Assembly (NCBI GenBank): GCA_031761405.1
Contig: JASEVX010000010.1
Coordinates: 32,065,861 to 32,129,860, forward strand
Direction: 5' to 3'
Source: Serripes groenlandicus
Lineage: Eukaryota; Mollusca; Bivalvia; Cardiida; Cardiidae
Length of the DNA: 64,000 bases
In this document: one piece after another, positions 1 through 64,000 of the stretch
Position numbering within the stretch: the stretch's first letter is position 1
Layout: the number at the start of each line of letters is the position of its first letter
Position numbers and translations under genes: made by a program
The notes under the pieces: model-generated
What the model saw: only the letters and a program-made list of their open reading frames with translations
What the model was told of the DNA's origin: nothing
Database searches by the model: none

Positions 1-273
1 GAAGGATACAGAGTGAGAAAATCGAACAAAAAGTTATCGTATACAAATCTGAGGGAGCTATTCCTAGAGGCTTTGAAGCCGCATGTAATGGACGTTAAGA
101 AATACTGTATTCAATCCTTGCGCTCAGGAGGGGCTACTATTGCTGCGAATAACGGAGTAAAAGACAGATTACTCAAAAGACATGGACGTTGGTCAAGTGA
201 AAGTGCAAAAGATTGCTATATTAAAGATAGTGCACATGAACGATTGTCGGTGTCATTAAATTCAGGACTGTAA
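1..273 (+). pseudogene. C-terminal part of a tyrosine recombinase (mobile element)
   Basis: The frame is open from base 1 to the TAA at 271-273, so the protein starts left of the window. Visible motifs fit the tyrosine recombinase/phage-integrase fold: 'SLRSGGAT' (catalytic Arg box), 'KRHGRW' (the His/Trp box) and 'DCYI', whose Tyr is the expected nucleophile. The residue three before the Arg, normally His in an H-x-x-R box, is Gln here (QSLR), so the copy may be inactive. In animals this type belongs to YR retrotransposons (DIRS/Ngaro) or Crypton-like DNA elements. The 130-bp direct repeat downstream favours the former. No reverse transcriptase is visible because the element is cut by the window edge. 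Confidence 0.75.
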
Positions 274-430
274 ACAAATAACATTCAAATGCTGTTTGGA
301 TACAGTGGGAAATAAAGTTCGATTTGAAAAATTAGTTCATATCTAATAGGCTAAAATGTTCATCTTATTTCCCATGTATGACAGGTCTATCATAATTCCT
401 TACATATACTGTTGCCCGTTCTTTTCATTC

Positions 431-560
431 AGTCGACCGTCCAAATGCTTGTCGCAATTATAGAAAATGTTTTTTCAATATAAAGTGTTATTTGTTTCAT
501 TTGTCATTAGTCAATTAATGGCAAAAATAAGTCCGTGAATGGAAAGGTACATGAGGAAAT
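431..560 (+). repeat. 130-bp direct repeat, copy 1 (B1-like)
   Basis: Identical by eye to 1204-1333. It begins AGTCGACCGTCCAAATGC and ends ATGAGGAAAT. It lies 158 bp after the recombinase stop, the position expected for the first B unit of split direct repeats in Ngaro-type YR retrotransposons. Confidence 0.85.
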
Positions 561-1203
561 GTAATTTCCTGCGTTTGAGAAAATCGAATAAGAAGGAAAT
601 TAATTTCCCCCTGTTTGAAAGCAATGAACGCTAGGTGGCGTTGTTTTAAAGTGAATTGCACGAGGAAAGTTCTCGTGATCAGTCTTTCAGGTTTGGACAG
701 TCGGACTGTGGTGACGTGTAACGAGTTATATTTTTTCACGATAGTTTAAAAAATCAAAATTACAAAGAGTAGTTCGGAGAATTAGTTCTGTTAATGTTTT
801 TGATACATTCAAAGATTGTTTTCTTTGAATTATGCTGTTTCCATTTCTTATGGATGTATTATTACAATATGATTGCTAGATGCGAATGAGGCCCAACATT
901 TCTTGGTTCGACATTGACAAATGGGCACAGGTTTCCAGAGTTTTTGGCTATAAAAAGTTTTATCTCTGGTTGTTCCTGGGCGAGTTGAACTATCTGCATA
1001 TATACATATTTAATCCATTGGTCATGTTAGTTATGCTGATTTATTGAATTATATAATTCACAGTAAGTGCATGTAGAAAAATGATGAATGCACACGGGTT
1101 TTTGTGTGGGTGTTATATGGCAAACATGTAATTGCCACATGTATAACTATCCAAATATGTTGTAAATTAAGAATGTGTTGTACTGTACATATGTATTCGA
1201 CTG

Positions 1204-1333
1204 AGTCGACCGTCCAAATGCTTGTCGCAATTATAGAAAATGTTTTTTCAATATAAAGTGTTATTTGTTTCATTTGTCATTAGTCAATTAATGGCAAAAA
1301 TAAGTCCGTGAATGGAAAGGTACATGAGGAAAT
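1204..1333 (+). repeat. 130-bp direct repeat, copy 2 (B2-like)
   Basis: Matches 431-560 without a visible mismatch and is separated from it by 643 bp that would be the A2 unit. Its last base is a candidate for the right end of the recombinase element. From 1334 to about 1769 I see no gene, only a short AATC/AAGC-type simple repeat near 1672-1710. Confidence 0.85.
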
Positions 1334-1769
1334 CAATAACTACGATACATGTCAGTCAATCCTTGTGGTATCATAGTAGTATCAATTACATATGTATCAA
1401 CGGCGGCCATTTAACATGACTATGTGTTTCCTTTCTTTTTAGAACCTGTGCTCATCACAACATTCTTCAAAGACAATCGAAGGAAAATTTAGCGCATTGC
1501 TGGGAGACCAATTGCGCTAGTAACAATGACTTTTGACAATCATCGGAAAAAAACCCATCAAATGCCAAGCTGATGTTCGAGGTCATGATCCCTGGATATT
1601 CAAGCAAGCTACATGGTCTTGCTTCGGTCATGGTCCGACGAAACTATCAATAGGCTGTTGAAAGTGTCGTTTTACCAATCAATCAAGCAAGCAATCAATC
1701 AATCAATTAGTTAACATTCGGACCTGTGCTCCAAGATAGGATTTGTTCGATTTGCATTGATTATTTAGT

Positions 1770-2026
1770 GTTTTACGCCGCTTTCAACATTTTTTCAGTT
1801 ATATCACGACGTTTCCTTGGTAAGTTACCAGTAATATTGACCCATTTATCCTGACACCAGCCACTCAGTAGCAATGCTTACCGACAACTCTGACCGCCAA
1901 AAGGATAGCATCAATTACTACCATTTTTGAAGTCATTGGTATGAGCCCGCCGTCCGCCTGGGATCAAACCCGCGACCTCCCGAACCCGAGACAGACGCTT
2001 GACCACAACACTACCGAGGTGGTCTC
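1770..2026 (-). mobile_element. tRNA-derived SINE, near full length
   Basis: Read on the minus strand it has a tRNA-like head (A-box-like GTGGTCAAGCGT, B-box-like GGGTTTGATCCC), a body, then the tail 'GATATAACTG...GTTGAAAGCGGCGTAAAAC'. The head is at the high-coordinate end. Confidence 0.8.
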
Positions 2027-2184
2027 GCTCTTGCAAACGAAGGGACCAACAAGATGACTTATAGAATACTTTTTCATGGCCGATAGCAGCCCTAATATCA
2101 AATAAAATAGTATATATAAAGGTAATTCGTAAATTGCAGAAAGAGCACATTATACATGTTCTTTAAAGGTTTACAACTACTCAC

Positions 2185-2386
2185 CAACCCATTCCGCAGT
2201 CATCGTCTTTGTCAGGAGAGACAACTTCAAAACAACACTGTGTTCGCCGTTAGAGTGCTGTACCTTTGTAAACAGCCTCGCGTTCAGATCTTCATACCCG
2301 TCGAGATACTCAATGTTATCAACCTCGATTTTATAAAATCTCTTCACAATTTCTTCTATTTCGGTTGGTGTGCACAGGATTTCCAT
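2185..2386 (-). CDS. First coding exon of a hydroxylysine kinase/APH-domain-like gene
   Basis: On the minus strand an open frame from ATG at 2386-2384 (context AGCATGG) runs to a GTGAGT donor at 2184-2179, leaving a phase-1 end. An in-frame upstream ATG at 2488 would add 34 residues. The peptide has an amphipathic start 'EIEEIVKRFYKIEV', then 'GYEDLNARLF' and 'GEHSVVLKLSL'. This order (helix, Y-D/E-D-x-N strand, then a V-L-K strand whose Lys binds nucleotide) matches the N-lobe opening of hydroxylysine kinase (HYKK/AGPHD1), which phosphorylates 5-hydroxy-L-lysine with GTP. Only this exon is visible. Lower coordinates on this strand hold a SINE and the recombinase element, so the next exon must be left of the window. 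It could instead be a relic. Identity is inferred from pattern only. Confidence 0.5.
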
Positions 2387-2714
2387 GCTTTGTCCTATAA
2401 TTAGAAGACATTCTTTATGAAACTTTTCAAGACGTATGTTGTTACGATCAGTTGCATGCATGTACAGTTTGATCTTGGGCCATAACATTTCTTCATATGC
2501 TTCGATGATAGTTTGACGATTAGATTAGGAGCAGGAAAGTTCGCGATCAAAATGCATGCTGAATTGGATCGTTGATGGTATCAAAGAAACGAAAGTATCT
2601 CGTGAATTTAACAATAATAATAAGCAGAAAGCAGAATTTCCTTTGTTATGACGTTATCAATTTCCGTTATTTGATTAAAATAATTATAAGCATATGCCTG
2701 AAGTTATTTTGTTC

Positions 2715-2880
2715 ATCCTCACACCAGCCAGTCAGTCGTAATGCAATCCATCCAACCCTGACCGCAAAGGAGGGCAACCATTACTACCAGTTGTTCAGTC
2801 TTTGGTATGACCCGGCTGGGGATCGAACCTTCGACCTTCCGCATCCGAGGCGGACGCTGGACCACTACACCACCGACACG
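2715..2880 (-). mobile_element. tRNA-derived SINE, 3'-truncated
   Basis: Minus-strand tRNA-like head at the high-coordinate side (RC of GGGGATCGAACCTTCGACC region) followed by body sequence shared with the SINE at 1770-2026. The GCGGCGTAAAAC tail is missing. From 2881 to 3547 nothing recognisable is seen. Confidence 0.65.
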
Positions 2881-3547
2881 GTCCTTTCAAAACAGTATCA
2901 CATGCTAGCGTTTCCCAGGTTAATAACTAGTACAATCGGTGATATTACTCCCAAGATCTTAAAAATCAGACCAAAATAATTTGCGATGCGTATATTGGAT
3001 CTGACGGCAACGCATAAAAAGTCGACTTGACTTCATACATTTTAAAATTCCTGGACTCGTTTAAAGGTCCAGTGAAAAATTAACGATACAACCAGCACTA
3101 TTAAAAGTGATACTATACAATCGCAACACTTGGACATCGCCATTTCTCGATCGCGTTCATTTATACGGGTTGTTTCCCCTGTTGATACCAAACGCTTTTG
3201 AATGCGATAATTTGATTGGCAGACGCGAATGTCAATCTGAGACTAGTGATCAGATATACATGATAATTTGCTACTGCAGCGAACCATGTGTCTGGTTTTA
3301 ACAAGCAATTTTAAAATGGTAGTAGTATAGCGCTCGGGTTTTGGGGATTGTATTCCCATTGGTGCGCTGGTGCCCTGTCTCCATGTCATTTATAAATGAT
3401 CCGCGTCTACCGATGTTTGGTTCTCATCGCATCCGCAGAGTCTTACGTGAGCCTTCATCCTCCGTATACAGTTAACTTAGACATAGATGCATTATTTGAC
3501 AAAACACTGAAACACTGTATTCCTTCTAGTTGTATGCCAATGTGTAT

Positions 3548-3777
3548 TTAACCCATTCTCACCTACAACACAGTTGCAGCAGACGACTTTGAAAACACAT
3601 AGACAACAATTGGGAAAATCTCTCGAAATGAAGGTATAAATCATCGAATAGACTTGAGAACATTGTGGCAAATGGAGAAATTGCTCAGTATGAGCAATTT
3701 CTCCTTTTGCCACAATGTTTTCAATAGTCGTCTGCTGCAGATACGTCGAAATGCGTCTGCAGGTGTGGAAGGGTTAA
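3548..3777. mobile_element. TTAA palindromic MITE (piggyBac-like ends)
   Basis: Starts TTAACCCATTCTCACC and ends GGAAGGGTTAA. Inside are the conserved GCAGCAGACGACTTTGAAAA arm, a central palindrome GAAATTGCTCA.TGAGCAATTTC and the inverse arm GTCGTCTGCTGCAG. TTAA is the target duplicated by piggyBac elements, whose termini typically begin CCCTTT. No transposase is present. This is the reference description for the family, of which I count more than 30 copies or fragments in the window. Confidence 0.8.
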
Positions 3778-4043
3778 ATAGTGTCGAAGCAAAATGTCAT
3801 AAAGAACCCCAAATCGATAGACGCGGTCGAAATGTATATAAGTAAGTAAGTAAATATGTTATTATAGTGACATGTGTATGTACATCAACAAAACAATGGT
3901 ACAAAAAGTAATAAAAAACACTCGGCCCCTGGGCCTATAAGTCACTTTCAAAAGAAAAATAATTGAGAAAAAAAAAACAAAAACAAAAAACCTTATGTGT
4001 TGATATATAAATAAAATATACACAAAATCCTTATTTGACCCTC

Positions 4044-4114
4044 AAACCCTATGTTGTGGGTACTCAAAAGAATCGAGTGAGACGATTCTTTTGAGTACCC
4101 ACAACATAGGGTTT
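4044..4114. repeat. Perfect 32-bp-arm hairpin
   Basis: Arm 4044-4075 (AAACCCTATGTTGTGGGTAC...) is an exact reverse complement of 4083-4114, with a 7-base loop AGTGAGA. A diverged relative lies at about 21638-21700. The stretch 4115-4755 beyond it shows no gene. Confidence 0.9.
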
Positions 4115-4756
4115 AGTGGAGTCATAAGAGAGATATGTATGGGAAAAGACCAGTTCACACCTCCTTATATAGTCCTCTTGCAGTGTTCCCAGATGCATCA
4201 AGACATCAACTCACTAGACGCGGCTCACATATATACACTATCATTGTAAAACGAAGATACAACAAGGTGCACAATTTATTCATATTTAAGTGTGTGCAAA
4301 TACACATACATGTCATTGCATTTTAAATCAGAAAAAAAAATGTACTTAAAATTCTACTTACCCAACGCTTTCATAAATGTGATCTTTATGTTTTATAAAC
4401 ACATCCTGTTTGGGTATTCGTCTGTCATGCATTACTTTAATGATCTGTGGTTACACTTGAATATTAGCCGGTCTATAAGAAAAGTGGGTATAGTTACACA
4501 CATTTTTTTACATTTCATATAGTCCAACCTGCCTGGTTTCGTTTGATTATTTGAGGGTCTCGTATGATGAATATTTGCGTCGTTATGGTCGTCATTTTCT
4601 TAATATTTACGCTCGACGATCAAACAATATCGCTGTTTACAGGAATGTTATTTTTTTACTTTATTACATAATGGGCATTGGGTTATTTTAAACCTATGTT
4701 TAAATTGGTTTCAGAACTTTAAAACCCTTTCATGGTGAAGTTCAACGGTAAAGTCG

Positions 4757-4978
4757 GAATCCGCCGTTGTCGAGTGGTAAGCGTCGGGGATTTGAAACCG
4801 GGTGTCACGGGTTCGATCCCCAATCGCGGCACGACGGTCATGGTGGAGTGCCCCTGGGGACAAGGCACATTTTCTAGCCTAGTACTGGTTTGTTTACCCA
4901 GGGATCATGAATAAGTGAAATGTCGCCATGATATAACTGAAATAATATTGAAAGCGGCGTAAAACCCCAATAAAACAA
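4757..4978 (+). mobile_element. tRNA-derived SINE, full length
   Basis: Head with GTCGAGTGGTAAGCGTC (A box) and GGGTTCGATCCCC (B box). The body contains 'GTTTACCCAGGGATCATGAA' and the tail is TTGAAAGCGGCGTAAAACCCC followed by AATAAAACAAAA. Same subfamily as 59910-60133. Confidence 0.85.
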
Positions 4979-5000
4979 AAGTAGAGCGTTTTAGATAATG

Positions 5001-5275
5001 TGAGGAGCCCCGGTAACTCAGTCGGTATCGACGCGGGCTCTCAATCCAGGGGTTGTGAGTTCGAACCCCAGCTCGGCAAACATTCTTTCCGATGTTTGAC
5101 AAAAGGTAACTGTGACAAGCGTTATTCGTCTTCCACTAATGGGCTTACAGTCTATGTAGAAATACAGCCAGTAGCTTGGAAATACTGGAGTGCTATTGTG
5201 CGCTAGCCAGGAAACTGGCCGCCGTTATATGACTGTATAATTGTTGAGAACGGTGTTAAACCCCAATAAATCAAT
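5001..5275 (+). mobile_element. tRNA-derived SINE, second subfamily
   Basis: Head GGAGCCCCGGTAACTCAGTC with B box GAGTTCGAACCCC. The tail is GTTGAGAACGGTGTTAAACCCC then AATAAATCAAT. The body differs from the preceding SINE ('CCAGTAGCTTGGAAATACTG'). The 24023-24250 copy is related. Confidence 0.8.
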
Positions 5276-5300
5276 TTGAATAATGTGTCGGAGTCAATTA

Positions 5301-5970
5301 AAAAACTCTCCACTCTATGGTATTTACGGTTAAAACACTCCACTCTATGGAATTTACGGTTAAAACACTCCACTATATGGTATTTACGGTTAAACACTCC
5401 ACTCTATAGTATTTACGGTTAAAACACTCCACTCTATGGTATTTACGGTTAAAACACTCCACTCTATGGTATTTACGATTAAAACACTCCACTATATGGT
5501 ATTTACGGTTAAAACACTCCACTCTATGGTATTTACGGTTAAAACACTCCACTCTATGGTTTTTACGGTTAAAACACTCCACTATATGGTATTTACGGTT
5601 AAAACACTCCACTATATGGTATTTACGGTTAAAACACTCCACTTTATGGTATTTACGGTTAAAACACTCCACTATATGGTATTTACGGTTAAAACACTCC
5701 ACTATATGGTATTTACGGTTAAAACACTCCACTCTATGGTATTTACGGTTAAAACACTCCACGCTATGGCATTTACGGTTAAAACACTCCACTCTATGAT
5801 AGTTACGGTTAAAACACTCCACTATATGTTATTTACGGTTAAAACACTCCACTCTATGGTATTTACGGTTAAAACACTCCACTCTATGGTATTTTACGGT
5901 TAAAACACTCCACTATATGGTATTTAGTCAGAGTCAAGTTATAACACTCCACTCTATGGTATTTACGGTT
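5301..5970. repeat. 30-bp satellite, about 21 units
   Basis: Unit approximates ACACTCCACTCTATGGTATT plus TACGGTTAAA, with C/A alternation at CTCTATGG/CTATATGG. A 5915-5945 interruption (AGTCAGAGTCAAGTTAT) separates the last unit. Because 30 is a multiple of three and neither strand has stops, both strands read as long open frames. These are not genes. Confidence 0.95.
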
Positions 5971-6079
5971 GTTTAGATTATACTACCAAAGCATCGGTGT
6001 CAATTTGTAGCCGAAACAGTATCTGTGTCTGCGTTCTGTACTTGTTGAAATACGACATTTAGTTAAAAAAAATACACAC

Positions 6080-6310
6080 ACACACACCGTTGCAGACGAA
6101 GCAGTCACAGTCACTAAAAACCTAGGTGGTAGATGATCTTGTATTTCTCGTATTTATATGGTATGATCATATCTGCTACATTCGGCTTTAAAAACAACCG
6201 TGCAACACAGACGGAGCAGTTCCTGTTAGTTAGTCAAAGTTACAAAACCTAGGTTGATCTTAGTTTCCCGTTATGTATACGGTATGATCTGATCTGCTAC
6301 ATTCTGCTTT
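6080..6310 (+). repeat. Two imperfect ~120-bp direct repeats
   Basis: Both copies contain a 'GCAGACG..GCAGT' start, 'AAACCTAGGT', 'GGTATGATC' and 'TCTGCTACATTC.GCTTT' in the same order. The segment 5971-6079 is unique apart from a short (AC)n run near 6073-6087. Confidence 0.7.
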
Positions 6311-6324
6311 AAGTGTTGTATCAT

Positions 6325-8640
6325 ATAAAGAGTACTGCGTTCGTCGACGGGATTAGACATGACAACTTGAATAATGTAATGTTCAAGTGTATTTTTGTCA
6401 AACGATGTATTAAACAAAATTTCTTGAGTTATGCGATACTACAGATGACATTCGGAGGTTTTTAATTAATGTCGAATTCGATCATACTACATACTTAAGC
6501 AGGCACTCTTAACCATGCTTTCAAATGCTCTCTTGATGAATGTAAAACGACATGGACAATGACTTGGCGCAGGTCGATCATTTGTGGTTTGTTTACTTCG
6601 GGCGCAATCAATGAAGTGGTTTTTGAGCTACTTTGGGTAATGTGGCCTTGGTGATATCAGGATGCATTTACTAATTTGTGACATGGTATTGGTTGATAAG
6701 TGGTGAATTCGAACGTTCGTTAGTCGAACATTTCCCTTTGTGTTAATTGGTGGCTGCATTGTCTACGATGAGAATGACGTTTCAATCTGCGAGTCTCATC
6801 TGTGAGTTGATTTCAACATTATTTCAGTTATATCACGACGACTGCTCACTTATTCATGATCCCTGGATAAACAAACCAGTACTAGGCTATGAAATATGCC
6901 TGGCCCAAGGACACTCTATCATGACTATGTATGTCGAAGGTCTTCAGTCAATGGATGAAGATGTTAGAAGTCATCTACGCTTTCTTGCTGTATCGGTTAA
7001 GTTACGTACGTCTGTGGATTGTAGGTACTCTCGAATCAACGTGGTCTGTGGACTTGCCTTCAGGTTGTTGTCACCGATGGCTTTAGCTCTTTAAGCCACT
7101 GTTATTCTTTCTTCCGAACTGTTCACGCCTTTGTTCTGGTGGTAACTGGTGTTTTGTTGGTATCTAGGCGAAATAACAGGCCTGTTTCGACAAGGTTATA
7201 GATGTCCAACGATTCGTAGTCTGCAATAATCCTGTGAGGATTATATCAACCTTCTCCAAGGAATGTCATGTGAGCGCTGTCTGACTCGCCATGGTAGATC
7301 TTTCGTAAAATATCACGTCTGTTCTTGAATCGCTGCAGCTAGCCTCGAGAGTAACCAGAGGTCGGTGTCGTTTAATTGCTGGCATCTCATCGTTAATAGC
7401 TGCGTGGTGTGATGACATGTCAGACACACATGGAAACTCCGTCTTCTAGCTGGTGATGTTTAGGCTTTATGATTCGTAGAAGAGCTGGGGGAAATCTTTA
7501 ACAATATGATAACCATTTGTGCCGTCCCGCGAGAATATGCGTACTGTATCGACACAGATCAGCCTGTGCAGTCCACGCAGGCTAATCCGGGCCGACACGT
7601 TCCGTCTCAGGGGTATAGAGTAATGAATCCTGAACCAGATAATCCACAAGAGGCGAAACGTGCTGATCCAGATCGATACTTTACGCAGAGTCCACAATGT
7701 TAGTTTTCTCGCTGGACGGCTCATTTCTCTTTCATCTTCAAAATGTTGCAGCCTGTAAACTTTCCGATACCAAGTGAAGAAATGACAGAACATGAGAGTG
7801 TATGACTTGAATAATAACCTTGGGATGACATTTCCTTTACTAGAAATTGAGCAAATATTCCAAAAAAGCAATAATCACCAATTAACTTATTGGCGCACTA
7901 TCACATCAATTTTCACACCCGTCATTTTATACGCATCTTTTAACATATATTAGGACAAACTGACATAATATGAAACAGAAGGAAATGTGAAGGCTGATCC
8001 GGGTCTTCATTGCTCGTATATAACCTCAGTATGTTTTTTGTAAAGCACCGCTCAGTTATACATCTATATATATTAAAAAACAAAATCGCGGACGATTCAA
8101 TTTGTTCGCTTATGTGACTTCATTTTTGAAGAGGTAAAGAGGAAAGCTGCAAACTTTTGAGACGTAATGCGATGTTTACATATGATTTATTCAATGTTTG
8201 CAACAGCTGTCTTTGATGTAAACATCGACTATGTTTTGGTTAGGCTGGGAGGGTTTTACGGAACTGCAGACTGTCAACGTTTATACATGTTTGTTGATTT
8301 AAAAATATCGAACAAACTGGTCGTCAATGTGATGTCTGGTTACACACGATTAGATCTCTGGTTAACGTACGCGTGACAATTATTGATTTTATTATCGTTT
8401 CTTATGTTTTGACATACGTTGTAAAAACACAACAAACGACACATACACAAACTTTATCACTTCACCCTTAATCATGATTAGCTCCAACTCGCGACCGATG
8501 TCAGAATTTTACTAATAATGTTTTGTTTATTTTTAGAAAATAGTACACTGAAAACGAATATTCTTATTCGACAACAGTATTCGAATATTCGTCCGTTTTT
8601 CGAATATTCGAATATTCAAATATTCGTTCCCGTCCCTAAT
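6325..8640 (+). repeat. 2.3-kb tandem duplication, copy 1
   Basis: Begins ATAAAGAGTACTGCGTTCG and is followed immediately by the same sequence at 8641, a period of about 2316 bp. The unit holds a reverse SINE 3' piece (about 6812-6935), a GAGCCGTCCC-type MITE (7517-7728), an A/T-rich tail and a final block of TTCGAATATTCG palindromes (about 8575-8630). No conserved protein was recognised; apparent open frames are translations of the SINE and MITE. A diverged third copy of the 7255-7420 part lies at 14870-15058. Confidence 0.9.
7517..7728. mobile_element. MITE with GAGCCGTCCCACGAGAAAAC-type ends (copy 1)
   Basis: Ends GTGCCGTCCCGCGAGAATAT and TTTTCTCGCTGGACGGCTCAT are inverted. Inside are the inverted GTATCGACACAGATCAGCCT / GATCCAGATCGATAC arms and the TCAGGGGTATAGAGTAATGA segment. 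It encodes nothing. This family has seven copies in the window. Confidence 0.75.
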
Positions 8641-10975
8641 ATAAAGAGTACTGCGTTCGTCGTCGGGATTAGACATGACAACTTGAATAATGTAATGTTC
8701 AAGTGTATTTTTGTCAAACGATGTATTAAACAAAATTCCTTGAGTTATGCGATACTACAGATGACATTCGGAGGTTTTTAATTAATGTCGAATTCGATCA
8801 TACTACATACTTAAGCAGGCACTCTTAACCATGCTTTCAAATGCTCTCTTGATGAATGTAAAACGACATGGACAATGACTTGGCGCGTGTCGATCATTTG
8901 TGGTTTGTTTACTTCGGGCGCAATCAATGAAGTGGTTTTTGAGCTACTTTGGGTAATGAGGCCTTGGTGATATCAGGATGCATTTACTAATTTGTGACAT
9001 GGTATTGGTTGATAAGTGGTGAATTCGAACGTTCGTTAGTCGAACATTTCCCTTTGTGTTAATTGGTGGCTGCATTGTCGACGAGGAGAATGACGTTTCA
9101 ATCTGCGAGTCTCATCTGTGAGTTGATTTCAACATTATTTCAGTTATATCACGACGACTGCTCATTTATTCATGATCCCTGGGTAAACAAACCAGTACTA
9201 GGCTATGAAATATGCCTGTCCTTGGGGACACTCTATCATGACTATGTATGTCGAAGGTCTTCAGTCAATGGATGAAGATGTTAGAAGTCATCTACGCTTT
9301 CTAGCTGTATCGGTTAAGTTACGTACGTCTGTGGAGTGTAGGTACTCTCGAATCAACGTGGTCTGTGTACTTGCCTTCAGGTTGTTGTCACCGATGGCTT
9401 TAGCTCTTTAAGCCACTGTTATTCTTTCTTCCGAACTGTTCACGCCTTTGTTCTGGTGGTAACTGGTGTTTGGTTGGTATCTAGGCGAAATAACAGGCCT
9501 GTTTCGACAAGGTTATAGATGTCCAACGATTCGTAGTCTGCAATAATCCTGTGAGGATTATATCAACCTTCTCCAAGGAATGTCATGTGAGCGCTGTCTG
9601 ACTCGCCATGGTAGATCTTTCGTAAAATATCACGTCTGTTCTTGAATCGCTGCAGCCAGCCTCGAGAGTAACCAGAGGTCGGTGTCGTTTAATTGCTGGC
9701 ATCTCATCGTTAATAGCTGCGTGGTGTGATGACATGTCAGAACACACATGAAAACTCCGTCTTCTAGCTGGTGATGTTTAGGCTTTATGATTCGTAGAAG
9801 AGCTGGGAAATCTTTAACAATATGATAACCATTTGTGCCGTCCCGCGAGAATATGCGTACTGTATCGACACAGATCAGCCTGTGCAGTCCTAGCAGGCTA
9901 ATCCGGGCCGACACGTTCCGTCTCATGGGTATAGAGGTATAGAGTAATGTATCCTGAACCAGATAATCCACAAGAGGCGAAACGTGCTGATCCAGATCGA
10001 TACTTTACGCAGAGTCCACAATGTTAGTTTTCTCGCTGGACGGCTCATTTCTCTTTCATCTTCAAAATGTTGCAGCCTGTAAACTTTCCGATACCAAGTG
10101 AAGAAATGACAGAACATGAGAGTGTATGACTTGAATAATATGACATTTCCTTTACTAGAAATTGAGCAAATATTCCAAAAAAGCAATAATCACCAATTAA
10201 CTTATTGGCGCACTATCACATCAATTTTCACACCCGTCATTTTATACGCATCTTTTAACATATATTTGGACAAACTGACATAATATGAAACAGAAGCAAA
10301 TGTGAAGGCTGATCCGGGTCTTCATTGCTCGTATATAACCTCAGTATGTTTTTTGTAAAGCACCGCTCAGTTATACATCTATATATATTAAAAAACAAAA
10401 TCGCGGACGATTCAATTTGTTCGCTTATGTGACTTAATTTTTGAAGAGGTAAAGAGGAAAGCTGCATACTTTTGAGACGTAATGCGATGTTTACATATGA
10501 TTTATTCAATGTTTGCAACAGCTGTCTTTGATGTAAACATCGACTATGTTTTGGTTAGGCTGGGAGGGTTTTACGGAACTGCAGACTGTCAACGTTTATA
10601 CATGTTTGTTGATTTAAAAATATCGAACAAACTGGTCGTCAATGTGATGTCTGGTTACACACGATTAGATCTCTGGTTAACGTACGCGTGACAATTATTG
10701 ATTTTATTATTGTTTCTTATGTTTTGACATACGTTGTAAAAACACAACAAACGACACATACACAAACTTTATCACTTCACCCTTAATCATGATTAGCTCC
10801 AACTCGCGACCGTTGTCAGAATTTTACTAATTTTGTTTTGTTTATTTTTAGAAAATAGTACACTGAAAACGAATATTCTTATTCGACAACAGTATTCGAA
10901 TATTCGTCCGTTTTTCGAATATTCGAATATTCGTCCGTTTTTCGAATATTCGAATATTCGTTCCCATCCCTAATA
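8641..10975 (+). repeat. 2.3-kb tandem duplication, copy 2
   Basis: Nearly identical to 6325-8640. A 210-bp stretch (10482-10691 vs 8167-8376) has no visible difference. Small differences include loss of AACCTTGGG near 10140 and one extra ~25-bp TTCGAATATTCG unit at the right end. Both copies end CCCTAAT. Confidence 0.9.
9833..10047. mobile_element. GAGCCGTCCC-type MITE (copy 2, inside the duplication)
   Basis: Paralogue of 7517-7728 carried by the tandem duplication. It has an 11-bp local duplication 'GTATAGAGGTATAGAG' in the middle that copy 1 lacks. Confidence 0.75.
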
Positions 10976-11192
10976 TTAACCCTTTCAGCGTCGAATTGTT
11001 TAAAGTAGAGTCTTCCATGTTTCAAACTCGGACGACTCTATTTTCATGTTATATGATTTTTGGAATATTTTTTTATAAATCACAGCCAAACAATGCAGAG
11101 TTCAGGTGAGACAGCTCGTTACGAGCTGACTCACCTGAATCTGCATTGTTTGCAAAAAGCTCAATATTGCCTTTGGCGCCGAAAGAGTTAAT
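10976..11192. mobile_element. TTAA palindromic element, second family
   Basis: Ends TTAACCCTTTCAGCGTCGAA and TTTGGCGCCGAAAGAGTTAA are imperfect inverted repeats at TTAA. The centre is a strong palindrome: AACAATGCAGAGTTCAGGTG...CACCTGAATCTGCATTGTT around CTCGTTACGAG. Confidence 0.75.
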
Positions 11193-11318
11193 GACAACTG
11201 ACAGACAAAAGGTCGTTCGGTATTCACCTTTTCGATCGACTCACACAGATCATCAAGTTATTTCATACACCTGCATGTTTCCATGACTAGGTATTCAAAA
11301 CCTAGTGGCAGGATATTA

Positions 11319-11506
11319 TGAGTCGTTCGCACGAGAAAATCAAACATTATAGACTCTGCGTAATGTAACGACCCAGATCAGGCTCGACACATCTCAGGGA
11401 GATAGAGTAATGATTCCTGAAACAGAAAATCCACAGGAGGCGGAAAGTGTCGGTCCGGGTTAGCCTACGCAGAGTCAACACTGTTGGTTTTCTCGTGGGA
11501 TGGCTC
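11319..11506. mobile_element. GAGCCGTCCC-type MITE (copy 3)
   Basis: Starts GAGTCGTTCGCACGAGAAAA and ends GGTTTTCTCGTGGGATGGCTC. The middle 'GATTCCTGAAACAGAAAATC' is intact, and one CAGCCTGCGCAG arm has been lost. Confidence 0.7.
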
Positions 11507-11601
11507 AATATTATATAAAATTCAATTTACTCTTTACAGATGTAAATAAACATTTATTCATATAACTTTGTATTACACCATAACTACGTTAAGATACATT
11601 A

Positions 11602-11748
11602 AAGCTGGAAAAGCAGCCAGTTGCTTGGGAAGATTGTTGTGTGGAGTACTGGTGTGAGAAAACCAGGAAATGCATGAGTAGGTGAACTGGCCGTCGTGAT
11701 ATAACTGATAAATTGTTAAAAACGGCGTTAAACCCCAAACAATCAATA
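11602..11748 (+). mobile_element. SINE, 5'-truncated
   Basis: Only the body ('AAGCAGCCAGTTGCTTGGGA', 'GTACTGGTGTGAGAAAACCA') and tail GTTAAAAACGGCGTTAAACC are present. No A or B box remains. The following 11749-12117 has no recognised feature. Confidence 0.75.
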
Positions 11749-12117
11749 ACATACATTAACCTTGAAATGAATGTGCATGTTTTTGGTAAACAAATTATTA
11801 ATACCACAAAATGCACATATCTTTTGCGCCAAATTATAACTTATTGCTATTGATTTCAGAGAGACATGGATTCAAAACAATGTATCAAATGGAGACACTA
11901 AGAAAAGAAATCGGATACACAAAAATGCATCCGCACAGTCTGATCAAGAGCTACACTGTTCACACATTTCTTGAATAAGCCTGTTATAATCTTCTATCAA
12001 CTTGTGAAGTTTCTGATACGTCTTAGCAGGTGGACAAACAGATCCGAACCTACACAGTTCAGAAATGCCAACGCGGACATTCATTTTCAAAACGACCGGC
12101 TTATTCGTTCTTATTTG

Positions 12118-12586
12118 TTAACCCTTTCCCACATATATACCGAGGACTTGGCGTGAAACAGTTGTAACTTAAAACCTATTTTGAAAACTCTGGTTTAGGG
12201 GCAATTTCGACCCTTTTGTAAACAATGCAAATTTAGGTGCCATTGCTCAGAACGAGCAATGGCACCTAAATTTCCATTGTTTACCAAGAAAATTGATTTA
12301 ACGCTTATAAAGACTTTATGGCAAGGTGATTAACCTTGTTAAAAAAATACAAATTTTAGTTCTCGATACGCTCTCTGACGCATCTACAGGAGACAACTTT
12401 AGAACAAACAATGTGACAAAAAAAAAAGAAGAGAAATAGATCATAATGAGCACTTTCTAATTTTGCCAGAATGTTTTCAACTCTATGCAACAATTATATA
12501 TTTATTTATAGAAATGTTCCACATTTTGTCTAGACGTTTTTCAAAGAAGACAGCTGCAGTATTGTTGTATGAGGGGAAAGAGTTAA
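12118..12586. mobile_element. TTAA MITE interrupted by another palindromic element
   Basis: Outer ends are TTAACCCTTTCCCACATATA and GAGGGGAAAGAGTTAA. Positions of about 12137-12368 are a relative of the 27497-27737 palindrome (CCGAGGACTTGGCGTGAAAC..., core TGCTCAGAACGAGCA) whose right arm is truncated to TTCTCGATA. The rest is the usual MITE with its own core at 12440-12475. Confidence 0.75.
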
Positions 12587-13189
12587 TTTCGTTTCCAAAG
12601 TTCTATTTTTAGCCGATCGCAACCTCCGTCTACCGTTGTAGATTCCAGTCAGTGATAACAGTGACTAACCAACTGATGGTGTAAATGTCATTTTTGCAGC
12701 ACGATGCTGACGCATGACAAAATATTTATAAATAAACAAAAAGCATCGAAGCTTGACTGTACATATACAATTATTTTGATGGCGTGATAGATTATACTAC
12801 CAGTGCAATTTGAACTGTCACTTGATGAATATGTATCAAGGTCAGCTTTCATAGAAATTTTACTGACCTTGTTAATTATTTATCGCTCAACAGTTCATTT
12901 AAAGGGAAACTATATTGCCTTAAAACTTTTATAAACAAGTTTCTAATAAGGCTTGGTGTATAAATTTAGTACCCGGCGTACTATAGTTAATTAGCACTAA
13001 CGTAAAAGGAGACCTCTAATAAGACAGACAGGCTGGAGAACGGCTCTGGTGTAAATGTCGAAAGGCGTCCAAACTTACGGCTAGCCTTTTTGGCGGTCTC
13101 ATGTATCAGACGATTATTTAAATTAAAGATTTTTAGTTTGTTCAGCCGGTAAAAGTCTTGGTTTCTGGCAGTCTGGTAAATAATTACGT
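12587..13189. other. No recognised feature
   Basis: AT-rich unique sequence on both strands. No frame shows a recognisable domain or splice pair. Confidence 0.6.
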
Positions 13190-13450
13190 CTGGAATGAAC
13201 GAACATTATCGACTATGTTTGTCACCTCGATTTACCTTTCTGATAGTGTGCCCCCTCTAGTTGGTGACACCAGTGCCTATAGTCTGCGCAACGCCAATGC
13301 TGTACAACGTATTCGTAAACGTACTAGACTCTACCCAGAATCATTTCTTCCATCTACAATTCGTGAATGGAATGATCTTCCTATTCAAATTCAGATATAT
13401 TGACTCTCTGCCAGAATTTGCGAATTACCTTATCCCTTTCCCTCATTCTG
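13190..13450 (+). pseudogene. LINE (CR1/jockey-like) reverse transcriptase C-terminal fragment
   Basis: The frame reads '...SLRNANAVQRIRKRT' then 'ESFLPSTIREWNDLP', a C-terminal signature of many CR1/L2/jockey-group ORF2 proteins (Y-x-L-R-N ... F-P-S-x-I-x-x-W-N-x-L-P). The reading shifts near 13385 into the frame 'YIDSLPEFANYL', so at least one frameshift breaks it. There is no 5' part. It probably belongs to the same family as the fragment at 15075-15328. Confidence 0.7.
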
Positions 13451-14869
13451 CAGCAGACGACTTAACCGTTACATTATTAAAGTCCCAAGGCATTACTAGT
13501 GTGGAGAGCGAGTGATTCCGTCAATGTAACGACTTCGGAATAACTGCAGGTCTTTAAATTACCATCTCTTTCTCAAGAATATAGTAGCAAATTCACTCTG
13601 TGCATGATGAAGTATCGAAAAAGACATATACTTTCTTCTTTGAATGTAACAGGTATAACCAATTGCGATTATAATTACTTGAAACATTGCAACCTTTTCG
13701 ACCTGTGATACTTATTCTAAATAGTGATAACGCACGTGATTACGACAGTAATGTTCACATATTTAGTGCAGTACACGCTTTCATCAGAAATAGCAAACGA
13801 TTAGACATGAAATAATCTCAGGAATGCCCATCTCCTATAGCCCACTGGGTTTATAATTCAACGAACACAACAGGTTCTAGAAGCGTCATTTTCTGATCCA
13901 CGCCACCATTAATGTTTATAAAATAATATATCATTAATTATATTTTCATTCTTATAACATTACATTGTTCTTAAATTTAAACATATTTAAACATGATTAT
14001 TTGCTGGACTGCTACTTAATCTGCATATGTGTATACATCTACCCTACTTTAAATATAACCATGAACAGAAAGGAAACCTAATAAGGTAGAATTAGCTTCC
14101 ATTCCAATTCTTATGTATTTTCTCTTGTGTTAAAAATTAAAAAAGGTCAATGAAATAAAAGATGCTTAAACTAAACTAAAGTAATGTAAATATAGGTACA
14201 TTCAAATGACATTACAGCCAGTCTGTTCCATACTGAATATTGGGTATTTTCTTAAATAAAGGACTTAGGTACAACCTCAAATCGAGTTGGTGCTCGTTAT
14301 TAGTCATCTTTGCACACATATCGTGATCAGGTCAATGTTGTTAAGTAATACATTTAGAAACGGTTCACTAGTATTTGATTACATTCTATAAATAGTTCTA
14401 AATAACGATTTGACAAATATAATATCTTTACTTTGAGTAAAAAACCTAATAAAACATCAAACAATTCATCGTGGTGATTTGAAAAGAGCGTCACAGGTTG
14501 GTAACATCCCCTGATAACACGCTATTGCATGAATATGGATCAATACAGGCTTATTAAAACGGAAAGAGCTCTGCCGGTAGGATTTTCGGAGACTTCAAAC
14601 GAGACTTTCCATACCCAGAGTGTAAAACAGCTAGGTTATCTCCATTTAAAGCGCTCCTGATATACAACAAAGACTTAGTAGGTTTAATCCAAATTTAATA
14701 AGTTTTGCAAAACATGTTAAGTTTGCCTCGAACTAACTTTGTTTCGGACGAAAAGTCCGAATCATCGGTAAAGTATGACATTTGTTTACAGTTTGAAATA
14801 ACGCCAAACGGTATCTGTAACGTTAAATGTGATTAGCTGCAGCACGCCAAATCAAAACCAAGAAGAAAT
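13451..14869. other. No recognised feature (1.4 kb)
   Basis: AT-rich sequence without a supported exon, repeat array or hairpin of note. Confidence 0.55.
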
Positions 14870-15058
14870 TAGCCTTATCCACTGAATGTCATGTCAGCGC
14901 TGTCGGACTCGCCATGACACGTCTGTTCTTGAATCGCTACAGCCAACATCAAGAGTAACCAAAGTCGGTTCAGTTTAATTGCTGGCTCAGTTTCTTGGCT
15001 TTCATCATTGGTATTTCGTCATTTACAGATGCGTGGCGTGATGTCATGTCATGAAAAT
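14870..15058 (+). repeat. Diverged partial copy of the 2.3-kb repeat unit
   Basis: Shares 'GAATGTCATGTCAGCGCTGT', 'CTGTTCTTGAATCGCT' and 'TTTAATTGCTGGC' in order with 7255-7420. It shows the 2.3-kb unit is built from dispersed repeat sequence and is older than its tandem duplication. Confidence 0.7.
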
Positions 15059-15074
15059 GTCATAATAACTGATT

Positions 15075-15328
15075 TAATGAGAATATCTTGAACAGATTAA
15101 AGAACCAACTGGATCGTAAAGCCCTTGAAACATTATACATGTCCTTTATAAGACTTCTGCTCGAATATGTATTACGGGACAACTGTACACTGTCCGAGAA
15201 GGACCAGATAGACACAATCAATATGAAGCTGCAAGAATTGTATCTGGTTGTACGAAAGTAGTATCCCTCAATGATCTTTAAAAAGAAGTTGGATGGGAAA
15301 CACTGCAGACACGACGTCGCAGACATTT
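15075..15328 (+). pseudogene. LINE reverse transcriptase fragment (thumb/C-terminal region)
   Basis: One frame reads 'NRLKNQLDRKALETLYMSFI' and 'RLLLEYVLRDNCT'. The following residues shift frame to an 'AARIVSGCTK' and 'GWETLQTRRRRH' reading. This is the conserved post-catalytic block of CR1/jockey-type ORF2 proteins. Frameshifts and an in-frame stop show it is dead. It is cut on the right by SINE tail sequence and then the assembly gap. Confidence 0.7.
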
Positions 15329-15398
15329 ACCCAGGGATCATGAATAAGTGAACTGTCGCCTTGATATAACTGAAATAATGTTGAAAATGGCGTAAAAC
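15329..15398 (+). mobile_element. SINE 3' end running into the gap
   Basis: TTTACCCAGGGATCATGAAT through GTTGAAAATGGCGTAAAAC, then N. The head is absent. Confidence 0.7.
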
Positions 15399-15598
15399 NN
15401 NNNNNNNNNNNNNNNNNNNNNNNNNNNNNNNNNNNNNNNNNNNNNNNNNNNNNNNNNNNNNNNNNNNNNNNNNNNNNNNNNNNNNNNNNNNNNNNNNNNN
15501 NNNNNNNNNNNNNNNNNNNNNNNNNNNNNNNNNNNNNNNNNNNNNNNNNNNNNNNNNNNNNNNNNNNNNNNNNNNNNNNNNNNNNNNNNNNNNNNNNN
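15399..15598. other. Assembly gap, 200 N
   Basis: Exactly 200 N, likely a placeholder length. Apparent open frames crossing it are meaningless. Confidence 1.
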
Positions 15599-15983
15599 CC
15601 CACCCATACAACAAATCTGCAGCAGACGACTTTGAACATATTTTGTCAAATGACTAAAAGTGGAAAACATTGTGACAAAAGGAGAAATTGCACGTTTTGT
15701 GCAATTTCTTCTTTTGTCACTATGTTTTCAAAAAGCCGTCTGCTGCAGATGTGTTAACTCTATCCCTCATACGACAATTCTGCAGCAGACGACTTTGAAC
15801 ATATTTTGTCAAAAAATAGAAAATCTCTATAATTGAATGGATAACCTATGCCTAAAAGTGGAAAACGTTGTGGCAAAAGGAGAAATTGCTCGTTTTGAGC
15901 AATTTCTTCTTTTGTCACTATGTTTTCAAAAATCCGTCTGCTGCAGAGGTGTCAGAAATCGTCTATAAGAGGGAAAGGGTTAA
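15599..15983. mobile_element. Two TTAA MITEs head to tail
   Basis: The first (to about 15757) has core GAAATTGCACGTTTTGTGCAATTTC. The second (15754-15983) has core GAAATTGCTCGTTTTGAGCAATTTC broken into arms around GTTTTG. They share one TTAA (15754-15757) at the junction. The second ends GAGGGAAAGGGTTAA, 336 bp before the tetraspan start codon. Confidence 0.75.
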
Positions 15984-16318
15984 AAAAAGAGTTAGAAATT
16001 GATACATTTCTCGTATTGAGCACCCTTTTCCATTTCCCTCAACTTCAAAAGACGTCTGCATATATAGACGAGACAGTAATAGTCTGTAAAAGGTAATGGT
16101 TTAATGCGAGCAATAATCCAATAACCTGCGTACATTCTTCCATAGTGTGGATTCATAATTAGTTTACCATTGGATAAATCGATATCTGGCAACCTTTCAA
16201 ATTTTACCTGCAGTAGGTCTAGGTCCGCATTCACAGGTAGACATTCGTTTCGTAAACAAGGACATATACGGTATCTTAAATCTTCAGTTAATAAGTAGAG
16301 ACAGAACTAGTGGGGATA

Positions 16319-16720
16319 ATGGCTTGCTGTAAAAGGCCGGCTGCGTTTTACGCATTCATTGTGATCGCACTATGTACCGTGGGCTTCAATATACTGGGGT
16401 TCGCGTCCGACCGTCTGGTGGTCTTGAATCGAAAATTCACCATCGAGGAAATCAAGCTCACGACGGAGAGGATCATCCAGCAGGCTTTTCTGATGGAAGA
16501 GGTGAACAGCGAGGACTCATCAGATGAGGACAGACAGATGATAGATGATGGAGGAGTGATCCCCCCCGGGGCTGACGAAGATGATATTGATGATGAACCC
16601 AAGTCCGGCCACCCTCGTCCCCCTCCTCACGGTCATCACGGTCGTCGCCCTCATCATCATCACCATCACGGAGTGATTGAAGAGACCACCCAAATCCAGG
16701 AATGGCTCAAAGAAACCGTG
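16319..16720 (+). CDS. Tetraspan gene exon 1
   Basis: ATG with A at -3 and G at +4 (ATAATGGCT). A longer in-frame reading starts only with GTG. It encodes MACCKRP, TM1, the acidic run and the His-rich patch, and ends ...KETV at donor GTAAGT in phase 0. Confidence 0.85.
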
Positions 16721-19700
16721 GTAAGTTATTGACATACATGTTTATCTGAACCATAGACGCTTTCTGACGCCTCTGCAGCAGACGGCTTTTTGAAAACATA
16801 GTGACAAAAGAAGAAATTGCACAAAACGTGCAATTTCACCTTTTGCCACATTGTTTTCCACTTTTTGTCATAGGTTGGTTATCCATTCAATTCAGGAGAT
16901 TTTCTATTTTTTGGTAACAACATGTTCAAAGTCGTCTGCTGCAGAATTGTCGTATGAGGGAAAGGGTTAATCTGATGTTATTTTAACCATTTCCCACCTA
17001 TAGACGCATTTTGACGCATCTGCAGCAGACGGCTTTTGAAAACATTGTGACAAAAGAAGAAATTGCTCAAAATGAGCAATTTCTCCTTTTGCCACAATGT
17101 TTTCAACCTGTTTGGTTTTTTCAGAAATAATACCTTCATTTATTGAGATTGTCCATATCTTTAGTAAATGTTTTCAAAGTCGACTGCTGCATATTTGTTG
17201 TAAGTGAGAAAGGTTTTAGACTCACAATGTTTTCATCTCGAATCAATAGTTACATTTCATATTCGACCTATTTTCAACTCGAGTCAATTAGCTACACTTC
17301 ATAGACGGAACTATTTTCAACTCGAGTCAATTAGCTACACTTCATAGACGGAACTATTTTCAACTCGAGTCAATTAGCTACACTTCATAGACGGAACTAT
17401 TTTCAACTCGAGTCAATTAGCTACACTTCATAGACGGAACTATTTTCAACTCGAGTCAATTAGCTACACTTCATAGACGGAACTATTTTCAACTCGAGTC
17501 AATTAGCTACACTTCATAGACGGAACTATTTTCAGCTCGAGTCAATTAGCTACACTTCATAGACGGACTATTTTCAGCTCGAGTCAATTAGCTACACTTC
17601 ATAGACGGAACTATTTTCAGCTCGAGTCAATTAGCTACACTTCATAGACGGAACTATTTTCAACTCGAGTCAATTAGCTACACTTCATAGACGGACTATT
17701 TTCAGCTCGAGTCAATTAGCTACACTTCATAGACGGAACTATTTTCAACTCGAGTCAATTAGCTACACTTCATAGACGGAACTATTTTCAGCTCGAGTCA
17801 ATTAGCTACACTTCATAGACGGAACTTTTTTTAACTCTAATATTTCCCGAGTTGTCTGCTGTAGTTGTGTCGTTTGTTTAAGAAAGTGCTTTATTTCATG
17901 AAATAATTTTTTTGAATTTCGTCAAATCGAATTTCTTCTGTAAAGAATTAATTTGGTTAACAAACATTGGATAGATATTTTATGTTGGTTTCTGGACAAA
18001 TTTATGTCTTTGAACATTTGAAAGAATTTAAATTTTAAAATGACTGACCTCGAAATATGCTGGTCCTAATTACGATTGTGATATATATATATATAGGATC
18101 TGACATGAGTTGTCATTTCATATAAAGTTTTATTGAACGAGTTCAAGAAACTTGTCAGTAAGCGAGTCTTTGTCGAGCTTAATAAAGATATGTTGGACAA
18201 GTTTACTAAAACTTTATGAAATGACAACGAATGGAAGATTCTTTTTATCACATGAGGAAACACAAAAAGAAAATCGGGGTTTCGCGGTCAGAAAATAGTC
18301 CCAACTTATGTAATACTTAATAAACTGTTAACTAATCACAATTGTTTTGTTATTAAATATGTTTATGACCGATATTGGCCCTTTACCTCGTCCATCTATC
18401 GTGACGTTTCTGTTTACCTGATAGATGTTCTCAGCCATTTTTTAAACATTCGCTGATGAATACAAAAATAGTGATAGGGTCATGTTATATTACACACGTT
18501 ACATATATATAAATACTTAATGGGTATATACGACCGGAAACAAGCATTGTCACGTGATAACATTGTGACAAAATGAGAAATTGCACGTTTTGTGCAATTT
18601 CTTCTTTTGTCACTATGTTTTCAAAAAGCCGTCTGCTGCAGATCTGTTAACCCTTTCCCTCATACGACAATTCTGCAGCAGACGACTTTGAACATATGTT
18701 GTCAAAAAATTACCTATGACTAAAAGTGGAAAACATTGTGTCAAAAGGATGCTTCGGAATACGACTGCAATAGGGAGAGGGGTTAAACAATGCGAAAACG
18801 TATTTCAATGAAAAGCATTACCGTCCTAGTTTCATCAACTGACAAATTTCTAACAGCCACTATTTTGATTCTTATATTTTCAGGTGGAGATTGAACATGT
18901 CCAGATAATACTTCGATTCGGCGTATGGCATTCCAAACTGTGCATGCACGCCTCGATGGAAAACGTGGAAGACGAGGACGATATGAACAAACATGACGAT
19001 GATGATTCGAGCAGCAGTGAAGAAGGACACAAAAGTAAGTACTTGACTTAACATATGAGTAGCACTTCAAGAAAGCCCAATCCTATGTCATTTACCATCG
19101 GTGTAGATCCAGATCACCTTGTACCTCCACACAAGATCATCTGGATCTACACTGTTCTGTAATATGTCAAGTTATCATTCACTGAGAAGTCTCCGACATA
19201 CATGTACAGACTGTCAGTGTACATTTAGATTATATTTGTATAATGTACTTATCAAATTGATCCTATTCTAACTTGTCAAAAGTAAACCTACGATTTCATA
19301 CAGCATGGTTTACCTATGGAATGTCAGTGTGGGTTCCGAATTGCTAGTTGCTACTGGCCAATACTCACAGGGAGAAATAGGGTTTAGGCCTGGGGTTTGT
19401 AACGGTTTTAAGACACTTCTGGAAACATATGATATCTTCTTCAAGTCAAATATGGAGCTTTGGGCATTATGTTTTAGAGAAATTTGATGAAAAAAACAAT
19501 ATTTTGTTATCTTTTCTTTCTGATTTCACTTATAGAAATGATGACTATTTATAATGCCTTTCCCGCTTGCAGACGCACCCGCAGCATACGACCTTTGAAA
19601 TTGCTGGCAAAAGAAAAACAATGCTCATGATGAGCAATTTCTATTTTCGTTTTCCCTCGCTATTCAATAATGAAACTTTCATAGAGTTTCCATATTTTTT

Positions 19701-22700
19701 CCTAGGTGTTATTAAAGTTGTCTGCTGCTGATTTGTTGTATGTGGAAAAGGGTTAGATACAATGTAGATACACTATCATCTGATGAAATCGAACACTTAA
19801 TGAAATATACAACAGTTAACTACTCATGAATAATGCAAAGAAATTACTGCCCGTGATGAAAAGTGTTGATACGTAGGCCTGCAGCCGAATTACCACATCA
19901 ATTATTGGTCTTTTTGGTTTGCTGTAAACCTGGATCTTTCTATTGAATATTTTAGATTAGCTATCATTAAATACTTCATATATAAAGAAGAATTCAAGAA
20001 ATATACAGGTCTTTGAAAAATCATAATTCCCGTGGGATGTTGTCAACAGGCGCCCGGATGATATCAAATGACATCACGTTTATCACGTCATCACGTTGGC
20101 TACTTCACGATACTTAATTATATTTACATTCGCACTTGATTTTCTGTACAATAACATCTGGGTTCATTTTGCATGAACCGGTCGACCTTTCATGACCTCT
20201 GCAGGGATTATGACGTCATTCTTTATTTCAATATTGCACTCCGATTGGATTAGCGCGACGTCATTTAACCAATGATATACGACGTTACAAATATTGATCA
20301 GCTACGTATGTTGTCGGTTACATTTCTTTATTGTTATTAAAGACTTGTTCGCGAACACTTTTAGGTCGGAACAAAAAAATAATAATGAAAAGGGGAAAAT
20401 GTAAATATAAGGATTGATTTTTTAATGACGTTATGTCATGATAGGGCTAACATACAGCTACTTGTATTAACATGTAACGTCAGTTACCACAAAAACACAT
20501 TAGATTTTATCGACAGTATATGTTATATGTAATCGATGCATCATCGAGTGTTTACACTGCAATTCCTATCTCTGGTGATTTTAAATAGAGTTAGTTAAAA
20601 CATTGTGGAAAAAGGAGCATATTCTTCATCAGGGAAGTAGCTTTGCAATAATCAATGTGTATGCCGTCTCGTGAGAAAATCAACATTGTGGACTCTGCGT
20701 AAAGTATCGACCCGGATCGGCCTAAGCATGCCACACAGGCCTACCCGGATATACTTTTCGCCTCCTGTGGATTTTCTGTTTCAGGAATCACTACTCTATA
20801 CAAATATCCCCCCTAAGACGGAATGTGTGGGCCGGATCAGTCTGCGCGGACAGCGCAGGCTGATCTGGTCGATACATTACGCAGATGTGTATCGCCGCAG
20901 CTGCATTTTGGGGCATTTTTAGAAAAAAATGTGTAGGCACGTGCCTACAGTGCCTAAATGGAGATAAGCCCCTGTTCTTTTTGCACCACTGTTTTCAATA
21001 TTCGCCTTCTGAAGAGGCGGCTGTATATATATATAGGGAAAGGGCTTTTAACATAACTTAACGGAAACCGATAACGATTCTCATATGACATGGTGTCCTG
21101 TTTTAATCAATAATTCCTTGATCTGTTTTATTAGATCAACCTATAAAACATGGTTAATGTACATGAACATTGGATTTCACTGACAGTATGCTATTTCAGG
21201 ATGCTCAAATTGATTTTCCGCTATGAAACAGTATCTATAGAAACCAAACGGAAATAATTAACAAGCGGTATTATTTGCAGACTCTCTATGGAAATACATT
21301 TTCTGGATGAATACGCTAATCAAAGGTTAATAATAATAATGATAATAATAATGTAAAGTCGTGAACTTGTTATTAATTGCAAACGACAGTCATAAAGAAT
21401 TTGTTTTACCCATCAATATTGTTCTAATCCTGACGTTTATACAAGTATGTATGTGTACTTGTTTCAGGAAAAGGTATACACGTTGGCATTTGTGAACAGT
21501 GTAGATCTTGATCAGTCTGTACATCCGCACTGTCTGATCTAGACACTTCACATATCACTTTACATAAGCTTGTATGAAGCGTACAGAGCTAGATAGATAG
21601 TCATTTTTAATGTTCATTTTCTAAAATCCTTATCAGACATTTAAACCCTATGCTGTTGGTATTCAAAATAATTCTTTTGAATACACACATGTGATTTGGA
21701 TAAGTAATAAGAGAAATATTTTTTTTGTGGGGGAAAGACCGGTTCACTCCCTCTTTCTTATCTATATGTAGAATTAGTATATGACAGGGCAGATTTACAA
21801 GGCTGGTCATAACCTACATTGTTCAGAAAAGCTTGTAATAAACGTGTACCTTTTCCAACAGACGTGCTCATTTACTTCTTTTATGTACCGAACTGTAATT
21901 TAATCCAGTTCAATAAGTGCTCATTTGTCAAAACCCTTTCCCAGATACCTCAAATCGGCAGCAGACGACTTTGAAAACTTCTAGACAAAAGCACCGAAAA
22001 TCCCTTAAAATAAAAGAACAATTATTGAATAGAGTTGAAAACATGGTGACACAAGGAGAAATTGCTCGTTTTGAGCAGTCTCTTCTTTTGTGCCACATTT
22101 TCAAAAAGTCGTCTGCTGCAGTGGCGTCAGAAAGCGTCTATATGAGGGAATTGGTTAAAGTTTGAGTCTTCTAACAACAAATCTGATCATGACACGCATT
22201 ATTGTATCGTTTTGTATTACAGAGAAGTGTTCCTGCAGGAAACTCTCAACCAAATGTGCCCTCGCCCTATCGACCATGTTCCTGGACATGAATGAAATCA
22301 GTGATATTGAAGCTGAGGAAAAGAAGCCGTTTTGGAAGTTCAACCCCAAATATTGTAAGTTATATAATAATTCAAATATCTCTTTTTTTTGTAAAGTTTT
22401 TGATATTATAATTATAAAGAAGAAGAAAATATCATGTTTTTCTTTTGTAATTTTACATAATAGATTTGATGATAAGCCAAGTTTCGACAGTGTGATTAGG
22501 CGGAAATTTATTCAAAATGTATAATTTTACAAAGTATAGTGTTACGAGCTTAAGAGCCGCGTCTAGCGATTTGGGGCCTTATTGACACTCGTCTGTTACA
22601 AGACTTATTGGCATTACACTAATGTGGCTACGCTTGCATTATTTTGTCCAGGTTCGATCCTTGCTAATCACTGTTCACTTAACATTCAGAGAGCAAACAT

Positions 22701-25700
22701 TTAAATGCCTCACGAAATGCTATAGTTGTGTGCACAACAATTATCTCCACCTGTGTAATTTATAGTATCCCGTTTTTAGTGTCCACAGCTCTTGTAGATT
22801 GATATAGGATAAACCGACTACATTGTAAAGGTAGTGTTATTATTAGGGTATTCCCCTGTATATTCCCACAAGGAAGTTATCCGTTTACCTAATACTATAG
22901 TTCAGTCGTCTGCATTGAAAACAAATGAGAACAAAATATTATAATGTTGAAATATGGGTGTTTTTGTTAAAGAATTTAAAACATTGTTGAAAATGGAGAA
23001 ATTTGTTATTTGATGTCTCGGTATTCAGAATGTGAAAATTAACAAACGCAACGATCATCAAGAAATCAGAAGTCTAGCCCACAAACTATTGTACCTTTAT
23101 AAGACCACCTCGGCCGATTATTTGCTCGAACTTTTAAGTGGGAGACCTAAGTCTGAGCTCAAGTTGAATCATTCCAAAGACTTTTGGGGTAGTAATGGCA
23201 ATCATATCGGTGGATTATCTCCCCAATAGATATTTGTGGTTGCGCTGCGGTCAAGTAGGTCATTGATCCGGATCCGGATAACCTCGGATTTAACGTAGTG
23301 GGCATGCTTCGCTCCTAGGTTCTCTAGGTTGCGGGGAGAAATGCGCGTTACTGGTAACTACCACATATATATAGGATCTGACATGAGTGGTCATTTTATA
23401 TAAAGTTTTATTAAACGAGTTAAAGAAATGTATTATTAAGCGGGCCTTTGGCGAGCTTAATAACAAATTTCTTGGACGAGTTTAATAAAACTTTATGAAA
23501 TGACAAAGAATGTCAGATTCTTTTTATCACATGACGAAACACAAAAAGAAAATCGTTCTTTTGCTGTCAGAAAATAGTCCCTACATGTAATACTGAATAG
23601 ACTGTTAACTAATCACACAAACATATATTTGTATGACCGGTAATGGTCCCGTTACCTCGTCCATCTATCCTGACGTTTGTGTTTACCGGATACACGTTCT
23701 CAGCCATTTTGTAAACATTCGCGGATAAATACACAAATAGTGATTCGGTCATGTTATATTACACGTGTCATATATAAAGAAATACGTAATGGGTATATTA
23801 CAAGCGCTAATGATATAAAATAAATAATGTTGAATTCAATGTAAACCACCTTTCACACAAACCAATCTAGAAAGATAAATCAAACGGAGATTCAAAAATA
23901 TCGCCCCCACCCACCCATCTTGCACGACGCATCTCGGATATGATTAACCCTTTTCAACATGCAACAAATCTACAGCAGACGATTTTGAAAAATATTTAGG
24001 CAAAAATATTTCAAATCTCTTTCAGACTCGTGATCTGGAGGTCACGGGTTCGATACCCGGTTGCGGCGACATTCTTTCGGGCGATGTTTTCCATTGCCTC
24101 TCACCTCTGATCTATGTGAGAAAGTAGTCGGTGGCTTCGAAAGAATGTTTTGTAAGTACTGGTGTGGGAAAGCCAGGAAAACATGGGTAGGTGTACTGAC
24201 CGCCGTGATATGACCAAAGCTGTTGAAAGCGGCGTTAAACTCCAAACAAACAAATCTCTTTCAATGAATAATATAATTATTGGATATATTTGAAAACAAT
24301 GTAATAAATAGAGAAATTGCTCATCATGAATAATTTCTACTTTTGCCACAATGTTTTCACAAGTCGTCTGCTGCAAATACAGAAACGTCAAAATGCGTCT
24401 ACAAATGGGAAAGGGTTAATTAATCAATATAAACTCCATCACTCGTAATTGGTGCTGGACACATTTTCAATTATTTACCATGAACGGGGAATTCAATATC
24501 TTAGGTCATGAATATTACATTAAAGTAAATAACCCTTTTCCACTTATAACAAATCAGAGGCAGACGACTTTGAAATAATAGTAAAAATATAGTAACAATT
24601 TTTACAAGTGAAAGTTTTAATATTGAATAGAGTTCAAAACAATGTTTTCAAAAATCGTGTGCTTCAGATGCATCAGAAAGGGTTGAGGTGTGTTTAGGGT
24701 AGCCACCGACTATAACCTTCATTACTGTATTTGAGACCGGATTCGATCCCTGCTCTTGTTTGAGTGCATACCAACGTACTCGCACGTAACCCATCCTGGG
24801 ATCGTAAACAATAGCACTGTAGTCGCGATGTAAGATAACGAAAACGGAGTAAAACCCCAACATAACAAATCACTGTTCACTTAACATTCTGAGAGCTAAC
24901 TATTTAAATGCTTCACGAAATGAAACCAGGAGGAACTTCGAGACCAGGTTCGATCCCTGATCGTATTTGAGTGCATACCAACATACTCGCAAGTCACCTA
25001 GCCAGGGATCGTAAACAAGAGCACTGTAGTCACTGACGTAAGACGTAACATTCTGAGAGCTTAATATTTAAATGCTTCACGAAAAACTACAGTTGTTGCA
25101 CAACAATTGTCTCCACCTGTGCCATTTATATTATCCCCTTTTTAGTCTCCACAGCTCCTGTTGATTGATATATGATAAACTGACTACACTGTAAAGGTAG
25201 TGTTGGGGTATTCCCATGTAGATTCCCACAAGGAAGTTAACCGCTTACCCCATACTATAGTTCAGTCGTCTGCATTAATAACAAATGAGAACAAAATACT
25301 ATAATGTTGAAATATGGGTGTTTTTGTTGTAAAATAATTGAAAACATTGTTGAAACTGGAGAAATTTGTTATTTGATGTCTCAGTATTAAGAATACAAAA
25401 ATTAACAAACGCAACGATCATCAATAAATCAGAAGTATAGCGCACTAACTAGTGTACCATAAGAACACCTCGGCCGTGTAGTGGCTCGCACTTTTAAGTG
25501 GGACACCCGAGTCTGAGCTAAAGTCGAATCATTCCAACGACTTAGAAATGGGGTGGTAATGGCAATCATATCGGTGGATTATCTCCCCAATTGATATTTG
25601 TGGTGGCGCTACGGTCAAGTAGGTCCTTGATCCGGATAACCTTGGATTTAACGTAGTGGGCATGCTTCCCTCCTTGGTTATCTATGTTGAGGGGACAAAT

Positions 25701-28700
25701 GCGCGTTACTGGTAAATATCACATACAGCTCTGTGATATAAAATTAAAATAAATAATGTTGAATTCAAAGTAAACCACCTTTCGCACAAACAAAAGATAA
25801 ACGATACGGAGATTCAAAAACCGACCCCCAATCTATCACACCCGACGCATCTCGAATATGATTAACCCTTTCCAACATACAACAAATCTACAGCAGACGA
25901 TTTTTAAAAACATTTAGGCAAACATATTTCAAATCTCTTTCAATGAATAATATAATTATTGGATTATATTTGAAAACAATGTAATAAATAGAGAAATTGC
26001 TCATCATAAGTAATTTCTACTTTTGCCACAATATGTTCACAAGTCGTCTGCTGCAGATACAGAAATTTCAAAAATGCGTCTGCAAATGGGAAAGGGTTAA
26101 TTAATCAATATGAACTCCATCACTCGTAATTGGTGCTGGACACATTTTCAATTATTTACCAAGAACGGGTAAATGAATATCTTCGGTCATGATTTATTAC
26201 ATTAACGTAAATAACCCTTTCCGGCTTACAACAAATCAGAGGCAGACGACTTTGAAATAATAGTAAAAATATAGTAAAAATTTATTTTTACAAGTGAAAG
26301 TTTTAATATTGAATAGAGTTCAAAACAATGTTTTCAAAAGTCGTGTGCTTCAGATGCATCAGAAAGGGTTAAGGTGTGTTTACGGTAGCCACCGACTATA
26401 ACCTTCATTACAGTAGTTTTCCACATACAACACATATATAGCAGGCGACTTAAGACATTTGGAAAATCAGTATAAATGAATATTTGATCATTACAAAGAG
26501 TTGACATCATTGTGGTAAAAGGACACATCCTCATTAAGAGCAATTTATTTTGTTTTCATGTTTTTAAAAGTTTTCTGCTGCACATGCGTCGAATTACCTC
26601 ATCTTTTTGAAAAGGGGTAACAGTTATCATCTTGGCCCAATAGTCGTAATACGTTTTAAGCTAATGTTGACGTTTTTGACGTTTTTGACGTTATTCGACA
26701 TTACAGAAACGTACTCTATAAGAGTGCAAGGGTTTATAGGCCGAATTACGAGAAAACCAACATTTTCGCCTCCTGTGGATTTTTGTTTCCAGGAATCATT
26801 ACTGATTTACTCTATACCTCTATCTCCCGGAGATGGAATGTGTGAGCCCGGATTAGCCTGCGCGTACTGCGCAGGCTGATCTGGATCGATACATTACGCA
26901 GAAGCCATACTGTCGGTTTTCACGAGGAACTGCTCAAATACAATATTATAACATAAAAATATTTTAATCAAATTTAAACCATGCAAGAATGTTTATTTAT
27001 TATCACTTCAAATAAACGAGTTTACTTAGATGATAATTATGCCGCGAGCTTTATTTAATACATAAACACGAATGACATATTCTATTTATAACAAAAAAGG
27101 GATTTATGAGGCATATTTCGGAAAAAAATGCACACGAAATGTGCCGATCGTGGCGCCAAAGTGATTAACGTTATATAACGTCAACCCACTGACGAGACGT
27201 CATTTGCATAAAAAAAATGGCTTCCGCGTTGTAACAAAAACTTGAGCGTTAGACTGGAAACCAAACTAGAAGTGTCATATGATATTTAAGTAATTGAATT
27301 TTGACAGTCCATGAGAGGACTTTATTTTAACAATCTTTGTACCATAGAGTTACCAAACTTGCTGTAAACATGCACATCTTCGGAAGATGGTTATCACTTA
27401 CCAATATTCGATCATTGTGACCTTGACCTTTGACTCACAATAAAATAAAATCCTGTATCGATTCTATCCCCTCATCGTACCACCTATTGAAACCAAATAT
27501 CGAGGGCTTGGCGTGAAACGGTTGTAACTAAAAACCTATTTTGAAAACCTTGGTTTAGGGGCAATTTTGACCCTTTTGTAAACAATGCAAATGTAGGTGC
27601 CATTGCTCAGAACGAGCAATGGCACCTAAATTTCCATTGTTTACCAACGATTATAAAGACTTTATGGCGAGGTAATTCGTCTTGGTAAAAAAAATACCAA
27701 CTTTAGTTACAACCGTTTCACGCCAAGCCCTCGATATGATCAGTGCATACATGTTGTGGTCCGACTTTACTAACACTGTGCTGTGTCGTATAATATACCT
27801 TTTGACTCCTCTCCGGTGGGAGCCTATGTAGTATCTACAACTCTTTTTAATGGATTAATTGAGCCGTCCCACGAGAAAACCTATAGTGTGGACTCTACGT
27901 AAAGTATCGACCCGGACCAGCCTAAGCATGCCCCGCACGCTAACCCGGGCATACACTTTTCGCCTCCTGTGGATTTTCTGTTTCAGGAATCGTACCTCTA
28001 TACATCTATTCCCCTGAGACGGATTGTGTCGGCCCGGATTAGCCTGCGCGGACTGCGCAGGCTGATCTGGGTCGATACATTACGCAAGAGTCCGTAATGT
28101 TGGTTTTTTCTCGTGAAACGGCTAATAATTATCATTTTCTATATCTTTCAGTCATTGGAAACACCTGTCTTACCGAGCACAGAGTTGAGCTCACGATAGG
28201 CTTTGTCCTGTTAATGGCTGCTGTTCTCATTGGAATCATGGCCTTGAAGAAGATGACCTCGTGTAGGGCCGTTACATGCTTGATCTGTCTCCTCGTTGCT
28301 TGTAAGTATTATAACAAAATATCCCTTATAACTGTTCTTCAGATACTTCGTATATTATGTCTTCCAAAGGGAAGAAAGTCAGTTAAACACTTTATATCAT
28401 AAACACTCTTTAATAATCGAATTTTCAACCACTTGGTCTTTATCAAGATTTAAAAAGTATAACATAAATTTATGTGCAGATCAAGATTAAAAATCAAGAT
28501 TAAACAAATTCTTGAGATAATTATGACTTTTTTTGTAAAGTTGTACAATTTGTATTTAGTTTAAACTAACTTATTATACATCGATTGCGAAACAAGCTTT
28601 AAGCTTATATTAATCACGATACATCTATAATACTGACTTTCTGATAGATTGTGATACTCTTTACCGCAAGCAGACATAGTTTTACGTATCTGTAGCAAAC

Positions 28701-31700
28701 AATGCGAGCAAAGTCTTTTTTTGCCTTAAAGTATTCAATTATTTATAATTATTAATGTTACTTTCACTTATATGTAGTTTTCAGTTGTCTGCTGCATATT
28801 TGTTGTATGCGGTAAATGGTTGAAATAAACTGGATACAAACTTCAATGGTCACAAAGGCATTGTAATCGGTGTATTCCAGTTATGCAACTTAACCTTTTC
28901 TCTCATGCAGACACGTATTAACTTATCTACAGAAAACCAATTTTGAAAACATTGTGAAAAAAAGGGAAATTGCTCATATCGAGCAACTCCTCCTTTTGCT
29001 ACAACGTTTCTACCTCTTTCAATAATTATTCATAAATTCTTTAGACTTGACACAATTTTACCTAGATGTTGCTGCTGATTGGTTGTATGTGGGAAAGGGT
29101 TAAATTTAACTCCTTGAATAGCTACCCGATACATATAAATGGTGTTATATAAAACAGTTGTAACTTAATTTTAAATCATAGACGGTTATACCTGATTTAC
29201 ACTTAACCCTTCTCACATGCAGATACGTATTGACTTATCTACAGAAAACGACTTTTGAAAACATTGTGACAAAAATGGAAATAGCCCATGACGAGTAGTT
29301 CCTCCTTTTGCATCAACGTTTCTACCTCTTTCAATAATTATTCATCAATTCTTTAGACTTTTCCGTAGATGTTTTTAAAATCGTCTGCTGCTATTTTGTT
29401 GTATGTTGGAAGGGGTTTAATGCCAACCTGCTACCCGATACATATGAATGGCGTTATATGAAACAGTTGTAACTAAAGTTTAAATCATGGACGGTTATAC
29501 CTGTTTTACACATGAGCATTATGTAAACAAGGATGACCTACATTTGATTTTACTGCGCAATACTTTGGATCAAATGCACTGTGAGTCGCTCGATTTGATT
29601 GGTTTAAAAACGATAACGTGAGTGACGTGCCTAAAAGGAATTGCGTTTATTTTTCGATAAACGAAATCGATCACATGACCGGGTCACGGAACTACTTTGA
29701 ACATAGAAAAAAGATCTCAATTTTCCATTTATATTTCCCTTTTCAAACAATTCTTTGGTGAAAATTACCCTTTTCCCCCTAAACTGCAATTAAAAGGGTT
29801 AAATGTATGTTTTGGTGCTGTTATAAGCGGCGTGAACACAAAATTGCCAAATTACACAGCTGACATAATTCCCGAGTTATTTTGCAATGTCTTGTTATAA
29901 TCTTATAACTGCACCGAAAAATACATTTAACCCTTTAGTAAAGCAAACCGCATCAAACCACAAATCACATCCGTGAAAGGCTCGAGTTATTTCCCTTATG
30001 ATTATTTACATAAGATATTTGATATTTTTGTAAGTGTCCATCCCAGATTTTTGTGTCGTCTGCCTTTGCAGCATGACACACCGGTTTGCTATCTCTTCTA
30101 TGACGTCTAACCGCCATATGTATTGGAAGGCGACACATGCATGTGTGTAAATAATAACGGTGTAGTTGTTCATTCAAGTGATGTCCACCATATTCATTTA
30201 ACCCTTTCCCTCATACGACAATTCTGCAGCAGACGACTTTGAACATATTTTGCCAAAACATAGAAAATCTCCATAATTGAATGGATAACCTATGACTAAA
30301 AGTGGAAAACATTGTGGCAAAAGGAGAAATTGCACGTTTTGTGCAATTTCTTCTTTTGTCACTATGTTTTCAAAAAGCCGTCTGCTGCAGAGGCGTCAGA
30401 AAGCGTCTATATGAGGGAAAGGGTTAAACGGCAGCAACATTGCCTTTTACGACTTTGACTCAACTGCACCAGGCGAATGAATGCTTACACTTCAGAACTT
30501 GTGGGGAAAAAATGAGAAACAGATATACGTTACCTTTATCCGTAACGTTTTTAACCCTTTCCCACATACAACAAATATGCAGCAGACGACTTTGAAATTA
30601 TCAAATAAATAAATACAGGATATTTGTTTGTTTTGAGTGGATATGGAATATATCTCGTTGAGAAATGATACAATTGAAACTGTTAAAATTGTATCACTTC
30701 GAGTTGAAATATAATCCATATACACTCAAAACAAACAAATTTTCTTTTTATTTAATGATAATTGAGGACGAAAAAATAATATACTCATTACGTAGTTCTA
30801 TATATATATAACGTGTGTAGTATAACATGACCAAATACTAGGGAAATGACGTCACGTCAGCGGTTTGACGTCATAATGTTAATCCCTTGGCGCCATACCT
30901 ATATCACTCAGTGTGGGTGATATGGATTATATCTTTACTGATAGAACTCGGTATCTCATCGTTTAGCATTAAATAATAACGAAAATCTCTATAAAAGATA
31001 GTTTGATTTAGAAAAAGATTTGAAATCATTGTGGCAAATGGAAAAAATTGCTGATTATGAGCAATTTCTCCTTTTGCTAAAATGATTTCAAAAGTCGTCT
31101 GCTGCAGTGGCATCAGAGAGCGTCTATATGTGGGGAAGGGTTAACGATGTATCAAATGTATGCTTTCAATTTATTTTCACGGTGCAATTATCCAAATAAT
31201 TTCACATGACAGGGTACGTTTTATACAGATTTACAAATGGTCATTTGGTTAATATATTTTACGAGGGAAATCGTTAATACCGGTAATCGCTCGTTACCAT
31301 TTGTGTATTCATGAAAGCGCCCGACTTCTTTAGTAAATCCCTAATCCCCTTTCAAAAATAGTAAGATGTTCGTTTTTTGGCCGGATTGCTCTAGCAATTC
31401 CGGTCTATAGACTGACGATGTCCGTCTGTCCGTCGGTTCGTCTGTCCGTCGGTCCGTCTGTCCGTCGGTCCGTCTGTCCGTCGGTCCGTCTGTCCGTCTG
31501 TCCGTCGGTCCGTCGGTCCGTCTGTCCGTCGGTCCGTCTGTCCGTCGGTCCGTCTGTCCGTCGGTCCGTCTGTCCGTCGGTCCGTCTGTCCGTCGGTCCG
31601 TCTGTCTGTCTGTCCGTCAATATTTTGGTTAAAAGTTTCAGGTTGAGGCAAAATCTCAGCACTGGAAAGGGTTACAAACTTGAAACTTTGCCTGAAGGTA

Positions 31701-32303
31701 ACTAGTAACAAGTTATATTGAGTTCTATGGTTACTTTGACATTGACCTTGGTTTGTCGATTTTCAAGGTCAAATTGCCGTCTTCAGCGGTTTCTTGTCTC
31801 CCATTCGACTGGACGTTGTTAAAAATCATCTGCTACAGATGCGTCACCATGCGTCTTCAAGCGTGCGTGAAAGATTGAATAGGCCAAGTTTGTGTTTTTC
31901 TAGATAGGGGACTATTTTCCACTGTTGTTATATTTCAGCAATTATGATGATCATCCCAGTTGGCCGTATTCTCCGGTATAACATGGTCGAGGTGAGGTCC
32001 AAGATGACCACCTCAGACATGCACTTTCCTCACGCCTTGTTGGCCTTACTTCTGTCTGCCGTTGGTACACTCATCATGGCTATCATTGTTGCTGTTGCGG
32101 CGCTCCGTCAACGCAAGACGAGGGATGGAAAATGGAACACGTTAGAAAACGAAGCCGACTCCTTCTCCGAGAAGAAGAGCGGGATGCCACCATCACTGGT
32201 CTTTATCCCAGAACCTCTGAGCGGAAAATCTGGACTGTACGACATCTGGGGCGACGTTAAACCAGTCGAGTACATGGAGCCGGAAAAGAAGCCACTGGAG
32301 TAA
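16319..32303 (+). CDS. Five-exon four-TM membrane protein, PMP22/claudin-like with acidic/His-rich loop
   Basis: Exons 16319-16720, 18884-19034, 22223-22354, 28152-28301 and 31939-32303 join with GT-AG introns (phases 0,1,1,1) into 1200 nt, 399 codons plus TAA. Predicted TM1 is about residues 8-30, TM2 241-260, TM3 268-290 and TM4 311-334. The first loop (~210 residues against ~50 in claudins) holds an acidic run (60-93, 16 Asp/Glu), a His-rich patch (98-117, ten His including six in a row), then FGVW (146-149) with C154, a second acidic cluster (160-181) and Cys 187, 189, 196 and 234. G-L/V-W...C...C is the PMP22/claudin loop-1 signature. The cytoplasmic tail is about 65 residues and ends KPLE, so has no obvious PDZ ligand. 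Function is unknown; divalent metal binding by the loop is inference. The gene model is strong, the family call moderate. Confidence 0.85.
16749..16970. mobile_element. TTAA MITE just after exon 1
   Basis: Begins only 28 bp past the exon 1 donor. Its left TTAACCC end has decayed to TGAACCATAGACG; the right end GAGGGAAAGGGTTAA is intact. Confidence 0.75.
16983..17217. mobile_element. TTAA MITE in intron 1
   Basis: Left end TTAACCATTTCCCACC, core AATTGCTCAAAATGAGCAATT. Right end decayed (GAGAAAGGTTTTAG). Confidence 0.75.
17226..17830. repeat. 43-bp satellite in intron 1, about 14 units
   Basis: Unit is CTATTTTCAACTCGAGTC plus AATTAGCTACACTTCATAG plus ACGGAA. Some units lack one A (42 bp), and CAACTCGAG alternates with CAGCTCGAG in a non-random order, suggesting higher-order copying of unit pairs. 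Confidence 0.95.
18092..18530. mobile_element. TATAGGATCTGACA hairpin element, copy 1
   Basis: Shares its whole length with 23370-23798. It contains a long imperfect inverted repeat (GTCATTTCATATAAAGTTTT ... AAAACTTTATGAAATGAC) around an AAGCGAG/CGAGCTTA centre. It ends TTAATGGGTATATA. No coding capacity was seen. Confidence 0.75.
18558..18786. mobile_element. Two partial TTAA MITEs head to tail in intron 1
   Basis: A right half (18558-18650) is joined at a shared TTAACCC (18647) to a second, centre-deleted copy ending GAGAGGGGTTAA. Same arrangement as 15599-15983. The end lies 97 bp before exon 2. Confidence 0.7.
18884..19034 (+). CDS. Tetraspan gene exon 2
   Basis: Acceptor TTTTCAG, donor GTAAGT. 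Encodes VEIEHVQIILRFGVWHSKLC and the second acidic/Ser cluster. Leaves one base for the next codon. Confidence 0.85.
19101..19152. repeat. Small hairpin, GTGTAGATCCAGATC arms
   Basis: GTGTAGATCCAGATCACCTTGT is inverted as ACAAGATCATCTGGATCTACAC around ACCTCC. Looser relatives occur near 21500-21550 and 32545-32595. Confidence 0.7.
19551..19756. mobile_element. TTAA MITE, diverged, intron 2
   Basis: TAATGCCTTTCCCGCTTGCA at the left, GTATGTGGAAAAGGGTTAG at the right, core TGCTCATGATGAGCA. From 19757 to 20659 there is no gene or repeat that I can support. Confidence 0.65.
20660..20887. mobile_element. GAGCCGTCCC-type MITE (copy 4), intron 2
   Basis: Left end TGCCGTCTCGTGAGAAAATC. Contains CGCCTCCTGTGGATTTTCTG and GCGCGGACAGCGCAGGCTGA. 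The right end is lost after CATTACGCAGA. Internally in reverse orientation to copies 1-3. A TTAA-MITE right end remnant follows at about 20990-21050. Confidence 0.7.
21638..21745. repeat. Diverged relative of the 4044-4114 hairpin
   Basis: Shares AAACCCTATG, TATTCAAAAT.ATTCTTTTGAATA and the flanking 'TAATAAGAGAAATAT' and 'GAAAGACCGGTTCAC' with 4044-4160, so the mobile unit is longer than the hairpin. Confidence 0.6.
21931..22158. mobile_element. TTAA MITE ending 64 bp before exon 3
   Basis: AAACCCTTTCCCAGATACC to GAGGGAATTGGTTAA, with core GAAATTGCTCGTTTTGAGCAG. Confidence 0.75.
22223..22354 (+). CDS. Tetraspan gene exon 3
   Basis: Acceptor GTATTACAG, donor GTAAGT. Joins in phase 1 to give 'KKCSCRKLSTKCALAL' and a Trp/Phe-rich segment 'KKPFWKFNPKY'. 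Confidence 0.85.
23370..23798. mobile_element. TATAGGATCTGACA hairpin element, copy 2
   Basis: Same ends and inverted-repeat core as 18092-18530. Absent from the paralogous point near 25735, where CACATACAGCTCTGTGATAT is continuous. Confidence 0.8.
23944..24419. mobile_element. TTAA MITE split by a SINE
   Basis: TTAACCCTTTTCAACATGCA to GGGAAAGGGTTAA. The paralogue at 25862-26100 is the same MITE uninterrupted. Confidence 0.85.
24023..24250 (+). mobile_element. SINE with target-site duplication, 5'-truncated
   Basis: Flanked by CAAATCTCTTT at 24012-24022 and 24251-24261. Starts in the anticodon-arm region; B box GGTTCGATACC is present. Tail GTTGAAAGCGGCGTTAAACTCCAAACAAA. The empty site is preserved at 25935-25955. 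Confidence 0.9.
24529..24686. mobile_element. Centre-deleted TTAA MITE
   Basis: TAACCCTTTTCCACTTATAA to TCAGAAAGGGTTGA. The core palindrome is missing so that 'GTTCAAAACAATGTTTTCAA' is continuous. Paralogue at 26212-26372. Confidence 0.7.
24741..24869 (+). mobile_element. SINE-like piece
   Basis: B-box-like GATTCGATCCCTGC, body 'CATACCAACGTACTCGCACG', tail ACGAAAACGGAGTAAAACCCC. A second copy without the tail is at about 24938-25035. Confidence 0.6.
24869..26410 (+). repeat. Segmental duplication in intron 3, copy B
   Basis: Paralogue of 22660-24560. Near its left end it carries an internal duplication of 'AACATTCTGAGAGCT..ATTTAAATGCTTCACGAAA' (24886-24920 and 25048-25085) that brackets a SINE piece. 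MITE copies at 25862-26100 (intact) and 26212-26372 (centre-deleted) lie within it. Confidence 0.8.
26413..26622. mobile_element. Diverged TTAA MITE
   Basis: TTTTCCACATACAACACATA at the left, TTTTCTGCTGCACATGCGTC and AAAAGGGGTAACA at the right, with a weak core. Confidence 0.55.
26738..26936. mobile_element. GAGCCGTCCC-type MITE (copy 5), intron 3
   Basis: AGGCCGAATTACGAGAAAAC at the left, CGGTTTTCACGAGGAACTGC at the right. The left palindromic arm (GACTCTGCGTAA..GATCAGCCT) is deleted. Confidence 0.65.
27497..27737. mobile_element. Palindromic element with perfect terminal inverted repeats
   Basis: The left arm from 27497 (ATATCGAGGGCTTGGCGTGA...) and the right arm ending at 27737 are exact reverse complements for at least 33 bp. 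A central palindrome TGCCATTGCTCAGAACGAGC AATGGCA sits near 27597-27625. No coding. Confidence 0.85.
27861..28125. mobile_element. GAGCCGTCCC-type MITE (copy 6), next to exon 4
   Basis: The best preserved copy: GAGCCGTCCCACGAGAAAAC at the left, TTTTTTCTCGTGAAACGGCT at the right, and full GACTCTACGTAAAGTATCGA / TCGATACATTACGCAAGAGT arms. It is flanked by ATTAATT/AATAATT. Confidence 0.8.
28152..28301 (+). CDS. Tetraspan gene exon 4
   Basis: Acceptor TATCTTTCAG, donor GTAAGT. Encodes C234, TM2 (VELTIGFVLLMAAVLIGIMA) and the start of TM3. The acceptor sits only ~28 bp beyond a MITE end. Confidence 0.85.
28655..29420. mobile_element. Three diverged TTAA MITEs in intron 4
   Basis: About 28655-28823 (remnant), 28890-29104 and 29203-29420. 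The last two share 'TCTACCTCTTTCAATAATTA' and a common downstream 'GCTACCCGATACATAT..ATGG.GTTATAT' tract, so a unit of about 310 bp containing the MITE was itself duplicated in tandem. Confidence 0.65.
29570..29735. repeat. Dispersed repeat, copy 1
   Basis: 'CAAATGCACTGTGAGTCGCT', 'TTGCGTTTATTTT' and 'GGAACTACTTTGAACATAGA' recur in order at 47775-47945. Confidence 0.7.
30198..30427. mobile_element. TTAA MITE, best preserved copy (230 bp)
   Basis: TTAACCCTTTCCCTCATACG to CATATAGACGC-type inverse GAGGGAAAGGGTTAA. Both TTAA sites are intact. Arms CTGCAGCAGACGACTTTGAA / AAAAGCCGTCTGCTGCAG. Core GAAATTGCACG TTTT GTGCAATTTC. Confidence 0.85.
30551..31144. mobile_element. TTAA MITE enlarged by a second palindrome
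   Basis: Outer ends TTAACCCTTTCCCACATACA and GGGGAAGGGTTAA. About 30619-30741 is an imperfect palindrome with arms ATTTGTTTGTTTTGAGTG / CACTCAAAACAAACAAAT, followed by ~150 bp of unrelated sequence before the MITE right half. Confidence 0.7.
31385..31640 (+). repeat. CCGGATTGCT hairpin plus GTCCGTC microsatellite
   Basis: A stem-loop (CCGGATTGCT / AGCAATTCCGG, 31381-31404) is followed by about 190 bp alternating TCCGTCTG and TCCGTCGG units. Same layout, different sequence, as the hairpin-ended elements at 37971 and 57420, so it may be the 5' end of another such family. Open frames here are repeat translations. Confidence 0.8.
31939..32303 (+). CDS. Tetraspan gene exon 5 (terminal)
   Basis: Acceptor TTATATTTCAG. 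Encodes the rest of TM3, a short second loop, TM4 (ALLALLLSAVGTLIMAIIVA) and the cytoplasmic tail, ending in TAA. Confidence 0.85.
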
Positions 32304-33040
32304 TTTTTGTTCATGTTGAGACACTCATGTTTAATTTGTACGCGTACATATACTCCACCGATTTAACAGTCCATTTTGTGAATCGTTTTTTTTGTACGAA
32401 CAAATCAGCGGCGCTCTGCGAAAACAATCATTAATAATTACTCGTGCGGAAAAAGACATGCATGCACAGCCATGCTTAAGGGTCCGAGTGAACACTGTTT
32501 TTACATAATTCTCTTGAATCCGTCGAATAATGTTCAACACTGCAAAGGCAGATCAGACTGTGTAGATGCGCTGCCTGATATGGATCTACAAGTGTCGTAA
32601 ACTTATTGATGTCGGTTTTTCGCAGAGTGCCGCTCTAAAAATGTTATGTAGTTTAGATAACAATGCAAAATATTTAGGACGGTAGATCAAAATCTTTTCC
32701 ATTTAAAACAAATGCGTTAACAATCTATTTTTATGTTCGCTTACATTATATTTTTTGTAATATTTTAGAAAAAAATTGTACATTGTCTCGAAGTATTTAC
32801 TATATTTCGTAGAAAGACTTAAAAGCGTGCCCAAGTGAAATAAGTCCGATTCCATTGCAAAACAGAACAAACTGCAATTTTCGTCAAAAACAGTTGGACT
32901 GTTTGTACTCTTTTTCTCCTCATTGTTTATTGTTGTTTCGTGCAAAAATGAACAAGCTTTGTTCCAATTCTTTATTCCGAGCTTAGGCCTCTGGCCCATT
33001 AACATACACAAATTCATATTAATTACAATCATAAAATAAC

Positions 33041-33046
33041 AATAAA
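33041..33046 (+). terminator. Candidate poly(A) signal of the tetraspan gene
   Basis: The first AATAAA after the stop codon, 738 bp downstream, in AT-rich sequence. No earlier AATAAA or ATTAAA was found, so the 3' UTR would be about 0.75 kb. Confidence 0.3.
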
Positions 33047-33049
33047 TGA

Positions 33050-33656
33050 TATATGTTTGGTTTACATATTTTTTGTACCGTTTTAATAGCTATTTTTATG
33101 TCTTTTCCAAAATTTGTTTTCTCATCTTAAAAACCGTTAATAAGTAATTTTCCCACTATTCTTATTGTTCGTGTTTCATTAATGCGAATATTACATTGGA
33201 AACATCGACACGTCATTTCTAGTGCGTTGTTAGTTTTTTGGAATAGTTTTTCATATCAATGACATCAAAAGAAAAAAGAAATAAACTAATATTGAGACAT
33301 ATTTTTGGCTAAAGGAACAGCACCTTTTTCGAAAGGCTACGCAGATTTCTATTTTGTAAACATTCTAAATAAAAGTTGTCTTTTAGTGTTGACTTTGGTA
33401 TTGATTATTATTTTAGCATATCTAACACTGCTACCGGTGAGTGATTGTGAGCACAATGAGTGTGTCGTGCGTCACTATGGGTCGATTAGGGTCAAACTTC
33501 ATAGTGTGCATTAACTTCCAATATCCTTTGGTTTAAACATATGTTTTTCAGTTAAAGCAAGTTACAAGTTTACTTAAACACAGTTACAGAAACAAACGAA
33601 AACAAGCAATGCATGCTTATATCATTTTTTCTCCTCGGTGGATGCATTTACATACG
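33050..33656. other. No recognised feature
   Basis: AT-rich 3' flank of the tetraspan gene. No supported exon or repeat. Confidence 0.55.
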
Positions 33657-33906
33657 GGCCGTTCCACGAGAAAACCAACATTATGGCCTCTGCGTAATGT
33701 ATCGACCCAGATCAGCCTGTGCAGTCCTCGCAGGCTTATCCGGACCGACACATTCTGTCTCAGGGGTATAGAGTAATGACTCCTGACAGAAAATCCACAG
33801 GAGGCGAAATGTCTGACTGAACAAGCCTGCGCGGTAAGCTTAGGCTGATCCGGGTCGATACTTTACGCAGAGTCCACATTGTTGGTTTACTCGCGGGACG
33901 GCTCAT
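33657..33906. mobile_element. GAGCCGTCCC-type MITE (copy 7)
   Basis: GGGCCGTTCCACGAGAAAAC to TTACTCGCGGGACGGCTCAT. Both arms are present, in the orientation of copies 1-3. The next 700 bp (33907-34620) hold nothing recognisable. Confidence 0.75.
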
Positions 33907-34940
33907 ATAAGGATTAGCCAAAAGAGTTGGTGTATGGTAATTAGTGTCGTTCAAAGTATTAAATCACTTGGATAATAATATGGATTTGCTAATCATACAT
34001 TCTGGTCGTTTGAACTGAAAGTGATAAAAGTTGAAAACTTGGTATATAACATTTATCTTGTTTCCTCGCTCACATACCTAGAAACGGAAATATATTCCTC
34101 ATTACAGTTAAATGTACCACCGCCGTAATGTGTGGTATCTTGGCCATGTTAGCAATGCGAGGTTGTCTATAGAGCTTCACATTCACAAAGTGGTGATGGT
34201 ATTTATGGTGGTTTTTTTCCGGGAAAGATCATAGTTCAGACTGCAACCACCAAGTCGTAATCGGCAGTGATGATATCAATATCCTTTATTTTTACATTCA
34301 AATCAAAGGTCACACTTATCCCGAAGCGATTTTGATTTCATCAGAAAATACATGTTGTTTTGAAAATGTGTCAAATTAGCTAAATGCAAACATTGTTTTG
34401 ATTACAAATCAATCCGGGGGTATTCATCTTTTTAAAAAAAAACATTTCAATGTTCAACAAAATATTTATCGTACATTGGGAAACCACTTCCAACAACTTC
34501 AGTCTTATGTATTCATCTGAAATTCCCTGGAGGAAATTGTCTTCGTCAAACCGATCCGAATTGCTTCCCCTTCGTCTAATACAGACCGACCTAAAACGTA
34601 CGATGGTATCGTACCTAATATTTTTGCGTACAGTGGTTCGAATGATGTTAAAGAAAAGGCAAGGTATCCTACTCGCCTCGGCGTTGACGTCGTCGTTGGT
34701 GTCAGCGTTGGCGTCTTACCTTGGTTAAAATGTCATTTGTTTCAAAACCATTACAGATATTGATTTGAAACTTACACTACTTGTTCACCATCATAATCTC
34801 CATCAACATACAAGAGAACATAACTCTTGTCAATGTTTTTGTAAGAATTATGGCCCATTTTGGACTTAAAACATTGGTAAAATATTTCGTTCCATCCCAT
34901 TTTTTTTTCAGAAAGATATACTTTATATCATCAATACTAT

Positions 34941-35072
34941 AGGTTATTGACCCTGTACTGTGAAATAATCGTTGGACCGAGTTCTTTGGTTGACGTTCGT
35001 TGCCGATCTTGCGAGGCTACGTTCGAAAGAACGAGGTCCAACTATGATTTCACAGTACAGGGTCAATAACCT
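34941..35072. repeat. Hairpin with 26-bp perfect terminal inverted repeats
   Basis: AGGTTATTGACCCTGTACTG... at 34941 is exactly inverted at the 35072 end, and the complementarity resumes as GTTGGACC/GGTCCAAC. It directly abuts the left end of the Crypton-type element. Confidence 0.85.
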
Positions 35073-35458
35073 TTTTATTGCATACTTTCATATTGTGAAT
35101 TATCTTGTTTTACACGTTTGACGTTTTTTGTTTGTTACATTTAACATGTATTACAAAAATAAAACTTACATATTCATTCATAAGGGCGTGTTTTGTGTGT
35201 GCGGAGTTATATTTCAGTTGAATATATAATATAGGAGCCGGTGCTCTAAATGTTCTGAATATTAATGAGCCGATGCATTCTGTAATCCGGCGTTCGGATT
35301 GAAACAAACAATGCCGATTCTATTTAATCAAGCAAATATTTGGCATAATTATTTATTCACAGGGTCAAAATAAAACTATCGAGTTATCTCGTTGTTTTCC
35401 CCCGATCGATATAAACATTGAAAATCATCCGTGATAAATAATAGTGTAGTAGTACCCG

Positions 35459-35873
35459 GATAAATTGCTATCCGGACAACAACATTGAAAAGGCAGGACT
35501 GCAATCCATTTTGAAGATAAAGCTGTAAAAAACACAATGTTACCACAATTCAACGTTTTATTGATATATCAATAAAGAAAAGTAATTTGAAAGCCTATAT
35601 AAGTGTAACAAGAAATAACAGTAAAGAATCGGAATCATGAATGTCACAAATCTCAAAACAACTTTAATAACAAATGAAATAGCAAAGGAAAATGATTTTT
35701 TTATGTTCACTCTTTAGATAATAGCATCAGTCTTTTGATCTTTTATGTTAACAGTCATCTGCAGTACTGCATGTTTACTGACACAAAATCATTAAAAAGT
35801 ACTGGATATCTAACTAAAAATTAAATGTACAGTTATGAAATGTGGAGCCAGCTAAAAAAGATGGGATGCCATT
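35459..35873 (-). repeat. Duplicate of the recombinase 3' end
   Basis: Matches 36496-36911 closely and includes the last ~20 codons, here ending 'STFHNCTFNF' plus stop, followed by the 3' flank. The AT-rich ACA/TGATCAAAACAACATTT blocks between 35874 and 36490 also recur at 37210-37970 and 39225-39475. Confidence 0.8.
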
Positions 35874-36850
35874 TGAGAATTACAACTGCACTCATATGTG
35901 TGATTAATTAACAATATTCTACTCTATCAACCAATAATCACCTACTTAACCAAAGCAACATTTAAAATTAAGTTTTTATTGTTTTTGTAAGTACTTTATT
36001 TGTTATCAAAACTATTTTCAGACACCTGAACACATCCATTGAGAGTAACAACTTCACACATGCATGTGTGTGTTTGATAAACAACCATCTGTTTGATCAA
36101 AACAACATTTAAAATGGACTTTTTACATTTAAACACATTCTTTTTGATGAACATTGAAAACCATTTTCAGACATCTGAACATTGATAGTTAAACCAGTAC
36201 ACATCTATGTAATTAATAAATAACAAACACATTTAAAAGGAGTGTTTTTTCAATGAAAGTGAATACCCCCCTTTTTCAGAAACTTTAACATTTAAATTAA
36301 TATTTACACCATTACACAGTACTACAAATGTTTGTGAGTTATGAAAATGCATCTGCTAGATTAAAACAACATTTTAAGATTTCTATTATTACATTGATAG
36401 TATAATTTCTTTATCAGACACTAGTACATATTTATTAAGAGTTACATCAGTACACGATTTGTGTGATAAATAAACAATTATCTGCTTGATCAAAAAGATA
36501 AATTGCTATTCGGACAACAACATTGAAAAGGCAGGACTGCAATCCATTTTGAAGATAAAGCTGTAAAAAAGACAATGTTACCACAATTCAACGTTTTATT
36601 GAGATATTAATAAAGAAAAGTAATTTGAAAGCGTATATAAGTGTAACAAGAAATAACAGTCAAGAATCGGAATCATGAATGTCACAAATATCAAAACAAC
36701 TTTAATAACAAATGAAATAGCAAAGGAAAATGATTTTTTATGTTCACTCTTTAGATAAAAGCATCAGTCTTTTGATCTTTTATGTTAACAGTCATCTGCA
36801 GTACTGCATGTTTACTGACACAAAATCATTAAAAAGTACTGGATATCTAA

Positions 36851-39800
36851 CTAAAAATCAAATGTACAGTTATGAAATGTGGAGCCAGCTAAAAAAGATG
36901 GGATGCCATTTGTCTTGGGTTCATGTGTAGGATGTGATACACTGAGAGAAGGAGATGGGGTAGATAAGTGCTGGCTATTCTGGGACTGTCCTTGTTAAAT
37001 ACTACACATTTTCTTCTGTTCACACTCGGTCAATGAAGCATCATAATGTGTAATACATTGTATATTTCTGTGACCAGTAATCTTCATGATTTTCTGAGGA
37101 TGTACACCAGCTTGAGAGAGCTTAGTAACTGTAGTTTTCCTCACACTATGATTGGTTACTTTTTTCTGGATATTTGCCTCTTTTAATGCAATCTTTAGTT
37201 AATAACCCTTTGTACAAAAGGAGTACATTTTTCAGACACTTGAACAACTTATTGAGAATTACATCTGCACTCATATGTGTGATTAATTAACAATATTCTA
37301 GTTGATCAAAACAACACTTATAATAGTTATTGAGAATTATATCATCACATGATGTGTGTCATCAAACAATAATTAATCACCTACTTAACCAAAGCAATAT
37401 CTAAAATTAAGTTTTTGGTTTTTTTAAGTACTTTTTTTGATATCAAAACTATTTTCAGACACCTGAACACATCCATTGAGAGTAACAACTTCACACATGC
37501 ATGTGTGTGTTTGATAAACAACCATCTGTTTGATCAAAACAACATTTTTCAGACACATGAACAACTTATTGAGAATTACAACTGCACTCATATGTGTGAT
37601 TAATTAACAATATTCTACTCTATCAACCAATAATCACCTACTTAACCAAAGCAACATTTAAAATTAAGTTTTTATTGTTTTTGTAAGTACTTTATTTGTT
37701 ATCAAAACTATTTTCAGACACCTGAACACATCCATTGAGAGTAACAACTTCACACATGCATGTGTGTGTTTGATAAACAACCATCTGTTTGATCAAAACA
37801 ACATTTAAAATGGACTTTTTTACATTTAAACACATTCTTTTTGATGAACATTGAAAACCATTTTCAGACATCTGAACATTGATAGTTAAACCAGAACACA
37901 TCTATGTAATTAATAAATAACAAACACATTTAAAAGGAGTGTTTTTTTCAATGAAACTGAATACCTTTTTAGCTCACCTGAGCTTTGCTCAAGGTGAGTT
38001 ATTGTGATCGCCTTTTGTCCGTCGTCCGTCGTGCGTCGACCGTCGTCCGTCGTGCGTCGTCCGTCGTGCGTCGTGCGTCAACTTCTTCTCCTCAGTAACC
38101 AGTGGGTCAATTTGGATGAAACTTCACAGAAAGCATCCTCTCAATGACCTCACCAGAATTCCTTAAATTTTTGCCTTATATGGCTATAGTGCAAACTTAA
38201 AAAATCTTCTCCTCCAAAAGTGTCAGGCTGATTTTCAAATAATTTTGTAGAAATGTTCCTTGGGTGATCCTCTATCAGATTCCTTCAAGCCATGTTGATT
38301 GGTCAAAAAACATGGCCGCCAGGGGGCGGGGCTATTTTGCCTTTTATGGCTATAATGAAAACTTAAAAAATCTTCTCCTCCATAAGTGTCAGGCCGATTT
38401 TCAAATAATAATTTTGTAGAAATGTTCCTTGGGTGACCCTCTATCAGATTCCTTCAAGCAATGTTGATTGGTCGAAAAAAAAGGCCGCCAGGGGGCGGGT
38501 GCTATTTTGCCTTATATGGCCAAAGTGAAAACTTAAAAAATCTTCAACGTCTTCTCCTCAGTAAACAGTGGGTCAATTGTGATGAAACTTCACAGAAAGC
38601 ATCCTCTTAATGACCTCACCAGAATTCCTTCAAATTTTAGGGATCCATGCAGAATTCTGGTTTCCATGGCAACGAAACGAGAAAAACTTCAAAATTCTTC
38701 TTCTCCCAAACTGGTTGGCAGATTTTCAAATAATTTTGTAGAAATGTTCCTTGGATGACCCTCTACCAAATTCCTTTAAGCCATGTTGATTGGTCTAAAA
38801 ACACGGCCGCCAGGGGGGGGGGGGGGGGTGGGCTATTTTGCCTTATATGGCTATAGTGCAAACTTAAAAAATCTTCTTCTCCAAAAGTGTCGGCCCGATT
38901 TTCAAATAATTTTGTAGAAATGTTCCTTGGATGACCCACTTTCAGATTCCTTCAAGCCATGTTGATTGGTCAAAAAACATGGCCGCCAGTAGGCAGGGCT
39001 ATTTTGCATTATATGGCTATAGTGAAAACTTAAAAAATCTTCTCCTCCAAAAGTATCTGGCCGATTTTCAAATTGTAGAAATGTTCCTAGGGTGACCCTC
39101 TATCAGATTCCTTCAAGCCAAGTTGATTGGTCGGAAACTATGGCTGCCAGGGGGCCAGGCTTATATAGCTAAAGTGGAAAACAAAAATCAGGTGAGCGAT
39201 TCAAGGGCCATCATGGCCCTCTTGTTTATAGAAACTTTAACATTTAAATTAATATTTACACCATTACACACTACAACAAATGTTTGTGAGTTATGAAAAT
39301 GCATCTGCTAGATTAAAACAACATTTTAAGATTTCTATTATTACATTGATAGTATAATTTCTTTATCAGACACTAGTACATATTTATTAAGAGTTACATC
39401 AGTACATGATTTGGGTGATCAATAAACAATTATCTGCTTGATCAATAAACAATTATCTGCTTGATCAAAATGACATTTATAATGGGTTTTCTTTCCTTCA
39501 AGAAAATATCAGTGAAGCAAAATAACAGTAAATGTAATTATAACTTACCAGGGCTCAGTATCATTCCCAGTGGTGAGTCTGTTAATTGGAATCGGTGTCA
39601 AGTAAAATGGGCTGTCTGGCTTCTTCATTTCTATAGGCCTTCTTTTGACAAATGTTTCATATAATTTCACTGGATCTCTGCAAAGAAACAAACAACAACC
39701 CATAATAATAATTTCATGTAAACATAGTAATAGCTGGAACTAGTTAACCAACACTGTATTTACTATATACTGTATTTTTTTATTTCTGACTGGTTTTGTA

Positions 39801-40654
39801 GCCAATACACAATCCTGATATCAACATTTTAAATACATGGTCAAAATACATGCTTATTCATTTAATCAATTGGATTTCAAAGGTATTGTACCTGTCATGT
39901 TGCTTTCAGATTTGTCCCATTTCTTCTCTTGGAGGTTCTCCCTTGAAAATTCCAGAAATTTTTCTCCCTCAGATGTAGATTTCATCTCTATAACCCCAAA
40001 TCTAAGCTGTCTGGCTTCGTCACGTGCCCTTAGCCCAAACTGTGTTCCAAAATTGTAAAACAGTGTTGTTTGTAAATTCCTAGGGTTGGAAGTTCCAAAC
40101 CCACCACACTTATACATCCTTTCCTCTTCATCAGCTGTGATATCGTACGACTAGTTCGGTGCTTTAACTTTTCCACGTTTGGCCAGTGTCCTCTTTTTAG
40201 CCTGAAGTGCCGCAATTGTCTTATGGAACACCCTATCCTTAAGGGACATTGGGTAACCCTTCTCTTTCAAAAGACTCTCAACGCTGTTTTTAAAGCATTC
40301 TAATGACACAGGCTCGTAATCTTCTCCATTCGTTCGTCGAATACTCACGAACATCTCGGCCAAATAGTCATTCAGGTGGGATGGCGTTATGTTTTCGATA
40401 CTCTTACTCTCACGCTTGACATGAAACAACCACCGCTGTACATTCTTTACGTCGGAGAGCGTTCTGGATAAAGTGTTCAGCTTTTACTGCTCATTTATGA
40501 ACTCTTCTACGTTCACTCCTTTCTCCTCCCGTCCCTGATGACTTTCTGTCAAATCGTTTTCAAACGGCGCTAACAAAAGTTCGATCTCCCTTTCTGACAG
40601 CTCTAGCAACTCAAACTCTCCCAACGCGTTTCTATCGATATTTAGGTCAGCCAT
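36851..40654 (-). pseudogene. KIAA1958/Crypton-like tyrosine recombinase, intron-containing, broken
   Basis: Minus strand. Part A, 40654 to about 39880, begins MADLNIDRNALGEFELLELS and carries the N-terminal core-binding region ('DYLAEMFVSIRRTNGEDYEP', 'GTQFGLRARDEARQLRFGVI'). Part B, 39677-39549, flanked by TTTGCAG and GTAAGT, reads 'VKRRPIEMKKPDSPFYL'. Part C, about 37198-36851, has the catalytic C-terminus: HSVRKT (Arg), TGHRN (His), HYDA (Tyr), then a 'GSTFHNCTFDF' end. This order matches Crypton-derived YR proteins (KIAA1958/ZMYM/DUF3504 group). In-frame stops at 40486-40484, 40153-40151 and 36997-36995 mean it is not functional as assembled. The part A donor is unclear. Splitting into exons implies either an intron-bearing element or a former host gene. 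Confidence 0.75.
37971..39224 (+). mobile_element. Hairpin-ended, HINE/Helentron-like element E
   Basis: 5' end AGCTCACCTGAGCTTTGCTC, able to form a stem (CTCACC/GGTGAG, GAGC/GCTC, loop TTT). Then comes a GTCCGTCGTGCGTCG microsatellite and about six ~190-bp repeats ('AGAAATGTTCCTTGGGTGAC', 'GCCATGTTGATTGGTC', 'GGCCGCCAGGGGGCGGG'). A sub-terminal AGGTGAGC is inverted to the 5' end, followed by a 3' hairpin GGGCCA-TCA-TGGCCC and CTCTTG. No protein. The whole element is missing at the paralogous position 36271-36280. Confidence 0.8.
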
Positions 40655-41254
40655 ATTTGTTTACATAAAAAAGTAGTCCCTAGCATATTAATTATGCAGA
40701 ATATTCGCACGCCCTTATCTACGGTCATGATCACTCCTTGACAGCGGTCATGATCGAAAAATCATGACCACTTTCTTCAATGCAAAGTGAACGGGACAAT
40801 ATTAAAGTATGCAATAATCTGTAATATATATAGCATAAACACTAACAATACTTATTTACCATCATTACCTACAGCAACAGACAAGTGTGTATAAATATGT
40901 GAAGGTTTTTTGTCAGAGTTTTGGCCCTTTTTCGACTTTTAAATTACATTGCATCAATCCAATTATTGACCTATTCCTTTAGGATATTGAAACTAGGAAT
41001 CATTTTGTACCATCATTATCTCCATCTGTAAACAAGAAAAGCTTACTCAGTCAAGGAGTTTAGTTTTGCCTTTTACTGCAAAGTTTTTGTTTTATTGTCA
41101 AGCACTGAAAAGGTCCAGCGCGCTGTCTTACGGCTGCTCTTGTTTTCTTTTGTTGAAAACCTTTAACCAGATGTTTACAAAGCCGACGACTTATTCGATG
41201 TCTTCTGCTGGGACACTCAACCAGTTCTCGTAACGAGTGTGTAGAGGTCGTAAA

Positions 41255-41335
41255 CTATATCCCGCTTTCACGGGAACCGAACTCTGTACCTTCTGATCCC
41301 GAGACCGCAGCTCTACCACTGAGCCATTTAAACTC
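41255..41335 (-). repeat. tRNA-like SINE head
   Basis: On the minus strand TGGCTCAGTGGTAGAGC (A box) and GTTCGGTTCCCG (B box) are correctly spaced, but the acceptor stem does not pair. A tRNA-derived relic, not a functional tRNA. Confidence 0.55.
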
Positions 41336-41445
41336 CTGTCTCAAACCTGTATACGTTTTGCCTCTTTAATCCTTTCCAACATTCAGACACTCATGCAGCA
41401 CAATTTTCTATTGCCAAAATGCTCTCAAGTGTTTTGCCTAGATGT

Positions 41446-42054
41446 TTAGCCCCTTCCCTCATATAGACGCCTCTGCAGCTGATCTTTTTTTAAAAACATG
41501 GCGACAAAAGAAGAAATTGCTCAAAACCAGCAATTTCTTCGTTTGTCACCATGTTTTCAACTCTATTCAATTATTGTACTTTCATTTTCAGAGAATTTTC
41601 ATATTTTTTCTAGATGTTTTCAAAATCGTCTGCTGCATCATTGTTGTATGTGGGAAAGGATTACAGAGGACTGCTTCAGACTTTTATTATGCGGGACAAG
41701 GTTAACAATCAGGCATACCACACTTGCGATACTGATAGCATGTCCTAATTAGTTGTTGAAGTCGAGTTTTATACCGACGAACCTGATTTGATTCCCTGTT
41801 TCACAAATTCAACCCGATTCACGACGCATAAGGATTAAAAACATTGCTGGAAACGGGAAATTCTCTCAAATATTTAACCCTTTCCCAAATACAGACTCTT
41901 TGTGAATCCTCCGTAACATAAGAGTCATAATCAAAATGTTATCAGCTCTTTTCAATAATAATATTTTCATTTAAAGAGATTTTTCATAATTTTGGCTGGT
42001 ATGTTTTGAAAGTCGTCTGCTGCAGATTTGTTGTATGTGGTTAAAGTTTATTGT
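41446..42054. mobile_element. Two TTAA MITEs
   Basis: 41446-41663 (core AAATTGCTCAAAACCAGCAATTT, right end GGGAAAGGATTA) and 41874-42054 (left TTAACCCTTTCCCAAATACA, core deleted, right GTATGTGGTTAAAG). Confidence 0.7.
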
Positions 42055-42133
42055 GTCCAGAATTGTAACTACTTTTCTTTCAGACGTTTTCCAAAGTAAG
42101 GCATATCTATTGCTTGATAGTTAGTTGTTTTAT

Positions 42134-42306
42134 GCCGCTTTCAACAATTGTACAATACTGGTCCATTTATCCTGACACCAGCAAGTCAGTCGAAGTGCTA
42201 ACCCCGCAACCCTGAGTGCCAAGGAGTACAACCAAAATCCCATTTTTAAAGTCTTTGGTATGACACGGCTGGTGATCGAACCCGCCACCTCCCGCACTCG
42301 GTTAGG
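42134..42306 (-). mobile_element. tRNA-derived SINE
   Basis: Reverse of the 1770-2026 type: tail (TTATGCCGCTTTCAACAATT) at the low coordinate, B box as GGTGATCGAACCCGCC. The A-box end is truncated. Confidence 0.7.
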
Positions 42307-42339
42307 CATATAAAGTAGTTTGATAGATCAACGTTTCTG

Positions 42340-42565
42340 TTAAACCCTTCCCTCATACAACAAATCTGCATCAGACGGCTTCGACAACATCTAGATAAAT
42401 TATGAACACAACTCTATAAACGAAAGTTTAATCATGCGTTAGAGTTGCAAAAATTGTTGCAAAACGTGATATTGCTTATAATTAGCAATTTCTCCTTGCG
42501 CTACAATGTTTTCATAAGTCGTCTGGCAATATGCGTCAAATTGCGTCTACAAGTGGAAAAGGTTA
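42340..42565. mobile_element. TTAA MITE
   Basis: TAAACCCTTCCCTCATACAA to AAGTGGAAAAGGTTAA, with core ATTGCTTATAATTAGCAAT. Confidence 0.7.
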
Positions 42566-42605
42566 ACTTCCCTGCGAAGCTCGTATTTCTTTTATAATGT
42601 CAGGA

Positions 42606-42774
42606 TTCCGCGGTTGCAAAGTAACTAGCGCGGCGGAGTCGGCCGGTCCGGGTTCGATTCCTGCTTACGGCGCTCTTATGGGGTTCCTTTAGATCAGGCA
42701 CAATTCCTAGCCTAATGCTGGTGTCACCCAGACATCGTTGATAAGTGTGCAGTCGCCGTGATATAAAGGAAATA
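42606..42774 (+). mobile_element. SINE whose tail runs into a satellite
   Basis: Head TTCCGCGGTTGCAAAGTAAC with B box GGGTTCGATTCC, body 'CCTAGCCTAATGCTGGTGTC', tail CAGTCGCCGTGATATAAAGG and then AAATACTGATA tandem units instead of the usual GTTGAAAGCGGCG end. Confidence 0.75.
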
Positions 42775-42858
42775 CTGATATACTGATACAACGGAAATAC
42801 TGATACAACGGAAATACTGATATAACTGAAATACTGATGTAATGAAAATACTGATATA
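42764..42858 (+). repeat. 17-bp GATATAACGGAAATACT satellite, left block
   Basis: Variants GATACAACGG, GATATAACTG and TACTGATATACTGAT. Begins inside the SINE tail at 42764 and stops at the LINE insertion. Confidence 0.85.
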
Positions 42859-44026
42859 TGAGGCAGTTAAACTAGAAAATATTCATTTAAAATTTTGCAA
42901 ACAAATACTGGGGGTAAGGTCGCAAACTCAAAATACTTTCGTTTATGGAGAACTTGGTAGATATCCACTAAAGATTAAGAGATTATTAAGAGTAGTAAAA
43001 TATTGGTTTAAAATAATTAGGTCTACAAATGAAAAATATATTAAACATGTATATGACATGATGTTGAATGACTTTCAATTATTTCCAGAAAAAAAATCTT
43101 GGGTAAAGTCGATTAGAAATATTTTTGAAAACTTAGGTTTTAATATTGTATGGTTAAACCAAGGTGTTGAAAATGTGAAATTATTTTTGTCTGTTTTTAA
43201 ACAAAGAATTTATGATAACTGTAATCAGATATGGAATTCTGATTTACAAAACTCTTCAAGAGCAAAAACATACAGACTTTATTCTGATTTCGTTTTTCAA
43301 CCATATTTAAATTCAATTAAAATCGATAAATTTAGAATCGCTCTTACAAGATTTCGTGTTTCTGCACATAGATTAGAAATTGAAGCTGGAAGATGGCACA
43401 AACCAAATAAAATACCATATAATGAAAGAAAATGTAAATTATGTAAAACTATCGAAGATGAAATGCACTTTTTATTAGAATGTCCAGTGTTTTCTGATAT
43501 ACGAATTGTATATATCAAAAAATATTACTGGAAACACTCAAGTATGATTAAATTTATTGAATTACTAAAATCTGAAAATGAAAATATAGTCAAAAACTTG
43601 GCACTATTTGTTTACAAAGGTTTTGAAATAAGGAACAACAATAATTACGTAGAGTAGTTTAGGTTTAGTTGCAGCCTTTAGAGGAAATCAATGTAGAAAT
43701 TGAGAAATTGCTGACATTGAGCAACTTCGTCACCTTCTGCAATGATTTCTAAATGATTTTTATGGGAGTTATATCTTCTCTCAAATGACTGTTACATTAA
43801 TGATTTCATTTCTATTAACTTATTATCTTTGATTAGAGTATATTAATTCATTTGTCAATCAAAGGGGAAAAAAATCTTATGTAAGTTTTCTATATTATTT
43901 TTCAAACATTTTCTCCCCGGATTTTGACCATTAGTCCGCTATTTGACTGTTAAAATGAATGTGTTATATGTTTGTGGTATGTTGGGCATATTTGCCCTTT
44001 TTCCAGAATAAAATCTATCTATAAAG
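42859..44026 (+). mobile_element. 5'-truncated LINE inserted in the satellite
   Basis: Flanked by GATATA at 42853-42858 and 44027-44032, with the same satellite on both sides. About 370 bp of 3' UTR ends AATAAAATCTATCTATAAAG. The 3' UTR holds a relic of the MITE core (GAGAAATTGCTGACATTGAG near 43700). Confidence 0.8.
42860..43657 (+). CDS. LINE ORF2 C-terminal portion, uninterrupted
   Basis: 265 LINE-derived codons are open to the TAG. The ATG of the longer frame (42842) lies in satellite DNA, so it is not the real start. It encodes the region after the reverse transcriptase active site: 'ENIHLKFCKQILGVRSQTQN', 'RFRVSAHRLEIEAGRW' and a C-x2-C-x7-H-x4-C knuckle (C198, C201, H209, C214 counting from 42842), typical of the C-terminal domain of many non-LTR retrotransposon polymerases. 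The RT and endonuclease domains are missing through 5' truncation, usual for target-primed reverse transcription. No stop or frameshift, so the insertion is fairly young. Codons are strongly A/T-ending. Confidence 0.75.
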   Translation, partial: EAVKLENIHLKFCKQILGVRSQTQNTFVYGELGRYPLKIKRLLRVVKYWFKIIRSTNEKYIKHVYDMMLNDFQLFPEKKSWVKSIRNIFENLGFNIVWLNQGVENVKLFLSVFKQRIYDNCNQIWNSDLQNSSRAKTYRLYSDFVFQPYLNSIKIDKFRIALTRFRVSAHRLEIEAGRWHKPNKIPYNERKCKLCKTIEDEMHFLLECPVFSDIRIVYIKKYYWKHSSMIKFIELLKSENENIVKNLALFVYKGFEIRNNNNYVE

Positions 44027-45075
44027 GATATACTGATACAACGGAAATACTGATACAACGGAAATACTGATATAACGGAAATACTGATATACTGATATAA
44101 CAAAAATACTGACATAACTGAAATACTCATATAACGTAAATACTGATACAGTGTATAACAGAAATACTGATATATAACGGAAATACTGATATACTGATCC
44201 AACGGAAATACTGATACAACGGAAATGCTGATATAACGGAAATACTGATATAACAAAAATATTGACATTACGGAAATACTGATATAACGGAAATACTGAT
44301 ATACCGGAAAAAACTGATATACCGTCGCCGTGATATAACGGAAATACTGAAATAACAGAAATACTAAAATACTGATATAACGGAAATACTGATATACAGT
44401 CGCCGTGAAATAACGGAAAAACTGATATACGGAAATACTGTTGAAAGCGGTAAAAAACGCCGTGATAAAACGAAAATACTGCTATAACGAAAAAACTGAT
44501 ATACTGATATAACGAAAAATACTGATACAGCGGAAATACTGATATAACGAAAATACTGATGTACAGTCGCCGTGATATATCGGAAATACTGATATACAGT
44601 CTCCGTGATATAACGGAAATACTGATACAACGGAATTACTAATATAACGAAAATACTGATATACCGTCGCCGTTTTATAACGGAAATACAGATATAACGA
44701 AAATACTGATATACTGATATAACAAAAATACTGATATACCGTCGCCGTGATATAACGGAAATACAGATATAACGGAAATAATGATATACTGATATAACGA
44801 AAATACTGATATACTGATATAACAAAAATACTGATATACCGTCGCCGTGATATAACGGAAATACAGATATGACGGAAATACTGATTTAACGGAAAAACTT
44901 ATATACCTTCGCCATGATATAACGGAAATACAGACATAACGGAAATACTGATATACAGTCGCCGTGATATAATGACAATACTGTTGAAAGCGATACACAA
45001 CGCCGTGATATAACGAAAAAACTGTTGAAAACGGTACAAAATGACGTGATGTAACAGAAAAGCTGTATAAAATCA
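44027..45075 (+). repeat. 17-bp satellite, right block, with SINE-tail units
   Basis: GATATAACGGAAATACT units are interspersed with longer ones reading CAGTCGCCGTGATATAACGG and AATACTGTTGAAAGCGGTA, i.e. a recognisable SINE 3' tail. Open frames rich in ISVFPLYQY on the minus strand are translations of the array. Confidence 0.85.
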
Positions 45076-45148
45076 CAAACTACTGTAACTGTAGCATGAC
45101 TAATTCAACTGGAGAACAATGTAGGTTTGATTGATATATTTGAATTTG

Positions 45149-45970
45149 CCGCCGTTTTCAAGCTCAATTCAGTTGGATCACGTGGCAGTGTACCAGTACT
45201 AAACGTCGTTTTCAACCACAGTTTAGTTGGATCACGAGGCAGTGTACCAGTTCTTAACGACGTTTTCAACCACAGTTTAGTTGGATCACGAGGCAATGTA
45301 CCAGTACTTAAGGCCGTTTTTATCAGAGTTAATTTGGATCACGTTGCAGTGTACCAGTACTTAACGCCGATTTCAACCACAGTTCAGTTGGATCACGAGG
45401 CAGTGTACCAGTACGTCGTTTTCAACCACAGTTCAGTTGGATCACGAGGCAGTGTACCAGTACTTAACGCCGTTTTCAACCACAGTTCAGTTGGATCACG
45501 AGGCAGTGTACCAGTACTTAACGTCGTTTTCAACCACAGTTCAGTTGGATCACGAGGCAGTGTACCAGTACTTAACGCCGTTTTCAACCACAGTTCAGTT
45601 GGATATTGAGGCAGTGTACCAGTACTTAACGTCGTTTTCAACCACAGTTTAGTCGGATCACGAGGCAATGTACAAGCATTTAACGCCGTTTACAACCACA
45701 GTTCAGTTGGATTACGAGGCAGTGTACCAGTATTTAATCCGTTTCCAACCAGAGTTCAGTTTGATCACGAGGCAGTGTACCAGTTTTTAATCCGTTTTCA
45801 ACCAGAGTTCATTTGGATCACGAGGCAGTGTACCAGTACTTAATCTGTTTTCAACCACAGTTTAGTTGGATCACGAGGCAGTGTACTAGTATTTAACGCC
45901 GTTTTCAACCACAGTTCAGTTGGATCCGAGGCAGTGTACCAGTATTTAACGCCGGTGCAGTGTACCAGTA
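45149..45970. repeat. 54-bp satellite, about 15 units
   Basis: Unit TTTTCAACCACAGTTCAGTT plus GGATCACGAGGCAGTGTACC plus AGTACTTAACGCCG. Three units near 45740-45850 lack a few bases (TTAATCCG). Reads as the reverse complement of a SINE 3' tail. Open on both strands because the period is a multiple of three. Confidence 0.9.
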
Positions 45971-46099
45971 CTCCACACAACATTTATATCCAAGTCTGGG
46001 TTAACAACACGCGGTAGTTGATCGTGTAAATAGTGTACACGCTACAGAATAACAGAATCTTAAAAGTCCAAACATATACATGAAGATTCACTTAAATAT

Positions 46100-46850
46100 C
46101 TGAAGCAGAGTGCAGGAAAACAATGAAGGAAAAAGAGAATTTCAAATAATGAGCAATGTCTTCATTTTGCTACAATGCTTTCAACTGTTCAACTAAATTT
46201 AGTAATGCTTATAGTAATAAAGAGTTTCCATAGTTTTGGCTGTGTATACAAGAAAGTGAATGAAGAACACTATTTTGACCAAACATATTCGGAAATCTTA
46301 CTTCTTCAATCCGTCCAATACTGATAATGTTTTTCTACCATTTAAGATTAAAAAGGTGATTTCATTGTATTTGGGTAAGACTTAAATACGCCAAACCTAC
46401 CACAAACATAGGTAATTTAGACAATCAAATGGAGGTCTTATGATCAAAGGGAGATAACAATTGTTTAAAAAAAGTACCGAGAAACTTATTCCCCGTGTTT
46501 GATGCTCATTGTCTACTTCTTTCCACAAGTATATACCTGTACTGATTAAGGTTGTGTTTGAGAGTATAAGAAAATAAAGAAACCAGCCAGAAGTCCATGT
46601 AGAAAGAGACGAGTGTTGCTCAATAAACAAATGAGTGACACTCTGTGAAACCAACATTAGCCTAAATATTAAACGTTTAGAAACAAGTACATATGCATCC
46701 ATGTAAATACTCCAAATAGAACTACTTAACGGAAGTTTCTTTACGAATACGCTGAATGATCTGGGTCTACAATGTCCACAAAATCCTTTAGGTTAGTTTT
46801 CGCAAAGCGTCTCTCACATTGACCTATAAATTGTCAGGGAAGTTACCCTT
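46100..46850. other. Mostly unique; one MITE core relic
   Basis: 'ATGAGCAATGTCTTCATTTT' and 'CTACAATGCTTTCAACTGTT' near 46147-46190 are a decayed TTAA MITE half. Nothing else was recognised. Confidence 0.5.
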
Positions 46851-46854
46851 CTTA

Positions 46855-47345
46855 CACATTGTTATGTAATTGGTTTCTGTCTGTGATTGGAAGTAACCCT
46901 ACTTATACATTGTTATGTAATTGGTTTCTGCCTGTTATTGGAAGTTACCCTACTTATACATTGTTATGTAATTGGTTTCTGTCTGTGATTGGAAGTTACC
47001 CTACTTATACATTGTTATGTAATTGGTTTCTGTCTGTTATTGGAAGTTACCCTACTTACACATTGTTATGTAATTGGTTTCTGTCTGTGATTGGAGGTTA
47101 CCTTAATTATACATTGTTATGTAATTGGTTTCTGTCTGTGATTGGAAGTTACCCTACTTATACATTGTTATGTAATGGGTTTCTGTCTGTGATAAGAAGT
47201 TACCCTACTTACACATTGTTATGTAATTGGTTTCTGTCTGTGATTGGAGGTTACCTTAATTATACATTGTTATGTAATTGGTTTCTGTCTGTGATTGGAA
47301 GTTACCCTACTTACACATTGTTATGTAATAGGTTTCTGTCTGTGT
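46855..47345. repeat. 51-bp satellite, about 9.5 units
   Basis: Unit ACATTGTTATGTAATTGGTT plus TCTGTCTGTGATTGGAAGTT plus ACCCTACTTAT. A variant unit (GGAGGTTACCTTAATTAT) occurs twice at a spacing of three units, evidence of higher-order duplication. The + frame (LLCNWFLSVIGSYPTYT repeated) is hydrophobic and open but lacks any gene context. Confidence 0.9.
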
Positions 47346-47774
47346 GTATACTCTCTGTATGTATATTTTAAAGGTCAAATAATTCTATCGTGATATGTGT
47401 TTTGTTAACCGTGTGGAGAACGTTAAAAATTATTCATATTGCAGTAGGACTATGCTTAACCTGTCAGTATGTTTAATAAACAACCAACATAACTGTTTTA
47501 AAAGCAGTTCACCAACTGAATATAAATCGACGTGGTATTCGTCGTAAATCGAATTCTAAGGTAATAATGTGTCCACTTTTCTGAACTAAGTACCCTTAGT
47601 AATACATGTTTATAATGTACAGAAATCCGTTCTCTTTACTTCTCTCATTGTTTATTACATGTTAATCTTTAGTACGTTCAATTTATCTCTGTTTATCACC
47701 CATTGCGTGCACCTGTTTACATAACACTTGTTGATATTTAATAATTTTTTAAATAAGTGTAAATAATCGCAGTT

Positions 47775-47945
47775 GGTTCAAATGCACTGTGAATCGCTCG
47801 ATTTGATGGGTTTAAAAGGGATCATGTGACTAAATGAATTGCGTTTATTTTCCGATGAACAAAATTGATCATATGGCCAGGTCGCGGAACTACTTTCAAC
47901 ATAGAAAAGAGATCTAAATTTCAATTGGTACATGTATTTCTCTTT
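47775..47945. repeat. Dispersed repeat, copy 2
   Basis: Paralogue of 29570-29735. 47346-47774 between the satellite and this repeat has no recognised feature. Confidence 0.65.
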
Positions 47946-48071
47946 TCAAACAATTATCAATTTCCCGAGGTAGTCTCCGATTAATGTATAATTCAGTAAA
48001 TATGTTATACAGTCTACGGCCAACGTCAATTAAATCAATGGCGACTTTAACACGCCTCTGCATAATTCCAT

Positions 48072-48577
48072 GTTGATATCGATGAGTTAAAAAGAATGGG
48101 TGGATTGAAAATGACGTTCTGCTTTTTGATATACCGTTAGTGGTGGATTGACCTACGTTTTGACCGAGAATTAAGATTGACCAATGAAATAACTAAACGT
48201 TATCCAATGCAAAATTGTGGGGTACAAACTACTGCTTTTGCATGGTTTTTTCATCTATTTTTTGGCAAAGGGGTAAAAAATAAAATGTATTTCAGGAGAA
48301 AAACTTTGACAATTTGAGTGAAAAGTTGATATCGATGAGTTAAAAAGAATGGGTGGATTGAAAATGACGTTCTGCTTTTTGATATACCGTTAGTGGTGGA
48401 TTGACCTACGTTTTGACCGAGAATTAAGATTGACCAATGAAATAACTAAACGTTATCCAATGCAAAATTGTGGGGTACAAACTACTGCTTTTGCATGGTT
48501 TTTTCATCTATTTTTTGGCAAAGGGGTAAAAAATAAAATGTATTTCAGGAGAAAAACTTTGACAATTTGAGTGAAAA
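48072..48577 (+). repeat. 253-bp perfect tandem duplication
   Basis: 48072-48324 and 48325-48577 start GTTGATATCGATGAGTTAAA and show no difference by eye. A very recent event or an assembly artefact. Confidence 0.9.
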
Positions 48578-48653
48578 GTTGAATTTTTCAAGATATTTGG
48601 TTAGCCCTGAAAAGGGCTGTTGTGCTCTTATAGATGATCTACTGTTTTCACTT

Positions 48654-48885
48654 TTGGATCTTGGAATTGTCAATGTGTTTGGAATGTTTACCTCTCCCAA
48701 TCACTGTTGGAATTATGTATGACTCCTCACATGCTTTTTTACGTGGTTGTTTGTGGTGTTTTTTTTTCTTTCTGGATCTTGAACTTGTCAATGTGATCAA
48801 AATGATCGCCTCTCATAATCACTGTTGGAATTTTGTATGTCTCCGTACATGCCGTTTTACGTGTTTTTTTGAGTTTCATCAGTTG
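48654..48885 (+). repeat. Two diverged ~120-bp direct repeats
   Basis: 'TGGATCTTG.A.TTGTCAATGTG', 'AATCACTGTTGGAATT.TGTATG' and 'CATGC..TTTTACGTG' in each copy. Confidence 0.65.
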
Positions 48886-49196
48886 ATTTTCTTTCTGCAG
48901 TTCTGTTAAGATCCTCTCTAAAATCATCGATAGGCTGTGTTGATACGTGTTGTACAGGTTGATAAGTCTGTCCATTCAGCAGCTTATGCTAAAAGATTAC
49001 TATTATTTATTTGGTTGTACAAAATAACTCTCCTAAATGAATTCCATTGTTTAGCTTTGCAAGGTACGTGTTCACCTTCCAAAAGCTCTGAAAGTAATGA
49101 AATATTGAGACTATGTGACGTAAAAACTATATTCTTTATGACGTCAGAACTGCAATTGTAATGACGTTTTACAGTATTTTGGCTAAATATGTAAAT

Positions 49197-49752
49197 TTTG
49201 TGTTTTATCAATCTCGCAAATCATGAAATACTTTCAGTTGACAGATGGTTTTCTCTGATTTCTATCATGTTATTCATAGACCACGTTATCTTTTAGCCAT
49301 TTATGACGTTTCAGAACTGTACAAAATGGAATTTGCTGTTGCAATCTGTAAAAAACATGAACATTGACTTGCGAATTGTATTGTTCTTTTGTTTTATTTT
49401 TAAAATATAACACTTTTTCATTTGTTAACTCTGTTTCTTTATATCATTAGTCCATAAATTCGGTATTTTAAGCCAGAGACAATGAGTTCATACATTGAAT
49501 GCGGAGATAACATGGTTGTTTAGACATGTTAAAGTTATCGTGAAAATACATATTTTTCTCCATGTTATTTTTTTACTATACAATGACGCTATTGTGTTTT
49601 ATCAATCTCACAAATTGTGAAATATTTTCAAATGATAGATAATTTTCTCTGATTTCTAAAATGTTATTAATAGACCACGATATCCTTTAGCCATTTATGA
49701 AGTTTCAGAACTTTGCTGTTGCAATCTGTAAAAAACATGAAAATTGACTTTT
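49197..49752 (+). repeat. Direct repeat pair (~200 bp), about 395 bp apart
   Basis: 49197-49400 and 49590-49752 share 'GTGTTTTATCAATCTC', 'TTTTCTCTGATTTCTA', 'TTTAGCCATTTATGA' and 'GCTGTTGCAATCTGTAAAAA'. The second lacks about 20 bp. Confidence 0.75.
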
Positions 49753-49759
49753 GTTTTGT

Positions 49760-51121
49760 TTTGTTTTTAAGTGCAGTTCCACATAAAAATCAGGCAAAAT
49801 GTTCTACATGAGGGATCAACGGATTTCGATTAAATTTGTCACACAGACTAGCTGTGTGTCCAATAAAACAACCTCATATTAATGTTTGCAAAAAATGTCA
49901 CATGGTTGCTATGGCAACCAACAATGTGTCAAAAAAAAAAGTCATTTTTGGCAAAAAGGTGCTTCTTCGCATCCAAATATAAGACAAACAACAGAAATGA
50001 CATGAATAAAATCTTTATGACAGGAAAGGATAGCATTTAGCCTTCATAATTACATCATAACTTAAAGCAAAACTCTAAACTTTGTCAAAATTGTCATTTT
50101 TGCCCATTTTCAACATAAATGTTCACAATATCGGCAGCTTGATACGAAAAAACCCCATGAATGGGTTTTTTCGCTTATAGGTAACAGGTGTGAGATTTTT
50201 TTTTTTTTTTTTTCAATACCCATGAAGGTTTCTGAAATGAAACTGGAAAAATTCAATGGGGGCCGCCATTTTGGATATGTTTAAAATGCGGCCGGTCCGA
50301 CGTATAAACACAGTTTGAAAAATATTGTCGTCTAGTCTATCATTATTAATTCTAAATCGATGTTTAAGGTAATAAAAGAACTGCGTAATTTCGTGTGAAC
50401 TAACAATTTTAAGAAAAAGCGAAAGATGCGTGGAAATGAGAATGAAATATTTTGTTCCAGTTTGTCAAAATAGTCGACTAGTACCGTACTAATCAAGGTG
50501 ATCTAGACGCACGTCATTTACAGTAAAGCGCTTTACAGACACAACGAAAAATTGCCGTTTAAAGCCTTACATTTTACTGTATCCCGAATAATGACGACTT
50601 GAGACGTATCTGGTTAAATATTTAAATAGAAACAACTCCAGTGTATCGTCTAAAGTGTTGGTAAGTAGGCCTAACATTATATTGTAGAGATGTCGGCAGT
50701 CTTCGCGAAAATCTTCAATCATGACTGTCGGACAACAAATTCTTCGAACTGACAAATATTCAAACACATTCTCATTTTCAACCATCTGATTATTTTTACA
50801 ACCTGGACTACACTATATTTACATTACAGTTGGGAATTATGCAGTAAGATATAGTGGGATACATTTTAATTAAATCGTGGTACTGTGGCAAATATACAGT
50901 GTAGCGAATCCGACTTGTTATAGTTAACCAAAGTTGTGTCCCTTTGTTTAATTGGATCCATTTGTATAAACAAGTCGACAACAAAAAGGAAAAAATAATT
51001 CTGGTTAGTACTGGTTTAAATATCCATAAACTAAAGCCTTGAGATTTTTCAGAATCAGATACATGCATATATGGTCATTGCTCACAATGCATACCCAGCC
51101 TGCTGTGTATTTTGTTTATAA
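49760..51121. other. No recognised gene
   Basis: Contains a fragment (about 50040-50150, 'GCCCATTTTCAACATAAATG') related to the monomer array at 56.9-59.9 kb, and a T-run at 50197-50213. A 72-codon minus frame at 50785-50567 matches no family I know. Confidence 0.5.
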
Positions 51122-51338
51122 TTTACCCTTTCCCACATACAATAAAGTTGCAGCAGACAACTTTGAAGTTATCAAGTCCGAAAGATGGAAAATCTCAAAA
51201 TGATAGTATGAATATTGAATAGAGTTTAAATCATTGTGACAAATGGAATCATGAGCAATTTCTCCATTTGCCACTATGATTTCAAAAGTTGTCTGCTTCA
51301 GAGGCGTCAGAAAGCATCTACATGAGGGAAACGGTTAA
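51122..51338. mobile_element. TTAA MITE
   Basis: TTTACCCTTTCCCACATACA to CATGAGGGAAACGGTTAA. The core is reduced to ATCATGAGCAATTTC. Confidence 0.7.
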
Positions 51339-52030
51339 AGCCTTCGTAAAATTTTAAGGTAAATGCACCAGAAGCTTATTAAAACATCGAGTAAGTACCT
51401 TGTCAATGTCCGTGAACAGGCGGTAGTAATCTAGATTCCGCTATCCAATTGTTCAAAATAGCTAAATTAGCTAGCGCGTGAGTCTACAGCAGTACATGTA
51501 TTAGGAAGCAAAAACCAAATGAAAAGTATTTGTAGACAAAGACCATGGCTGTATTCATATTAAACTAACTAATCGAACACTAGGTCATGTGCTATTAAAA
51601 GCTATTATTAAACTGGTTGATCCAGTTAACAAAATCCTAGTGTAAATACTGGTGTATTGCTATTGCGAGGGAGTATTGAGAGATGGAGACCCGTGTTATC
51701 GTCAAGCTTTTTTATAAATTGTCTATTAGTATTAGTAATATATCTATTTACATTTGAAACTTATTTTCAACAATTGAGTATATGATGGGTAAATCAACAA
51801 TTTCTCTCATGTCACATTCTTTATGTATTAAAATCCATCAAGGGGCTTGTGAATTGTTCCCAACTTCACATGTAATCGCATGAGTGTGGTATTTCAATTG
51901 GTTAGATATTAATAATTTTCTGATTATGTAAGATATGATTCAACATTGTGTAATCACACAAGAAACTTATTATACTTGTGCCAAAATGACAAACATTTGT
52001 TTCTAGCTATGTTTTTTATTTAAATTTCAG

Positions 52031-52333
52031 GTATATTCAGGCCACTTAATTTGTGTTCGACCAAGCAAGAAAAACCAATTTCCTGTCCCTGATATGGGTT
52101 ATTTTAAATAGTAGACAACACCAGCAAGAAGACCTCTTGTAAGACGGGCAATTGAACTCAATGTCCCTGTACAGCTCGATACAGAAAAAGATGAAGAGGC
52201 GTTAATTCCCATCATGGAATGCGATAATGAGTCAAACCTGTCCTACACAGGCTACATTGGACCTCGTTTAGTGACCACTTATATACACATTACTAAGAAT
52301 TCAGAAATTTCTAAATTAGTTTTTGCTGGGTGA
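52031..52333 (+). pseudogene. Protein-like stretch with two adjacent stops, unidentified
   Basis: After a good acceptor (ATTTAAATTTCAG), one frame reads 'VYSGHLICVRPSKKNQFPVP', then TAG TAG at 52109-52114, then continues 'TPARRPLVRRAIELNVPVQL' and 'DTEKDEEALIPIMECDNESN' to a TGA at 52331. Composition (balanced charge, few low-complexity runs) looks like former coding sequence. I recognise no domain. It could be an exon plus chance extension, or a transposase relic. Confidence 0.3.
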
Positions 52334-52765
52334 TAAATCATGGCTGTGAGTTGTTTTACTATAGCCGGTGATTTTTGTGCTAACATTCTAGATTTCATGA
52401 AGGGAAGGAAACAACTTTCATAAGCAGAGACAATAGAAACTTGATGGATCTGACAGCTACTGTCGGAGCATATTTATGTAGTGCTGGTAAATTTGTGATT
52501 AAAAAACTCTGAAAACAGAGCTTGGCATAATAGTCATTGAAAAGAATAAATACTATTCTTTTAAGGACAGCAGTATTTAGAGAATCAATGATTGAAGACG
52601 ACACTTTAGATAAGATAATTCTGATTAACACTGAAAGTGTTTCGTTTTTTATTCATTGACTCATAATCATATGAAATAAATCCAATCATAGCTGTTATCA
52701 TTAATTTAACACATGAAGCAAATAAACTGAAAAATAAGCAAATTCTTAAAAGAATTGTAGCATAT

Positions 52766-53577
52766 TTAGCATTTTCTCACATAAATCAGACTACAGCAGA
52801 CCTTTTTGAAACCAACTCTGCAAAAACCTGTGCAACATCTATCAAAGGCCATGTAATAATTGTATACAATAGAAAACATTATGACAAAAAGAGAAATAAC
52901 TTGTCAGGGTTTACAACAATGTTATTTAAAGTTATAACGTCATCATTTTAAGTCATCTGCATGTGGGACAGGGTTAAACACTTATACATGCTTGAACATA
53001 TAGCTTTGGGAAAAAACATTTTATATTGTGACAAATGATAGTTTGATGTTATTCCTGAAAAGAAAATATTTTTGGAAAGGAAGAAATTCATCATTATCAG
53101 CATGTTCTCCTTTTCCAACAATTTTCGAGAAAAAATTGGAATGCATCTCCTAATATAATATCTGTCCATAGAAAACTTTTTAAGGATGGAAGAATTTTTT
53201 CTAATAGGAGAAATTTCTCCTTCACTACAATTATTCAAGAAGTTGTCTGCTACTCTTCCACAGCCAAGCATTACAAGTTTTGAGCATTTTAATTTAACCT
53301 GTTACCTTAAAGTAAATTTTGTACATGTAAATTATTTTTAGATTCTTTCTTAGTTATCCTTTCCCACATACAGACGCTACATCAGAAGTAGTCGGTTAGT
53401 GGTAAAGGGTTAAACATTTTCTACATGTAGATGCTTTCTGACGCCTCTGCAGCAGACAAATTTTGAAAACATTATTGCAAATGGAGAAATTGCTCAAAAT
53501 TGGCAATTTCTCCTTTTGCCACAATGTTTTCATCTCTATTAAATTCATTGAGATTTTCAGTATTTTTAGCCTACCTA
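52766..53577. mobile_element. Diverged TTAA MITEs
   Basis: 52766-52977 (ends GTGGGACAGGGTTAA, core lost). About 53354-53577 is a composite in which a 60-bp remnant (CCTTTCCCACATACAGACGC...GTAAAGGGTTAA) precedes a good left half and core (GAGAAATTGCTCAAAATTGG) that stops where element A begins. Confidence 0.6.
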
Positions 53578-54960
53578 TGCATGAAGTGCAAGGTGAGCTT
53601 TTGTGATCGCTCACCGTCCGTTGTCCGTCCGTTTACGTTTTCCTACAAACGACTTCTCCTCCTAAACCAATTAACCAAATTCAAAATAATATTACAGGAA
53701 TGTTCCTTGGGTGGATCTCTTTCAAACTTGTTCAAAGAATTCTATTCCATGCAGAACTTTGGTTGCCACGGCTACAAAAAAAGGGGAAATTAACCAAAAC
53801 TTAAAAAATCTTCTTGTCTAAGAGTAGAGGGCCCAGGCCTTTGATATGTGGTATGTAGCATCATCTAGTGGACCTCTACTAAGATTGTTCAAATAATAGC
53901 CCTGGGGTAAAAAATGACCCCATCCCAGGGGTCACTTGTTTTACATAGACTCATAAAGGGGAAAAACTTAAAACATCTTCTTGTCTAAAAGTAGAGGGCC
54001 CAGGCCTTTGATATTAAGTATGTAGCATCATCTAGTGGACTTCTACCAAGATGGTTCAAATTATAGCCCTGGGTTCAAAATGACCCCTCCCCTGGGGTCT
54101 ATTGTTTTACATAGACTCATATAGAGAAAAAACTTAACAAATCTTCTTGTCTAAAAGTAGAGGCCCCAGGTCTTTGATATTTGGTATGTAGCATCATCAA
54201 GTAGACCTCTACCAAGATTGTTCAAATAATAGCCCTGGGGTCAAAAATGACCTCTCCGGGGGTCACTTGTTTGACATAGATCGGGGAAAAACTTTAAAAA
54301 TCTTCTTGTCTCAAACTAGAAGGCCCATGCTTTTGATATTTGGTATGTAGCATCATTACATCTAGTGGACTTCTACCTAGATTGTTCAAATTATAGCCCT
54401 GGGGTCACTTGTTTTACATAGACTCATATAGGGAAAAAACTTAAAAAGTCTTCTTGTCTAAAAGATATTTGGTATGTAGCATCATCTAGTGAACCTCTAC
54501 CAAGCCTGTTCAAATAATAGCCCTGGTGTCAAAAATGACCTCTCTCCGGGGGTCACTTGTTTTACATAGACTCATTTAGGGGAAAAACTTTAAAAATCTT
54601 CTTGTCTAAAAGTAGAGGGCCCTGGCCTGTGATATTTGGTATGTAGCATCATCTAGTGGACCTCTACCAAGATTGTTCAAATTATAGCCATGGGGTAAAA
54701 AATGACCCCTCCCTCTGGTCACTTGTTTTACATAGATAGGGAAAAAACTTTAAAAATGTTCTTGTCTAAAAGATATTTGGTATGTAGCATCATCTAGTGG
54801 ACCTCTACCAAGATCGTTCAAATTATAGCACTGGGGTCAAAAATGAGCCCTCGCTGGGGGTCACTTGTTTTTCATAAACTCATATAGGGGAAAAAACACT
54901 GAAAACTTTTTAAGTTTGATTAAATCAGGTGAGCAATATAGGACCATTATGGTCCTCTTA
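53578..54960 (+). mobile_element. Hairpin-ended, HINE-like element A
   Basis: 5' end AGCCTACCTATGCATGAAGT...AAGGTGAGC, short GTCCGTTGTCCGTCCG run. The interior is about seven ~160-bp repeats ('TTTGATATTTGGTATGTAGC', 'CATCTAGTGGACCTCTACCA', 'TAGCCCTGGGGTCA') unrelated to those of element E. 3' end CAGGTGAGCAATAT then hairpin GGACCA-TTA-TGGTCC and CTCTTA. Confidence 0.75.
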
Positions 54961-55007
54961 TTAATTATACATGTACATATATACCATATATAGTACTTTC
55001 TCTTTAC

Positions 55008-55236
55008 TTAACCCTTTCCAACCTGGAACAAATCTGCAGCAAACCACTTTGAAAACATTTTGGTTTTATTTTGGAAAATGTATTAATAGGAAAGTGTAAT
55101 TATTTGATAGAGTAAACAAATTGTGATAAAGGGGAAAATTGTTCATCATGAACAATATGTCCTTTTGTCACAATGTTTTTCAAAAATGTTCTTATGCAGA
55201 GGTGGCAGAAAGCATCTACATGTCGAAAAGGATTAA
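55008..55236. mobile_element. TTAA MITE between hairpin-ended elements
   Basis: TTAACCCTTTCCAACCTGGA to GTCGAAAAGGATTAA, core AAAATTGTTCATCATGAACAAT. A half copy follows at about 55240-55370. Confidence 0.75.
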
Positions 55237-55508
55237 TCCTTAACCACTTACAGACTACTTCTGATGTGTCCAATGAAATGAACACATACATTTCTCATTA
55301 TGAATATTTTTTATTTTCCAACTAAGATTTTAGTAATCACCTTCAAATTCCTTGTATGTGAAAATGGGTTAATAAATGCTTCTCATATGCCATTTTATCA
55401 TATATATTAGATTATTTTTCAAAGCTTTGTGTGTAAAATATTTTCTTTCACAATATCTACAACAATTAAAGTTAAGATTTGAGCTTTAATGTTACACTTT
55501 TACTTTTC

Positions 55509-56269
55509 AGCTCACTTGTGCACAAAGTGCTCAATGTGAGCAATTGTGATCACATTTTGTCCTGCGCCTGTCCGTCGTCAACAATTGCCTTGTTAACACT
55601 CTACAGGCTACGTTTTGCATCAGATCTTCATAGACGTATATCAGATCATTTATCTCTATCAGATCTTGGACAAGTTAGAATATGGGTCATATTGGGTCAG
55701 AAACTAGGTCACTAGGCCAAATTGAAAGGAAATCGTGTTAACACTCTGGATGCTGCAGCATGTTCAAACCTTTTCAGATGTTTGTCTTGATGATATGTAG
55801 TCCCTATTTCAAATATTGGTCCTGTCTTTTTTAAAAACTAGGTCACTAGGACAAATTGAAGGAAAATCGAGTTAACACCGTAGAAGCCGAATTTTGCTTC
55901 AGCATCTTCAAATTTTGTCAGAATGTTTCTCTGAATAATATCTAGGTCAAGGTCGAATATGAGTCATGCCTGATCAAAAACTAGGTCACTAGGCCAAATT
56001 GAAGGAAAAAGTTGTTAAAACTCTGGAGGCCGCATTTCTACTATGAGCAAGTTGAAACTTTGTCAGAAGGATTGTCTTGATGATATCTAGTCCATGTTCG
56101 AATATGGGTCATATCAGGTAAAACAAAACATAGGTCAAGAGGCCAAATACAGGAACATCTTGTTAACACTGGAGGTTGCATTTTAAATCTTTGTCAGAAT
56201 AATTGTCTTGATGTGTTTTGCATTAGAAATCATTCAGGTGAGCGATCTAGGGCCATAATGGCCCTCTTG
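55509..56269 (+). mobile_element. Hairpin-ended, HINE-like element B
   Basis: 5' end AGCTCACTTGTGCACAAAGT...CAATGTGAGC. Interior is four ~170-bp repeats ('AACTAGGTCACTAGGCCAAA', 'GTTAACACTCTGGAGGC', 'TTGTCTTGATGATATCTAGT'). 3' end CAGGTGAGCGATCTA then GGGCCA-TAA-TGGCCC and CTCTTG. Confidence 0.75.
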
Positions 56270-56292
56270 TTTAAAGATCAATTTCAAACCAA

Positions 56293-56757
56293 AGGCTCAA
56301 GGTGTTCCATTGTGATCACTCACTGTACGGCGTACGTCAAACGGTCAAATATTCTCTGAAACTGCTGATGCGATATTAACCAAACTTGACATGAATGTTA
56401 CTTTGGTGACCCTCATTAAAAATTGTTCAACAATTTATTTTATACCTATAAATTGGTTTGCTGCGGTTTCAGAATGGGGTGGAAATTGCAAAACTTTAAA
56501 AATTGTTCTCCTGTGAAACCGCTTCTTCGAATTCCAAGATGTTCTATGGGTGACCCTCTACAAAATGGTTCAAGACATATTGATTGGGTGAAAAGGGTAG
56601 TCACCAAGTGGCATCAGAAAAGGGCTGGAATAATCGTCTGTTTTAGGGATAGAATTAAACAGAAATGTGACCCCCTACAATATTTGTACCAGCCGTTCAG
56701 ACCGGTTTTAAAAGGTAGTCGCCAGGTGACATCAGAAAAGGGGTGAAAAGAAGAAAT
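56293..56757 (+). mobile_element. Hairpin-ended element C, 3'-truncated
   Basis: GGCTCAAGGTGTTCCATTGTGATCACTC matches the start of the family in two parts (GCTCAAGGTG and TTGTGATCACTC). A short interior follows and no 3' hairpin. It starts 24 bp after element B ends. Confidence 0.55.
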
Positions 56758-56879
56758 TACCCAATGACCCCCGTCTAGTCAAATACTTTTAAAAATCAAC
56801 TGTAATTGCCAAATTATGCTGTTTAATTTTAAGTGTTTTTTCGTAAATAGGTAGCACCCATAGATATATTATGCACAAT

Positions 56880-59850
56880 TGATTACTACCATAGTATGAG
56901 TCATATTCTACAGAACAAGAATCGAATTGAAAACAACTCTGACCTTTTCGTTTGACAGAAATATTTTACATTGAAATGGGAGATACCTCTTAAAATAGAC
57001 AACATAGAGGTTTTTGCCAATTTTCAACATAAATTCTTCCTTCAAAACAATATTGATATCAAACAATGCTTACCAACATCTTATAAGCCAATTTCTACAC
57101 ATCAAAATTATAATTTTTGAAAAGACTGCCTTTCCATTATATTAGGTATCTTTCACTTTGTAAAGGGAGATATTTCTAAACTTCGTCAAAATTGCCAATT
57201 TGCTCATTTTCAACATAAATGTTCAAAATATAGGCAGTTTGATATGGAATATTGATAACCACCATCTTATGAGTCATATTCTACAGAACAAGAATCGAAT
57301 TTAAAACAACTCTGGATCTTTCGTTTGACAGAAATATTTCACATTGAAAAGGGAGATAAGTCTTAAAATAGACAAAATAGAGATTTTTGCACATTTCCGA
57401 CAAAGTTTTCACTTAAAACAAGAGGGCCATGATGGCCCTGGATCGCTCACCTGATTTTTTTTTTCAATTTAACTATATAAGCCCCGCCCCCTGGCGGCCA
57501 TAGTTTCTGATGGAGGGTCACCCTAGGAACATTTCTACAAAATTATTTGAAAATCGGCCTGACACTTTCGGAGAAGAAGATTTTTTAAGTTTTCACTATA
57601 GCCATATAAGGCAAAATAGCCCGCCCCCCCCTGGCCGCCATGTTTTTCGACCAATCAACAGGGCTTGAAGGAATCTGATAGAGGGTCACACTAGGAACAT
57701 TTCTACAAAATTATTTAAAAATCAGCCTGACACTTTCGGAGGAGAAGATTTTTTAAGTTTTCACTATAGCCATATAAGGCAAAAATAGCCCTGCCCCCTG
57801 GTGGCCATGTTTTTTTACCAATCAACATGGCTTGAAGGAATCTGAAAGTGGGTCACTTAAGGAACATTTCTACAAAATTATTTGAAAATTGGCCTGACAC
57901 TTTCGGAGAAGAAGATTTTTTAAGTTTTCACTATAGCCATATAAGGCAAAATAGCCCTGCCCCCCCCCCCCCTAGCGGCCATGTTTTTCAACCAATCAAC
58001 ATGGCTTGAAGGAATCTGATAGAGGGTCATCCAAGGAACATTTCTACAAAATTATTTGAAAATCGTTCTGACACTTTCGGAGGAGAAGATTTTTTAAGTT
58101 TTCACTATAACCATATAAGGCAAAATAGCCCCGCCCCATGGCAGCCATGTTTTTTGACCAATCAACATGGCTTGAAGGAATCTGATACAGGGTCTTCCAA
58201 GGAACATTTCTACAAAATTATTTGAAAATCGGCCAGACACTTTCGGAGAAGAAGATTTTTTAAGTTTTCACTATAGCCATATAAGGCAAAATAGCCCCGC
58301 CCCCCCTGGCGGCCATGTTTTTCGACCAATCAACATGGCTTCAATGAATCTTATAGAGGGTCATACAAGGAACATTTCTACAAAATTATTTGAAAATCTG
58401 CCAACCAGTTTGGGAGAAGAAGAATTTTGAAGTTTTTTTCATTTCGTTGCCATGGAAACCAGAATTCTGCATGGATCCCAAAAATTTGAAGGAAATCTGG
58501 TGAGGTCATTGAGAGGATGCTTTCTGTGAAGTTTCATCCCAATTGACCCACTGGTTACTGAGGAGAAGAAGTTGACGCACGACGCACGACGCACGATGGA
58601 CGACGGACGCCGGACAAAAGGCAATCACAATAACTCACCTTGAGCAAAGCTCAGGTGAGCTAAAAACACTTGATATCAAACAATGCTTACCAACATCTAA
58701 TAAATTTATAATGCATATTCTACAGAAAAAGAATATAATTTAACACAACCCCTGGTTATTTCGTCTTAACAGAAATAGTTCACATTAAAAAGGGAGATAT
58801 CCCTAAAATTTCACAAAATGGCAAATTTCTGCCCATTTTCCACAAAGATTTTCACTAAAAATCAAAGTTGATGTTGATATAGTGAATACTTTCAACTAAT
58901 AAGACTTATTTTACAGAACAAAAAAAATCAAATATATGAAACCGTATGCCATTCCAACATACAACACATTTGCAACAGACGACTTTGAATATATCAACCC
59001 AAAAATAGGACAAATTTCTTTAAGTGAAGATACATGTATAATTACTTGAAAAAAGTTGAAAACATTATGACAATAGAAGAAATTGCTTGTCATTATATCG
59101 AACAGTGATTACTTTCAACTTATAGGACTTATTCTACAGAAAAAAATCAAATATTAGGAAACTGTCCCTTTTGTTTATCCCTTTTCCATATTCAACAAAT
59201 TTGCAGCAGACTACTTTAAAAATTGATATTATAACTGGAAAAAGTTGGAAATATTACGAAAATTGCTTGTCATAATGTTTTCAAATTCATCTAAAGTATA
59301 AAACAAAACTTGATAACACACAGTAATTGCTATCATATAATAATTCATATTCTATACTGTAGATATGCAGTAAACTTCTTTTGAATGAAATTCATTAACA
59401 CATTTCACTGCCTGATGCCTTTATACTAATTAGTTTTGTTCAAATGGAAGATATCCTCATTGAAACTAAATAAGCAGACAACTTTCGAAAACATTTTGGC
59501 AAAATCAGAAACTTTTCATTCATTTTGTCCTCGGCATGAAAAGGGAGATAGATACCTTTAACAAGAATGCCATTTGAGTACATTTTTAACATCAATTGCA
59601 ATTAAATTTCAATCATGATCATGAAAAAGACGATTTTTATCTATTAAATTACATCCTACAGAACAAAATTCAATTATTTAAACAAAATATGCCTACTATT
59701 AAACAGAAATAATTCATGCAAAAAAGGGAGGTAATTTCCAATTTGATAAAGTTAACTTGCTATTTCAGACTGTTTTCAACATGAATTTTCATAATTAAAA
59801 TTATCCACTAAATCATGATTATTGTTGACATTTATTCGTTAATTTTCTAC
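56880..59850 (+). repeat. Diverged monomer array (~190-230 bp units)
   Basis: Units share 'GAGTCATATTCTACAGAACA', 'TTGACAGAAATATTTCACAT', 'AAGGGAGATA', 'TTTTTGC.CATTTTCAACA' and 'TTGATATCAAACAATGCTTA' in order. Element D interrupts one unit. After 58900 the units mix with MITE halves (about 58945-59090 and 59177-59285). Confidence 0.65.
57420..58662 (-). mobile_element. Hairpin-ended, HINE-like element D
   Basis: Reverse-oriented close relative of element E: minus-strand 5' end at 58662 (AGCTCACCTGAGCTTTGCTC), GTCCGTCGTGCGTCG run, the same ~190-bp interior repeats, and 3' hairpin GGGCCA-TCA-TGGCCC at 57425-57439. Flanked by AAAAC at 57415-57419 and 58663-58667, a candidate target duplication. 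Confidence 0.8.
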
Positions 59851-59909
59851 ACAACCAGAAACAAATATGAATTCTTAGAAAACTTTAAAACCATCTCTGA
59901 AGACTAGAA

Positions 59910-60133
59910 TATTTATTTATTGGGGTTTTACGCCACTTTCAACATTATTTCAGTTATATCATGGCGACAGTTCACTTATTCATGATCCCTGGGTAAACAA
60001 ACCAGTACTAGGCTAGAAAATGTGCCTTGCCCAAGGGCACTCCACCATGACCGTAGTGCCGCGACTGGGGATCGAACCCGGGACACCCGGTTTCGAAATC
60101 CCCGACGCTAACCACTCGACCACAGCAGATTCC
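59910..60133 (-). mobile_element. SINE with 11-bp target-site duplication
   Basis: GAAGACTAGAA at 59899-59909 and 60134-60144. Same subfamily as 4757-4978 with A box (RC of CTAACCACTCGACC) and B box (RC of GGGGATCGAACCC) intact. Full length. Confidence 0.9.
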
Positions 60134-60357
60134 GAAGACTAGAAGAATTAAGGGAGAACATTCTTCATTTGAACACAATTTAATTTTTAAACATATACAA
60201 CGTAAATTAATATTCAAATGCCTTCTTTGTACAATTTTGAAATTTAATTATTTTATCATTTACCCCTTTTTGTTATGAACACGATTTTCTTCATCTGTAA
60301 ATTTAGTTCATACAGAACATATTTCAATCATCAAAAATGTATCTAGTCATGGACTAT

Positions 60358-60525
60358 TGAAATTATTGTGGCAAAAGAACAAATTTCTCATACTGAGCAA
60401 ATTCTCCTTTTGCCATAATGTTTTCAACTTGATTTTATGTTTGTCCAATCATTTATAGAAGGTTCCCATATGTATTACTAAATGTTTCAGATGCTGCACA
60501 CTTGCTGTGTGTGGGAAAGGGTTAA
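60358..60525. mobile_element. TTAA MITE, right part
   Basis: Core CAAATTTCTCATACTGAGCAAATT and right end GTGTGGGAAAGGGTTAA. The left arm is missing. Confidence 0.65.
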
Positions 60526-61165
60526 ACAACTCTATTTTTGTGCCTATATTTGTATTGAAAAAACTCTTTAATTTGACAACATTGCCAATGTCAACATGTA
60601 GAAAACAGTTTCATAACTAAAAGGTTGATAGATAATATTTTATGCTAACAACCATCAATGGAAGCAATTTCAATTTGACCATAACAAAGACTTTTATAAA
60701 TACTACCGGTTCATTTAATAATAATGTTCACGTCATGATCTTCAGCCTTAAATTACCTGTTACTTGTAATTGTTCATTTTTGACATTCTGCACAGCAGGC
60801 TATTCTGGTATAAAATGTATAAAGAAATGTTCTCTACTGGGTAGAGAAATTGCTCAAAATTAAAAACATCTTCTTTTCCCACAATACTTTCAATTGTTTA
60901 TCACAATGAAGCTTACAGACGTTCTTATATTATCATTATGTCCTAATATTTGTTCATAGAAGATGACTCTTTTAAATATATTGTATCAGCTAAACAGTTT
61001 AATAACTTGGAAAGGAGAATATGCCCAATTGCAATAAACATGTATAAACATACACAATAGTGAAATATTATTACAATTGATAGTGCAGTTTTACACAGAG
61101 CATATACTTGAAATAAAACAGATTTTGTAGTGTTTAAATGTGCTGATAATATTTCAGGAAATTAG

Positions 61166-61395
61166 ATAACCGCTTCCCTCATATAGACGCTTTCTGACGA
61201 CTCTGCAGCAAACAGCTTTTTGAAAACATAGTGACAAAAGAAGAAATTGCTCAAAACGAGCAATTTCTCCTTTTGCCACAATGTCTTCCACTTTTAGTCA
61301 TATGTTATCCATTTAATTTATAGAGATTTTTTATTTTAGACAAAATATGTTCAAAGTCGTCTGCTGCAGAATTGTCGTATAAGGGAAAGGGTTAA
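61166..61395. mobile_element. TTAA MITE, near complete
   Basis: GATAACCGCTTCCCTCATAT to AAGGGAAAGGGTTAA, core GAAATTGCTCAAAACGAGCAATTTC split around AAAAC. Another half copy is at 61859-62031. Confidence 0.8.
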
Positions 61396-62162
61396 ACTGA
61401 TGGTCTATTAGCCCTATGAACACAACTACTGTTGACATTTTCAAGCAGATGATGTTTTAAACTTTGAAAATATCAATCTAAAAGAGGGAATTGCTCCAAA
61501 CAGGACATTTCTACATTGCTGACAAGGCTGTCAAACCTATATAAAATGTTTACTTCAATTTTCAAGATGTAGAACTGTATGATATCTTGCTAGCAGATGG
61601 AATTTCACTTTTAACTGGCTAAGTCTTCATTATTATTTCCAACAGTCATTAAAATTAACTTTTAATCGAATTTGTACCCAAATAGTTTTTAACTTGACAA
61701 GCTACAACAGTAAATGTTCAGAGTGAATAAAACACTCCCTGTATTTGCTCTTCAATCCTCTTACTAGAGAACAGAATCTTCATTTGGGCAAGAATGATGA
61801 AAGAAATAAAAAAAAGTTATTACATTTAATATCAAGTCTCTTTTTACTCTTTACTACATGCAAAGGCATATTAACACATCTGCAAACAGTATTTCATGAT
61901 GAGCAATTTCTCTGTTTACCTCAATGATTTTAACTCTATCCAAATATTATGCTTTCATTTTCAGAGAAATTCCTTATTCTTGCTAGATGATGTCAATCAT
62001 CTGCTGCAGGTGACCTTTAACTGGGAAAGGGTTGACCAAATATATTTTAAATTTGTATTTGACATACTGACATATTTGTGAAACACTATGGGGAAAAAAG
62101 CAATTACGTATGAAAGACGCTAAAAGTTGAAACATACTTAATAACAAAAATATAAAAATAGG

Positions 62163-62357
62163 AATCCAATGTAGCCAAGTGGTTATCTTTGGGGATTGGA
62201 GAACAGGTCATCCAAGGTTCCATCCCCACTTGCAAAAGTCATTGTAGAGTGCTCTTTGGCAAGGCCTAGTATTGGTTTGCTACCCTGAGATCACAAAATA
62301 AGTGTACTATTGCCATGCTATAACTAAAATAATGTGATGTCAGCATTAAAGTTTTAA
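62163..62357 (+). mobile_element. Old SINE copy
   Basis: Head AATCCAATGTAGCCAAGTGG, decayed B box AGGTTCCATCCCC, body 'CCTAGTATTGGTTTGCTACC', tail AATAATGTGATGTCAGCATTAAAG. Clearly more diverged than 4757-4978. Confidence 0.65.
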
Positions 62358-62620
62358 ACTCATTTAAACCTTAGAGTGGAAAATAGTTTGTGTACCCTAA
62401 ATAGGCTTATTTGTATAATAAAAGTTATTTATTAAAGTTAAATTTGCATCTCTGGTAAATTTCAAATAATGTTACCTGAAGAAAGCGTTGTATATTTCAT
62501 ATGGTGTCTCATCACCAATTTGCCACACATTTCCTGCAAAGTTTATATTAATTATGTAAAACAAATTTTATAAAACAGGCCTTTGCAGGACAGCTTATCT
62601 CCAGCGGGTATCACTAAACA

Positions 62621-63022
62621 GAGTCTGGTAGTCCGGTAGAGTCCTGAGATTAAATATCCCACTCTATCATACTTTTGTTGTGTTTTTTTCGTTAGACATG
62701 AATGAATTCAAGTATTATTGCATGATATAAAAAAATAAATATAATATGTATTTGCATATTTTAGTTCATTTTCATATGAATATACTAATCTGGTAGAGTA
62801 TGGTAGAGTCCGGCGGAGTCTGGTGATAAAATATACCATTTAATCATAGTTTTGACATGTATTTTCATTGCAAGGAATGAATTAAAGTGTTTTTGCATCA
62901 TATAAATAAAAACATTTCATGTATCTGCCTTATTTAGTTCATTTTCGTATGTATTAACCAAATTACCACAGTGGTATTCGTTAAAGTAATATACATAGAC
63001 TCTACCGGACTCTACCAGACTC
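62621..63022. mobile_element. TIR element with GAGTCTGGTAG ends
   Basis: GAGTCTGGTAGTCCGGTAGA at 62621 is inverted as TCTACCGGACTCTACCAGAC ending 63022. Inside, a ~180-bp sequence is present twice ('TATTTTAGTTCATTTTC.TATG', 'TTGCAT.ATATAAA'), each headed by GGTAGAGTCC. Non-coding. Confidence 0.7.
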
Positions 63023-63389
63023 ACTGCAATAGCTAGATCAAAAACAGAATAAAATATGGTAAACAAAATGATTTTTTCATTCATACAGACTCTTTAGTGA
63101 CACCTATCTCCAGCTTGGGGTTTGATTGTAAATCTTAGATTTATGTAAATGTTTGTCACTGCAAGCTAAAATGGACATATTACAAATAACTTCTAGCACT
63201 ATGTAATAGTGTTTTGAAGAAATACTCAGAAATCTGATCAATAACATTAACATATGACAATAAATGGAAAATTTGATTGTTTGAGCTATTTATCATTTAT
63301 TAACAATGTTTCAAAAGCAGTCTGCTGCAGAAAGTGTCAGAAGTTATCTGTTTCAGAGAAGGGGTTAAAACATTTCTCAAAAAATTCGT

Positions 63390-64000
63390 AGGGGTAAAAT
63401 GAAATGGTCACCGATTGAAGTCAGTTACCGAAACAGTGCAGAACGAAAAAAAGACATGTTGATACCAACTGTGTTTTCCGACTCCTAATCACACAGTTCT
63501 AGAGCTGATAAGATGCAGTGACGATGACATGTTCCGAGAGGAGTTATCAAAAAGACCATCATTCTGATATGATTTTCATCCTTGACAAACAGAAAATCGG
63601 TCCTGGTATCACATCCGTAAAATGTAAATTGTCAGTAAAGTAGACTGTTCATTCGACTGCTTTCGTCAGATCACAAACGTGTATATTGTTCAGCATTATG
63701 TTTTCCGTCTGTTTGCTCCATTGTGTGTGATCTTTCAGTTGGAAATTGAATATCATAAGGGTTGACACTTGGTAAACACACTTCGTCAAGGGCGCCGCCA
63801 TGTTTGAATAACGGAGAAATCCGAACGACACCGGCTAACTCCGTGACCACGGTTTTACACAAACACCTATACGTAAAATTTCGGTGTTTTCCGAAAACTG
63901 CCGAATTCGCACTCGGTGAAAAATTGTCGTTATTTAATTTCAATATAATTTAAATATTTCAAGGGATCAGAGTATTTTTTTTTAAAGAAAGTATTAATTC
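63390..64000. other. CpG-bearing edge, possible promoter
   Basis: After a last MITE relic (63290-63367) the sequence has more CpG than the surrounding DNA and no repeat I recognise. 63790-63806 reads GGCGCCGCCATGTTTG, i.e. CAAACATGGCGGCGCC on the minus strand, resembling a YY1 start-site element. A minus-strand ATGGCGGCG frame starts there. No gene can be asserted. Confidence 0.3.

Follow-up and report, generated by a model that had tools for sequence, protein, structure and literature searches.

RESULTS

Four hairpin-ended elements share a common end layout

The stretch of Serripes groenlandicus DNA analyzed here (64,000 nucleotides; the window) carries several hairpin-ended elements filled with tandem repeats, and the question it raises is to which class of transposon they belong and whether their interiors are interchangeable between ends. 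The original prediction described four of them, A, B, D, and E, as HINE/Helentron-like elements with interchangeable repeat interiors. In our analyses, that observation was partly confirmed, and its interpretation is partly supported.

A, B, D, and E share a layout that consists of a 5' hairpin, TTGTGATC, a GTCC microsatellite, and a tandem array followed by a sub-terminal AGGTGAGC, a 3' palindrome, and CTCTTG (CTCTTA in A), and they are located at T-runs. The combination of AGGTGAGC and the palindrome occurs four times in the window, once in each element, compared to a mean of 0.02 and a maximum of 1 in 100 dinucleotide shuffles, in agreement with the predicted layout. The 5' ends carry the stem-loop, TTGTGAT(C/T)(G/A)C, and the GTCC-type microsatellite, and the 3' ends carry, in all four elements, TCAGGTGAGC, a palindrome with a 7-bp stem, and the terminal hexanucleotide.

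All four are complete candidate HINEs. Element E (37971 to 39224, plus strand) has alpha ends and 166- to 168-bp repeats; a T-run and the 5' stem-loop (AGCTCACCTGAGC/GCTCAAGGTGAG) at 37966 to 37998 are followed by a GTCCGTC-type microsatellite (38017 to 38079), a tandem array of ~168-bp units (38169 to 39158), and a segment from 39188 to 39224 with the 3' sub-terminal inverted repeat (subTIR), the palindrome (39205 to 39219), and the terminal TCTTG. The first unit of E is duplicated internally (38078 to 38172 and 38544 to 38638). Element B (55509 to 56269, plus strand) carries ~145-bp repeats of a separate repeat family, and the predicted coordinates of B and E were retained. Element A, with gamma-like ends and 166-bp repeats, starts at 53568 rather than at 53578 and extends to 54960 on the plus strand, with a short GTCC microsatellite at 53616 to 53633 and the 3' subTIR, the palindrome GGACCATTATGGTCC, and CTCTTA at 54925 to 54960. 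Element D, with alpha ends and 168-bp repeats, had been placed at 57420 to 58662 and occupies 57419 to 58661 on the minus strand, with its 5' T-run at 58662 to 58666.

Two further features were not listed in the original prediction. Directly after B, element C (56273 to 56860, plus strand, outer limits approximate) is the 5' part of a decayed candidate HINE with a 5' module at 56293 to 56339 (E value of 6e-7), and no 3' end was found for it. In addition, positions 33411 to 33474 on the plus strand (G; 13 bits; E value of 0.004) may be a decayed 5' end, although the match is weak.

The ends fold and are asymmetric

Compared to shuffled sequences, folding is much stronger at the 5' ends of E and D (z of −5.1 and −4.8, respectively) and moderately stronger at those of A and B (−2.6 and −2.4); the 3' ends have z values of −2.3 to −3.3. 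SubTIRs are present near both ends of E and D (AGCTCACCTGA at the 5' end and TCAGGTGAGC at the 3' end), and both A (AGCCTACCT) and B (AGCTCACTT) have a degenerate 5' copy. An inverted copy adjoining the 5' subTIR is predicted by folding to form the 5' stem-loop, the inner stem of which varies by end type yet still pairs (GAGC/GCTC, TGCAC/GTGCA, and GTCAC/GTGAC); poor 5' folding was found for the L058 arm and a few single variants. The 3' palindrome is present in all four window elements with standard pairs in 28 of 28 positions, and in A it carries a change from G-C to A-T on both sides, a compensatory change that has one sequence as its sole basis and was matched by 123 of 500 shuffles. The 3' palindrome with CTCTTG was not found at the 5' end.

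Using an approximate pattern on the window and 29 loci, we identified 47 5' ends and 44 3' ends that share the respective modules and the flanks of which differ beyond the T-runs. At least two Ts precede 46 of the 47 5' ends, and a T follows all 44 3' ends. A separate string scan for 5' ends in the window gave four matches, missed A, and included a match at 16359 inside an unrelated open frame. Among 19 elements collected without regard to their interiors, 15 contain an array of units of at least 60 bp.

Insertion occurs at T-runs with little change in the target at the cleanest empty sites

The exact 34-nt 3' end occurs 10,342 times in the genome, while the reversed control has 0 occurrences and viral contigs gave 0 matches to the exact end. 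The window itself holds a paralogous empty site of E (36124 to 36422, plus strand) with equal length at the junction, as part of a longer duplicate (35873 to 36496) that is 97.4% identical over 626 bp across the junction. The insertion site of D lies in an older 186-bp array (56870 to 57418, plus strand), of which 56896 to 57086 serves as an empty-site copy and which continues to the right of D at 58667 to 58925. Elsewhere in the genome, an element in L073 has an empty counterpart in L077 (identity in 771 of 801 aligned columns; 7 T versus 6 + 3 T), and three insertions in arrays of the same kind (L002, L004, and L006) have empty sites with 96 to 98.5% identity, each with a gain of 2 T.

In the four cleanest empty sites, 2 T were gained with no other duplication. 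An empty-like match was available for 17 insertions; the net gain was +2 in 6 of them, and the other 11, all with matches of <96% identity, had +1 (5 cases), +3 (2 cases), 0, +6, −5, and −6. A long target-site duplication, which the original prediction had named as evidence against itself, was looked for and not observed. These data support insertion in T-rich or TT targets with variable flanking Ts, where a duplication of exactly TT is indistinguishable from Ts carried by the element.

The interiors of A, C, D, and E belong together

The repeat periods had been given as 190, 160, and 170 bp; we measured 166 bp in A, ~145 bp in B, and 168 bp in D and E. These interiors had also been described as unrelated except in D and E. 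This description holds for the repeat of B, which scored z ≤3.3 against the 166-bp repeats and did not exceed the best-scoring control pair (3.3), but not for the remaining elements: for whole interiors, the scores of A-D, A-E, A-C, C-D, and C-E were reached by no shuffle (60 each), and the score of the unit of A compared with that of D/E was reached by none of 300 shuffles in one test and none of 500 in another. Some unit pairs failed, e.g., the A array against the first unit of C (72 of 500 shuffles) and the first unit of C against that of D/E (59 of 500). Copies elsewhere in the genome bridge the repeats of A, C, and D/E, and A and D/E share conserved blocks. As judged by sequence similarity, the interiors of A, C, D, and E carry a single family of 166-bp repeats. 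A two-lineage model that separates first units from array units was not adopted; among all 10 splits tested, the expected one ranked second.

In the 19 elements collected without regard to their interiors, the interior family follows the 5' type (5/5, 6/6, 5/5, and 2/2, with one single element); one of them, L033, has a second repeat added as a tail.

Helentron-type proteins are encoded in the genome

The genome contains 133 matches to Helitron_like_N (PF14214), and L066 and L062 encode this domain. The two loci L067 and L068, when read, encode PIF1 together with Exo_endo_phos, i.e., the Rep/Helicase with a C-terminal apurinic-type endonuclease by which an autonomous Helentron is recognized. 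In the window, 9 of 24 open frames (≥120 aa) were searched and gave no Pfam match above the cut-off, and thus no Rep/Helicase was seen among those nine.

On the 3' side, 0 of 9 stretches downstream of Rep/Helicase frames had the ends described here as their own. Three elements behind such frames were considered as tails of the partner and rejected: the sister copy L077 lacks the one located 246 bp past the L073 frame, a decayed one that L077 does share with L073 includes a 5' module of its own and repeats of the 145-bp type, and the one in L078 has full 5' and 3' ends of another type. From these sequence features, we interpret each of the three as an insertion. The L067 frame is followed by a 156-bp array and then by a palindrome and TCTTG before TT; this tail is apparently a 3' end of the same plan in other letters and a candidate part of that Helentron, the 5' end of which was not located in 3.5 kb.

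The delta-ended element L033 contains 34 codons with similarity to Helentron frames (E value of 1e-5 against L076; similar also to L066). This type of Rep-protein remnant is present in at least 40 dispersed copies, and the ends of the L033 subfamily match those of the family.

DISCUSSION

Class assignment

We conclude, with a probability of about 92%, that the elements of this family belong to the Helentron-associated interspersed elements (HINEs) and are non-autonomous. All structural HINE features tested were present, and the HINE/Helentron-like reading of the original prediction is well supported by the layout, the ends that are shared although the flanks outside the T-runs are unrelated, the near-zero change in the target at clean empty sites, the number of exact 3' ends, the Helentron-type Rep/Helicase/endonuclease loci in the genome, and the Rep remnant that one subfamily with matching ends contains. 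The family is very abundant, was probably copied by rolling-circle replication, and carries short satellite-repeat blocks to sites throughout the host genome.

The sub-terminal inverted repeats together with a gain of 2 T at clean empty sites, which could be a TT duplication, would also fit cut-and-paste MITEs that are moved by a DDE transposase and duplicate a TT or TTTT target, and Pearl-like bivalve elements were originally called MITEs. We consider this improbable, given the asymmetric ends, clean sites without duplication beyond T, and the Helentron Rep remnant in the end-matched subfamily; terminal inverted repeats and a target duplication of fixed length, which characterize MITEs, were not found, with the reservation that the 2 T gained could still be a TT duplication of fixed length. 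Canonical Helitrons start with 5' TC, end with 3' CTRR, and insert between A and T. In favor of this class, the elements here have a hairpin within a few bases of the 3' end and cause little duplication or none, and rolling-circle proteins are encoded in the genome, but we found CTCTTG ends at T-run sites instead of TC...CTRR and A/T insertion, as well as sub-terminal inverted repeats and a microsatellite, making it highly improbable that the elements belong to this class. Finally, some copies do lie in duplications (the L013 composite and the tandem duplicate around E), as expected if ordinary satellite fragments were spread by segmental duplication without transposition. The exact ends shared across the genome and the empty sites with unrelated flanks contradict this as an account of the family, and we give it only a minimal chance.

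For the HINEs, we suggest that a Helentron Rep/Helicase/endonuclease would recognize the 5' module of roughly 58 bp and the 3' module of 35 bp and nick at T-runs, and that rolling-circle or peel-and-paste replication would stop at the 3' hairpin, followed by insertion into a T-run with a target duplication not longer than 2 T. The satellite-like arrays, with the 166-bp repeats as one array family and the 145-bp repeat of B as another, would expand, contract, and diverge mostly within their own lineage, and modules may occasionally have recombined between lineages.

Possible exchange of modules between ends and interiors

The predicted interchangeability of the interiors holds in part: composites exist and a 157-bp repeat occurs with two end pairs, but interiors mostly follow the 5'-end type. 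In a tentative refinement of the HINE reading, ends would repeatedly have acquired arrays that stem from different lineages, either through template switching or through recombination of one element with another. Consistent with exchange, the identical 34-nt 3' end is found on both 166-bp and 145-bp interiors, another 3'-end variant is found on both 166-bp and 157-bp interiors, and zeta-type 5' ends are combined with the D/E interior in L007 and L009. Moreover, L013-196 and L033 are composites, and the L033 remnant is dispersed as described above. The 157-bp repeat of the delta elements, found between one end pair in L055 and L033, is also present in L078 between other ends (subTIR GCTCTACTGG/CCAGTAGAGC, palindrome, and CTCTTG), a finding that makes the reading in the next paragraph slightly more likely. 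Against it, interiors track the 5' type in the elements collected without regard to them, selection on short ends explains shared ends without exchange, and the ends of L078 may have diverged instead of being swapped. The L013-196 chimera was rejected as proof of mobilized exchange: of five matches to its junction, the fifth has 3 mismatches, and the four exact ones, to which the flank comparison applies, have one common 5' flank, indicating that one locus was copied.

With the same reserve, end modules and satellite interiors could be separable parts of one transposon system. It is conceivable that Helentron-type ends of a few dozen base pairs were re-fitted by template switching during rolling-circle copying, and the cargo could possibly have been either arrays of other lineages or pieces of the Helentron gene itself. 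Composites may have spread afterwards, as may be the case for the Rep-remnant stretch of the L033 type.

Comparison with known elements

Elements of this kind are known from oysters and flies. The end sequences, searched as text in published papers, gave matches that, among those listed, were all unrelated by title. On the basis of exact ends and empty sites, the present data assign a highly abundant repeat family to the HINEs, and they illustrate that repeats seemingly unrelated in one window can turn out, when copies from the genome connect them, to form a single diverging family.

Published HINEs have subTIRs, a 3' palindrome, variable flanking Ts, and no target modification (PMC4067079). 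In HINE-Mo of a mite and DINE-1/INE-1 of Drosophila, subTIRs 2 to 4 nt from the 5' end, a microsatellite, the 3' palindrome, variable flanking Ts, and the unmodified target are as here; the 3' subTIR is ~26 bp from the terminus here, in contrast to 38 to 60 bp in mite HINEs, and arrays of 145- to 168-bp units are common here (PMC4067079).

The oyster Cg_HINE elements are similar by description of their layout rather than letter by letter: they have a left flank with a subTIR, an inverted copy, and a GTCY-type microsatellite, central repeats of 138 to 181 bp, a ~60-bp right flank with a subTIR and a palindrome, T-rich or TT targets without target-site duplication, stable flank-repeat pairing, a group 2 in which the flanks are related and the repeats are not, and two-array elements (PMC7492417). 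In the C. gigas Helitron-N3/N4/N28... group, a 53-bp start box and a 42-bp end box are common to several satellites, and these lengths, which are what we compared rather than the letters, are nearly those here (PMC8268682). Repeats of ~160 bp in mobile elements are also described for the bivalve elements Pearl, DTC84, and MgE, and the satellites BIV160 and Cg170 have two conserved motifs in common, similar to the blocks shared by A and D/E, a parallel by description and not by sequence that is suggestive only (PMC5139131, PMC7492417). For the oyster HINEs, no partner could be related (PMC7492417), in contrast to the Rep remnant that here ties an end-matched subfamily to a Helentron protein; this dispersed subfamily provides a handle for identifying the autonomous partner.

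Four elements share the layout of HINE ends

Four complete elements with a common layout lie in the window: E (37971 to 39224), A (53568 to 54960), and B (55509 to 56269) on the forward strand and D (57419 to 58661) on the reverse strand. Their 5' side comprises, in order, a T-run, AGCTCACCTGAGC (degenerate in A and B), an inverted copy, TTGTGATC, and a GTCC-type microsatellite. Their 3' side runs from a tandem array with units of 166 bp (A), 145 bp (B), or 168 bp (D and E) through a sub-terminal TCAGGTGAGC and a palindrome to CTCTTG (CTCTTA in A). Scanning the window with models of both ends recovered all four elements; the 5'-end model alone matched C, a decayed element that immediately follows B (E = 6e-7), and, weakly, a candidate at 33411 (E = 0.004). 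The 3' motif occurs four times in the window, whereas 100 dinucleotide-shuffled sequences contained it 0.02 times on average. The layout originally predicted, that of Helentron-associated interspersed elements (HINEs), is borne out by the 5' stem-loop region, microsatellite, sub-terminal inverted repeats, and 3' palindrome common to A, B, D, and E. Element E carries its first unit twice (38078 to 38172 and, mid-array, 38544 to 38638), which we read as the mark left by unequal exchange or by template switching within one element.

The window also contains 19 copies of a dispersed palindromic hairpin element of ~96 to 125 bp (GAAAACATTGTGRCAAAAGGAGAAATTGCTC...GAGCAATTTCTCC...; e.g., 3639 to 3734, 22020 to 22115, and 53448 to 53543). 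This element, which is also present behind the Helentron at L067 (L numbers denote loci from the same assembly outside the window), looks like a distinct small inverted-repeat family. An irregular AT-rich satellite with 17/25-bp units (ATACTGATATAACGGAA) spans 42759 to 45061, and the adjoining 275-aa open frame had no Pfam match above the cut-off. At 48072 to 48582, a 253-bp unit is tandemly duplicated with 100% identity, reflecting either a very recent duplication or an assembly effect.

Elements insert at T-runs and are present in high copy number

E lies in a tandem segmental duplication, the second copy of which lacks E (97.4% identity over 626 bp spanning the junction), and D sits inside an older 186-bp array, the remaining units of which represent empty copies. 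Left of E (35459 to 37820), we noted overlapping tandem segmental duplications of 250 to 420 bp with 97 to 100% identity.

Using approximate patterns, we identified 47 5' ends and 44 3' ends in the window and in 29 further loci drawn from the 1.76-Gb genome by similarity to E. The flanks past these ends vary between copies, except for Ts. At least 2 Ts precede 46 of the 47 5' ends (0 T, n = 1; 2 T, n = 5; 5 T, n = 27; 6 T, n = 13; 7 T, n = 1), and Ts follow all 44 3' ends (1 T, n = 4; 2 T, n = 9; 3 T, n = 17; 4 T, n = 14). An empty-like match was available for 17 of 36 simple complete elements, and the net gain over these 17 insertions was +2 (n = 6), +1 (n = 5), +3 (n = 2), or 0, +6, −5, and −6 (n = 1 each). 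The insertions at L002, L004, and L006, which have ≥96% identity to the empty match and all lie within arrays of the same kind, gained exactly 2 T each. A comparison of L073 and L077 provides an independent clean empty site (771 of 801 columns identical), with 7 T in the empty and 6 + 3 T in the filled copy. Because clean empty sites gain 2 T, they contain no target duplication larger than, at most, TT, and none of the long target-site duplications that would be at odds with the original prediction. The exact 34-nt 3' end has 10,342 copies in the genome (5,323 forward and 5,019 reverse), while the reversed-pattern control has 0.

Interior repeats fall into one family for A, C, D, and E

Similarity between whole interiors was confined to the same strand and linked A-D, A-E, A-C, C-E, and C-D (z = 6.9 to 13.6; 60 shuffles each); in this shuffle comparison, the whole interior of B was similar to none of A, C, D, and E. 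The unit consensus of A against that of D/E scored above 300 of 300 shuffles and, in a second test, gave z = 10.7 with 0 of 500 shuffles reaching the score. Some other unit pairs failed, e.g., the array unit of A against the first unit of C and the first unit of C against that of D/E, for which 72 and 59 of 500 shuffles, respectively, reached the score. Genome copies with A-like ends have 165- to 168-bp units that bridge A (z = 13 to 21) and D/E (z = 17 to 40). Based on these bridging copies and the shuffle-beating scores, we assign the repeats of A, C, D, and E, by sequence similarity, to one diverging family. Against the 166- to 168-bp units, neither B's 145-bp repeat nor a 157-bp repeat found elsewhere exceeded z = 3.3, a value that random control segments also reached. 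The claim that the interiors are unrelated except in D and E is therefore not supported for A and C, whereas no link to the 166- to 168-bp units was detected for B. The array edges of D and E pair best by position and the inner units are about equally similar across both elements, which fits local turnover of units.

Pairing of ends and interiors is mostly stable

The 5' ends fall into classes (alpha to delta and zeta; E and D are alpha and A is gamma-like), the stems of which pair although their letters differ. For an interior-blind sample, we used the first 30 3' ends on contig 1, of which 19 had a 5' end within 1,500 nt. With 5' types assigned by eye and class references taken partly from L033, L037, and L046 themselves, alpha ends had the D/E repeat in 5 of 5 cases, gamma ends the A-type repeat in 6 of 6, beta ends the 145-bp repeat in 5 of 5, and delta ends the 157-bp repeat in 2 of 2 (L033 with an extra D/E tail); L058, with a lone 5' type, had the 145-bp repeat. 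Because the repeat family tracks the 5' type in this sample, the pairing is mostly stable. Counter to strict stability, different repeat families are found behind identical 34-nt 3' ends. Zeta-type 5' ends have the D/E repeat (L007 and L009), 2 of 55 elements are composites (L013-196 and L033), and at L078 (835 to 1805, reverse strand) the delta-element 157-bp repeat, which aligns with those of L055 and L033, lies inside other ends, by eye TTTTTAGCTCTACTGG... to ...CCAGTAGAGC, palindrome, CTCTTG, and TT. The interchangeable interiors of the original prediction are partly supported by the composites and by the 157-bp repeat between different ends, while the interior otherwise follows the 5' type in the blind sample.

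The L078 element, which is HINE-like but has a different subTIR pair, is apparently broken by a small hairpin-ended insert with a GTCC microsatellite (CCCCTCGGTTACGAG... to ...GGTGCCCTTG). We rejected the L013 composite as proof of mobilized exchange; the four exact copies of its junction have one common 5' flank and, therefore, derive from copying of a single locus.

HINE ends are tied to a Helentron protein

Helitron_like_N had 133 matches over the cut-off in the genome (among 150 scored of 168 candidates; some loci twice) and none in 14 control genomes. The predicted domains are PIF1 with Exo_endo_phos in L067 and L068, and Helitron_like_N with DUF6570 in L066 and L062, which places these four loci in the Helentron type. 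Published Helentrons carry an RPA-like single-strand-binding protein, and L077 and L078 have, past the endonuclease frame, an open stretch whose sequence suggests such a protein. Past the L067 frame, a 156-bp array (5.7 copies; reverse complement 4173 to 5082) is followed by the palindrome GTGAGCAGTAGCTCAC and then ATATTTCTTG ahead of TT, in this single copy an apparent 3' end with the same plan in other letters. Stretches related to the L067 array by BLAST lie in the flanks of L004, L006, L009, L018, L028, L037, and L055 (L006 array unit, z = 10.2, 0 of 300 shuffles) and represent arrays that HINEs have entered.

Among nine stretches downstream of Rep/Hel frames (L067 to L075), only L073 had clear matches to HINE ends; the L067 locus had a weak 5'-end match (E = 7e-4). 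Two HINEs at L073 were candidates for a partner's own tail. The first is missing from the sister copy L077 and so inserted later, and the second, decayed and common to L073 and L077, has its own 5' module. Therefore, no autonomous partner with these ends was found among the nine stretches. In L033, which has delta ends, 34 codons resemble Rep/Hel frames among the loci fetched from this genome (L076, E = 1e-5; L065/L066, E = 8e-4). The Rep-like stretch recurs in at least 40 dispersed places (39 copies at 95 to 96%; 40 scored of 682 candidates), and in the two contig-1 copies covered by the 3'-end matches listed, the exact 34-nt 3' end follows after 272 and 235 bp in the same orientation. By eye, 0 of the 40 copies are within 100 kb of a Helitron_like_N match. 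The Rep-like codons in a delta-ended element, together with the two contig-1 copies that precede the exact 3' end, tie HINE ends to a Helentron protein through descent or capture.

Proposed mechanism and comparison with known systems

To the observed ends, insertion at T-runs, near-zero change of the target at clean sites, abundance, and Helentron proteins, we add a model drawn from established work on Helentrons (PMC4067079): T-runs would be nicked by the Rep/endonuclease, a single strand would be copied up to a stop at the 3' palindrome, and arrays may lengthen or shorten via unequal exchange or slippage. Published HINEs have variable flanking Ts without target modification, and the elements described here resemble them in their clean sites without duplication past TT (PMC4067079). 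The mostly stable pairing is like that of oyster Cg_HINE, for which stable pairing of ends and repeats is reported (PMC7492417). Cg_HINE (PMC7492417) and the oyster Helitron-N groups (PMC8268682) match the elements studied here in layout, target sites, microsatellite, end boxes, and repeat length, and the elements belong to this already known kind.
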